In this document: positions 1 through 64,000 of the stretch, piece by piece
Position numbering within the stretch: the stretch's first letter is position 1
How the letters are laid out: the number at the start of each line of letters is the position of its first letter
Assembly: GCA_026874595.1 (NCBI GenBank)
Contig: CM049309.1
Location: 18,182,576 to 18,246,575 of the forward strand
Length of the DNA: 64,000 nt
Origin: Sipunculus nudus
Lineage: Eukaryota > Annelida > Sipuncula > Golfingiida > Sipunculidae
Reading direction: 5' to 3'
Made by a program: the position numbers and the translations under genes
The notes under the pieces: model-generated
Told to the model about the DNA's origin: nothing
Databases searched by the model: none
Seen by the model: the letters and a program-made list of their open reading frames with translations, nothing else

Positions 1-700
1 GCTCTTTCCAAGATACATGCATTTAATTTTGTAATGCTTTGACTGATAACTGATTTCTGTAGGGAAGTAAAAAAATATACATTGCAAGTGAAAGCCAGAA
101 TATTTATTGCCCAATGTGGCAAGTACTTTCAACAGTAAATTTTGAACCCTGGTAACTTGCCCAAGCAGGTCACTGTGCTCTAATTTTAGATTTCCAGTGA
201 GACCTAATAATAACCTACACAGATATCAAAATTAGGACTTTATAGTGACATTGTTAAAAATTGTACCAAAGAAGGATGACAGGCTGCTATATTTCAGCAT
301 GATAAATGTCAGCAAAGCTAAAGGTTTCCCTAATTTGAAATAATCAATAAAGGTGCATAATATGCCAACTGCATATCTAGTGACCTAGATATATGTGTGG
401 ATTTTGCAGAGAATATAATTCAGGTGAGAATCTCAATTGATTAATTTTTATGTATTTCTTGTAAATCCATTAAAATTTTGGTTACCCATGACAGCCCCAA
501 CAATGTTTGGAGACCTCTGACCGCATTAAATATGCATGCATTTTGCAAGGAAATGAACTTAGGTGAGATAATGTATTGGTTAATATCAAAATGCCTTATG
601 TTGCTAAAAAGTAATCGTGGCAACAACACAAAGTATCCTGGTGACCTCTGACCATATTTAATTTGCATGGTTTTTATCCACAACTGAACATGGGCAAGAT
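1..700. other. Non-coding, with a ~133-bp direct duplication
   Basis: No gene is seen. Positions about 508-585 and 641-715 are diverged copies of one block (TGACCTCTGACC, a TTTGCATG-like core, GATAAT.TATTGGT). They lie just ahead of, and may belong to, the helentron-like element that follows. Confidence 0.45.
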
Positions 701-1924
701 AATCTATTGGTAAGTAGTTATGAGTGATTTTATGCCACAGCAGACAAACAGAAGGACTTGTGCAAAAATGGTGGCAGGTGGCGCCACCCATTTTGTGTAT
801 GATTAAGAGCTATGTGAGATCTATACACTAGCAAAATTTCAGGGGGATATGTCTAATCAGTCCTGAGATATAAGCCTGAATGTCTGCAGCGTTAGCATAA
901 ATGTAGGTGGCGCCACCTGCAAAAACAAATTGAGAAAGCTATCCAATATGTAAAAAGAAGCAAAACTTTAGGCAGATAAGTCAAACCACTACTGAGATAT
1001 GAGTGATTTTAGCCGACGGCAGCCAAACAGGATGGATGCTGTGCAATAATGGTTGCAGGTGGTCCCTCAGGTTTTGTGTATGATAAAGAGCTATGCGGGA
1101 TCTATACACATGCAAAATTTTGGCCCAATCGGTCAAACGGTTCCTGAGATATGAGCTTGGATGTCTGCAGCGTTAACTAGAATGTAGGTGGCGCTCTGTC
1201 ATAAAATCAGGAAAGCTGTCCAGGATGTATAAACCTGCAAATTTTAGGCAGATATGTCGAACAATATTTTATTCCATGGCAGACAAACAGATGGATGCTG
1301 TGCAAAAATGGTTGCAGGTGGGGCCACCAGTTTTGCGTATGAAAAAGAGTAACGTGAGATCTATACACACGCAAATTTTCAGGAAGATACGTCAAACAAG
1401 TCTGGAGAGATAAGCATGGATGTTTGCAGCGTGAACGTGAATGTAGGTGATGCTATCTGTCATACAATCAAGAAAGCTATCCAGGATGTATAGGCAAGCC
1501 GGATTTCAGGTGAATTAGTCAAACCACTACAGAGATATGAGTGATTTTAATGCAAGGCAGAAGAACAGATGGACACTATGCAAACATGGTTGCTGGTGGA
1601 GCCACCATTTTTTGTGTATGTTATAAAGCTATAGAAGGGCTACATTTGTACAAAATTTTTTTCCTGATTGGTCAAACGGTTCCCATGATATGTGGGTTTA
1701 TGTGTGGAAACAGACCCACAAATGGACGCTGGGCAAAGTCTAGGATAGTTCAGAGGTCACCCTCAATTGGTTAGGCACCAGTTCACATGTGACCCAATAA
1801 TTGGTGTAAGTTTCGAAAAAAAATCAGTCCAGAAGTCTTAGAGGAGTTCTCTGGAAACCAATACAGTGGCGGAACCTGGTAAAAAACATAGTATCCGCAA
1901 AACTTTGTTTTGGTGGATACAAAT
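700..1924 (+). mobile_element. Helentron-like (HINE) element, GGCGCC core, copy 0
   Basis: Diverged units of about 280 bp carry GGTGGCGCCACC palindromes and an AGATATGAG..TGTCTGCAGCGTTA block. The element ends in a hairpin at 1891-1920 (GTATCCGC, then TGGTGGATAC) preceded by AAACATA. This is the same 3' end as the copies at 3292 and 60848. The 5' end (AACTAGAATACGGGTAG) was not found, so the copy is 5'-truncated or begins in unrecognised sequence. Open frames inside it are repeat translations. Confidence 0.65.
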
Positions 1925-2262
1925 ATGACAAGCTGGTGACCACTGAAATTCTGCTATTGAGCACTGACACATGTGAGACCAACACGTCCAGACCTCAGCG
2001 AAAACCAAGGATTATAAGACTAAATAGTTAATAAAATACAAAACTAAAAAGAGAACACAGCACTATATGACTATTCACTGTGAAACATGTTTTAGTTCCC
2101 ATCACAAATATAATGAACTGACAAGAAGTATTTCATAAAATGTGCTTTAATCAAATAGACAAGAACAGAGTAAGCATGGTTTTACATTTATGCAACCTTT
2201 CTTTATTGAAGCTAGCATAAGTGACCATGCATATTCCATCAGATAACATTAAAAGGATATTT
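1925..2262. other. No feature seen
   Basis: AT-rich intergenic or intronic sequence between two helentron-like elements; nothing recognisable. Confidence 0.6.
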
Positions 2263-3292
2263 AACTAGAATACGGGTAGTCGACAAGCAACTAGGTGTAT
2301 CTGCCTAAATCAGAGGTACGGGTGAAGTCGTGATAGGATATAGATGTAATGGGAAAACCTTGTGTGGTAGATGGCATATAACATGAAAGATATAGATTAG
2401 TTGGTGTGGATGATTTTATCCCAAGGCAGACAAACAGATGGACGCTGTGCAAAAACAGTTGCAAGTGCCATCACCAGTTTAAGGTATAATAAAGGGCTAT
2501 GTAAGACCAATACACATGCAAAATTTCAGGCTGATATGTCAAACCAGTCCTGAGATATTAGCATGGTTGTCTGGAGCATAAACAGGGAGGAAGGTGGCGT
2601 CACCTGTCACAAAAATGAATAAACTATCCAAGATGAATAAACATGTAAAATTTCAGCCCAATTGGTAAAACGAGTCCTGAGATATCAGCATGTCTGCACT
2701 GCAAAAGCATAGGTAGGTAAATGAAAAATCTATCCAAGATGTAAAAACGTGCAAAATTTCAGGAGAATAAGTGCAACCACTGCAGAGATATGCATGATTT
2801 TATCCAAAGGCAGATAAACAGATGGCCGCTGTGAAAAAACGGTTGCAGGTGGCGCCGCCAGTTTTGGGTATGTTAAAGGGCAATGTTAGACCTAGATACA
2901 TTTTTTTTACAAAATTTCAGGCTGATCCGTCAAACCAGTCCTGAGATATTAGCATAAATGTATGGAGCGTAAAGGGGGAGGTAGGTGGCGCCACCTGTCA
3001 CAAAAATAGAAAACCTATCCAAGATTATAAACGTGCAAAATTTCAGCCTGATGGGTCAAACGAGTCCAGAGATATGGGGGTTTATGTGTAAACACAGACG
3101 CACAGATGGACGCAGAGGAAAGGTCAGAGGTCAAAACAAAATCGGGGCGCAGCAGTTCACATTGCCCGAACATAATTCCAGGTTTCGTAAAATTCTGCCC
3201 AGCGGTTAAAGAGGAGTTCTCCAGACACCTACTCGGCGGTAGTAGTGGGCTGAAAACATAGTATCTTCAAAACTCTGTTTTGGCGGATACAA
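2263..3292 (+). mobile_element. Helentron-like (HINE) element, GGCGCC core, complete copy
   Basis: The copy begins AACTAGAATACGGGTAGTCG and ends TTGGCGGATACAA, and is about 1.03 kb long. The 3' end is a hairpin (GTATC..., then GGCGGATAC, near 3261-3290). The core holds shortened, diverged GGCGCC repeat units. It has no coding capacity, no long terminal inverted repeats and no clear target duplication. Together these fit non-autonomous helentron (rolling-circle) derivatives better than cut-and-paste elements. Confidence 0.72.
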
Positions 3293-4126
3293 TGAATTTG
3301 TAGTATGCACTATATGTATGTAAACAAATGTGATTAAATCCCCATAATCACAAAAGGTGGTGGACTAAACATTCATGTGAAAAATAATGACCAAGATAAT
3401 TTCATCACTCACGTCAATGGAAGATTTTTTCTAATACATTCAGGGCAATGCCAAAATTTTTTTCTGATAATTACATCTTCTCAGCAGTAAACTATATATG
3501 ATATTTCATTCAACTTGGCTGCTGGTGCTGGAACAGATTTTAGTGGCTGCTAGATTGTTAAACAAGCCATTCTAAAACCACTGAACAAGGGTATTCCATT
3601 AAATCAAAGGAACGTAAATCGCCAACGATAATGACCCTTCACACCGGTGAGCAACACAACCAATCGACCATTCATGCTTTTTCTACAACACAAAGGCGTC
3701 AAGACTATGAAAAAGCTTTACAACGTGCTGTACATCAAAAGACCCATTGTACAGGCACCATAAATAAGGGCCTCAGGCCTAGCTGATAACTGTACACAGT
3801 ACTGAAAATGTTACGCAGATGATTTAGTAGCCACCATGACACTTCAATCTTGCTAAAAGCAAACTCCCATCTGATTGATTGCACAACCATGCTGAGACAA
3901 TAGACGATCTGTTCACTATTATGGTGAATTGCGTTATCTGGGAATTTTAGCTAGCAAATAAAACAAATGTGGTTTTAGTGACAAATGTGTTTTAGTTTTG
4001 AAAAATAAAATAATTATTTTGGAAATTGATTACAATGAAAAGAAGGTACAATGGGAAAATCTGTGTTCCAAAAAAGAGTGCACCAGGCTGTGCAATAATA
4101 ATTATAATAATAATAATAATAGAAAT
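3293..4126. other. Non-coding; AAT microsatellite at its right end
   Basis: Nothing recognisable is present except an (AAT)n tract at about 4094-4122, directly against the next element. Confidence 0.5.
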
Positions 4127-6035
4127 AACTAGACATTTCTTGGCACCGCAGGTGCCAGAGTATCCCCAGACATAGTAGGCCCCCCCCCCCCCCCCCCTTT
4201 GAGAACAGACCCCCATTTTTAGCAGCATATACTGACACTTTGCATATTTATTGTTTCTTCCATCTAACAATCCACAATCTTGTTGAAGATGTTGGTCCTG
4301 TGACCTTGATCTTTTTAAAGATGTGTCCTGTGACCTTGACCTTTGACCTAATGACCCCAAAATCAATTTGGGTCTTGCTTTTCCAATGGGACATATGCAA
4401 GTCAAGTTTGAAATCTATACATCAATAAAGCAGGAATGATCATCCAGAAAACTAATTATTTTTACAGGTGGTTCCTGTGACCTTCACCTTTGACCTTGTG
4501 ACCTTAAATTGATAGTTTTCTTCCTCTCTTGGCAGGAGAACTATATGTGCAAGATGGAAGATCTGAGATGAAATGTTTGGCTAAAAATGCATCCACATCT
4601 TTTTAAAGATGTGTCCTGTGATCTTGACCTTTGACCTCATGACCCCAAAATCAATTTTGGTCTTGCTTTTCCAATGGGACATATACAAGTCAAGTTTGAA
4701 AACCATACATCAATAAAAGCAGGAATTATCATCCAGAAACTAATTTTTGGACAGATGGCTCCTGTGACCTTCACCTTTGACCTTGTGACCTCAAAATTGA
4801 TAGGGGTTTTTCACTCTTGGCAGGTGAACTATATGTGCAAGATGAAAGATCTGAGACAAATTGTTTGGCTGAAAATGCATCCACAATCTTTATAAAGATG
4901 TAACCTGTGACCTTGACCTTTGACCTCATGACCCCAAAATCAATTCGGGTCTTGCTTTTCCAATGGGTCAAATTCAAGTCAAGTTTGAAATCCATACATC
5001 AATAAAAAGAAGGAATTATCATCCAGAAACTAAAATGCATCCACAATCTTTTTAAAGATGTGTCATGTGACCTTGACCTTTGACCCCAAAATCAATTGGA
5101 GTTTTGCTTTTTCAATGGGACATATATAAGTAAAATTTGAAAATCAATACATCAATAAAAGCAGGAATTATCATCCAGAAACTAATTTTTGGACAGATAG
5201 CTCCTGTGGCCTTGACCTTTGACCTTGTGACCCCAAAATTTATATGGATCATCCACTATTGGCAAGTGAGCTATATATTCAAGATGGAAGACCTGGGATT
5301 AAAGTTTGGCTTAAAATGCATCCACAGTATCTTTTAAAATGCCAGTCCAGTGACCTTGACCTTTGACCTCATGACCCTAGAACCTATAGGGTTCTTACTT
5401 TAGTGGTGGGCCATACATAAGTCATATGAAATCCATATGGCTATCAACACTGGAGATATCATAAGAGGTGTGTGATTTTCACCATATATGGCAATATTCA
5501 AGGTCAATGCCACTATCATAGGAAAGGTCATGACCCCAATTTAAATAAACATCATCCCATAACCCATACCTATGTATATGCATAATATAAAAGAAATCTG
5601 TCCATTAGTTTTTGATTTATAATGCTCACAGTACTGTAAGGTGGCAATTTTGGGGGTATTAAACGGCATGAAAACAAGTAAAGAATAATAGGTGGCGCCA
5701 CCAGTTTCTGGAACATGACAACCCTATCCATGATCTTCCATCAACTTGATTTTGGGATAAATCCATGCAAGATTTCTTAAGATATTAAAGAATTTGTGTG
5801 ATTTTCCCCAAAATTGGACATATTCAAGGTCAAGGACACTCTCCTAGTAAAGGTCATGACCTCATTTTAAATAGGCGTCGTCCTCTTACCCATATCTATA
5901 CATATACCAAGTTTGGTAAAGTTCCGTGAAATATTTTTTGGGTTATCGCGCCAACAAGATTTATATGCGGCGGCGGCGGCGGCGGCGGGACCGGTATGAA
6001 AACATAGTATCCCCCGACTTTGTCTGGGGATACAA
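4127..6035 (+). mobile_element. Helentron-like (HINE) element with TGACCT tandem core, complete copy
   Basis: The 5' end is AACTAGACATTTCTTGGCAC, followed by a small hairpin (GGCACC-GCA-GGTGCC) and the sub-terminal word GTATCCCCAGAC at 4160-4171. The 3' end is a hairpin at 6007-6033 whose right arm, GTCTGGGGATAC, is the exact reverse complement of that word. This asymmetric sub-terminal repeat plus 3' hairpin is the helentron/HINE signature. The core is a tandem repeat of about 287 bp (about 143-bp half-units) rich in TGACCTTGACCTTTGACC. It is followed by a diverged tail with a (GGC)n tract at about 5970-5987. A C-homopolymer occupies 4181-4197. Open frames here are repeat translations. Confidence 0.78.
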
Positions 6036-6081
6036 TAATAGTAAGAAAAATAAAAATAATTTTAATAAAAATATATTTGTT

Positions 6082-6342
6082 TTAGGCTATTCCGTGTAGT
6101 TGACCTACGGCAACCGTGCATTTTTCGAAGGTTGCAGGGACTCCGCAACAACGGTAAATGACATTAACACAAGCGCTCAAGTTGATGCGGCGGCCGTGCG
6201 TCAGGCACCTCACAGTGGACATACGATGTCGTAGGATGCTTGTGCGATTTTTAACGCCTACTCGGCTACCCCAGACACATACAGTGTATCTGCAGCTGTT
6301 GTAAGGGGTCTTAGTAGCTTTCGCAAGGTTAGCTTGCAGCAT
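6082..6342 (-). pseudogene. PIF/Harbinger-type transposase relic, C-terminal fragment
   Basis: An 86-residue open frame on the minus strand reads NSCRYTV....VKNRTSILRHRM, then VNVIYRCCGVP.TFEKCTVAVG. This resembles the end of HARBI1-like nucleases (SCR.TVE.AFG.LK.RW.IL, then a V..CCVLHN.CE block), with several conserved residues replaced. Only the terminal quarter of such a protein is present. I see no upstream catalytic DDE segment and no intact terminal repeats. The stretch is clearly richer in CpG than its surroundings. The match is from memory of the family pattern and is tentative. Confidence 0.42.
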
Positions 6343-6529
6343 CTGCAGGGTTAGCTTACTTTACCGTGCGATGGCTGTGAGAATGAGGAAGACACTCCAC
6401 AAGGTCACATAAGTATTCCTACGGTTTCAAAAACCTAATGGTGATCTACATTATGTGGTGACAGCAGTGGGTTGTGACTAAGGCTTAACAATTTCAGCGA
6501 TCCCAAAAACCATACAGTACTCTACGGAG

Positions 6530-7065
6530 TGCGGTGACCGCAGCAGGTTGTGACCGAGGCTATACTACGTACACCTGCCAACAGGCGCATTGCAATACTG
6601 ATGTACTCAAATAAACAATGATAGAATAAAACAGCTATATAAAAAGTTAAATACTAAAATACATGTAAATATAAAGAAACTACAATAAAACCAAATTAGG
6701 AAATCAATGCAGTGACCGCAGCGGGTTGTGACCTAGGCTATACTAGGTACACCTGCTAACAGGAGCATAGCAATATTGATGTACTCAAATAAAAATGATA
6801 GAATAAAACAGCTATATAAAAAGTTAAATACTAAAATACATTTAAATATAAAGTAACTACAATAAAACCAAATTAGGAAATCAATGCAGTGACTGCAGCG
6901 GGTTGTGACAGAGGCTATACTAGGTACACCTGCTAACAGGAGCATAGCAATACTGATGTACTCAAATAAACAACGATAAAAAAACCAGCTATATAAAAAG
7001 TTAAATACTAAAATACATGTAAATATAAAGTAACTACAATAAAACCAAATTAGGAAAACAATGCT
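6530..7065. repeat. Tandem repeat, ~177-bp unit, 3 copies
   Basis: Units start near 6535, 6713 and 6889 with TGACCGCAGCRGGTTGTGAC. They continue through TACACCTGC.AACAGG and an AT-rich second half ending CCAAATTAGGAAATCAATGC. A partial older unit lies at about 6450-6530. The array follows the Harbinger relic and may be its non-coding interior. Confidence 0.75.
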
Positions 7066-7452
7066 GAACAACTATATGTAACAGAAGATTATTGAATACT
7101 GAATGCACATTTTTGTGTGAAAAAATGTCATTGTGGGTATCTTTAGTGTAACAAGGGCAAAAACAATATCCTGGGTAATACACTTGCACCAGTATAACAT
7201 GGGAACACAGGTGCAATTTTCATCTGGTCTGCATGAATGGATGACCATAACCTAATGGTCGATTTTGATCATTAGAGGACTACCAGGTTAAATAATGTGG
7301 CTTCTAATCACTTACACCCTGGTGTACTATGCTTACCTGTGTGGGACACAGGTATATGTGGCTGGAATCCCTATCATTTGTTTATTGATAAATCCCATTT
7401 GTAACCCCGCTGGCTGAATCAATATAATGCAGGAGAAACAGATACAGACTAG
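7066..7452. other. No feature seen
   Basis: Mixed-composition non-coding sequence; nothing recognisable. Confidence 0.5.
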
Positions 7453-7690
7453 ATGTGTCGGAACGACACGAATGCCCCAGCCTGGGGCAAATTAGAAACA
7501 TTTGTTAAATTTTGTAAAAATTTTTAAGTTCAGGAGGTGTCATATGGTCAAAAATAGGTCAACTGGGACGAAACGCGAACTTGATCTGTAAGTGGTCATT
7601 ATGCGCCCACAGACCAAACATTAGGCCAGTATCTGTAAGCACTGCATTGCGAAACTAGGATATTAGCAAAAGCTGATAATCAGTTATAAA
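7453..7690 (+). mobile_element. Solo left part of the ~182-bp tandem-core element
   Basis: It begins near TAGATGTGTCGGAACGACAC and CCCCAGCCTGGGG, then carries one unit (AGGTCAACTGGGACGAAACG ... ATCTGTAAG.ACTGCATTGCG) matching the array at 10684-11390. The distal end is missing. Confidence 0.6.
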
Positions 7691-7792
7691 TTTAAATTGG
7701 AGAGGTATGTACCATGTTTCATAACAATCCACCATATGGTTCCTGAGATATAAGCTTTTGAGTGTTTTTGTATAATCAGCTCTAAAATGTAG

Positions 7793-7845
7793 AACAAGGG
7801 ACCTATGGGTCACGACGCTCAGCTGTTATATATGATAAAAAAATA
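7793..7845. repeat. AACAAGGGACC-headed repeat fragment
   Basis: AACAAGGGACCTATGGGTCA and CGACGCTCAGCTG match 16454-16486 closely, and the first half matches 35994-36010. This is probably the terminus of a dispersed family. Confidence 0.5.
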
Positions 7846-8999
7846 TTATTTAGAAATGAGGCACATGCTGGTTTTGTGTGGTAATAAATATAAGCTGTAT
7901 TATGAGTTGTTGTTGTTTAGCTTATGTATGATTTTGATAGTACCTTTGGAGACAGGGAAAGAGGATTGATTTCATTTATTTTATTAACAAATGGAGTACT
8001 ATTGTCACACAGATTTTGACTTGGCCATATAACTTATAAGCAGAACATATAATATAAGAGTTTAACTATTTATTAAAAAAAATTACAAATATTGTCCCAA
8101 ATATAATTTTTATAAAAAAATAATAAGAGAATCATATGATTTTTTTAAATGAAATATAACTGATATGATTATTAAAATAATATTAAAGAATATATTCATG
8201 AATGCATTCATGAATACATTTTGAAAGTATTTGCACGAGTATTCATATACTTTCATTTTTACCTGAATTCCTATTCTTTATGCAAGAAATTTTATAATGG
8301 AGTACATAATCATATTCGTATTTAAATACAATTACAAAGTATTCGCACCATGTCTGGTATTTATTCAGTTTCACCAACCAATGATGTTGAGAATCCAGAA
8401 TATACAAAATTCACACATTTAAATAATGATCATAAGTACCTGGTTTTATGGCTTTTATTTATATTAAAAAATAACTGTAAAAAATTCATTTTGGACTAAT
8501 TTCACATCAATGTACACACTAGACACAGTAGGAATCTAGATTAATATTATCAACTGCATCTTTGTCTATCATTAATTTCCTTCATATGATCCCTAATGAT
8601 TAGTAATGAATAATATGATTTACTTCTTTATCATTAAAATTAAACTGAAAAATGCCATAGGTGACTGCATGGTGTTATTTGGAATATGTGACATTCTACC
8701 CATCGATACAAGATTCTTATATCATCAGTAACTGCAAGTTAATTTCCTGTTATTATAAACTAACAAATTCCTTTTCTATTTTTCTTTAATTTGTTATTAA
8801 AAACCAATAAAAATTTATTAATTTATTGTTTATTGTTATGTTGTTGGTTAAAACTACTAGATGAGTTGGGTTGGACACCTGGATCAACTGTGGCTGGCCA
8901 TAAGCTGCCTGGATTCCTGTATGCCTCGCCTCAAGCGTGCATAATTTGATGAAAGGTCAACAAGGTCAACATACAGGTGACTCAAGAGGGGCTGGAGAG
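7846..8999. other. AT-rich non-coding stretch with a 22-bp perfect palindrome
   Basis: No gene is seen. Positions 8194-8215 form a perfect palindrome built from ATTCATGAAT twice around GC. Confidence 0.55.
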
Positions 9000-10425
9000 A
9001 GCCAAAGTCTGACAGGGTCTCATAAAAAACATAAATAAAAGCTACAATTTTTTGCCAATTTCTTTCAGCTTTCTTAACTAAAAAGCTGAAATCCTAATGT
9101 GTGCATGATATGAAAATTATATCAACAGTGCTCACAGGACACAAACGTGCCATGGTCACAGTTGGGCAAAATTTAAGGTACTAATTTTATATTTATACTA
9201 ATAACTTATAAAATTTGAAAAATTCAGAACTAATTTTGGGTATTCAATTGAATCTTGATTAAATAATGTTACATCCCTGACAAAAAAATCTCTAGCTTCA
9301 GCAATGCCCTTGTTAAGGGAGTAAATATATTTCTTGATTTTTTACAAAGTGCATTATGTTTGGGCCCATAACTTAAAACAATTACGCAATACTGACATCA
9401 TTCTGGCATGTGCATAGAGAATGAAAAATATGTATATTATTTATGATTAAAGTCAGATCAGTGGTTTTGATATTAGGCAGTCTTGAAGTGTAACAATGGG
9501 TTTTTAATGGAAAAATGAAGTTTTTCATTAATATCTCGAAGGTATTAAGTCCTAGTGACCAAATTCTTGGCATGGTAGGGGATTTTGGAGACATCTAACT
9601 GTATGCGAATTTAAGGAACTAAGAGCTGAAGCTGGGGAGCTGAGCTCTTGCAAACTGCATAACACTAGCTTGATGTAAACTATATGTTACATGGTGCTTG
9701 AAAACTTATTAAAATCTACAGTTTTTGATCAACTGGTTTCAAATTTTTGGTGTTAACAGTTGAAATGCTAACAAAAACATGCTGTGAAAATTAAATCCAC
9801 AGTACTTACAGGAAAAAAACGTGCCATGGTCAAAGTTGGGCAAAATTTAAGGTACCAATTTTTTATTTTTATTAATATTTTAGAAAATTTAAAAGATTTT
9901 CATCTAATTTTGGGTATACAATTTAATTTTGATTAATTAAAGTTATATTACCGGAAAAAAGGTCGATAGCTTTAACATTTTTTGTGTTAAGTGATCAAAT
10001 ATCTTTCCTGATTTTTTACAAAATGCATTATGTTTGGGCCCATAACTTTTTTAAATTAAATAATACAGACATAATTTCTGGCATGTACATAGGAATTATA
10101 TAGAGGAATATTTATGGTAAATATGAGGAAAAACAGATGAGTGGTTTTGATATTAGGCAGTCCTGAAGTGTGAAAATAGGTTTTTAATAAAAAATTGAGG
10201 TTTTTCCTGAATTTCTCAAAGGAACGAAGTTGCAAAGACCCAGTTTTCGGCTTGGTAGGAGATCTTGGGGACATCTAACATTATGTTAAATTTTGGATTC
10301 CTAGGTCTTACGGTTTCAAAACGTGCCACATCTACGGACGGACGGACGGACGGACGGACAGACGGACGGACGACGGACAATGGACCACGACTATAGCTCA
10401 GATGACTTATAGTCAGCTGAGCTAA
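9000..10425 (+). mobile_element. Element with ~690-bp direct repeat and GGAC-rich 3' tail
   Basis: Two diverged copies, about 9050-9620 and 9740-10310, share AACGTGCCATGGTCA, GTTGGGCAAAATTTAAGGTA and GTGGTTTTGATATTAGGCAG, offset by about 686 bp. The second runs into TTACGGTTTCAAAACGTGCC, a GGAC tract (10336-10380) and TCAGCTGAGCTAAAAA. I associate this tail with dispersed molluscan elements. No transposase or reverse transcriptase is visible. Confidence 0.6.
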
Positions 10426-10555
10426 AAATGGGTCAAGGTCACCCATCTTCGAACTTAAAAGAGATTTTATCGATATACATATTCACTGATGAAATAAAAT
10501 TGCAACTGTGAATACTTTTAGAGATATATATATCCCGCTCACAAGGTAAAAGTTA

Positions 10556-10665
10556 ACAGACGCAGGATAGACAGACTCCGGGCGGACATACAGACGGACG
10601 GACAGATGGACAGCTTGGGTGACGACAATAGCCCATCAGCCTATGAGCTGAGGGCTAAAACGGCT
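10556..10665 (+). mobile_element. Second GGAC-tail fragment
   Basis: GACAGACTCCGGGCGGACAT, ACGGACGGACAG and GACGACAATAGCCCATCAGC followed by TGAGCTGAGGGCTAAAA form a diverged copy of the tail at 10336-10425, without its body. Confidence 0.5.
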
Positions 10666-10683
10666 GTACATGTACATTTGCCA

Positions 10684-11463
10684 TGAAAATTTATATTTTT
10701 CTTGAAATTTTCTATGTTTAGGAGCCGTAAAAAAAAATCAAAAGTAGGTCAACTGGGAGGAAACGCAAACTCTATCTGTAACTGGTCTATATTTGCCAAA
10801 ATACCAAAAATCAGGCCAATATCTGCAGGCATTGCGAAAAAAAGTCCGTACATGTGTATTTGTCATGAAAATTTCAATTTTTCATGAAATTTTCTAAGTT
10901 AAGGAGCCGTAAAACGGTCAAAAGTAGGTCAACTGGGATGAAACGCGAACTTGATCTGTAACTGGTCATTATCTGCCCACACACCAAAAATCAGGCCAAT
11001 ATCTGCAGGCATTGCGAAAAAAAATCCGTACATGTGTATTTTTCATAAAAATTTCTATTTTTCATGAAATTTTCTCTAAGTTTAGGAGCCATAAAACGGT
11101 CAAAAGTAGGTCAACCTGGACGAAACGCGAACTCAATCTGCAACTGGTCATTATCTGCCCACACACCAAAAATCAGGCCAATATCTGCAGGCATTACGGA
11201 AAAAAGTCCGTACATGTGTATTTGTCATTAAAATTTCTATTTTTCATGAAATTTTCTCTAAGTTTAGGCGCCATAAAACGGTCAAAAGTAGGTCAACCTG
11301 GACGAAACACGAACTCGATCTGTAACTGGTCATTATCTGCCCACACACCAAAAATCAGGCAAATATCTGCAGGCATTGTGAAAAAAAGTCGTAAACTGTT
11401 TGATTTCGGAATGACGGACATGGGTAAAACTATATGCCCCGGCCACCTTGTGGCGGGGGCATA
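10684..11463 (+). mobile_element. Tandem-core element, ~182-bp unit, 4 copies, with right terminus
   Basis: Units are anchored by GTAGGTCAAC at 10744, 10924, 11106 and 11288. Each holds ATCTGTAACTGGTC, ACACCAAAAATCAGGC and AATATCTGCAGGCATT, then a GTCCGTACATGTG-like joint. The array closes with TTCGGAATGACGGACATGGG and CCCCGGCCACCTTGTGGCGG. The 150-residue open frame at 11012-11464 is a translation of the array. Confidence 0.75.
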
Positions 11464-12266
11464 ATGAAAATACACTTTAGAATACACTGTTTATAGATCT
11501 ATAAGGAAAATACAAAATCCCAGTCCTAGGTGCTGGACATTTATACAGAATGACCACTTCTACAAGCAGGACTAGAGCAATATATAAATGGTAAAGTGCA
11601 ATAATAGTGCCCCACACCATGGGCCCCTGAGCTAAAGCCTTCCCCTCCCATAGCTAGTGTGTTTGACTTCTGTTCCCCTCCCTCCCCCCCCCCCCCCCCA
11701 TGCATTTCTGCGTGTCGACCTTTTGTTATGTCAGTCAAGTAACACCCATGGCATTTTTTGGGGGAATGGTCCCCATGGGCTTGCATATCGGGGAACGCTG
11801 GTACTAGGGCAGCATGCCGTTCATCTACAACACTCCACAGCTGACCAGTGGGGGAACACTTATAATTTCTTTAAAATTGACCCCTGTTCTTTGTGACAAC
11901 AATTTCCATAAAAGCACACACCCAGCACACCAGCTCCGCTTGCCATTGCTGAGGGGACCATGAGCTGGATCGCTTGTATTGCACTTTTCCCATATAAACA
12001 TCTCTCTCAAAGGAAGTGGACCAACACAATTATCAATTCTTTTTACAAGCACCCAAGCAATTATAGATTTCTCTGACAAGAATTATCCATAAGCTCTGAT
12101 AGAAAATCAATATCAAATTAAAGACAATTTTATAGCCTTAGTTAATATAAGTGTATAAAACACTCAGAAGTTGTGTCATGAATATTTTTCACTTTTCTTC
12201 TAAAAGCACAAATATTGAACTGTTTTATTAAGCTAAATGAAGGCTTGATAATGAGGTTATTTTTAC
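11464..12266. other. Start of intron 4; no further exon confirmed
   Basis: A C-homopolymer lies at about 11684-11699. On the minus strand, acceptor TTCTTGTCAG near 12062 would join exon 4 in phase, but its product lacks the expected basic terminus and runs on without resemblance to NCOA6, so it was not accepted. Confidence 0.45.
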
Positions 12267-12371
12267 CTTTAGTCTTTTGTGATCGAGTGGCTCTTTTAAA
12301 TTTCCCTTCTGGACCTCCTTCGCTGGCACCAGGGGGAGTTTGCCGGTTTGGGCTGGGACCCTTTAGGACAC
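12267..12371 (-). CDS. NCOA6: NCOA6 exon 4 (105 bp, basic C-terminal segment)
   Basis: This small exon has textbook boundaries: acceptor TTCTTTCTGTTCCGTCAG|GT and donor ACTAAAG|GTAAAA. Its length (105 bp) is a multiple of three, and its entry phase matches the exon 3 donor exactly. It encodes residues 2063-2097: Gly then VLKGPSPNRQTPPGASEGG and a basic tail KFKRATRSQKTK. The composition (Pro/Gly, then Lys/Arg) fits the basic end of vertebrate NCOA6 (...QSKRRKSK). It lies 5.5 kb downstream of exon 3. The exon leaves in phase 1, so at least one more exon is expected. Reading through the donor would instead add about 41 codons before a stop near 12142, which is less likely given the donor quality. 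Assignment to this gene rests on splice signals, phase and composition, not on a strong alignment. Confidence 0.75.
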
Positions 12372-12727
12372 CTGACGGAACAGAAAGAATACTGTACAAA
12401 TGGAGCAACTGCAGCAGACCTAGAACATGGTCACATCAGATGTGGCTACGATACAACACGACATGATGCGAATTTCTTTGGCCATATCCCCACTTTGTTT
12501 GCATAGAATCCTGATTATACTTAACCATTTTACCAAGTCACGAGGTATTATGTTTTACATCTATCACTTTACAAAGTCTAAATCTGTTTTTAATTTCAAT
12601 ACAACATGAAATTGTTGTCTACATTTGGTTAATAATCTGATTTACTGTGCACCAACATGTTATTTTGATGGGAAGGACTGGGTCAAAGGGTACAGGGAAA
12701 CTTGCCTCACAATGGCTATGATATATA
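12372..12727. other. Intron 3, distal part; no feature seen
   Basis: Beyond the polypyrimidine tract of the exon 4 acceptor, nothing recognisable is present. Confidence 0.5.
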
Positions 12728-13032
12728 TGTCAGAGACGAGATTGAAATCCAGGCAGATTTTAAATTCGCCTTGACAAGATTGCAATTGTGATCTAACCTA
12801 GGCAAGATTGCGATTGTGATCTTGCCCAGACGGATTTTAAACTCACCTAGACAAGATCACAATCGCAATCCCTGCTAGACAAGATTAAAATCCATCATGG
12901 AGCAGGCCAGGATTTTAATCTTGCCTAGGAGAGTTTAAATCCATCTGGTATCATCCAGGCGAGTTAAAAATCTGCCCGATACAACTTAGACGAGTTTAAA
13001 ATCTGCCTAGGTGAGATTAAAATAGTTATCTG
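12728..13032 (+). mobile_element. Polypalindromic element arm (TATA-flanked, TGTCAGAG start)
   Basis: The left end reads TATA|TGTCAGAGACGAGATTG. The following 300 bp alternate short self-complementary words (CAGATTTTAAATTCG, AGATTGCAATTGTGATCT, AGATTAAAATC) joined by CTAGGC/GCCTAG-type links. The opposite terminus is missing. The architecture matches the elements at 30395, 53506 and 57615 with a different word set. Confidence 0.6.
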
Positions 13033-13539
13033 ATCTTATTTTCTAATATATGATGCATTGCAATTGCAATATGAAAGATTTTTTTCAGTCAGATTTTCAA
13101 TATTTTAACACTGAATGGTTATATATAGTTCACAAGTAATGTATTTATAAATATTAACAGAATAACAAAATATTAAAATATTAATGTAAAATTTATTAAT
13201 TTTTACAGGTTTTATTATTTTATAATTTTTATAGGTTTTTAAGAAAACTGGGGGGGGGGGGAAATAAATATTAATTTTATGCAAATAATTTGTATGATAT
13301 GGATGCTGTAGGCCACATGAAATACATCAACGGTGCAAGTAATGTTTTATCAAATACTTATTTAATAATTCCATTTCCAAAATTAATGTTAATTATTACA
13401 TAAATAATTATTACACAACTGTAAAAATTAATGTTAATTATGACATAAATATTATAATGTTCTGTTATTCTGCAATAATACAAGGAACAATTATTAAGTT
13501 TTGGGGGTGATCTGGATCATCATCTGGATCCATGAACAA
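13033..13539. other. AT-rich intron sequence
   Basis: A G-homopolymer lies at 13250-13261 and AATTAATGTTAATTAT-type short repeats near 13380-13450. Nothing else is seen. Confidence 0.5.
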
Positions 13540-13740
13540 TGCTGCATTTCTGACAATCACAATGCATTATGGGGGTAATGAGCTGCCTTGTTCAAGTTGA
13601 TGCCACTAGATGGCGCTCAGTGTCAGTAGGAAATAATATTCAGTGGTTGTCCTGCTGTTTATCACACATTCCTGACATTGCCATATGGGGTGAATGAGCT
13701 GCCTTGGCGGAGGTCTACACTCTCCAAGTGCAAATTTCTA
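13540..13740 (+). repeat. Dispersed repeat fragment, GAGCTGCCTTG twice
   Basis: CATTATGGGGGTAATGAGCT (13565 on) and CATATGGGGTGAATGAGCT (13681 on) are diverged direct copies. The second continues GGCGGAGGTCTACACTCTCC. I recall this block as a widespread animal repeat but cannot name the family. Confidence 0.45.
13603..13616 (+). promoter_or_regulatory. CTCF-type site (perfect core)
   Basis: CCACTAGATGGCGC matches all 14 positions of the bilaterian CTCF core CCASYAGRKGGCRS. It sits in intron 3 between two repeat copies. Binding is inferred from the motif only. Confidence 0.45.
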
Positions 13741-15589
13741 GTTATTAATTGCATAAACAACGTGAGAATGAGGTGAACTGGATGCATGCCCTGTTGTACT
13801 GTTTACCTAGCCAGCAAAAACCCCCTGCAGTGTGTGTGGATAGTTTGGAGACCAATGTATTTAAAAACTGTGCGACTGGCACAGACCACATGCTTTTACT
13901 GCAGAGTAAAAACAAACATCCTTTTGAGAGTTCACAGTCTATGTGAGAAATCAGAGCATAAATATGTGCCTTCAGTAATTACACCAGTTTAAAGAATTTA
14001 CTGAGGGTTAATCAAGCTGATAGAAATAGCAAGGGAACAATAAAGATATTTAATCTAATATTCAGTAATTTGCTGTCCTCACTGGTACTGGGTAAAAGCT
14101 GGGGATCCTGGACAGGGGAAAACCTGTTGATTTAACATACAGTCAGGTACTTGACTATTTCTTGCTGTGTATTATGTAAACCAATTTGCATGCTTTGCTT
14201 GGAAATACAAGCCTGTGAATTTAATGAAAACATAAAAGCCTTCATTCAGTACCTTTGAATCTCCATGTTGCCTTTTCCAAATCTGTGTCTCTTATTTACC
14301 CTGATTCCAGGGGCACATTTCTCTTAACACACACATTTGTGAAAATACATTGCATTATATGTACACTATCACTTTCACCTGAAAATGGGCTCCATGTTTT
14401 GACTGTGCTATTGATGGAAAAGAAACTGGTGAGCAAGAAGCTAAAGACAATAGCTTGGACTGTTTATATAACTAGGCCAGAAAACTCCAATCCTACTGCA
14501 CACAGGCTGTTGGGTTTGGTTAGATCCACCTGTTTATAACATGTGGGGGTGTGCCAAAATATTCAAATCACATTAAAAAAGAACATTTTGCAACAAGTGA
14601 AGAGTTTTGCAAAGGGCCTTTTGCAATGGGTGACCTTTCAACTGCCACATATGCAACCAACCACTTTGGATTATATGGTTGTTCTGTTTTTTAACACTGG
14701 CTCATGTATTGTGTTTACTAACAACTAGTAGATTATCAAGCTCATGCAAGCGTCATAGAGACATTATCACTTTTCTTAACAGGAATTACCTACAGTTCAC
14801 TAATATGTAAACAGAGTAAGCCAGAAATCACATTAACTTTACAGAATCTGTAAAGGTATGTGAAAAGCTGGCTTTTCCTTCATATCTTTGGAATCCTAAA
14901 GACATATATGTCAGAAACTCACATCAAACAACTCAATTACATAAAAACTTAATTACATGAGATGACCCAAATATCTCACCCAACTATGACCTAACATATA
15001 TCAATATATATTAATTATATGAAACAGTAATATATTATTTATATATATTAATATTCTTAAATACACCAACACAATATATAAACAATTATATATCAGTTTA
15101 TATAAATATAACCACTACTACTACTGTAAATATTTTTATCACTGCAAAAGAAAATAAGAAAATTTAAATATATGTATTTTTTATTTGGTGATGAGACGTT
15201 AAATGAGGCCATTGGAGTAATATAGGTTACCTCAAGGTAATTATTCAACCAAATGCCAGCTGTCTCTTGAATAATGTTGGTAAATTATGGGAAATCAGCA
15301 ACGGTCCATTTCCACCTAAGTATTTAATTATGATGGATGGGAGGCAAAGAACTACTTTTTCATGAATTCTTTCAGGACACCATCATTAATCTTACAAGTC
15401 TTCTGCGACAGCTACAGAAAGTAGACCAACCTTCAAACAAATGAAGCAAATGTTGAATATGAAGATAATATTTCTTGTCACTTTAATTTATTCCAGTCAT
15501 ACTTTACGTTTAGAATTCCTGAAGTTTAATCAACCTGAATTTCAAATTTTATTTCTTGAGATTTTCTAATTTATAAGATCCCATACAGC
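13741..15589. other. Intron 3, middle; no feature seen
   Basis: Non-coding sequence with short, unconvincing open frames and an AT-rich tract at 14990-15180. Confidence 0.5.
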
Positions 15590-16350
15590 TTTCTTAAGTT
15601 AACACTGGAATTCTGACAGTCATGGGATCCAATGAACTGGGGGATGAGGAGCTTGGTACGCTCCCGAGGCAGCGGAAATCTTGCGCTTCTAAAGAAGCAA
15701 CTGATTTTCACGCTGCCAGCTTTGACCGTTTATGATATATTTAGACACCAGAAGGCGGTTTGTTGTCCACTGAAATAAACGTGCGTACGATGTGACAAGC
15801 AGCCAATCAGATGCCAATAAACAAACACTCAACAGGCATCCTGGCTCCGCCCATTGCCGCGCTTCAAGCGCCGTTTGATGAGTTTCCGGTCGAATTTAAA
15901 TTGCTCCCTCTGCATTCTCGCATCATCGACCGATTCGATTATGACATTATGACTGTGTTAGCGTAGCCATGTATCTGTTGTCTGCAGAACTGAAACCAGC
16001 CAGCGAGGTGTGCACGCAGCCTTTGTTGTTACGTTTCGTTTGAATTACAGCTCACCGGCCGAGCATCCTATGTGCCCAAGGCCCTAAGCAAACCACGTCA
16101 GGGGCAATTCTCTCTGAGCCTGTTTAGACGGTTACGCTGGGGGATGAGCTGTCACTCAAAAAGAAATGAATATGATTGGCTCCGTGTATTCCTCGCTTGG
16201 CTTTGTCTTCCAGCACAAAGTTTCATCTGATTGGACAAAAATACAGTGCTCCCCTCTGGTGTTGCAAAGCAGGATACGAGGTCATAACAAACAGCGCCTT
16301 ACGATATAGGAAGTAGCCCTATCGGTAAAGCGCTGTGTAAAGAGCGTAGG
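15590..16350. promoter_or_regulatory. CpG-rich, CCAAT-rich island in intron 3 (candidate promoter/boundary)
   Basis: Composition changes abruptly to CpG-rich. CCAAT boxes lie at 15803-15807 (AGCCAATCAG) and 15814-15818 on plus, and at 16175-16179 and 16230-16234 in reverse. A GC box core (CCGCCC) is at 15847-15852, with GCGCTTCAAGCGC next to it. CTCF-like sites ACACCAGAAGGCGG (15745-15758, plus) and ACACCAGAGGGGAG (16249-16262, minus) flank the block in convergent orientation, each about 12/14 to the core. CTGGGGGATGAG occurs at 15637 and 16137. A short frame ATGTATCTGTTGTCTGCAGA (15969 on) runs to a GAG|GTGTGC donor-like site, but no gene can be followed from it. Promoter activity is inferred. 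Confidence 0.45.
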
Positions 16351-16440
16351 AGCTTGGCAACATACATGAAAATTTATATATCAAATTTTATCAATATGTT
16401 GTTAGATTATCATGATATTCCATATGTATCATAATACTTC

Positions 16441-17290
16441 AAATTTTTACAGTAACAAGGGACCCACGGGTCACAACGCTCAGCTGATTTGTGAAATTTG
16501 TTGGAAATGCAAAATATACTTCTTTCTTTTGGTTTTTCATACATAATAGCATTTGATAAGCTAAGAGGAAAAGGCCCTGCTATAATGAAACCCTGTAAAT
16601 TGGAGGTAAAGTATATTGCAAACATTAAATTATTAACTGAAATAAAATGCTGTGTAATAAATGAAACTTGTGGCCTGAAACCATTTAATGATGCAACAAG
16701 GAAACTAGTATGGCTTTGTACAGTTGCAGCACAAAACAGATACATGTCCCACCCAACCCCTATGAGCCATCACATATGGGGTAAAATATGCACTATCTCA
16801 AAATAATGATTCTAGATATCAGCATATGACTTTGAAGGTCAAGGTCACCACTTATCAAACTCCAATGAGACTTAGGTAGAAAGAACTGGTGTGCCTAATT
16901 TGAAAAAAAATTCTTCAGTACTTCTGAAGTTACTGGGGATCACAAAAATCCTAGAATTGCCTAAATTTGACCTTGAAGATCAAAGTCAAGGTCACTGGGT
17001 TTCAAACTCTTTCAAGATTTTGGTAGGAACCATGAGCGTTTAAAATTTTGGAGGAAAATATGCAGTTCTTCAAAAGTTGTTGCTTTCACAAGACAGCAAC
17101 TATAATTCGGCGGATTTGACCTTGAAGATCCTGGTCAAGGTCACCATGTTTCAAACTACTTCAAGAACTTGGTAGGAACAATTGGCATACCAAATTTTAG
17201 GGGAAATGATAATACTTCAAAAGTTATGAGGTTCACAAGAATTTCACGTTTCAGCAGATTTGACCTTGAAGATGAAGACATAAAAACCTG
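16441..17290 (+). mobile_element. AACAAGGGACC-headed element with AAGGTCA tandem core
   Basis: The head AACAAGGGACCCACGGGTCA at 16454 matches 7793. The body is open on both strands but resembles nothing. A core of about 145-bp units follows, anchored by TTTGACCTTGAAGAT at about 16967, 17115 and 17258, with GGTCAAGGTCACC and TTCAAACT...TTCAAGA. Copies are diverged and the 3' end is unclear. Confidence 0.55.
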
Positions 17291-17913
17291 CCTTAGTGTT
17301 ATATGAAAGTGTTCATTTATGCACTTGCTCTCTAATGATAAACATGTTTTGATATGGATCAGCTGTCCCATCTGTTGTACAATGAAATCTGAAAGATATT
17401 TAACCAGAAGGATTCCAACGAACAACGAGCCTGGTGGCCTGATTTGTTTGTTGTTCCTATGAATTTTGACACGACAACACCTGAATAACATGTAATGGTA
17501 AGGTTTCACATTAGACAGGTGTTAATTAGTTAAATCAGTCTCCTGAAAGGAAGCTTGGGCTAAGATAATACAGCCTGAAAGCATGCTGTTTTTTGGCTTT
17601 CCCCAATTATTGCTGACTGAATAACTGACACTCGTGCAAACTGGGTGTATATTGTTATACAAATTGTATGAATCAACAGACTTTTTCCCCATTATAATAT
17701 GAAAAATGTAATCTGATTTAACAAGGCTTACACATCATGTTCAGTAGTCCATGATCTTATATTATTTTATACATCAAACCTGATTCTGGCTAAAATCTGA
17801 CATAATTAAACAGGAACCAATCATCAATAAAATAATTTAAAAGTTTTGTATACTCAGTTACATGTAGGAAAGCATTCAAGGATAGCCCTGTAAGTTGGGA
17901 ATATTGGCCATAC
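17291..17913. other. Intron 3, start; no feature seen
   Basis: Between the exon 3 donor and the repeat above nothing is recognisable. An exon-3 read-through stop lies at 17876-17878. Confidence 0.5.
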
Positions 17914-20778
17914 CTTTGGACTGCAGCATCATTTGATCGGTTGGGGTACGTCCTCTTCGCTCTCTAGATTGGGCTAGCCCATCTTCATTGTGGTCGGCTG
18001 TTACGCCATCATCACCATCTATTCCTGGGAAACTGGGCCCGTTCTTGCCACAAACAGCAACTTTTGTATTGTTTGTCACCAGTGGAACTTTGCGGCCTAT
18101 TAACTTCTGCACCTTTTCAGGCTCTGTGGGGTGTCCTGTACTATCAAGGACAACACAGTTGTCACCAACACTTAAGATATCCTTCTTGTCAAATGTCCCC
18201 AGCAGTGGATTACTAATAAAATTCTCATCCGGACCATTCTCTGTTGATGAACACGACCTTTTAGACTCATCAGTATTTGAATCTTCAGAGAGAGATAATT
18301 TGCGTTTGAGGCCACGTGTGCTCCTACGTTCAGCTGCACTCTCAGGTTCAATGGCGCCCCCAGCAGGTGAACCCTTCCTACGTACAGACCTTGGGGCAGT
18401 TTTGGGGAAGCTGGTATTTCCTGAAATGTGTATCTGGATCTCTATGTCATTGGTGTTATTCGCATCCAAGTGAGCTTCGTCTTCAGCAGGATCCTCTGTT
18501 ATTATATTGAAGCTTTCCTGAGCGGTGCTCTCTTGTGAAGGCCCACTGGAGTCTGATGAACCTCGGCTTTTCCTGCGTAGTATACGGCCAGGCTGAGATG
18601 GTGTCATTAACGATGTTGCTTCTTCTGATGGAAGTTTGATAGTGGTGACTAGGCCGAGGGGTTCATGACTAGCACTAGCTGAAGCTTGCGTAAGAACTGA
18701 GCCTTCTTCAAGAAGTGTTTCCTGAGAAGGGCAGGTTCTACCAGCCTGGCTGTTGTTTAATAAGCACACTGGTTGATCCACAGCGGCTACTTTCTCTGTG
18801 GTTGTCTGAGCATTAGGGGTCACTGCGTTGGAAAGCCCCTCATTTGGCATTTTAACTGGAGAGGAGTAGGAATGCATCCTTAGTGACTCGGTTATCTCTG
18901 GTGAGAGCTGAGAAGCCGCTGGAGGGGGACTGGAACTGGCACAAACAGTCACTGCAGGCAACAAACTTGTGGAATTACCATCCAAATTAACATTTCCAGG
19001 AGGCTCTGTAACCACTGTAAGCTGCTTAATCTCTGTGGAGGACTTCTCCACCAAACAGTCACTTTCTCTAGATTCCTCTGGGTGCTGTTCTTTACTAACC
19101 TGAGGTGCACCCACTGCATCACTGCACATCTGGGTCTCCTGTACAGTCTCATCTTTATGGCTGATTCTGTCTGGAGGTTCTGATGGTATACTTGCAGACG
19201 GCAGAGAAGCAGCACTATCATCCTTTTTATTACAGGAACGGCTACTGGCATTTGCATCTATATTATTGGGGCCATCAGCTGGCCCTGATATGATTTTGCC
19301 ATGGTCATTTAGTACCTCGTCACTACTTTCAACTTTCACAGAGTCATTAATTTCCCCTGCTACCCTTTGGATATTGTCTTTATTTTTGTGCATATTCTGT
19401 TCATTTTCTAATATTTCATTATTAATATGTGACGTGGCTGTGAAATTTGTCAATTTACTATGGCTTACTACAGCTGCTTGTGACGACCTTGACATTATTA
19501 TCACTGGTCCATTTACTGCGGGGCTTACAGTTTCATTTGGCAGTGGTTTGACCAATCGCTGCACAGACTCTGTTAAATCCATAGGGTACCGAGGAGAAAC
19601 CAGGGTATGTGCAGCATTCATTAAAACTGGACGCACAGCATTTGCTCTGACTGGGGTCTGCTTAGACCTAAATATGAAACTATCTGTATAGTCCTTCTTA
19701 GGAACCTTTGCATAAACAACAGGAGCACTAGCAGGTGTTTTTAATTCCTGCAAATTACAATACAGATCCGTTTGCTGTTGTCCTTTATTTTCACTGTCCA
19801 GGTCTACACTGGTATCCCTAACATTAGATACGGTACTCCCTTGGTTTGAGGGTTGTACGGACCCTGCCATCCCCAGTTTGACCGGTCCTTCCGCACTCCC
19901 ATCACCATCGACGCGATCTGGCACTTGATCTGGAGCTGATACGGGTATAGCACCATTATTGGGATTGTGGTCAAAACACAATGGTTTGTTTGCATAGCCC
20001 TCGACATGATGAGGGTTAGACCCCTCTGGGTTTGATGGAACAGTCCTTGAGTTCTCGTTCTGTGTGGACACATCGGTCGATCGTGAGCCACTAACAATCT
20101 TTGATTCATTTATTTCTTTACCTTTTTCTCTATTTACTGGCACCCCTTCTTTATATAAAGTCTTGTGTGCTTCACCAGAACAGTTATCTGCATTGTCATT
20201 GATACACGCGTCTGCTGCCTTCACTGGACTGCAATATACATGGTCCACGACTGCACACTTGTCTGATGCTATAGGACCTGTTTCTATTGTTAAACTATTT
20301 GATTTATTCGGTAAAGCTAGATCAGCACTAATATTGTCCTGTATTAACAATGGTTTACTATCTATGGTGCTGCCGGGTAAATCTGCTGACACAGCAGATT
20401 TTTCTCCAGATTTTAAATCAGTAATTTCAAGATCCCCATTATTGTTCTGTTTATGATTTGGTTCTTCAGTGTGATTTTGACAGCCAACTAAGTTTATCTG
20501 CGATTGCTCAACTGTCATTCCCTTATCACTCTTATCTTCTGTTGCTGCATTTTGATCTGAGGACCTTGCTTGATTCTCTTTTGTTGCTGCAACAGTGCTG
20601 CTGTTCCTTAAACTCCCAGCACCTTTTTCTGGTACAGCAGCTGCAGTGTCTGCTGGTCTGGCATCCTCTGCATGTGCTGGGCTCCTTACCCTAGATTGTT
20701 TCTCACTGCTGCCACCAGGGGTCAGTCCACACTGGTCTGGGTCCTGTTGTTGAGATTCAAAATGTTGAGCACTGAGAC
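17914..20778 (-). CDS. NCOA6: NCOA6 exon 3 (2.9 kb; Ser/Thr-rich C-terminal half)
   Basis: This exon encodes residues 1108-2062 and the first base of codon 2063. The acceptor is TGTTTTGAAG|GT; an alternative CAG acceptor would start the exon at 20771. The product is low-complexity, acidic and Ser/Thr/Asn-rich. A hydrophobic stretch near residues 1478-1509 (RANAVRPVLMNAAHTLVSPR) may correspond to a similar stretch in vertebrate NCOA6, but this is weak. Basic patches lie at about 1838-1847 (GRILRRKSRG) and 1904-1934 (RSVRRKGS, RRSTRGLKRKLS), matching the basic C-terminal region of the family. The exon ends QMMLQSK and donor CAAAG|GTATGG. Without splicing, translation would stop 12 codons later at 17876. 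Splicing is preferred because exon 4 joins in phase. Antisense open frames over this exon carry no recognisable protein. Confidence 0.92.
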
Positions 20779-22998
20779 CTTCAAAACATAAAAACAAAAT
20801 AACTTAATATTTTTTTTTCAGATGTCCTTAAAGTGACAAAAATCATCACACTTAATCTCCAAAAGCAGTGACACAAAAGATGACGATATTTGAAGCTACA
20901 TGGGTCCTTCAAATTTGAAGCATCAGCTTGACATAAACACTATACAGGCTTACATTATCATGAAATGTTTCTTTTTGTCAATTTATGATAACAACAATAG
21001 CAAATATCGATCAACAATCTTTCACAGCTGTCTGTCAATCATTCACATGCACATCCCCTGAACTATAAAATTAATCAATACACATTTTTAAAATATATCT
21101 GTCTGTATGACTTGAAGGTCACAGAGAGAAGAATAAACACTTGAGGTGCCAAATATACAGAAACATTTCAGACCAACTATTGTTCTTATTCTTAAAATAT
21201 TTTAAGTGCATAATATCCAGACAGATTTTGGACCCTATTATTCAGAGAACTTTATGACCTATAACTTTCTCAAATAATAATATATTAGTGTATAATTTAT
21301 ATTATGATGATTGATCATACAGTGGATGCCTGCTATGTGTTAAACCAACAAATTAGGTGGGAAACTCTAAGGGCCTTAAGATGATCCCACATTAATGCAC
21401 TTCTACCATAGCTGATGTACCTGATATATATTTTCCATGAAAACAAATGTGTTGAAAATGACAAAGTCCCTCAGCCATAGCAAAAATTGTATTAACATAT
21501 AAATTTACATCTATGAAACAGTGGTCTCTGAGTGAGTTTACAATCTCACTATTCAACTGATCTTTATCTCAATGTTAAAAGCAACCGCTTTTGTTATGAA
21601 TACCACAACAATAATACTTAAACATATGCATTTAAATATTATAAAGAAATGAATGGCTATGTATTCAGACTTATGCTGTATCTGATTTAAGCTGTATCTG
21701 GTACACATCTTTAGTATAACACTGAAAATATCTTCTCCAGGTTGTTTATTTGAAATATACACCTCGTCCAAGAGCATCCCCTTAAAAAGGAAACTGTTCA
21801 CCAGAAAAGAGGATAAGTTGTAAAGTTTTTAAGTTGAATAACAGTTGATATACCCATCACAATCATTTAGATGAGAATTCTCATCTCAACTGGAAGTTAT
21901 CCAGTTGAGATTTGAATTCCCATCTCAACTAGTTGAAACTCAACTGGATTCTCTTCTACACTGTGACATACACAACTGAGTGGTGATGGGGAATCAGCTA
22001 TGGAGAGCATGACTTGGGAATAAAGTCAAGGTCAAAAATAACAAAAATTGAAGGACTCATTGCAGCTTTTGAAAATTGGCCATACTGGAGATCTAGCACA
22101 AACATAATATGGCATTAAAATAAAAATTTAAAAAAATTGAAATTTTTGGGTTTTTTTACTCAGGGGAACCTAAGCAGGTCCAGAGACACAATTTTTTCTC
22201 AATGCAAATATGGATATAGAAATGAACTTATCAACCAATACCCATGATCTGTGTTGCTATGTTAATGTATGTGTATCATTTTATTTTTTAAACAGCTCAA
22301 GAATATACCAATGTTTTGAAAGAAATGATGCACTCTGTATAATTCAGAAAGATAAAATTAAATTAAAATAAAATCTAAGTTCTGAATTAAGGTTCTAGGG
22401 GTGAATCTTACAAAGTCAACAGCAATATGATTTCTTCATAAACAGACAGAGAATAAAAGAATTACTTGTAAATATCACATTACTGCATTCTGGTACTACA
22501 GCACATGCATGAGCATTCAAAGTGTGTATCAAAAAGTGTACGTGAATGCACTGATTCATACTGAAGCTGACATGGTTGAAATATAATTTCTGCTGTCACA
22601 ATGAAAAGAAAGAAATAAAATGTCTTGTTCAAGGAAAATGCCATTATGAACTAAACAGACTGATTTTAACACAGACTTGTTTGTGACCTGAGATCAGCCC
22701 CCAGGTTAAATAAAGGATGTTTCAATCATTCCAGGTATGACAAGCACCATAGAGAGAGCATCCAAGTGGCAACAGTAAAATGAATAAACAAGAAGTGCTT
22801 GGGATGGTAAACTAAAGGTCCAAGATTGTGGCCTATTATGCCCAATGAACAGTGTTGAACACTATAAACTGGATTCCATATGGGTCTGATATTTAATAGC
22901 ACACTTCCTCCAATAGTTATTATTCTTGAGTAAATCTGTTACTGCTTGGACATTTCTCGAGATCATGCATGCAAAAGGAATTCCAAGAAGATTGCAAG
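20779..22998. other. Intron 2, distal part, with a short polypalindromic patch
   Basis: No gene is seen. At 21871-21965 there is a run of palindromic words: AGATGAGAATTCTCATCT is a perfect 18-bp palindrome, then CCAGTTGAG/CTCAACTGG copies. It may be a remnant of the polypalindromic class, but TGTC termini are missing. Confidence 0.5.
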
Positions 22999-23874
22999 TA
23001 GTGGTGGGAGTTGGTTCTTTTTTCATAATTGACCATCGGTTTGGGTAAACCGATCGATGATCGATTATTAATTAGTTCAGACAAATATAAAGAATGTGCA
23101 ATTTTCTGTGAAACTGTACTGTCTTAACCCAGCCCACGTCTTAGTTATTCTACCTTACGAAAAGAAGTTTTTGCCTTTTTTATATTTTCCTTTTATCACT
23201 AAGATATGCTATTCAAAGATTCATTTTAATTAATTATAGTAATCGATTAAACCACAGTCCAGGACATCTACTAGCTGGCCCTCATGAATACTCCCACGTA
23301 TCATTTTAACTTCACTATCAGGACTTTTATTTTATAGCAATTATGATGACTGCCGACATGTATACTGGTTTCACAGGCCTGCCAGAAAAATTACAGGCCC
23401 ATATAATTTTTGGTAAAAATAAAAAAAATTAAGTAATTGAAAGCTAAAAATATAATTACTCGTGCGGCAGCAGCACCAGACATCAGTTGAGGAGATTATT
23501 TCTAAGAGAATCTTGCAAAATTGGCACAGACCTGGAGCATTATGGAACATTTTAACTCCATACCACACATATTTTGCAATGAACATCTCGTTAGAAAACT
23601 CTAACTTCGCATAGGTTTAATAAGCCTTCCGTTCTTTCAGCTACCGTGTCATACTCAGTTATATATGGAGGTTATTTGGGAACACAAACTCATTATGATA
23701 AGCGCGGAATGTTGTAACAAATGGAAGAGTAATTTTTGCCTATAACTTAAAGACATTCTGGTAAAAACAATCATAAGTATGATGTAATCGATAGTTGCCT
23801 TTCGTAATCGAGCGCTTGAAAGTTGCAGCAAACCGACTGACTTTCGAAAAAACTCGATGATCGGCCCACCACTA
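22999..23874. mobile_element. Non-autonomous hAT element, 876 bp, 8-bp TSD
   Basis: The termini are TAGTGGTGGG and CCCACCACTA, with further inverted similarity inside (ATCGATGATCGATTAT against TCGATGATCGG). It is flanked by perfect direct repeats ATTGCAAG at 22991-22998 and 23875-23882. Eight-bp duplications and TAG-starting ends are the hAT hallmark. No transposase frame is present, so it depends on another copy for movement. Confidence 0.9.
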
Positions 23875-23882
23875 ATTGCAAG

Positions 23883-26272
23883 GCAGCCATATTGAATTTC
23901 AGATGAGAGTACCATTGCGCATTTGATATGTACAAATCTTCAGTGGAAAATACTGTAATTACCACAACTTTTCCATAGATAAATATATGCAAAAGAGGCT
24001 GACTAACTCCTTGCTTGGAAAGCAAGGTCATGCCTGGAAAGAAAGGTCATGGTATAGACACACAGGGAATCCTTTCTTTATGAATATTTATCTGGAATCT
24101 TTTGTTATATCAAACCACTTTTTCATTTAAGCACAAAACACCATTCAAATGAGAATATTAAATAAATATCTGGTTCAAATACTTTATTAAACATTTAATA
24201 GATATGCAAGTTTATAACTTCTATGGCAGGACCCCCCCACACACACACACACCACCACCATCCTTTTAGTTAAGAGACTGAGTGATAAAAAGTTACAGGT
24301 TTATAAATGAGTAAACTGCTATATATGACTTGCATTTCATATACTGAAAATACAAATTATAACAATAATATAGACATAAATATAGAGAACTGCAGTAACT
24401 AGCATCCTCCGGTGTCTACTCCAAAGTTGTACAGCATATCCAGGGTATGGGGTGACACCTCCAGACAAAAACATCTCACAATAACAACTAATCTGGTGTT
24501 AAATGAGCATGTATATTATATCATATTACAAAAAGATCTACTAAACTGTAAGGCTTCTCGCATTACCTGCCACTAACACTGGCACTGGGAAGTGTGTGAG
24601 TGATTAGATTTCGTCAGTGGATAATTCCATTTGTACCCTGGGTCTCCGTGTCCATCATACATCATTTAAGCACTGTTCCTTTCTGATTTGTAGTTTTGAA
24701 TAGCACAGTTCTACCTCATCTGAGGTTCTTCTGACATTCTGCTGGCTTTGGCGAGAGTTGTTCTGTTTTCATCTATGTACACACAAGACACCCAAAACCA
24801 AACACATCTGACCCTCCCTTAATATGCTCCACCTTTATATTCTTTAGCCTCACTTGTCACCTTAATTCAAAGTTTGAATGTTCTAACTAGTTATTTATCT
24901 TGTTCAGTTGACTAATTTTCCCTTAACTATCTAGAAGTATTACTTAGTAATGGTTGAAACTGACTGTTAAATCATGTTTGATGATTGTAAGAAGACCAAC
25001 AACCGATGACTGATGAATAATTGAACATTTTATGTACTTTCAGAATTACAATAAATCTGGTTTATAGAACTTTATACCTAAAATACAGCCCCAGAAAATT
25101 ATGTTTGACTTGTATGTCACACTGACACTTTTCAAACGTCAACGTAATGGCCGAGAATTGACACTTGATTATGGCACGAGGTTCAGTTTTAATGTTGATC
25201 ACTATTTTATGTCCTGTTGTTCTTATTTCTCTGACAAGATTAGAATAATTTTTTTCTGGTTAGTGTGACTTTTTTTAGTGTGACAATAAAATACATAATA
25301 ATTTTGTGATCCATCATGTGAAAATGCAACCAACTGAATCAATTATGAAAGGGAAATGACCAATCATGGATATAATGGATTAACTGGTGCACCACTATTC
25401 TGTTCTGATATATATGCCATTTCATCTAACAGGTTACCACATTATAAGGCATGAATGGATTCATCTGCCCTCTCTCTCTGTTTTCAACTATCTAGTATAT
25501 GTTATTATATGCTTATTCAAACACTACACAGTATCACCACTTTGTGATCCTCAACAGATCTTTTTCACCTCACGAACACCACCTGGCAGCAATGACTGGC
25601 ATTAAGTGGTTGGTTCCACAATTTTTAACCCCCCCCCCCCCCCTCCAAAAAAAATTTTTTTTTTATATCCCAAACTTGTAATAGAAGTTAATTTTTACCT
25701 AATCTATAACAGTATATCAAGCCCTCTGGACTGTATTTAATTTCACTAAACCAAAATATTAGCTCACTGAACCAGACATGTTCAGAAAGTGCAAAATGCA
25801 TGCTGGAACGGTCTATTATAACCAGATATAAGGCCAACATTTTATCCCCTAAAACTAGTTCTGACTGGTGAAACTGATTTTTTTAAAGAAAATTTATTGA
25901 TTAACTTTTCAGAGGACAACACGCTAATGACAGAATTGTTTTGCTAAACAGGTATAGGCACATCATGAAATGATGATGACTGAAATTTTGTTATCTTGGA
26001 CAGGAAAATGACAGTAGATATTTATTTTAATTGAAATTAAAGATCGAATTTTTAAGGTGTAAGGGTCAAAACTGAAAAACATGTTGCCTGAAAAACTATG
26101 TTATAAAATACAAAGGTTCTGGTTTTATAGTTTGAAATTATCAAATGTATGGATACTGATACAACTACAGGGCATGTGTGAATGTGATTTGTGAATGCAT
26201 GTGCTTTACATGCTGCTGTTAGGTCATTGCTGGGGAAAACAAGACTGATATGGCAACACCAAGTAACGCATG
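23883..26272. other. Intron 2, no gene; simple repeats
   Basis: A (CA)n tract lies at about 24236-24252 and a C-homopolymer at 25629-25642, followed by A/T runs. Short open frames look random. Confidence 0.5.
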
Positions 26273-26525
26273 TAATGGAAATAAACACATATACATGTAG
26301 AACAGTTATAATGGAAATAAACACATATACATGTAGAACAGTTATAATGGAAATAAACACATATACATGTAGAACAGTTATAATGGAAATAAACACATAT
26401 ACATGTAGAACAATTATAATGGAAATAAACACATATACATGTAGAACAGTTATAATGGAAATAAACACATATACATGTAGAACAGTTATAATGGAAATAA
26501 ACACATATACATGTAGAACAGTTAT
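26273..26525. repeat. 36-bp minisatellite, 7 copies
   Basis: The unit contains TAATGGAAATAAACACATAT and ACATGTAGAACAGT. Copies are almost identical; one has AACAATTAT for AACAGTTAT. Because 36 is divisible by 3, several frames stay open on both strands (for example MEINTYTCRTVI), which explains the three overlapping open frames here. Confidence 0.95.
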
Positions 26526-28768
26526 ACCTGTGAAATAAGACCACCTTTGTGACTGCTTAATAGACAGGTGGTCTTGTCAGACAGGTGGTAGTTCACACAG
26601 GGTTCACTGTACATACTGTAAAAGGTTGCTCTTTAAGAACAGCTAAAGAGAAGTGGCTGACAACAGGGGGTGTTCACTTACAACTGGAACATGAACTGGA
26701 CAGAGTTTGTTTTTCTGTGTGTGATTTTGCTGTGTATATTTTACTGTGTGATACAGTCAAATATCATATCATAATTTTCAGATGTCCCTGCATTGATACA
26801 CTGATGATATTTGACCATAAATTAGTGTCTGAGATTAAACTAGCAACCAATAGGATTTGATAAATTTAGTCACAGGCCATGACCTAGTCAGGCAACCCAT
26901 CACTGACCAGAATCACTTAATCCTGAAATCTGATTGGCTAACCTGCTACATGATTATCCAACTGAAGGGGTTGTTTCATTATCCTTTATTCACAAAGAGT
27001 GGAGGAATGGCAGGTCAAATTTTAACACAGTGCAATGATTGAACTCTATTACTATATATATGTATGTATTGAGTCAAGCAATGTAATATGTATTTCATCA
27101 TTAGATAAAATGTTAATACAGGGATGGCTATGTTCACTGTCATGATGCACTAAGTAATACCCTGAAGTCACTCCTGACATCATTAATCAACAAAATGCAA
27201 TCAGGGGAAGAATGGGTGAAGTAGTATAATAATATAACGCATACCTCTGATGTTACAACTACTGCAACTTTAAATATCAAAATGTGACTTTGATGTTGTC
27301 AATACTGCAGGGTTTATACCTCAACAGTGTGATATTAGGATTTCAAAATTCTACCAAAGGAACCTGCAGTTCAAATTTATAGGCCTGACATCAGTTTTAC
27401 ATTCTTGAGAATATGAAACTCTAGCTATGCCTAAAAAGACCTGGTTTGACTAATTCTAGTTATAATCTGAGAATACACAGGAATGGCAAATCATTTATTT
27501 TTATTCACAGGACCAATTACAGTGAAAAATAATATACTCTTCAACTAATTAAAGGCAACCGGAATCTGTTTAATACTCCTCCCAAGGGACCTTTGCCACT
27601 TAATGTTTCTTTCCATTTTGGGTACTGCTATTTATTTCTCTTGCTTTCATCAAGTTTCAAATGGACCCTGGGCTTGTTTAAATCACCTTTACACTATTGC
27701 ACAATTAAAGTAATTGGTTCCTGTTTCCATTTTGTAATTGAATTTTGAAACTGTTAAAAGAGTTTTTAACAAGTACATTTGTAAAAACAATCCAAGGCAA
27801 ATTTGGAAATGTCACACTGTCTGTCATGTGTCCAGAGTTTTCATATTTTAAGACATATAAAGTCAGGTACCTTTCAACAGTTAAACCATTGGCAATCAAT
27901 TATATTTTGCTTTCTATAATTCTGTATGGCACTAGCACATCCACTGATCTTGTGCATACAGCAAATCCTATGATGAAGCTCTTTATATTATAACCCTTAA
28001 CAGGTAGATCTCAAAAACAAATCTTCATTTTATTTACACATAATGTTGAATCAGAATGACCAGATATTTTTTCTTCATTCAATTTACATATATTGCTCAA
28101 TTTTTAATGTCACTGTCAGTTTATTTCTCAGATTTGGCTTTCCTTCAACACAATCACATATGCCTGGCACAAGAGAACACTTTTGAAAGAGGTCTCTGCT
28201 GGATTAACTCTAAAGTCTAAACTTTAGAAGTGTTTAGAAGTTGATATCATATGAAGTCTTAATACCATTAAAATGAAAATTCAATATATAACAGAACCAA
28301 GGCACAAAAAATTTTGCGCCATATCAGCCCTCTGACATCACAACCAGATTACTGGAATGTCAGAGTGCTTTAACATCTAGGTCTGAGGAATGCCTTATAA
28401 GGCTACATGAGGATGCAAATATTGTTGTCATTTCTGACAATGCCTCATTGCCTACAGATTCACTGTCAATTGACAGCTAACTTGTACATATATGGGAAAT
28501 GTGTCGTTACCATAGAGACAGGGTTTCAGTTTTGGTTTTGAGTTCACATGTATTCTCTTGCATTGATGCATCATTTGTAGCATAATGTTAAGTGTCTTGG
28601 CTGTTTACAACAATATGAATGCAACATGATGGAAGTCCACTGCCATGCATTCCTCAATACGGCTTTATCATGACTCAAGTAGGATAACCAGCCCAATAAT
28701 CATTGCCTACAGCGTCGGGTTGTCAAGGCTAAAAAAGTTCAGTTAGTAAGGACAAAATAAAAAAAAAA
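26526..28768. other. Intron 2, middle; no feature seen
   Basis: Non-repetitive sequence. Nothing beyond random short open frames could be supported. Confidence 0.45.
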
Positions 28769-29071
28769 GGTATGGTTCTCAGGCAGTTTTTTATATAAAT
28801 CAATGCGGGCGGGCGTTTTTTTTATTTTTATTTTTTTGGCATGTTTCAATAAAATTGTAAAATGATAAGGGAAAAGCATGATAATAACAGATTTATTTTG
28901 CTAAACAAGTAAAAGTACTACATAACAAAGGAAAGTGTATGATTTTATCTTCTTAAAAGAAATGTCTGAGCAGCTTTTAGCTCAAAATTGGTAACTAACT
29001 TTGGAAAATCAAAATAAAAATTTTTTATGCGGGGGTTTAAAATTGATGCGGGCCATGCTGAGAACCATACC
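28769..29071. mobile_element. Small inverted-repeat element (MITE), 303 bp
   Basis: The ends are perfect 14-bp inverted repeats, GGTATGGTTCTCAG and CTGAGAACCATACC. The flanks are A-rich and T-rich runs that hide any target duplication. The interior GTTTCAATAAAATTGTAAAA and GGGAAAAGCATGATAAT recurs in the copy at 31749-32004. Superfamily unknown. Confidence 0.8.
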
Positions 29072-29799
29072 TTTTATTTTTTTTGGCCTAATACCATAAT
29101 ATTTTTCTATAAATTTTATGAATACATGACGACAGGCCATTTTGTTAAGATTATTTCAAGTGCTCATTGAAGTATGTATATGAAATTATACAGGTTGACA
29201 GAAAGTTACCCTTTATTTAATAAAATGTTCAAGCTAGACCAAGCCAACTAACCTATAATCCAAGTCCAACATTATTTTACTACCCTAAGGCCATTCTTAT
29301 TTAATTTTTTGTTTCTCAGACCCGCCGACTGTAAGTTGTGACAATTTGGAAAATAAATATAACAGTGTCCCTGTCGTTATTTTTTTTTACGCTGTTATAA
29401 AATGTGTCCATGAGTCGTAATACAAATCCCCTAAAAATGTAAACTCGCAGTCACCTCCTACAAAATGCGACCTACATAGCCGAGTTGGTCATTTTTTAAG
29501 TCACAGCATTTGCTGTGCCCATGGTTAGTGAAACATTTCCCTTGTCTTTCTTATGATCATCAAAAATCTGAGGATCTGCAGAGATAAAGATTTTCGTCAA
29601 AGATCTTCCTCAAGTTAAACCATTCAAATGTTCTCCTTCCCACTTTCACGTTTCATCACAATCTTACCTGATTTCAGTTTTATGTATTAAACAGTGTTCT
29701 ACTTGTAATGATTGACTGCTTACGTTCGAAAACATTAAAGGTGCAGACTGTAATATATTATATCAGCATGGATTGTAATATTTTTCTCAAGGTGTCCAA
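29072..29799. other. Intron 2; no feature seen
   Basis: Non-coding, nothing recognisable. Confidence 0.45.
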
Positions 29800-30340
29800 A
29801 ATTTCTGGCTTTTTAATGGTTCTGCCGAGCTCAGTTTCAGATACAACCTCCACGCAGGGTCAGGAACTATTGTGACATTCTTGACAACGCGTGGAAAATC
29901 CTCTGTAGACAAGGAATCCTTAAGCCGAAGGCAGAAAAAGCAGACTTATTTAAATTTCTTCTTTAAATTGGCTGCTAACATGTGACTATGAGGTTGTGAT
30001 TATGGAAATTCTGGATGAAATCAGCTACTTTCGGTAATCTGGACAACATGAAATCACATGAATGAAACTAAACGCGCATGCGCATAGTATACTAGGAATC
30101 TCTGATTGGCTCTCTTTCTAGGGCTGCTGGGCGGGGTCTCTTTCCGCCAATTGCGCTTGAAGCCCTGACAGGTCGTCATATGCAAATAAAGTCTCAACTC
30201 TAAATCAAATACTCGCACTAAACGCACTAGGCACCTGTGCAGTGATTACAGAGTGGCAAATACCACATTATATACTGCTACGACGTTATACCGCTATTTT
30301 AAGGGCTCCGAAGCGTTTATCAAGTGACAGATGTGTGAAC
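29800..30340. promoter_or_regulatory. Promoter-like island inside intron 2
   Basis: A CpG-richer block holds a palindromic NRF1-type site GCGCATGCGC (30074-30083), a reverse CCAAT box (TGATTGGCT, ATTGG at 30105-30109), a GC box GGGCGGGG (30129-30136), a second CCAAT in CCGCCAATTG (about 30144-30153), TTGCGCTTGAAGC (CHR-like CTTGAA) and an octamer ATGCAAAT (30180-30187). Such a cluster is typical of a housekeeping or cell-cycle promoter. It lies between exons 2 and 3 of a gene read leftward, so it could start a short NCOA6 isoform or a rightward transcript. No first exon could be proven. Confidence 0.45.
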
Positions 30341-30394
30341 CTTGTTGCAAAACATTCTTAAATGATGTTCATCATATATACTTATCAGTATATA

Positions 30395-30909
30395 TGTCAA
30401 GGCCCAGATCCCAATCTGGACCAATCAGTGATTGGTCCAGACCAGATCCCGATCGGGATTTAGTCCGGCCTAAACCCCGATCGGGGTTTAGGCCAGACCA
30501 AATCCTGATCGGGATCTGGTCTGGACCAAACGCTGATTGGTCCAGACCAATCGGGTATTGGTCCAGACCAAATCTCGATCAGGATCTGGGCTGGACCGAT
30601 TCCCTATTGGTCCAGATCAAATCCCGATCTGGATTCAGTCTGGCCTAAACCCCAATTGGGATCTAGTCTGGACCAGTTCCTGATTGAGATTCCATGGCAG
30701 ACTTAAGCAGGCTTTTGGTGTAAACATTATATTTCACAAGGATAAGACATGAAAATAATAAACCAAGTTGTGTGAAAAAATTTATTTTATATATATTAAT
30801 TTATGTTATAAAAACATCAATATATACGTATATAGTGTTGAAAATGTTGATAAAAGGAGTTATAAATTGTTGGTTTTCATTGGTCCAGATCAGGATCTGG
30901 GCCTTGACA
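30395..30909. mobile_element. Polypalindromic element, GATC word set, complete (515 bp)
   Basis: The ends are TGTCAAGGCCCAGATC and GATCTGGGCCTTGACA, each flanked by TATA (30391-30394 and 30910-30913). The left arm (about 310 bp) is a chain of palindromic words; TAAACCCCGATCGGGGTTTA at 30471-30490 is a perfect 20-mer, along with GATCCCGATCGGGAT and GGTCCAGACC. The right arm is only about 30 bp. The AT-rich interior matches, inverted, the interior of the copy at 53506-57529. The open frame at 30331-30648 is a by-product of the arm. Confidence 0.85.
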
Positions 30910-30913
30910 TATA

Positions 30914-31748
30914 CTTACATTTGATATATTTGTTTATATTAGCTTGATTCCCCCCCCCCCCCCCCCCCCCTTTGAATTGTTTACATTTCTGAGGGGTAAA
31001 GTTTTACTTCATTTGATATATTTGATTAAATTTCTGATGGGTATATTTTTACCATATTTGATATATTGATTTTTTTTTTACTTTGTGTTTTTGAAGGTAT
31101 TTTATTTCAATGACTGACAACAGATAGATCTTATCTTAAAGATGATTTCAGTGATATTTTAAATAAAAAAGGGTGACCCTGATGAACCTTGAATTTGCTT
31201 AAATGTGCGTTTGTGTTTCAATTGCATATTTCATGTATATTTTTTATTTGCTTGAACTTTCCTTTATTTGTTGTAAGCTTGGTATTTCCACTGACCATAT
31301 AATATACTTTAAAATTAAAAGTTAATTTTGCGACCAGTCTCCTGTACAGGTCATTTAAAACATTCCAGCTGTTTTAGTAAGAAAGTGGACTGATTGGTTT
31401 TTCAATAAATGTTAATTTAGTGATGATTAATTTATTAATTATTAATTTAAAATGATAAAAAATTATTTAAAAAGTAAAAAAATCATGACTTTTTTAGAAA
31501 AGTTGATTTTTTACCAGCCCTTCAAGAAAGTATTGAGGATATCCTGCAGATACTGAAAATACTTTAGTGCACTTGACATTGAAGAAGGGCACATATAGTT
31601 CCTATATATTCATTTCATCATTTGTAAAATTGATAAGGAAAAAATGGCGCTTTTCATTTTTTAAATTCTGAATAATATTTATTTTTATTTTCCCTCCTCC
31701 TGCCCACCACTTTTCACTTCTTCGTCCAAGAAAATATTTATTAATTAT
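30914..31748. other. Intron 2; poly-C tract and AT-rich sequence
   Basis: A run of about 22 C lies at 30949-30970, then repeated TTTGATATATT.GAT motifs to about 31080. Nothing else is seen. Confidence 0.5.
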
Positions 31749-32004
31749 GTAAGGCCTATGGCTAAAAAAAAGAAATCAGGCAGGCATTTTTTTTTTACCT
31801 TCTTTTGTATGTTTCAATAAAAATGTCATATGATCAGGGAAAAGCATGATAATAGCAGGTTTTTGCTAAACAGGTAAAAAGCAATACATAACGAAGGAAA
31901 TCTTATCAAAATTGTATTTTATCTTCTTGAAAGATGTAAAAAAATATCAAAATTTTTTATGCAGGGGTTAAAATTGATGTGGGCGGTGCCTGAGAACAAT
32001 ACCT
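31749..32004. mobile_element. Diverged second copy of the GGTATGGTTCTCAG element
   Basis: Shares GTTTCAATAAAAATGT, GGGAAAAGCATGATAAT, TTTTTTATGC.GGGGTT and the right end CTGAGAACAATACC with 28769-29071. The left terminus is degraded. Confidence 0.65.
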
Positions 32005-32584
32005 GTCTAACCAGAAAGCTGCTTTTTTGGCTATTTTATCAAGAAACAGATGACAATGTATTAGAATTAAAAGGTACACATCCTATGAGCCATTGATACT
32101 ATCAATGGCAACTGTTTCTTTTAATAATATATCACACATATATAGCTGATCTCAACCATGGCTTTCCTTCATGTCTCTATATGGGTACTTTCACACTAAA
32201 AGGTTGGATATGATTAATTGTTAAACAATGGTTCACAGGTAAGTTTTGTGGCTGAAAATATGATACATTTTATCATATTTGTAAAGGCCACACCAGCCTC
32301 TATAAACACAGAAAATTTTATAAGTCTAAGCCAATTTTTAAAGAAGTTCTGGTCATTTAAGTGTAATTTTCACCAAATTTTGGAGTCTCACTCACAAAAA
32401 TGGAAGAATTAAATGTAAATATGACTGAAATTTGTTTACCAGAACAGAAATATTCTAATCACAGCACATACTGTAACATGTAAACTACCAGTGCTCCAAG
32501 TTTCATGACTTTCATAGTGGTGGTTTAAATTATCCAATCAATATCATTCTGTATAATAATTGGTTAAAAAATTTTGCTGGGACC
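32005..32584. other. Intron 2; no feature seen
   Basis: Non-coding; nothing recognisable before the first TGTCCTC motif. Confidence 0.45.
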
Positions 32585-34237
32585 TGTCCTCCCCAGTACA
32601 TTGCATCCTCTCAAGAAATGTAATTCTCATGTTGCAAAACAAAATCCTGCTTTAAACAGCCAGTATTATATCTAATCATGTTTTGGTAACTATGGGGTGG
32701 GTATGTGTGTTCTGACCCAGATGATTTGGCACTTGTTTTACCTGGTATATGCCTGTTAAAAAAATTGTCCTCTCCAGTACATACATAAAAAATTCACTTT
32801 AATGAAGAAATTAAAAGCCTATTTTAGTTTATATGTAACAGGTAGCTAGGAAGATAAATTCTCTGGTGTTTGCATTGCAACCCATCAAAAATTTTGTGGT
32901 CAGTTTAGCAATGAGAGTATCTGTTAAAATGTCCTCTCCAGTACAATTATTTTTAACATGAGGCAGGCTGGAGGAATACTTCTCCAAGTAAGCTTAATAT
33001 TTACTTAAAGTTTGTCCTAGGGATAAATATAAATAGACTGACTGGTTTAGGGAAGTATTTTGGCTCATTATATAAATAAATTATCATGTAACTCCATTTA
33101 CTGTCAGTGCTCATGTTTAGATTGATGAATCTTCATTGATAAATTCATGATAAAGCCTTTCTTGTACATGTTCCTTCTTTGTACAGAAGTGAGTAGCAGA
33201 CAAAAAACATACCTGCAATAACTGCATGAAAATTGTGACAGTAGCAGACTTTAATTTTGTAATACTTAAATGTACTGGAGAGGACATTTTTTTAACACGG
33301 GATAAAAGTGTCAAATGTACAACCCTTCAGTCTTTCAGATTTGCACGGAAGTTCTTGAAGCTTTCAGTCACTGTGGATACCTAACCTGCTTACTTTTAAT
33401 TTTAATAAATACCATGTAGTTTACTATATAGACCCCATCATCTATTACTTTGGTAATTATAAGAAATGTGTAATTGTATCTGTTTTTAACCAGAACCACA
33501 TACATGTTAAGCTTCTTTACCAAATAAGACCAGTAGAAATAGTCAATCTGCCCAAATTTTCATTTTTACCAAAATCTAACATTTCATTATCTGGATCATT
33601 CACTCTTTTCATGTCTCCTATTTTATGTACAGTGCCATAATGATGATTGCTGACATTTCAACCCAAATTGTTTTAGCCAAAGATAATTCTTATGAAAATA
33701 CCAGTGCTTTCTGTTCCCTTGCCATCTCATCAGCCATGAATACATTACTTCATGAGAGAAACCAATCAAATTTGCCAATACTTTTGCCTCAAGAGAAGGT
33801 CACCAACTTGTGAAACCAAACAGCTTTTGAAACTATGGTCTCCCAGTTTGCTGGTACACATTTTAAATGACACAGTTATCAGTGTTGGGCCAGGGGTGGT
33901 GAGGGTGGAGGCATCATGTGAAATTGTTCTTTGACAATGTGCTTTTCTTTCCCCCCCAATTTACCAAGTCTCACAGCAAGGCCTATGAAAACAATGATAT
34001 CAACATTGTCCTCTTGTAAAAGTTTAATTTTCTGGTTCCAATTAATCTAAGTCTCAGAAAAGTTGTATTTTTATGTTTTAAGTTCAATGGAAATATCCTC
34101 ACAAGTAAAAAGCCATAAGCAACTGAAATGTCCATTTCCACAACTGTTGTGTCACAATGTAAAGTACAACTAGCAGGACCCATATCTGAAGTTATCATAT
34201 AATACAAAAATGTATGTCCCAAAATTTGAATAAATTA

Positions 34238-34295
<58 letters not shown>

Positions 34296-34886
34296 ATATT
34301 TTCCCCAGGTCTACAATAAACATTTTGTTTATATTACATTCAGATGAGCTATGTTGTCTATGAACCAACTGTTTAATGTATGCTGTAAAATAAGTTGAGA
34401 GATGTTAATATTTAAAGTAAATGTGTTGGAAATAAAACATGAGTGCAAAAAAAAACAAATTATATTTGCATTAGGGATTGTGAACAAAACTGCTTCTGAA
34501 CAAAATTCATATAAATTTTGTGAAATATTTCATTTTCAAGAGGACCGTTTCTACAAATTTTTGTTTCAAATGATTTCTGGAATATAATTTTTTTCAACAA
34601 AACAAAAGATACAAGCCATCCAATATTTGATATCTTGCATTTAATATCATGGAGTCATAACTGACTTACATTATACTTAATAACTGAAACTTTGGTAAGT
34701 CTATTTTGTGCTCCTTTAATCACAAGATCAAAATAGTTGCAGATGAACTTGCCTCTAGAAAATGAGGTGGACACTGATTCATTTTATGTTCAAGAGGTCC
34801 ATGAACAATATAAGAGAGAGAGGGAACAAAAACATTCCAATGAATTCTTCCACAGTGCATGTTAAAATAATGTCCTCTCCAGTACA
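32585..34886. repeat. Five interspersed copies of TGTCCTCTCCAGTACA
   Basis: The 16-mer occurs at 32585-32600 (one change, CTCCCC), 32766-32781, 32930-32945, 33271-33286 (reverse strand) and 34871-34886. Four copies are preceded within a few bases by TGTTAAAA. Sequence between copies is not visibly repetitive. Nature unknown: it may be a remnant of a larger element or a factor-binding array. Confidence 0.7.
34243..34292. repeat. (TA)n microsatellite
   Basis: About 25 uninterrupted TA units. Confidence 0.97.
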
Positions 34887-35538
34887 AATGTCGGTAAAAA
34901 CTGTTATCATATAAATCAAGTGACCACCGACTAAGGCATCAACATATTTCCTGATTTCTTTAACTCTGTACAGCTGAAAAACTTCTCTCACCATTTCCGT
35001 TACTGATTGAGCAGAGCAGAATCAGAATAAAGACTGAGAGCATACTTCCTTTAATCATAATTAAAATGCATTGTTAAATTTTTTTATAAAAATATGAAAA
35101 TTTCATATAAAAACAAATGTGATTGCAGATTTTTTTTACCATGCACTTAGGGCATGATCAAATACATCAGATAAAGACATTAGAACAGACCAATGAGCAA
35201 AAATTTAAATTATGTTGAGCTGTGAAGAGAAAAAGATTATTGTAAAAATATTGGATGTTTGAATTACTGAATTCAAGGTAACTTTCATTAGTTCACAGGT
35301 AAAATGGTATACTAAACAGTTTCCTTTGGCTAAGATATATACCTTTTCAGGAGTAAACTTAATTTTGCTCAGTTAGGTATTCAGTTTTTACTCCCCAGTG
35401 AGACTAATCACTCAACCTTTTGTGTAAAAGTGCCCATATATACTGGCACATCACATTTACTCAAAGCAGAAGTGGTTAAATTAAGTTTGTTGATAAACTC
35501 CTGGCATTAATAAAGTGCCTGATTGTTGATGATGGATA
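34887..35538. other. Intron 2; no feature seen
   Basis: AT-rich non-coding sequence. Confidence 0.45.
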
Positions 35539-35805
35539 TGTCAAGGCCCAGATGGCGATCTGGACGGATCTTAGATCTGCCCAGCCCAAATTGCGATCGC
35601 ATTTCAGGCCAGCCCAAACTGCGATCGTAATACAGGGTGGCCAGATCTTAGATCCGTCCAGCCTAGATTGGGATCGCAGTTTAGTCTGGCCCAGACTGCG
35701 ATCCTGTCTTTCTTGCTTCAGGATCGCAATCTGGTCTGGACAGATCTAAGATCAGTCCAGCCAAGATTGCGATCTTAAACTTTACCAGCCCATATTGCGA
35801 TCCAT
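35539..35805 (+). mobile_element. Polypalindromic element arm, GCGATCGC word set
   Basis: Starts TGTCAAGGCCCAGAT, identical over its first 15 bases to the elements at 30395 and 53506. It then uses different words: GCGATCTGGACGGATC, TTGCGATCGCA, ATCTTAGATC. Preceded by GGATA. The right terminus is absent, so this is a one-armed fragment. Confidence 0.7.
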
Positions 35806-35813
35806 GCTTTTAC

Positions 35814-35972
35814 GATCACAGGAGTGAAACATTGGTTGTTTTACCAACTCATTTGGTATTGCATTGTACCATTTTCCCATAATAAATACAATTATACTAC
35901 AGAAAGGCAATTTTCACTCCTTCATATCACAGGAGTGAAACATGGGATTTTTCACCAACTCATTTAGTATTG
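35814..35972. repeat. Direct duplication, ~111-bp offset
   Basis: ATCACAGGAGTGAAACAT and ACCAACTCATTT.GTATTGCAT occur at about 35814 and 35925. Confidence 0.7.
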
Positions 35973-37471
35973 CATGGTTGTTGAAAAAAAGATAACAAGG
36001 AACCCATGGGTTTTATATGCTCACAAAATATGATTTGGAAGAGGAGGTAGGCACAGATTCACTAAGAAATCCTACCTCAAATGATGATACATCAATAATA
36101 TTTCTTTCACAAATACACTAGTTACAGATAGTTAGGAAACAGGAACATACTCTGGGACCATCCATTTATAATCTCAGCAACCACAATATTTTCATATTTT
36201 GATTTTTAATGTGACCTATGTGATCTCCTGATCAAAACACAAAAGACAATAATATTAAGAGAAAAACATGCACGGACAACAGTGCTGCAACGTCATATGC
36301 CTATTAGACCTGTGACAGCATGTACCCAGGCTCTGTGCGCATGCCCAGCAAAGTCAAGTGCACTTGTTGTAATAACTGCAATGGCTATTTAATACACCAG
36401 CATAAAGCGAACCATTACAGCTAAACAGTTTATTGATCTTATAAGCTCCACCTACGAGGCGCCTCAGTTCTCTCATGTGGTGGTGGCCATATTGTACTGC
36501 ACAATGAATCAATGCCTGCGAAAACAAAACAGTTGTACACTGGTCCCAGCATGTCCAGGCTTCATTATACACTTCCATTTATCCTGCTATCCCAGCACCC
36601 CTGAGTATGGAATATGATAGCCTTTTCAGGAGTCTCATGTTTGCTACCCACATCCAAACAGACCTTCTCAATATCTTGTCTACACAGGTTTGCTTACAAC
36701 TTTTTAAGCTGGTGTTGTTTGGTTCCTGTCGCCTGTGTGGTCTTGCCAATAATTTGAAAGCAAAATAACTAAGTGGTGGAAACAGACTCTCTGCACGCCT
36801 GTCAAATTTACATCTCAGATAACATAAATCTAATATTCTCACATAATTCAACACATTTCAAGTCAATGTTAACAATCTGTACATTAAATGACATAACTTT
36901 ACACTTCTGTGCTTTCCTCCAGAACCCTGGTGAGCAAATAAAGAACAAGCCTGGGCTAATCTCCACCACTACCACAGATCACCAAGACATGGCATTAATT
37001 TTATAAATTAACTTAAGTTATCTGCTATTAAAACCTATCTAAAGTTTATCTGCTACCTGAACCTGAAAAAGAAATTTACTTATAAACAGACAATTAAGAA
37101 TAAGATTATAATCTCATGAGTTGGCTGATTTTCTTAAAGGCTATGTGTTTTAACCTATATCCAACATATTTGTAAGAGATAATATTGAACTTGCAGAGGG
37201 ATGTAATGATAAGCCAGTATAAAAACTGTAACAATTGAGATTTGCTCTACTCTTTTTATTTATTTTTTAAATTTTAATACTTTATTATTATGATTATTAA
37301 TTTTTTTTATGTTGAAACATAATCCTGAGACTTTGATATGAACAGTAAATTGGCATTTTAATTCACTCAGTAAAGAACTGAACATCCCACACTGATATAT
37401 TAACACAAACCAAGCTTGATTAATTGAAGACACTAATTACAAACATGCAAAATGGCCAAATGTATACCTAC
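35973..37471. other. Intron 2, proximal part; no gene
   Basis: Begins with an AACAAGGAACCCATGGGT fragment at 35994-36010. A TGCGCATGC motif lies near 36337. Otherwise unremarkable up to the exon 2 donor. Confidence 0.45.
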
Positions 37472-40400
37472 CATCACGGTTCATTTTCCTGCTGCCATCA
37501 TCACAATCACCATTTTCACTAGTTTTACACACAGATGCTGAGTAATCCAAACTTGGCTGTTTGCCACAGCTAAAAGTGTCCTTTCCATTCACCAAACCAC
37601 TGGTGACCACAGACTCAGGGGTCTTGGTGGCGTCACCATTAGACAACGCCGTGGAACATACCTCTCCTTCACTATCCACGGCATCTACATTCCTTGTATT
37701 TCCACAGATTCTACTACCAATAGCGTTACACTCCATTTCGAGCTCTCGGTCAACTGAGCCAAGGTTTAAATCTTCACTTGCCCTTACGTCTGATTTCCAC
37801 GGATCTGTGAAAGCTTTATCAATAATAGAATCCACTCGGGCTTTCCATGGCAGCTCGGACACTTTGGTGCCACTTAACGTCTCATAATGTTTTGAATAGT
37901 CACTTTTGGATAAAAAATGCTTCCCATGGGCCATCCTGCTCACCACATCAGGATGTTCTTTTGGATTCAGCATTTTTTCCATGAATACCCCCGGGGGTAG
38001 CTGACACTCCCGGCTGTCCAGTGCCATACCTACTGTAAGCATTGTGGAATCATGCATGGGCTTTCTTTCCTGGTTGTCATTAATACCAGGTTTTACAGGG
38101 TCAGACGGCACCGATAGTTTGTCTGTCCCTGCATTCACCATAGATTGCTCCACTGGACTTGGCACTGGGCCATTTGATAACAGCTTAGGATGATCAGTAG
38201 GTATACTACAGTCATTGGAATGGTGCACTGCGTCTATGTCACAGTTCTGTAAGTGCTCTGGCACAGCAGAGTTCACTGTATGATGGCTGGTTTTGCTTTT
38301 CATGGGTTCTATCACAGGAGATATAGAGTCACTAGCTTGCTTTTGTAACACCAGGACTGGCCTGGCATGACCAGAAGGGTGTGATGATACAGTTATTTTG
38401 GAGTGAGCATTGTGAACAATACCCCCCTGAAGTTCATTGGCACCAAGGACATGTGCCTGGGTCACAACACTACTGAGAGTATGATTTGGCGACAATTTGT
38501 GTTCTGAGTCTGTGGATCGGTTTTCATCAGTGTCTGACATGAGGTCCTTGCAAAGTGACAAGGACTCCTGTGAGATTTCTGAGGTAGGACTACGCGAGTC
38601 TGGCTGTGCATTTGGAGTACTAGACTGGACCATAGTGCTGCTCACACCTGAATCTGCTGGGCTGCTGGAGCTCTCCGAGTTTGGTCCACTTGGGAGACTG
38701 GTGCTGATGGTCTCTGCATTTTCACAGGCTGAAGGCACAGAGTCGTTTTGACTCAACAGGACAGAGTGGCCAGCATCTTGTAGGGTTCCTGGCAGCAGGG
38801 TAGGCTTATGAGAATGAAGTGGACTAGAATGGGGATGGTGTGTAACACTGGAACTAACAGCTACTGAGCTAGGTCCTACTAACATGGAACAGTGTGATGT
38901 GGTGACCACAGGTGCAGGGATAGACCTGTGGGTCAGCGAGTTCAAACTACTGACCAAATCTCCACTATTTCCGCTCTGCCCACCCATCTGACCTAAGTCT
39001 AATGGCACTGGAACCGTCCTCATGAGGTCAGCTATTGACAAAGGTGGCGCTGCCACAGTGCTAGTGCTAGAGGCTGACGGCATTCCTCCTCCTTGCAGAA
39101 CCATTCTTGGATTACTGACTGTCAGAGTACTTGTTAATCCCAATCCTGGCCTTACCCCATGCAGTGAGGTACCTTGTAGCCGTATGACTGAGCCACTCCC
39201 TATTGGTGCTGCCACATGAGGTGGAGTGAACTGTGAACTGTCCTTCAAATTTGCACAGCTAATGCCACTTTTCAGCTGCCCTGCTACATAAGTATTTGTA
39301 TTACTAGTCTCTGTCATGATGGAATCCTCACTAGTCACCAACTCAAACTGTCCTGTGAATGGGTTGATGAGTTTACCTGCAAAATTATCAACAGGCGGCT
39401 GTGCAATAGTTTGTATCAGGGACTGGTGTGAAGTGGTTTGTGGGCCTGCATGTGCCAAAGTCTTGGCTGGACGGATACTGGCTGCAGGCAATGGTATTGA
39501 GGAGCTGCTGTCAACCACAGCAGTGTGGGTACCTGGTGCAGAAACAGCAGTGCTGGATGCAGGGATTGAGGTCAGGGATACTGAAGCCTGAAGGGGTACA
39601 GATGAAGAAGCAGGCGGGAATGAAACAGACAAGGTGGAGGAGCTAGGGTGGTTGGCTCTGGGTACAACTGGTAGAGGTGGCACTCTCTGGAAAACACTTT
39701 GTGCACTGCTGGGCATGGTGCCTGCAGAGCTTCCAGGCATTTTGTCCAATTCCATCGGGGCAGCCGTTGTCTCAACAGCCTGAAGAGCTGGGGCTTTTGG
39801 TTTTCGAGGTCTACGTTTCCGCTTGGGGGGTGTTGGGTTCAGTGCCCCTTCCATCATTGCTGTTTTGCTCTGGATGATATTGTTCAAATGTGCCCCTGCC
39901 TGTTCATTCTGCAGCAAGTTTACTAGTAAAGGACTAGTTGCGGATAATGTGCGACCAAACAAGCCTGGAGGAAGGTTCTTCAGCATGTTACTATCTTGAC
40001 TTAGCTGCATCACCAGTTCAGCTGCAGCCCTTGGGTCTTTCGACAAGCACGCTGAGCTGAGTTGGGAGGCTAACGAAGGCGGTATATTCATATGCTGAGA
40101 AACATCAGGGTTAGCCTGGGCTGGTTGAAACTGGAAGGGTGGAGTATGGCTTGGAGTATGGCTTGGGCTTTTCCCTGATGGTGCAATACCAGGCTGCAAG
40201 GGTACTCCAATTTGTAATCCACGCCCCTCCTCTGCCTGGCTAACTTTTGGTTTCTGAAGCACACCTGGTGACTCTGTCTGGCTAAGTATTGAGTCAAACA
40301 CTGCAGCTGGAGTGCCTTGCTGCCTGAGGTAATCAACAATATTTTTGCGAGTAGTTTCCACATTAGGGCCTGGTAACACATCCTCAGAGGTGGAAAAGTC

Positions 40401-40672
40401 AAACACGGAACTGGTGACATTTGAGCTTGTCGCCTGCCTTGGTGAATTAGTCCTAAACACAAGCTCTGTAGGTTCATTATTTTTGCCTGCGATAGTGAGG
40501 GATATGAGACGATCCCCCTCTATTTGCACTGCTAGAATACCCAGATCGCGCAACGTGTGGTCACCCTGTTCTGCCAGATGTCTCAGTCGTACAGCTGCCT
40601 CCTTTGGGATGTTGAAGGTGACACGCACACTGTTCCATGGTTCCACCTTCTTCAGAATTAATGTGCTCTTCT
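37472..40672 (-). CDS. NCOA6: NCOA6 exon 2 (3.2 kb; N-terminal domain and LXXLL box)
   Basis: This exon encodes residues 41-1107 and the first base of codon 1108. Its acceptor is TTGTTTCAG|AG. Residues 42-105 complete the family N-terminal domain (KKVEPWNSVRVTFNIPKEAA, LRDLGILAVQIEGD). Residues 289-294 are LLVNLL within TSPLLVNLLQ, nearly identical to the receptor-binding LXXLL box of vertebrate NCOA6. A basic run KRKRRPRKPK (about 324-333) follows, as in vertebrates, and is a likely nuclear localisation signal. Much of the rest is Ser/Thr/Pro-rich and probably disordered. LSIADLM (about 585-591) is the nearest thing to a second box and does not fit LXXLL. Residues about 933-1002 look more ordered, with spaced aromatic and charged residues; I do not recognise this segment. 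Donor GATG|GTAGGT is preferred. A second donor, GTAG|GTATAC, would end the exon at 37468. Confidence 0.95.
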
Positions 40673-43600
40673 CTGAAACAATGAACAATTCAACAATAAT
40701 TAATCATCTAATTAATAACTTTTTCATACATTATTATGGAAAAAAGGGTCAAAGATGCAATTTCTTGTCACAGTGAAAAATTATGAATTGTGGTCATAAT
40801 GAAGTTTTTATGTTGAGATTTTTTTTTTAAATTAAGGATAAAGACAGTTAAATGATAATATTGCAATACGTGTTGATGTTTACATAAAATGAACAACAGT
40901 AAAAGACAACAGTATAATACAACATCATAAATAATAGGCCTAAAATTGTGAGGGGCTTTTGAATCCATTCAATTATTTGATTCTTTACCTCCTCTTCGAT
41001 TCTCAATTTAATTCTTACATAATCAGTAAATTTCACATTTTCCTTTAAATAAAAAGAAATATTTTGGATGTTATTTAATTTTAACCAAAGTAAAGGATAA
41101 ATGTAACTTGCCCTCTGTTTATCACTGCCATTTATGTTTTTTATGTGAGAGGAGGGCATATAATAATAATCTAAATGAATGGATTCAGAGGTTATGAATC
41201 AAATACAACTTAATCAAGCGGCTGCCATTCAAATTCAATGTACTAATTATTCCATGCATTGCTGCACCCATAATACATAAAGCACAAGATTAAGATCCAG
41301 AATGTACATGATGCAATTTGTGAATTTACTACTGTGCATTCTGAATTACAGAATTATTCTTATGGAGATTTTCTGGAATATTGAGCTAAACCTCTTTCAC
41401 TTGAACACTACAAGTTATGAACAGACAATATGTCTACTATGTCTGCTTTTGTCTACATTTTGTGTTCTTAGACAATGGACAGAACATACCCATTTAAATA
41501 GCACCTAAGTTAGCATATAAAGTGTAATGAAAGTGGTGGTGGTTGTGTGTGTGTGTGGGGGGGGGGGTCAGATGGTCATATTACTTATAACTAATTAAGT
41601 TTTCTTTTTAGTTGATGGGGGGGAGGAGGTCAGATGGTCATATTACTTATAACTAATTAAGTTTTCTTTTTAGTTGATGGGGGGGGGGGGGCAGGAGGTC
41701 AGATGGTCATATTACTTATAACTAATTAAGTTTTCTTTTTAGTTGATGGGGGGGGGGGGGGGAGGTCAGATGGTCATATTACTTATAAATAATTCAGTTT
41801 TCTTTTCAGTTGATGAAAGCTTCTTCATTGTAAACCACAATCCTAATGGCTAAAGTACAACTAATTCATAAAAGAAATGAATGCAAATAAGTATGCTACA
41901 GTACTAACCATAACTCCAGTTTGTCTAGATCAAATATACCTGTAGCTGAAATGCTGAATCATGTAACTTCTAATTTAACTGGCCTGATGGACCAACCAAA
42001 AATTCCCAACTGATTTGGATGGTGAGAAAATGGCAACAATAATGAAGGTAGGTAACAAAACAAAATAAATGAATAATCTAGTATTTTTAATGCAGCACCT
42101 GACAAGCCTGCAACTGCAGTATTCAATTTTAATCAACTGGACATTGACTGAACAGTTGGAATTAAACTCAGATTCCATAATAATAAATGGAACTTCATTA
42201 ATCAATAAACACCTTTTTCAGATGAAAGCAAACTTTAGCAACGGTGTTTATCTAATTTTTTACATGAATCTGTAATAGGTCAAAAGAATGACATTTGTAG
42301 ATTCCTTTGTAATTTTATATCGGAAAGGTAACACAGGTAACATTTTGAGTACACAATGTAACCAGGAAACAAAACTGTGTTGCCACCGTGGCAATTAAAT
42401 CTCTTTGAACAGAAAGAATTATCTCTGCATGGCAACATATAATCTCATATAGCCTTGAGCAACTCAATCCTTTTAGCAAACAAAAAAGAGCCTTAAAATG
42501 AAAGTAATTTATTTATTTCACCATGTCAGGCTTTATCACTCCCTAAAATACTACATGGAGCACATCAGAATGACAATGCGGTTATTTATAAGCATGTCAC
42601 TGCCTGCAGGCTTTGCATGACACAGAACACTTGATCAATATTATGGAATAGCCCAGCATAACAGACACAATACCAACCTTCACTATGTCAAGTGGCTGAC
42701 CTGACCTTGCAGGCAGGTGTACTTGGCAGTGTGCCAGCTGGCTCCCAGCCATAACTTGTTGGGGCCTCAGAAGGCATTTGAGGATAATTATGCTGGGTTG
42801 TCAGCCCCACAATCCAACATATACACAGGCCCAGCTGTTAAAATGGACTGGTCAGGGAAAGCTGGCAGCTGTTACAGCCTGGGTGGGCTGTATGAGGCAG
42901 TGATGTATGACATACTCTTGGAATATTACAGAATTATAACCAAATATGGAGTAATATACCCGGACATTTATGCATGCTGAAAAGGAGAATTATCTTGTGT
43001 GCTGATCTACACAACAATTATACCATGCACACATGACCTGTTCTCTGGATGTGTACAGTGAAAATGAGACCAGTTCTCTCTTGTAGATGGATATGATTTT
43101 TGGTGGAATTACAGAGAGCTATAAAAATTACTTTATGACAAACCTGAATGTGAGTTTCATTGTTTACTGATTAGGAAAATTAATTGCAATATTTCTTTCA
43201 GTATACTGTTATATTTAAAATATTTACAGTGAGTAGGTTCAATATTGTTACACTTTATATCATAAAATGTCTTCAATATTTAAATACATTTCTATATTCA
43301 AAATGTTTTTAGTATTCAGGTTCATAGCTGCTACATTATAAAATTTTTCTGCTGAGTAAAACTTCCACTTTTTTTTTAAATTTCCAATTTATTTTTCAAG
43401 ATGAAGTCCAATTTTTTTATCTGCATAACTTAGTTTAACTAAGCAAAATGAATAAAGATTTCTTTTACATTTTTTTTTATAATTTCAACATCATGAAATG
43501 CTGCTGTTCAGTTAATCATATTTTCTTAAGAACTCTGCTAAAATCAACATTTTCCCCAAGCCCTAATTTTGCAGAACCTGAAGGATCCCTATTAATACTT

Positions 43601-44419
43601 GACAGTCTGACATAAAAGAGTTTCAAGTTGGTTAATATAAATTTATCTAAGCCTAAGGTAACTATAGTCCATTTCATCCCCTCATGTCCACCTGTTTTAT
43701 GCAATGAAAATTTTTATTAGTCATATTTCAAGGGAAACAATTATAATGGGGAGTACAGGATTTAAGGACCTAATTTTCAACAAGGTAAATAAATACCTAC
43801 CTAACACCTTATTTAAGTAACAGAATTATTTGAAAATATGAGAAATCAGTCAATATTTTACAACATATCAGACCCACTTATGGCAGACAATGTCTAGCTC
43901 AAACGAAGATGGTCACTAATGCAATGACACATCATATCTGCCAGATCATTGTGAAGAGACTAAAAAGTTGTATAACATAAACAAGGGATTTATTGTAAAA
44001 TTTGAAATTGCCATACTAGGTTGTCTCTTCCATAAGAAGTTTTCTAGGGTTTAGTTGAAAAATATAAACTTTTATGAAAATCATCGACAAAAACAGGTGG
44101 ATAGCAGGTGGTGAAACAGACTATAGCATTTTTTGTCAAGACACATGAAGGATCATGCATTGAAAATATAAACAGCAAATAATGGTGACTGAAATTATGA
44201 TAACACAAAGACGGAATGGATGAAATAAAAAGATTGATAATTTTCAGCATGTCTGCAATATTCTCATCAGAGAAAAGTAACCTTGACAAGAGATAGAAAA
44301 AGAGTGAGGTACCAAAAAAAAATAAAGATGTTTTCTTGGAAGTAATTAATTGTCACTGCTGCACAAAAAACCATACCAAGATGAGCATATGTTTGTAACG
44401 ATTGCGGGGCCATACACAC
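40673..44419 (-). other. Intron 1 of NCOA6
   Basis: A 3.7-kb intron with GT-AG ends and phase 1. Apart from the tandem repeat at 41560-41815, nothing is recognisable. An 87-codon plus-strand frame at 42717-42980 has no family resemblance. Confidence 0.8.
41560..41815. repeat. 61-69-bp tandem repeat with G-runs, 4 copies
   Basis: Units GGTCAGATGGTCATATTACT and TATAACTAATTAAGTTTTCT, each ended by GTTGATGG plus 7-14 G, start near 41568, 41629, 41698 and 41765. Unit length varies mainly by G-run length. Confidence 0.92.
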
Positions 44420-44540
44420 CTGAGCCGATGAGGTCCTGGAGCCGTTTCCTGAAGCTATTTAGATTACTGTGGAAGTCTGGGTCGTAATAGTCCCCTTCAC
44501 ATGTCAGCACTGTCTCAATGTAGTCTTCCTGGGGACCCAT
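44420..44540 (-). CDS. NCOA6: NCOA6 exon 1 (first coding exon)
   Basis: This exon encodes residues 1-40 plus the first base of codon 41. The ATG at 44540-44538 is chosen because an in-frame TGA lies four codons upstream, inside the same exon. The exon itself starts at 44554, after a pyrimidine-rich acceptor (TTATTTTTCAG). At least one non-coding exon must therefore lie further upstream. The donor is CAG|GTGTGT after 44420. The encoded stretch, about residues 9-40 (ETVLTCEGDYYDPDFHSN and on to QDLIGS), aligns in register with the first half of the human NCOA6 N-terminal domain (IFVAFKGNIDDKDF...). It continues directly into exon 2 through a shared GAG (Glu41) codon. The region is acidic and has no signal peptide or membrane segment, as expected for a nuclear protein. 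Confidence 0.88.
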
Positions 44541-44554
44541 CCTGGGCTCTCAGG

Positions 44555-47500
44555 CTGAAAAATAATCATAACAAATAATATATACTATATATACTGCATA
44601 AATATACTGCAAAACATTTTAATAGAAACTGGTTAATTCAGAAATTTATTGTAGTTAAAACCCTTAAAACATTCTGGCATAAGTCCAGTGCCACTTTTAC
44701 AACTTTTGCCTGCATGGTGCTCTATTAAATATAATCTGACACCTGCTGAGTATAATTGGAATGTTTCCATGAATGCATGAACCTTGCTTGTAAAAATTTT
44801 GATTGATGTGTACTGTCCAAAACATTTTGACAAATGTATTGGTCTGTCTTTCAAGGTACACCAATTTTAATGATGGACCACTGGTTAAAACAAAGAATTA
44901 TATATGAAAATACCGTGACACTTTGAACTGAAAAATAATGCCTTAATATATATTGCGCCCTAAATGTGAAATTTCCCATTTCATGAAATGGACATCAATT
45001 TTGCTCAATCCATGAATTGGGCAACTATTTTCATTCATATTCAGAGATAGCAACATAAGAGGAATTTTGTTCATGCATGTGCTCATGTTCATGTTATTTA
45101 GGTCACATCAAGAGAAAAGAAATGTGTTATGAGGTGGTAAAAATAAAAATAATTCTTTTTGTTGTACTGTTTCTGGACAAACCAGTAGATTCCTAGGCAC
45201 AAAGAACAGTGATGGTTATAGCATGGTACATTTGGTAAAGTCCACATGGAAGCCCTGCGGTCAACACTTGGGTTAATATCCGTGTAATTAAAACCAAGCC
45301 TCTCCTACAGGCCCTTATTTGAACAATTATTTTATTACTTCCACACTTTACAAGGTGCAATTATATTTCAATACAGCATTAATATTCTATATATATGCAA
45401 AATTTGCATCTCACAAAGGAATTATTCTAACCCTTCCGTTAAGTCTTTAGGCCTTGTTTTTGCTGTTTCTTTGACAATTCATTCTTCACCACTTAAATTC
45501 CCCCTTTCCCTTTACAGTTTAAATAATTCCCCCAATAGACGAAAAGGTCACCAAATCTTGAAAAGCAGTTTAATTCAAGGCAAGTACCTGCCTTAAAATA
45601 ATGATATAAATAAAATTAAGATAAAGCCAATCCCCAATGTCTTCTTGGAATATATTTAAAACTAAATGATGACTTTTTTCACTGGGCAGTATATTATTCA
45701 TGACTATTAATTTTTTTTTCTGTTGGCATCTGTAAATTATGAATATTTATTTTTCTTCCTGATAATATCTCCAAATTATGACAATTTTTTCCTTGCCGGC
45801 ATCTGCGAATCAGGAGTTTACATTTTTCCTCTCAATCTAGATCTCTTGATTATGACTATATTCATTTTCCTGCTGGTATCTATAATTCTTACTTTTAATT
45901 TTTCTTCTGTTGTTTTCTCCCTTATTGATTATGATTAAACATTTATCTTGGACAACATCCTATCTAACATAATGTGACTACCATGAGTGATAAATGCAGC
46001 GTGTGTGTGAATGCATAACAAGCCCCAGCTAGTTTCTACCCTCCCTTATTAAATATTAATTTAACGTTTGCACTGTACATCTTCTATTCTGATAGGTGAG
46101 CTAAACGAATGAGTCATTGCATTATAACTACATGTGAACAGAGGACTGAGAGCTGAAGCAGCGCCAGTGCTGACCCTTCTGTACCATCTATTTTAATGTG
46201 TACAGCATGCACTGGATGACTTTAAAATAGAAGTTCTTCTGAAGTTCAATATGAGCAACATGATCGTTATATTCATGTTCCTTCTTATTTTCATTTATAC
46301 ATCAACAGTTGCTGAGAGATGCCTCCTGTAAGCTTTCAATCCAAATGACATGCTTTGCTGTACAGTGATCTGCTCTTGGCATACCTAGAAAGACAATCTG
46401 GAAGAGGTTTAGAGATGAGGTATGAGTAGCTGACCTGGAAGCTAGGAATATCTACTTGTATCATGTCCAAAGAGTCACTAACATCATGTTGTTTTATGTT
46501 TAGGCCTAAAAAATTAAAATATATATTCTCTAAATTATGAGCCCTTCAAACTTTAATCTTAAACTGAAATTTTTTAAAAACTGTTTTAAATTATATCCAT
46601 TCACATTTAATAAACTGCATTCAGAATATGCCCTCCCCAGGGCTGAAGCCAAAAATGACATGTGCAATTAGGTGGAACTATTGGCAGCAAACGCAACTCT
46701 CACCAACTTGGTACATTCATATGTGACATGATAAACTTGGGAATAATATGGGTAAACCAACTCTTTTTCTCCTAAAGTTCAGAGGGGCAGGGGGAAAAGA
46801 ACGCCCTCGATTGATCAGGGAGAAATGTCCGTTTACAGAAACTCTGAATTTAATCTTGAATTTGACTGAATCGTACCAGGGCTGCAGCTAGTCATCGGAC
46901 CTGTAGATATTTTAGACTTACATAGTGCGTTTTTCAGGACTTGTCGTGGTCAGGAGTTGATATTCCTCATACACACGCTACAGGCATGCATACAGGTTAC
47001 AACGGCCGACTCATTCATTTTAAGAGTCAGGACTAGGCTACGGCATGAGAGGTAAATGATAACCGCATGAAACACGTAAATGATATAGACTCTATAGTAC
47101 ATCTAACAGCAGCTGTTTATATTTAAGAATATACTTCATATAAAAAAGTTCACTGACTGAGTATTTTTCCTTTATTGTGTAAAATATTGCTTTGAATAAA
47201 AAGGTAATTCAGAGACCACTTTTTGGGTACGTATCTTTACCCTAGCATTTTATTTGGGTACGTAATTTTACTCATTTACTCTTCTTGCGGAAACCCTGCC
47301 ATGAATGTCAAATGTTGATATTTCCTTGAAGTAAAGAAGCCTAAAGGCATGATTAAATGGAACAACAGCTGATCAGCAAAGCACCATAAACAAGTATAAA
47401 CTATACATTGTGGTGAACCCGCCGCAAAATATTCTTCATGGGTTGTAGACATTGCTAGCAGCTTAACACCTTGATAAATAATCTCAGCCAGTCATATCAA

Positions 47501-50500
47501 AGATGAACATGAAAAGGTACCTATTGGCTATGGTGCTTTAAAGAAAACAAAACTGGCACCAAAGGATATCACTTTGTTACCACAATCTGTGAAGCGTTGC
47601 AGTACTTTATGTGTAGATTGAAACATTTGCATGACATAATTGTCATGTCAGTCCATAAACATTCTTTCCATGAAAAAATTGCCAGAAGCCACCTATGAGG
47701 TATCATACACGGTGGTTTGGCTCATAACCTTTGACCTTTATCCTAATGGCCTAGCTAACGGACAATGTGATGAGCGAGGATGGCTCTGTTTTATTACTGG
47801 CACTATGTGAACTAGGTATCCACAAAATGACATCTCCCCCAACAAAACATGCACTTGAATCCTTTTATGTGTAACACAACTAACAGTAACAGTCTTGGAG
47901 CCTGGCAGATAAATTGCAGCAAACAATATCACAGTAATGTTTGACAACCCATTTGGCCCACTAATACCCATAATGGTCTAGTAATCTACATATTTAAAGA
48001 ATCAGTTCTGAGTTGACCAGTAAAGTAATATTAGTTGCATCCTGGGTACAGCCTGGTTAATGGCATTGGTGTTGATGAATTGTGGGCCTAAGGTCAAGAT
48101 TCCAAATATAGGTATACAAATCCTCTCAAAGCTATTTTTTTTTTGGGGGGGGGGGGGGTATTCTGCAATTAGTTGGAAATGACACTTTGCATAACTTGAA
48201 CTGATCAATTTATTCAAGTCAACTTCTATAAGTTGATTTTTTCTTCTTCTGAGGACCAAACATGGAGAATTCTTGTTAAACAGATAATCTTTTTAGATGG
48301 AAGATTCAGTACAATATGCTTTCAATATGACTATTTTAAAATATATTAAACTTAATTTCCTCATGGTCATTTAAATAGAGAAATATGATGACAAACTATT
48401 ACAAAGCCAATTTCTTGGAGGCTAAAATATTGTCAATGTATTGATAAAGAGACATCTGATGATATAATATTTGACTTTGTATCAATACTATCATGATGTA
48501 GTGTGGCACTGGTGATGCGCTCAAACCCTAACAACAACCTCCCAGGGAGGAGAACATTTTGCACCCAAAACAATATTAAAGGTGATGTAGCAAAAGCTTC
48601 CAAGTTCCATATTTGTTACAAAGCTTGTGTAATGTGAGCAGATTTAAATATATGACAGGAATACCTTAATTTCAGGGATGAAATAATAATGAACTGCAGA
48701 GTTGAAAACATTACATTTTTTTTCAACAGATTAGGTGTTGAAAATGTTGTTTCACAGTGGTATTCAATATTTTTATAAATCCACTTGTTCTCCAAATTCC
48801 ACTGTTTAATATTTAAAAGTTTAACCTTTAAAAAAAGCCAGTAATGTTAAGTAAAATTTAATGCCTTCAGTTTTTATCAAAATTTTCATTAAACTGACCT
48901 TTTTTTGGTGTAGTAAATTTGTTTCAATGAAGATGACAGTAATCAAAACTAAAAGTGCATAAAAACATGCATGTTACAAGACAATGACAGTAATAAAGTA
49001 CATAATAAACATATAATCCACCATCATCACCATGGGTGCACTGAGGTATCGGACACATAAAAGCATGTCATTGCTTCAGGTGACTTGATCAAATATATTC
49101 GGATGAGGCATCACCCGCCTTCACCTGTGTCACAGAACCATTTAGTTCCACACGCCATTTGCAACTTAATCATAGATATTGACTTGCTAATGGGCAATGA
49201 AAGTCGCAACTCTTGCCTCTGCATTTGAACATCAATATTGTCTAGCCTTTCATGTTTAAAATGGATTAGTATATGCATCAGAAAATTTTGCCAAGCTTTA
49301 GCAGATGATCTCATCAGCAGACATCAACATTTAGTATAACAATCAATGATCTCAACATCCCAGATGATTCCAAAAGCATCATCAAACTGTAACTGGTTTT
49401 GTTGTTCAAGCCTTATGGCAGCTGAGACATAATACCTGACAATTCATGCATATGTAAATACAGAGGCGCAAATCCCTTTTCCTGTCTCCAAAAGTTCCTT
49501 GGTCTTATTTTTACAAACCAGAAATACCATTAAGAATGCACTCACATGACCTCTGTTGCCTTGGCAGCCCTCTTTAACAAGCCAGACCCCCTACTAACCA
49601 CAAAACCACAAAAGTTGTGAATGTCATATTGTACCTGCCACTGATCATAGATAGTCATATGCTCTGAAAATACATCTGTCTGTTTAATGCTGCGCTCCCA
49701 CTGGCAAGCCTTTTTTTGCATGCAGATTATTTTAAATTAAAGGAAAAGCTGTCTGGTTGGGTTAGATACAAAAGTCCTATAAATACCTATATATAAACTG
49801 GGAGATAAAACTACCAATAAGTACTTGTTAAAAGTATAATAAAACGAATGATCTTTTTTTTAAGTTTGATTAATTATTGATGTTTTGTCTGCATCACATT
49901 TTTCATATCAAATAATTTAATTGTAAACAGAGCATGCCAATCAGAACTCAATTCATTTGTAATTGTAACTCTACTAGGGTTAGTTTTTCCATTACATGTA
50001 AATTGTTATGTTACAAATTAAAATATCAACCAGAAATATTTTCTTCAGGATAAGTCAATTATATATATTATATGTATTTTTTTGGTTAAATTTAAATAAC
50101 TACACTGGTAATTTATGGTTGACAAGGTACCTTGAAGGTACCCGAACTGGAAATATGATACTTATTGATACAACATAAATCTTTATGATTCTGAAGTAAT
50201 CAGCTTAATTTTTACTATTGCTTTGGACAAAGAACGGTTTAAAAGTGCTCTCTTTTATGTCTCATCTTAAAATGAAATGTCTTGTTGCCACGTATAAACC
50301 CTTTTTTAAACTTATCTTTACACTGCAAGACAATCAATATTCTTTTAACTTGTGTTTTATGGAAAAAGTGAGGAGTGCACCTATGGAAAGGTCATACTTC
50401 ATTCAGTTAATATATAATATTATGCACTGAATCTAAAGCCCTTAAAAATTAATGTGGCAAATGAAAGTTCCAAGATAAAAGTCAAACTCGGAGTCAGGAG

Positions 50501-50616
50501 TCACATATATCATGAATTCCATTTAGTCAAGAATACACATTTCTACCCCATTGTCCTACATTTTTCAAGAGTGCCACCATGAAAACTACAGTAGTTTTTA
50601 GCTATTGCACCTACTG
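44555..50616. other. Upstream of the first coding exon; no gene assigned
   Basis: This must contain or lead to the NCOA6 5' untranslated exon(s), but neither a convincing exon nor a promoter stands out. A G-homopolymer lies at about 48146-48158. Short open frames, such as 47738-47971 on minus, resemble nothing. Confidence 0.45.
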
Positions 50617-50624
50617 GTACTAGG

Positions 50625-51810
50625 CAGGCTTGGGTCAAGTACAGGGGGTTAGTACTTGAGTATAAGTACTTCAGAATTTGTCAAGTACAAGTACAAGTAC
50701 ACAATTTTTTAATGTACTTGAGTACAAGTACAGGGGTCTGTACTTGAGTACAAGTACAAGTACTTTTAATTAAAAAACTAAAAAACATTTTTCTGAATAT
50801 TTATTGATAAAACAATAACCTATATTATACACACTGTTACACAGGCAGATATCAGTACTGGTACACAAAAAAGATGGGTTGATGCTCCAATTGCTGAAAG
50901 TTTTTTTTGTTAATCTAGGTAATCCTGGGTGACAGTCTTGATGGCCTTTCAGTATTTATATACACTATTACACAGTCATATATCAGTACACAAGAAATGG
51001 TGCTTTGATGCCTTATTTGCTGCTCGACTTTGCTGAATATTTTTTTTATTCTAGGTAATCCAGGGTGATAGTTTTTATGGCCTTTCACAGTAGTTGGTAA
51101 TAGTTTATGAAAATAAAACTTATACTATAAGAAATATGTATATTATATACACTTTAATTACACAGTTATATTTCAGAACAAAAAAAGGTGCAGTTGATGC
51201 TTGAATTGCTAATTTTTTTTTATTCTAGGTAATCCAAGGAGATGTCTTGATGGACTTTCAGACTTTCACAGCGACTGGGAATAGTTGATGAAAATAATAT
51301 TTAGTTGTCATTTTCATCTACCTTTCATTTAGTTATGCATACACAAGCTGTCATTGCACTTGATGAACATGATACTCAGTGCGTAGTGTTTCCACAAGCC
51401 ATTCATATAATCAGGTCAGAGGATCTGAGCAGTTTAGGACTGAGGTATAGTTTTGGTTCATCAGAACAACTCACGAAACAGGTTGAAATATTCAGTCTAG
51501 TGTCAGTTCTGTCTGAGTCTATCAGACATACATAGTGGTAAGATTTCTGTCTGACCTGAGGTCTCCTAATGCTGTGTTTATGGTTAGGTAGATAAGTGAC
51601 TCTGTATTCAAAGTAATTTTAAAAGAATACAATTACTTGACTAGTACTTGAAATGTACTTGATTTTTCAAGTACATTTTTATCAAGTACAAGTACAGTAC
51701 AAGAACTGTACTTGGTAAAAAGTACCAAGTACAAGTACAGGCCAAGTACTGAAAATTTTGTACTTGAGTACAAGTACCAAGTACAAGTACATGTACTCGA
51801 CCCAAGCCTG
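50625..51810. mobile_element. Non-autonomous hAT element, 1,186 bp, 8-bp TSD
   Basis: The ends CAGGCTTGGGTCAAGTAC and GTACTCGACCCAAGCCTG are inverted repeats, flanked by perfect GTACTAGG at 50617-50624 and 51811-51818. The arms (about 150 bp) are packed with AAGTACTTGAGTACAAGTAC-type words, so they are themselves palindrome-rich. The middle holds three diverged units (ACAC..TTACACAG..ATATCAGTAC ... TCTAGGTAATCC.GG.TGA) near 50825, 50960 and 51150. No transposase is encoded. Confidence 0.92.
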
Positions 51811-51818
51811 GTACTAGG

Positions 51819-52340
51819 TGTTGAATTGTAAAGGATTTTTTTTGTTTTTAAATAGCAGTTAAAATAAGACATGAAAGTAGACCAAGCTTTCATGAAACAC
51901 CTCTAGGGAAAGGAATCAGGCATTGGAAATTTATCTTATATTAATAACCTGTTGCATTCAATGGTCACCTGGAGGTATAATTAAGTGCATCGAGATCATG
52001 AAGAGCCTGGGAACACAGATGTGTGTTTTCCTGTTATTCATCATTATATAAATAAATTTGACACACTGACCTGGTTTCCTCAAATAGATCACAAGGCTAT
52101 CATCAATTTATAATCACAGATATTTATCATGTCCCATTTAAATGTAGCACGGACACAGGAATTTGGTAAAAAACCTTGAACTGTTTTGAACCAAGCAAAG
52201 CTGCAGCACAGCTGTTTTAGTGTGCTGTATTTACTAGACTAGATTATGTGCTGTATTTACTAGACTGATCTTAAAATGTACAACTAATAGAATTTTAGGA
52301 TCAGGCTAAACAGTCCTGTAGAATTGTAAAACCAAAATGA
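51819..52340. other. No feature seen
   Basis: Non-coding. TGTGCTGTATTTACTAGACT is duplicated at about 52220-52265. Confidence 0.5.
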
Positions 52341-52530
52341 AACTAGAATATGGGTAGTCGACAAGCGCCTAAATCAGAGTGGAACAGGTGAAGTGAGGCA
52401 TGGATTGAATGGCAAGGGGAAATAGAGTGAGGTGTGTTGCATATTAGCATGGATGTCTGCAGCCAAAATGTGTATGTAGGTTGCGCCACCTACCAAAAAT
52501 CCAGAAAGCTGTCCAAGTTGTACATGTCAC
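52341..52530 (+). mobile_element. HINE (GGCGCC) element, left piece, split by insertion
   Basis: AACTAGAATATGGGTAGTCG is followed by GCGCCTAAATCAGAGTGGAA and GTCTGCAGCC...TTGCGCCACC, the 5' end of the family seen at 2263 and 56611. It breaks off near CCAAGTTGTACA, where the next element's arm begins. The rest resumes at about 59900. Confidence 0.8.
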
Positions 52531-54231
52531 AGGACAAACTCCGATCCAGTATAATCGTCGATCTTACTAGGACAAAGTCTGATCGGACTTTCTACTAGCA
52601 AAACTCCGATCAGACTTTCTACTAGTAGGATCGGCGATTCTACTAGGACAAACTCCGATCATAGCTTCTACTAGGACAAACTCCAATCAACCAGAGACCA
52701 CAACATAATTAGACTTTCTACTAGTAGAATCGTTGAATCATCAATATAAATATACTAGTTGGATCAAAGCTTCTACTAGGACAAACTCCGATTGAAGTCT
52801 CTACTAGGACAAACTTACCATAATGGTCTAATTTCTGAAACCTGAGATTATAAATAAATTAAACAGTAATATGGTAACCAAATGTTTTATTTATGTATCT
52901 GGCACAAAATGAAGAAATACAAATTCAAGCACATATGATAAAACACAATATCCTAAATGATTATACCCAATATGACTTTCTAAAAGACTTAGAGTATATC
53001 ATGATTGTTTTATACAATATACAGGACAACGGTTGTTTATTAGGTTTTTAATGTGGGGTTAAACACTGGTATATGGTAATGGTTGACATGTTAGGTTTTT
53101 TTTATGTAAAACCGTTATATTTATTCATTGTTTTATGAACTATACTTCTAGAATTCTTGTAATAACGCTGTATTGTATAAAACTGCACTCCTTATAGTGT
53201 ACAGGGAAAATAAAAGATCGGTCATCTGTATGTACTGGTATAAAGTAAGTTTGTGTATAAGGACAGGATGTGAATGAAATATTTTAGATCTATCCTTAAA
53301 TTAAGGAATTTTACATATATACAAGTACATAAAGAGTTTGTGCTTATATGTACTTGTGCTTTTATTTGTATTTTTTAGAATATGAACTTGTATGAATTGT
53401 ACTTACCCAAGGGATGTGTATTTCTGAGAATAAATGTTCTATTTGAAATACCTACATTCAGTATCAGTGGTTTAATTGATAAACATAAGTACAGGTGGAT
53501 GTATATGTCAAGGCCCAGATCCCGATCTGGACCATTCGCCAGACAAATCCCGATCAGGGTTTAGGCCAGACCAAATCCCGATCGGGATCTGGTCTGGACC
53601 AATCGCCGATTGGTCCGGACCAGATGCCGATCAGGATTTGGTCTGGCCTAAACCCCCATCATTAACTTTTAGGAAAGAGAATAAGTTCCTGTCTGAACTG
53701 ATCAAGGTTCAGGTCAGCCCAGACCTAGATTCTGAGCATGCCTATATCCCTGACAGGATGTCTGAAATTATAACTTAATAAGCAATGACAAATGTCAATT
53801 TAGTTTGTAGTCAGTATTAATTTTTCTATCTTAATAACTTAATCAATATTTAAGTTTTGAATTAATTGAGTGATTACATTTATTGTAATTATTTAGTCCT
53901 TGTATTATTTTTCAAAATGAATTATTATTTCCAGTATTTTCATCAGATTGTTTATTCAATTTTTTATATAATAATTGAACTAGTTAAGCTGACTCACTGT
54001 GTAATTGAGTATATATATTTGATGCATTTTGTAGTGAATAAATTGTTAGATGGATGACATATATAAGAAGTTTATTATCATATGAAGTTTTCAGTCCCCA
54101 GATTTCAAATATGGATATTCTTAACTTGTATCAACTCATGAACAGCTTACATTCAAATGAAAAGTCCTGATTTCATAAAACCAACAATTTATAACTTCTC
54201 ATATCAATGTTTTCAACTAAATATATGTATA

Positions 54232-57071
54232 TGTCGAGGGAAGAATGAGAATCAGGGAAGATCCGGAATCCTCCCGGGAAAAATCAGAATTCTGATTTTT
54301 CCCGGGAAAAATGAGAATCCAGAGATGGTATGAAGGGATTCCCATTCTTCCCGGGAAGAATGAGAATTCTCATTCTTCCTGGGACAAATGATAATTCCAG
54401 TCTCTCCCGGGAAAATTGAGAATTCTAATTTTTCCCAGGAGAGATTGGAATCCAGTTTTGAAATTCAAACCTGGGAAAAATGATAATTCCCATGCCTGGA
54501 ACTAACATGAAAATATCTGGTTAATTAATTCATTTATAATTGTGCCATATTAAACTTGTTCATGCATCCTTTTCATCAGTGTTAGAGATTAAAATGTTCA
54601 ATAAGTATGTTACCCCAGTTACACTCTATTATTTAGCATATAAAATAACCGGTATATGTTTTTCATGGCTGAACTTAACATGGATAGATGTCAGAAGCTC
54701 ACTGACAACTTGTCAGATGTGTTACTCAATCTAACATAGATGTTTATCTTCACTGAAGTGTAGATTAAAAATATTCACATCTACAAATCTTTATAATTGT
54801 ATCCGCCAAAACAGAGTTTTGCGGATACTATGTTTTCAGCTGGCCGCCGCCGCCGCGTAGGTGTCCGGAGAACTCCTCCGTAACCGCTGGGCGGAATTTT
54901 CCGAAACCCGGGATTATGTTCGGGTCACATGTGAACTGCTGCGCCCCGATTTTGTTTGACCTCTGACCTTTCCTTTGCGCTCTGCGTCCGTTTGTGCGTC
55001 TGTTTCCACACATAAACCCACATATCTCGGGAACTGTTTGACCGATCAGGAAAATTATGCACAAATGTAGCCCTCGGAGAGCTATATAACATACACCAAA
55101 AATGGTGGCGCCACCTGCAACCATGTTTGCACAGTGTCCATCTGTTCGTCTGCCTTGGGTTAAAATCACTCATATCTCTGCAGTGACTTGACTAATTCAC
55201 CTGAAATTGGGCATGCTTATACATCCTGGATAGCTTTTCTGATTTTATGACAGGTGGCGCCACCTACATTCACGTTTACGCTGCAGACATCCAAGCTCAT
55301 ATCTCGGGAACCGTTTGACCGATCAGGAAAATTCTTTTGCACAAATGTAGCCCTTGGAGAGCTTTATAACATACACCAAAAATGGTGGCGCCACCTGCAA
55401 CCATGTTTGCACAGTGTCCATCTGTTCGTCTGCCTTGGGTTAAAATCACTCATATCTCTGCAGTGACTTGACTAATTCACCTGAAATTGGGCATGCGTAT
55501 ACATCCTGGATAGCTTTTCTGATTTTATGACAGGTGGCGCCACCTACATTCACGTTTATGCTGCAGACATCAAAGCTCATATCTCGGGAACCCTTTGACC
55601 GATCAGGAAAATTCTTTTGCACAAATGTAGCCCTTGGAGAGCTTTATAACATACACCAAAAATGGTGGCGCTACCTGCAACCATGTTTGCACAGTGTCCA
55701 TCTGTTTGTCTGCCTTGGGTTAAAATCACTCATATCTCCGCAGTGACTTGACTAATTCACCTGAAATTTGGCATGCGTATACATCCTGGATAGCTTTTCT
55801 GATTTTATGACAGGTGGCGCCACCTACATTCACGTTGACGCTGCAGACATCCAAGCTCATATCTCAGGAACCGTTTGACCGATCAGGAAAATTTTTTTTG
55901 CACAAATGTAGCCCTTGGAGAGCTTTATAACATACACCGAAAATGGTGGCACCACCTGCAACCATGTTTGCACAGTGTCCATCTGTTCGTCTGCCTTGGG
56001 TTAAAATCACTCCTATTTCTGCAGTGGTTTGACTTATTCACCTGAAATTCGGCATGCTTATACATCCTGGATAGCTTTTCTGATTTTATGACAGGTGGCG
56101 CCACCTACAATCAAGTTTACGCTGCAGACATCCAAGCTCATATCTAGGGAACCGTTTGACCGATTGGGCCAAAATTTTGCATGTGTATAAATCTCACATA
56201 GCTCTTTATCATACACAAAACTGGTGGCGCCACCTGCAGCCATGTTTGCACAGCTCCCATCTGTTTGTCTGCCATGGGATAAAATCACTCATATCTCGGC
56301 AGTGGTTTGACATATCTGCCTAAAATTTTGCAAGTTTATACATCCCCGACAGCTCTCTTGATTTATGACAGGTGGCGCCACCTGCATTCTAGTTTATGCA
56401 GCAGATATCCAAGCTCATATCTTGGGAACCGTTTGACCGATTGGGCCAAAGTTTTGCATGTGTATAGAGCTTTCTGGATTTTTTGGTAGGTAGCGCAACC
56501 TACATACACAATTTGGCTGCAGACATCCATGCTAATATGCAACACTTCAGCCGTTCCACTCTGATTTAGGCGGATACAAGTAGTCGCTTGTCGACTACCC
56601 GTATTCTAGTTCAATCATGTGTGCTAAGAACTAATATGAAAATATCAGGTGTGCTTGTTTTCAGCTTACATGTGATGGGTTTAGTACTATCATGTGTGAA
56701 TAAAACTGATTTCAACAGAAATGTGTCAGCAATGGCCAGTTAATAACATTAAAGTTGGTTATAATACTGTTGTAAAATATGCAAACTTAACCCACCTTAA
56801 CTACTGAAAGGTTATCATTTAACAAATTGGTGCTGGCTGGGAAAAATCAGAATTCTGGTTTTTCCCGGGAAAAACCAGAATTCCCATTCTTCCTGGGAAA
56901 AATGAGAATCAAATCATAGTATGAAATGATTCTCATTTTTCCCGGGAAGAATGGGAATCCCCATTATTCCTGGGAACAATAGGAATTCTCATTTTTCCCG
57001 GGAAAAATCAGGATTCTCATTTTTCCCGGGAGGATTCCGGATCTTCCCAGATTCTCATTCTTCCCTCGACA
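54232..57071. mobile_element. Polypalindromic element, CCCGGG/GAATTC word set
   Basis: Starts TGTCGAGGGAAGAATGAGAA and ends TTCTCATTCTTCCCTCGACA, with TATA at 54228-54231 and 57072-57075. The arms (about 54232-54500 and 56840-57071) repeat TTTTTCCCGGGAAAAA, GAGAATTCTC and CCATTCTTCCCGGGAAGAAT-like words. The interior is interrupted by a minus-strand HINE at 54797-56613. Confidence 0.85.
54797..56613 (-). mobile_element. Helentron-like (HINE) element, GGCGCC core, longest copy
   Basis: Read on the minus strand it starts AACTAGAATACGGGTAGTCG, with a GTAGTCG-ACAAG-CGACTAC hairpin and sub-terminal GTATCCGCC. It ends in the hairpin at 54828-54799, whose last bases are GGCGGATAC. The core has near-identical 280-bp units: CAGGTGGCGC at 55251, 55531, 55811, 56092 and 56369. 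Each holds two GGTGGCGCCACC palindromes about 140 bp apart. The high unit identity makes this the youngest-looking copy in the window. Confidence 0.85.
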
Positions 57072-57614
57072 TATATATTCATGTTTTTATTACATATATC
57101 AATATATATAAAATCATATTTTTACACAAGTTGATTTATTATTTTCATGTCTTAACCTTATGGAATATAATGTTCAGCCAAAAGCCTGCTCTAGTCTGCC
57201 ATAGAATCTCAACCAGGAACTGGTCCAGACCAGATCCCGATCAGGGTTTAGGCCAGACTTAATCCTGATCGGGATTTGGTCTGGACCAATCAGAAATTGG
57301 TCCAGCCCAAATCCCTATCGAGATTAGGTCTGGACCAATTCCTGATTGGTTGACGATTGGTCCAGACCAGATCCCGATCAGGATTTGGTCTTGCCTAAAC
57401 CCCGATCAGAATCTGGTCTGGACAATGGCTGGACCAGATCCCAATCGGGTTTAGGCCGGACCAAATCCTGATCGGGATCTGGTCTGGACCAATCGCCGAT
57501 TGGTCCAGATCAGGATCTGGGCTTTGACATATATATTGCATTTTTTTGCTGTGAATTTAACACAGGATGTGAATGAAATATTTTAGATCAATAATCAGGA
57601 ATTTTACATATATA

Positions 57615-59369
57615 TGTCGAGGCCAAGATCAGAATCTGGCCCAATTTAAAACTGGGCCAGCCTAGATCAAAATTTTGATTTGGACTGGCCCAGATCAAAA
57701 TTCTAATCTGGGCCAGACCAGTTTTAAACTGGGCCAGCCCAGATTAAAATTTTGATCTGGGCCGGTCCAGATTCAAATTCTGTGGTGAAGACTTCAGGAT
57801 TTAAATCTGGTCTGGACTGATTTTAAACTAGGCTGGCCCAGATTAGAATTTTGATCTGGGCTTGTTAAGTTTACAATCCTGTGGTGGACTGATTTTAAAC
57901 TGGGCTGGCCCAGATCAAAATTTTAATCAGGGCTAGTCAAGATTACAATCCTGTGGTGGACTGATTTTAAACTGAGCCTAACCAGATTAGAATCCTAATC
58001 TAATCTTAGGCTAGCTTGATTTTTATAATCTTAAATCAGATAATACAGTAAACATTTATTCCAGATACACCATTTTGAAGGGGCCAAACACATAATGAAC
58101 AAGATCATTTAAAATTTATTATTAATATTTTTTAAAAAAGCTAACAAACAAATGTAATGTGCTTCTTTGGTTTCTTCTATCCTTCAAGCATGCAAGTTCA
58201 CATTTGAAATTCACCTAAACCAACTACCACAATTGATCACAGTTTAGAATATGTGTAAGTTCTGAGACATCTACTTGACTTAATATCAAAATTTTCAACT
58301 TAAATGAGATAATAATCTGTTCTGAATATCAAAATTATATGTGTAATATTAAATATATACATGCATAATTAAAAACCAGCTTTTCTCATTTATAAGTGAA
58401 CAAAAGTAATTTATCAGTCTTGATGCTCATTTGGGTGAGCCACATGACATTGTGCCCTAATATGGGGCTAGGGAGACCTTTGTGATACCATTACTGTAAT
58501 TTTCAATAGCAGAAAATCCACAGCTGAGAAAATGATATAATTGCTGTCATTTGGCAGTCTCAAAAATAATGGTGAACATGCGTGAAAACTGGATAAGAAT
58601 TTTATTTCAGAGGGTGACAAACATGGTGGAGGTTTCACTTTGGAGTTAATAACTTAAAAAAAGCTAATCTATTAACTGATAACTAATCTCAATTGAAGAT
58701 AGTTAAATGCTGCAATACAAATATTCTCTACCTTCAATTGTTAAAATGCTGAGTTGGTGAATATTGTTCCCAATGTTCTATCTAAATACATTAGGATTGT
58801 GTTAATAATTTACACAAATTAGCAAATATCAACCTATTTTATATACACTAGATATATATTTTTCTGTTTGCTAAATTTCAGTCACCTAATTTCAATGAAT
58901 AAATATGACAGGAGTCCAACCAATGATATTTTCAAAGAAAATGAAATAAATTCATAAAATATTAATTATTATTGACTTTCAATGTTTTACAAATTCTTGG
59001 AATTGATTAAAGGCCAGCTAGGTAAATATAGTGTAATAGAAGCCAGCTTGGAGTAGATTAGGATTCTGATCTGGGCTGGTCCAGTTTAAAATTAGTCCAC
59101 AACAGGATTGTTAACCTGACCAGCCCAGATCAAAATTCTAATCTCAGCTGGCCCAGTTTAAAATCAGTCCAGACCAGATTTAATCCTGAAGGTCTTCACC
59201 ACAGGATTTTAATCTGGACCGGCCCAGATCAAAATTTTAATCTGGGCCGGCCCAGTTTAAAACTGGTCTGGCCCAGATTAGAATTTTGATCTGGACCGGT
59301 CCAAATCAAAATTTTGATCTAGGCTGGCCCAGTTTTAAATTGGGTCAGATTCTAATCTGGGCCTCGACA
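57615..59369. mobile_element. Polypalindromic element, AAAATTTT/TTTAAA word set, complete
   Basis: Starts TGTCGAGGCCAAGATC and ends CTAATCTGGGCCTCGACA, with TATA at 57611-57614 and 59370-59373. Arms of about 330-400 bp repeat CAGATCAAAATTTTGATCTG, GGCCCAG/CTGGGCC and AGTTTTAAACTGG. The roughly 1-kb AT-rich interior is non-coding. An unoccupied version of its target lies at about 53317-53333. Confidence 0.87.
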
Positions 59370-59899
59370 TATACAAGTAGATAAACTGTTTGTGCTAACA
59401 TGTGCTTATACTTATATATTTGTAATTTTTTATCAAATAAAATTGTATGAATATGTTTGAATGAAACATTTAGATGTATATCTGTGACTTGTATATATAA
59501 TCGTAGCATATTGTTTTATCATATGTGCTTGTATTTATTTTTCTTTATTTTTTTTCAAATACATAAATAAAACATTTGGTTAAAATATTACTGTGTTTTA
59601 ATCATTTTAATATCAGGTTTCAGAAATTAGGTGAATTATGGAAAGTTTCTCCTAGTAGAGACTACAATCGGAGTTTGTCCTAGTAGAGACTACAATCAGA
59701 GTGTGTCCCAGTAGAGACTACGGTCGGAGTTTTCCTAGTAGAATCGGTAGAAAGTCTATGTTGTGGTCTCTGGTTGATTGGAGTTTGTCCTAGTAGAGGC
59801 TATGATCAGAGTTTATCCCAGTAGAATCGCCAATCTTACTAGTAGAAAGTCTGATCAGAGTTTCTCCTAGTACGATCGACAATTCAACTGGATTTTTTA

Positions 59900-60848
59900 A
59901 TTTTAGGTAGAAAAGTCAAACCACTACATGTATATGAGTGATTTTATCCTACAGCAGACAAACAGAAAGACTTGTGCAAAAATGGTGGCAGGTGGCGGCA
60001 CCAATTTTGTGTATGATTACGAGCTGTGTTAGATCTAAGCACATGCAAAATTTCAGGGGGACATGTCCAACCAGTCCTGAGATATAAGCCTGAATGTCTG
60101 CAGCGTTAACATAAATGTAGGTGGCACCACCTGCCACAAAAAAATCGAGAAATCTATCCAAGATGAATAAACACGCAAAATTTTTTGACAGATAAGTAAA
60201 ACCACTACAAAGATATGAGTGATTTTAGTCCAAGGCAGACAAACAGACGGACGCTGTGCAAAAATGGTTGCAGGTGGCACCCCCAGTTTTGCGTATGATA
60301 AAGAGGTTTGTGAGATCTACACACATGCAAAATTTTGGCCCAATCGGTCAAACGGTTCCCGAGATATGAGCTTGGATGTCTGCAGCGAGAACGTGAATGT
60401 AGGTGGCGCCTCATGTCATAAAATAAAGGAAGCTATCAAGGATTTATACGCATGCTGAATATTAGGGATATGAGTGATTTTAACCCAAGGCAGATGAACA
60501 GATGGACACTGTGCAAACATGGTTGCAGGTGGCACCATCATTTTTTGTGTATGTTATAAAGCTATCCAAGGGCTACATTTGTACAAAAGTTTTTTCCTGA
60601 TCGGTCAAACGGTTCCTGAGATATGTGGGTTTATGTATGGAGACAGACGCACAAATGGACGCTGGGCAGAGAGGAAAGGTCAGAGGTCAAAATAAAATCG
60701 GGGCACAGCAGTTCACATGTGACCAAATATAATCCCAGGTTTCGTAAAATTCCACCCAACAGTTACAGAGGAGTTCTCCGGACACCTACGTGCCGGCGGC
60801 TTTGGCTAAAAACCTAGCATCCGCAAAACTCTGTTTTGGCGGATACAA
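59900..60848 (+). mobile_element. HINE (GGCGCC) element, right piece
   Basis: Resumes at TTTTAGGTAGAAAAGTCAAA in register with the piece ending near 52530. It carries diverged 280-bp units and ends with the 3' hairpin CATCCGCAAAACTCTGTTTT then GGCGGATACAA. Joined length is about 1.14 kb. Confidence 0.8.
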
Positions 60849-61497
60849 TTAATTACTTTGTCAAGTTCCATTTCATGTTATAAATATAATGACCAAAACC
60901 CAAAGCTGAACAAGTCAAAAACTGTTTTTAAAACATTAAAATTGCCGAGGCTAACATACATTTATCAACATAACATGCCAGGGTATCAACTTAACAAATA
61001 AAGACAATAAAAACCTTGCACCACTGATGCCACACATAGTATTAAGAAGTTTACAGCAATAAGGCTGTCCAATCTGACTGACATGCATAATTATTACTAA
61101 CATCATCATCATTAGTAACATGCAGAATTTCTAAAACAGTTTGACCAATATCTTATTTAGTCAACTTGTTTGATTTTATTTTTGTTATACTGTGTAAGGG
61201 CATGAGAATAATAGGTGTCAGAGATGTAACAATGCATCAAATAACTGATGCATTTAATTGGATGCCCCAAATTATAATAAGAAAGTTTTCAAAATAATCC
61301 ATGAAATCATTTCTCTTAACTTTTGCATGTATTCAACAAAATGACCAAATAAGTTCAAATCAATTGAATGAATTCAGAAGGAAATATTCACAAATGTGCA
61401 GTCACTTAGTCTTATGCACTATTAAACCTTGGAACATGGAGATCTAGCATGCAGAATGCGGATAAAAATGAATACTGACTTCAGGTAAAATAAGATG
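60849..61497. other. No feature seen
   Basis: AT-rich non-coding sequence. Confidence 0.5.
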
Positions 61498-61625
61498 AGA
61501 TTCCTTATGTGTGGATCAGGGATGTGGAATGAGTGCTGGTTCCACCTGGTATTACAGAGTGACACAGAGAAAATACACATGAAACGTCTCAACACGCATT
61601 CCACATTCTGTACATAAGGAATCTT
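61498..61625. repeat. Imperfect inverted repeat (hairpin), ~40-bp arms
   Basis: AGATTCCTTATGT...ATGTGGAATG at the left pairs with CATTCCACATTCTGTACATA and AGGAATCT at the right, around a loop of about 55 bases. It may be a tiny MITE or an RNA hairpin. Confidence 0.6.
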
Positions 61626-61862
61626 AGCTTTAGACCTAACATTTAATTATCTTAGCTTTAGACCTGACATTTAATCATCTTAGCTTAAGACCTGACATTC
61701 AATTATCTTAGCTTAAGATCCTGACATTTAATTATCTTAGCTTCACACCTGACATTTAATTATCTTAGCTTTAGACCTGACATTTTATTATCTTAGCTTA
61801 AGACCTGACATTTAATAATTTTAGCTTCAGACCTGACATTTGATCTTAGCTTTCGACCTAAA
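61622..61862. repeat. ~28-bp minisatellite, about 8.5 copies
   Basis: The unit is TTAGCTTTAGACCTGACATT then TAATTATC, with CTTAAG and CTTCA variants. It directly abuts the next element at 61867. Confidence 0.93.
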
Positions 61863-61866
61863 ATTT

Positions 61867-64000
61867 AACTAGACATTTCTTGGCACCGCAGGTGCCAGAG
61901 TATCCCCAGACATAGTAGGCCCCCCTCCTACAAGAACAGACCCCCATTTTTAGCAGCATATACTGACACTTGGCATATTTATTGTTTATTCCATCTAACG
62001 ATCCACAATCTTGTTGAAGATGTTGGTCCTGTGACCTTGATCTTTTTAAAGATGTGTCCTGTGACCTTGACCTTTGATCTCATAACCCCAAAATCAATTT
62101 GGGTCTTGCTTTTCCAATGGGACATATGCAAGTCACGTTTGAAATCTATACATCAATAAAGCAGGAATTATCATCCAGAAACTTATTTTTGGACAGATGG
62201 CTCCTGTGACCTTCACCTTTGACCTTGTGACCTCAAAATTGATAGTGTTCTTCCTCTCTTGGCAGGTGAACTATATGTGCAAGATGAAAGATATGAGATG
62301 AAATGTTTGACTGAAAATGCTTTTTTTTTAAAGATGTGTCCTGTGACCTTGACCTTTGACCTCATGACCCCAAAATCAATTTTGGTCTTACTTTTCCAAT
62401 GGGACATATACAAGTCAAGTTTGAAATCCATACATCAATAAAAGCAGGAATTATCATCCAGAAACTAATTTTTGGACATATGGCTCCTGTGACCTTCACC
62501 TTTGACCTTGTGACCTCAAAATTGATAGGGGTCTTCCACTCTTGGCAGGTGAACTATATGTGCAAGATGAAAGATCTGAGATGAATTGTTTGGCTGAAAA
62601 TGCATCCACAATCTTTTTAAAGAGGTTTCCTGTGACCTTGACCTTTGACCTCATGACCCCAAAATCAATTTGGGTCTTGCTTTTCCAATGGGACATATAT
62701 AAGTCAAGTTTGAAATCCATACATCAATAAAAGCAGGAATTATCATCCAGAAACTAATTTTTGGACATATGGCTCCTGTGACCTTCACCTTTGACCTTGT
62801 GACCTCAAAATTGATAGGGGTCTTCCACTCTTGGCAGGTGAACTATATGTGCAAGATGAAAGATCTGAGATGAATTGTTTGGCTGAAAATGCATCCACAA
62901 TCTTTTTAAAGAGGTTTCCTGTGACCTTGACCTTTGACCTCATGACCCCAAATTCAATTCCGGTCTTGCTTTTCCAATGGGTCAAGTACAAGTCAAGTTT
63001 GAAATCCAAACATCAATAAAAGAAGGAATTATCATCCAGAAACTAATTTTTGGACAGATGGCTCCTGTGACCTTCACCTTTGACCTTGTGACCTCAAAAC
63101 TGATAGGGTTCTTCCTCTCTTGGCAGGTGAACTATATGTGCAAGATGAAAGACCTGAGATGAAATGTTTGGCTGAAAATGCATCCACATCTTTTTAAAGA
63201 TGTGACCTTGACCTTTGACCTCATGACCCCAAAATCAATTTAGATCTTGCTTTTCCAATGGGACATATATAAGTCAAATTTGAAATCCATACATCAATAA
63301 AAGCAGGAATTATCATCCAGAAACTAATTTTTGGACATATGGCTCCTGTGACCTTCACCTTTGACCTTGTGACCTCAAAATTGATAGGGGTCTTCCACTC
63401 TTGGCAGGTGAACTATATGTGCAAGATGAAAGATCTGAGATGAATTGTTTGGCTGAAAATGCATCCACAATCTTTTTATGGAGGTTTCCTGTGACCTTGA
63501 CCTTTGACCTTATGACCCCAAATTCAATTCCGGTCTTGCTTTTCCAATGGGTCAAATTCAAGTCAAGTTTTGAAATCCAAACATCAATAAAAGAAGGAAT
63601 TATCATCCAGAAACTAATTTTTGGACAGATGGCTCCTGTGACCTTCACCTTTGACCTTGTGACCTCAAAATTGATAGGGTTCTTCCTCTCTTGGCAGGTG
63701 AACTATATGTGCAAGATGAAAGATCTGAGATGAAATGTTTGGCTGAAAATGCATCCACATCTTTTTAAAGATGTGTCCTGTGACCTTGACCTTTGACCTC
63801 ATGACCCCAAAATCAATTTGGGTCTTGCTTTTCCAATGGCACATATATAAGTCAAGTTTGAAATCCATACATCAATAAAAGCAGGAATTATCATCCAGAA
63901 ACTAATTTTTGGACATATGGCTCCTGTGACCTTCATCTTTGACCTTGTGACCTCAAAATTGATAGGGGTCTTCCACTCTTGGCAGGTGAACTATATGTGC
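61867..64000 (+). mobile_element. Helentron-like (HINE) element with TGACCT core, second copy, cut by window end
   Basis: Begins with the same 5' end as 4127 (AACTAGACATTTCTTGGCAC, GAGTATCCCCAGAC). At least seven half-unit pairs of the 287-bp repeat follow to the window edge. Units here are more alike than in the first copy, and GATAGGG.TCTTCC anchors recur about every 287 bp. The many 60-110-codon open frames on both strands are repeat translations. Confidence 0.8.

Follow-up and report, generated by a model that had tools for sequence, protein, structure and literature searches.

Palindromic words in the arms of non-autonomous Ginger2/Tdd elements of Sipunculus nudus: putative transposase half-site arrays in a fixed register

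Introduction

What kind of transposon carries inverted arms that are composed of short palindromic words, and what could maintain such a design? The question is raised by a stretch of 64,000 nucleotides from the genome of Sipunculus nudus (contig CM049309.1, positions 18,182,576 to 18,246,575), here called the window, for which an original prediction had described four complete, non-coding elements with arms of this kind and had named no described family with this word-based design.

Long inverted arms of short repeats are typical of the foldback elements FB of Drosophila and TU of sea urchins, which have other termini and longer target duplications. Arms built from repeats may form through tandem duplication and template switching. 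Ac, En/Spm, Tn7 and Mu have multiple transposase sites behind the tip, in the form of direct or irregular repeats, and are not known to show a chain of two-fold symmetric words with a spacing that is conserved across families. In the portions of the literature consulted, the foldback elements Galileo and Tetris also show long inverted arms of short repeats, and Hermes (hAT) shows several transposase sites behind its tip, a likeness to the arrays proposed here.

Elements of the window

Inspection of the sequence places all four elements exactly where they had been predicted (Table 1), with the termini TGTCRAGG and CCTYGACA, the one announced variant (CTTTGACA at 57529) and TATA directly outside both termini in four of four cases. 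That they are non-coding agrees with the sequence for E2, E3 and E4, the longest open frame overlapping 52400-60000 comprising only 113 aa. The two one-armed fragments suspected to be relatives are indeed F-like and A-type arms, but the first does not start with TGTCRAGG and the second follows GATA. Long inverted arms are present as expected in E4, whereas those of E1 are unequal. A fifth, H-type element that surrounds E2 and E4 had been overlooked. Its right tip is lost and its end therefore approximate, its left flank is TACA, and within the window it gave no match to the integrase probe described below.

Table 1. Positions of the elements and arms in the window
Feature	Position	Strand	Description
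E1	30395..30909	.	D-type non-autonomous element; TATA on both sides
E1 arms	left 30395-30690		left arm of palindromic words, ~296 nt; right arm ~35 nt
E2	53506..57529	.	D-type; right terminus CTTTGACA; interrupted by E3
E3	54232..57071	.	C-type; nested in E2
E4	57615..59369	.	B-type; 324-nt inverted arms, 90% complementary
H-type Ginger2 element	52525..~59893	.	starts TGTCACAGGACAAA...; host of E2 and E4
Single F-like arm	12728..12939	+	TATA-TGTCAGAG...; ~70% to the arm of L038
A-type arm and adjoining sequence	35539..36053	+	94-95% to parts of L041 1-405; GATA before

The description of the arms as strings of palindromic words was borne out by the proposed comparison with shuffled arms (100 shuffles per arm with dinucleotide content kept; of E1 the left arm was scored). 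Palindromes cover 0.45 of the left arm of E1 and, for left and right arms, 0.51/0.52 in E2, 0.59/0.80 in E3 and 0.42/0.33 in E4. Scored arms are thus covered to 33-80%, against about 1% in the shuffles (means of 0.001-0.012, i.e. 0.1-1.2%), and the scored middles of the elements reach 0-0.03.

The region 52341-60851 is a nest of insertions in which a tandem-repeat element is split by the H-type element (pieces 52341-52522 and 59899-60851), which in turn contains E2 and E4. E3, inside E2, holds another copy of this tandem-repeat element. A dispersed element with ~280-bp repeats carrying GGTGGCGCCACC occupies 716-3293, 54796-56590 (the copy in E3, with its start near TATCCGCCAAAACAGAGTTTTGCGGATA) and 59899-60851 and occurs also in the loci L033 and L045. 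Further repeats, spaced by ~290 bp around TATATGTCCCATTGGAAAAGCAAG and GGTCAAGGTCA, are located at 4468-5377 and 62410-63813, and parts of them match L050 264-450. A run of ~20 C adjoins E1 at 30950-30971.

Target site and genome-wide termini

Flanks of the elements were joined at one TATA and compared with the window and the collected loci (L numbers) of the same genome. Among the matches listed, an empty site with a single TATA is seen for E2 in L050 (94% over 222 nt) and similarly in L042 and L044, for E3 in L002 (85% over 283 nt) and for E4 in L050 (94.7% over 225 nt), in L042 and L044 and at 53263-53397 of the window itself (81%); for E1 the matches listed from this search include none. 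As the empty sites keep the full TATA, 4 bp are duplicated and a TA duplication is excluded. The base before TATA is R in 29 of 29 elements and the base after it Y in 28 of 29; both bases lie outside the selecting pattern, yet many of the sites are found within (TA)n runs.

The termini are conserved throughout the genome, as had been anticipated. Exact A/B/D-type ends matching TGTCRAGGCCCAGATYNNRATCTGG number 1,152 (938 after TATA and 214 otherwise) compared with 0 for the reversed-pattern control, and the pattern TATATGTCRAGG has 2,391 occurrences versus 755 for its reversed control in the genome of 1.43 Gb. With conserved termini and word-built arms the elements form a real transposon group, as claimed.

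Integrase-bearing relatives

The genome was searched with an integrase probe of 229 aa, an approximate query. Its matches are graded from ~75% down to ~36% identity and stand above long open frames at 27-32%, which are taken as retroelements. Many long open frames obtained in a genome search with PF00665 were taken as retroelements, too, and set aside.

Among 27 loci around integrase matches (L026-L052) 19 have a recognized word-family arm at one or both ends, and L026, L035, L037, L045, L047 and L049 have none. L035 and L037 are only 29-30% identical to the probe and may stand outside Ginger2. L052 presents at 4489, near an integrase match, a TGTCATGG end with palindromes (GTACTGGTAC) that fits no recognized family and is perhaps a further one.

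Two-armed integrase copies are L038 and L040 (family F), L033 and L041 (G), L042 (H), L029 and L031 (I) as well as L043 (C). TATA is present on both sides of L029, L031, L040 and L043 and on one side of L033, L038, L041 and L042. In L043 the E3-like C-type arms (481-4395) surround a broken integrase, and the right tip has changed to TTTCGAGG. In L048 a single C arm, 90.6% identical to the E3 arm over 245 nt, lies beside a broken integrase, and the integrase of L036 has an E-type arm nearby, with 80.9% identity over 152 nt. When an enzyme partner of the families A, B and D was sought among these further integrase loci, a degraded A-type arm in L051 (84.7% over 111 nt), near an integrase fragment, was the only candidate, and none was firm.

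In comparison with Pfam, rve passed its cut-off in L034, scored under it in L032, L029 and L043 and was very weak in L040, while Integrase_H2C2 passed in L032 and scored under the cut-off in L029; two pieces of L036 matched no family and a 428-aa piece of L033 had no integrase match. The 675-aa open frame of L034 (3290-5317) has, besides the integrase core, a match to C48 (Ulp1-type) peptidase near its C-terminus that remains just below cut-off. Ulp1 domains occur in Ginger1 according to the part of PMC2836005 consulted.

The integrase frames of L032, L033, L034, L036 and L043 have a common Cys-rich C-terminal motif. It looks similar to a CXC-type (tesmin) DNA-binding domain, a likeness for which neither Pfam nor PDB sequences gave support. 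In L041 (at 400) the left tip of the G-type integrase element directly adjoins an A-type arm and lacks TATA, which may reflect a deletion or recombination between two Ginger2 ends.

Assignment to the Ginger2/Tdd group

According to the consulted part of PMC2836005 (Bao, Kapitonov and Jurka, 2010), Ginger2/Tdd elements have TGTNR termini and duplicate 4 bp in RTATAY (TDD-4/5 duplicate 5 bp); their inverted termini measure 45 to ~300 bp, and their integrase has an H2C2 zinc-binding region and a DDE core. Apart from the 5-bp duplication these features recur here. TGTC[AG]AGG terminates the four window elements on either side, with the single exception of CTTTGACA, the 4-bp duplication lies within RTATAY, and the related autonomous-type copies contain the H2C2 zinc finger and the DDE integrase core. 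From termini, TATA target, duplication length and linked integrase, the window elements are judged to belong to the known Ginger2/Tdd group and do not represent a new one. Ginger1 was rejected because its CCGG or CCGT duplication is absent and TATA is found instead.

The elements with TGTCRAGG termini could alternatively belong to another superfamily, either a TA-duplicating one similar to Tc1/mariner or foldback elements, and resemble Ginger2 by chance. The families A, B and D, for which no firm integrase partner was found here, would fit this explanation. However, the full TATA of the empty sites means a 4-bp duplication and contradicts the 2-bp TA duplication of Tc1/mariner, which was rejected on this ground; C-type arms, which share the eight terminal bases, enclose an integrase; and a gap-free alignment is obtained between A, B and D and the integrase-bearing families F, G and H. 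This makes chance resemblance highly improbable, and we infer that A, B and D elements would be moved by Ginger2-type enzymes. The suggested foldback relationship turned out to be a look-alike: inverted arms of short repeats are shared with FB and TU, a resemblance that does not imply descent, but TGTCRAGG termini and a 4-bp TATA duplication do not fit these elements, the repeats here are palindromes in a common register, and the relatives carry an integrase-type enzyme.

The claim that no described family shows this design appears to stand for the arms and falls for the group. The arm design looks new, as the literature searched yielded no earlier description of palindromic-word arms in Ginger2. 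The only Ginger2 text found in this search that combines “palindrom” with “terminal inverted repeat” uses the term, in its consulted part, for a homing nuclease and its target. In the text of PMC2836005 “palindrom” appears 0 times, and its consulted part describes neither palindromic words nor a register or a family code. Sesarmid nimaviruses have a Ginger2-like integrase, insertion in (AT/TA)n and inverted termini (PMC10871703, consulted in part), but these termini measure 46 bp and belong to a giant viral element, and “palindrom” is used 0 times.

Anatomy of the arms

The families were defined from termini and from the inverted repeats found at integrase loci, and the following counts cover loci with visible arms. 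In the first 200 nt of 78 arms from 11 families the mean palindrome coverage is 0.35-0.82 by family, compared with 0.004-0.042 in shuffles and 0-0.19 in inner stretches; one D arm has a coverage of 0.00. This set leaves out arms that are truncated, shorter than 200 nt, misplaced or unreadable (E1 right, L007 both, L008 right, L011 right at 523, L013 at 149, L017 left, L018 at 153, L024 right, L025 both, L032 left, L043 right and some arms of L026-L031, L034, L036, L039, L044, L046 and L050).

In the TGTC families A-H the palindromes are centered 17.5, 34, 44.5, 58.5, 72.5, 86.5, 100.5 and 111 from the tip, i.e. mostly in steps of 14 and 10.5 bp. The mean over the 11 representatives is highest at 34 (0.73) and 58.5 (0.74) and lower at 17.5 (0.45) and 44.5 (0.50). 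Family C is weak at 86.5 and 100.5, and single families miss single centers. The TGTTAC families I and J have a center at 33.5 followed by a pitch of ~14.5 or 29, and K a pitch of ~19 further in. None of 5,000 random shifts reached the observed peak or variance of the register shared by the 11 families, and the outcome was again 0 of 5,000 in a set restricted to eight families (A, C, F-K) and to centers beyond 28. Register and covariation were analyzed with one representative per family (11 for the register, the eight TGTC families for the gap-free alignment), and these families are partly related.

The A-H representatives can be aligned over 122 columns with no gap, the ungapped identity of positions 9-120 being 37-68%. 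Invariant in all eight are G25, C43, G46, A58-T59, C71 and others. Within the words 82.1% of the cells are paired versus 63.0% in shuffles and 23-52% with slid partners, and 32 of 46 pairs are changed on both sides in some family; the shuffles reached the observed values in 0 of 500 cases on four of five measures and in 1 of 500 on the fifth. Dyad symmetry extends to the joints between words (75.0% paired versus 59.8% in shuffles; 0 of 500 on three measures, 1 of 500 and 2 of 500 on two). As the paired structure was derived from these very sequences, and as some kinship exists among the families, the controls are somewhat biased toward this structure. The aligned sequences indicate that related families have changed many letters and have kept the mirror pattern and its spacing from the tip.

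Among 276 pairs of word lengths, 21 and 28 give the best gap-free tiling of A-H. If they are imposed, seven of eight families read 21-28-28-21-28 and D reads 21-28-28-28-21, with low scores in C, E and above all H (0.05), for which the tiling used a different arm from that in the gap-free alignment. The best two-length tiling is 22/36 in I/J and 19/20 in K. When word length was left free, the parse of the arms failed to recover 21 and 28; the boundaries are ambiguous because the joints are palindromes, too.

Family code and co-divergence with the integrase

The triplet next to the G of each putative half-site recurs, for the most part, throughout a family (GCG in F, TAG in E, GAA in C and CCC in B). 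In A and H different triplets occur together, and A, B and D partly share theirs. Concordance of this code within families is 0.685, compared with a mean of 0.337 for shuffled slots (reached in 0 of 5,000).

Strong palindromes and base-pair covariation would also be expected if the words formed hairpins or cruciforms and if structure, not sequence, were recognized. The letters that are invariant across the eight aligned families argue against recognition of hairpin shape alone, however, and the words of one arm tend toward a common code, which independent hairpins would not need. As word centers and joints are both dyads, one hairpin would moreover exclude its neighbor. A recognition of hairpins is unlikely on these grounds.

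Arms and integrases have diverged in parallel. For E and H the arms are 61% and the integrases 59-62% identical. Over eight families with one locus each the correlation between arm and integrase identity is r=0.92, a value attained by none of the 40,320 permutations other than the observed order; part of it reflects the misregister of clades that differ in pitch. When the five TGTC families with integrase are taken alone, the correlation is weaker (r=0.63; 5 of 120 permutations).

How symmetry behaves in resident copies was followed in 18 of 19 B arms (of 20 in the 78-arm set), where among only 43 substitutions 25 single-sided changes face 1 double change and paired columns have changed at nearly the same rate (0.0192) as other columns (0.0202). 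Mirror correction was not seen in these copies, so symmetry would be kept by selection on mobile copies. Code columns have changed most (0.039) and columns invariant across families least (0.013).

The arms might instead have grown neutrally, tandem duplication and template switching in inverted repeats copying half-words without any function. Words within a family are alike, as this explanation predicts, and the different rates of code and invariant columns in B copies can be read either way. Neutral growth is distinctly improbable, since the excess of single-sided over double changes and the equal column rates speak against it, and it predicts neither a common register among families with other words nor the correlation of arms with integrases.

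Putative half-site arrays

The window elements are probably non-autonomous cut-and-paste elements of the Ginger2/Tdd group whose arms represent arrays of putative transposase half-sites, with a register that is fixed relative to the cleaved tip, an interpretation drawn from sequence comparison. Their insertion target is RTATAY, of which TATA is duplicated. Behind the tip a half-site at ~8-20 would be followed by words mostly of 21, 28, 28, 21 and 28 bp, each half-site combining the 3-bp code beside the G with a conserved frame in which the G precedes A/AT steps. Symmetric words would place two transposase subunits face to face. The Ginger2 transposase would bind these half-sites and read their code, and several subunits would be assembled on each end. 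Selection acting on mobile copies would hold the symmetry.

A wider scenario is quite possible, and we put it forward tentatively: at least eight related integrase-type families in one genome may use the same nucleoprotein ruler with about five 3-bp codes, each with its own transposase lineage. Specificity would then have switched several times, the half-sites being rewritten in concert while symmetry and spacing were kept.

Significance

Ginger2 is a eukaryotic cousin of the retroviral and Gypsy integrases, and the structure of its ends appears to have been little studied. A conserved ruler with a variable code offers a testable question, namely how a transposase changes its DNA specificity when many sites on two ends must change together. 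The arm design also suggests a search rule for non-autonomous Ginger2 elements that are beyond the reach of recognition by coding sequence. If the proposed scenario is true, the parallel families would represent a natural set of end–enzyme pairs.
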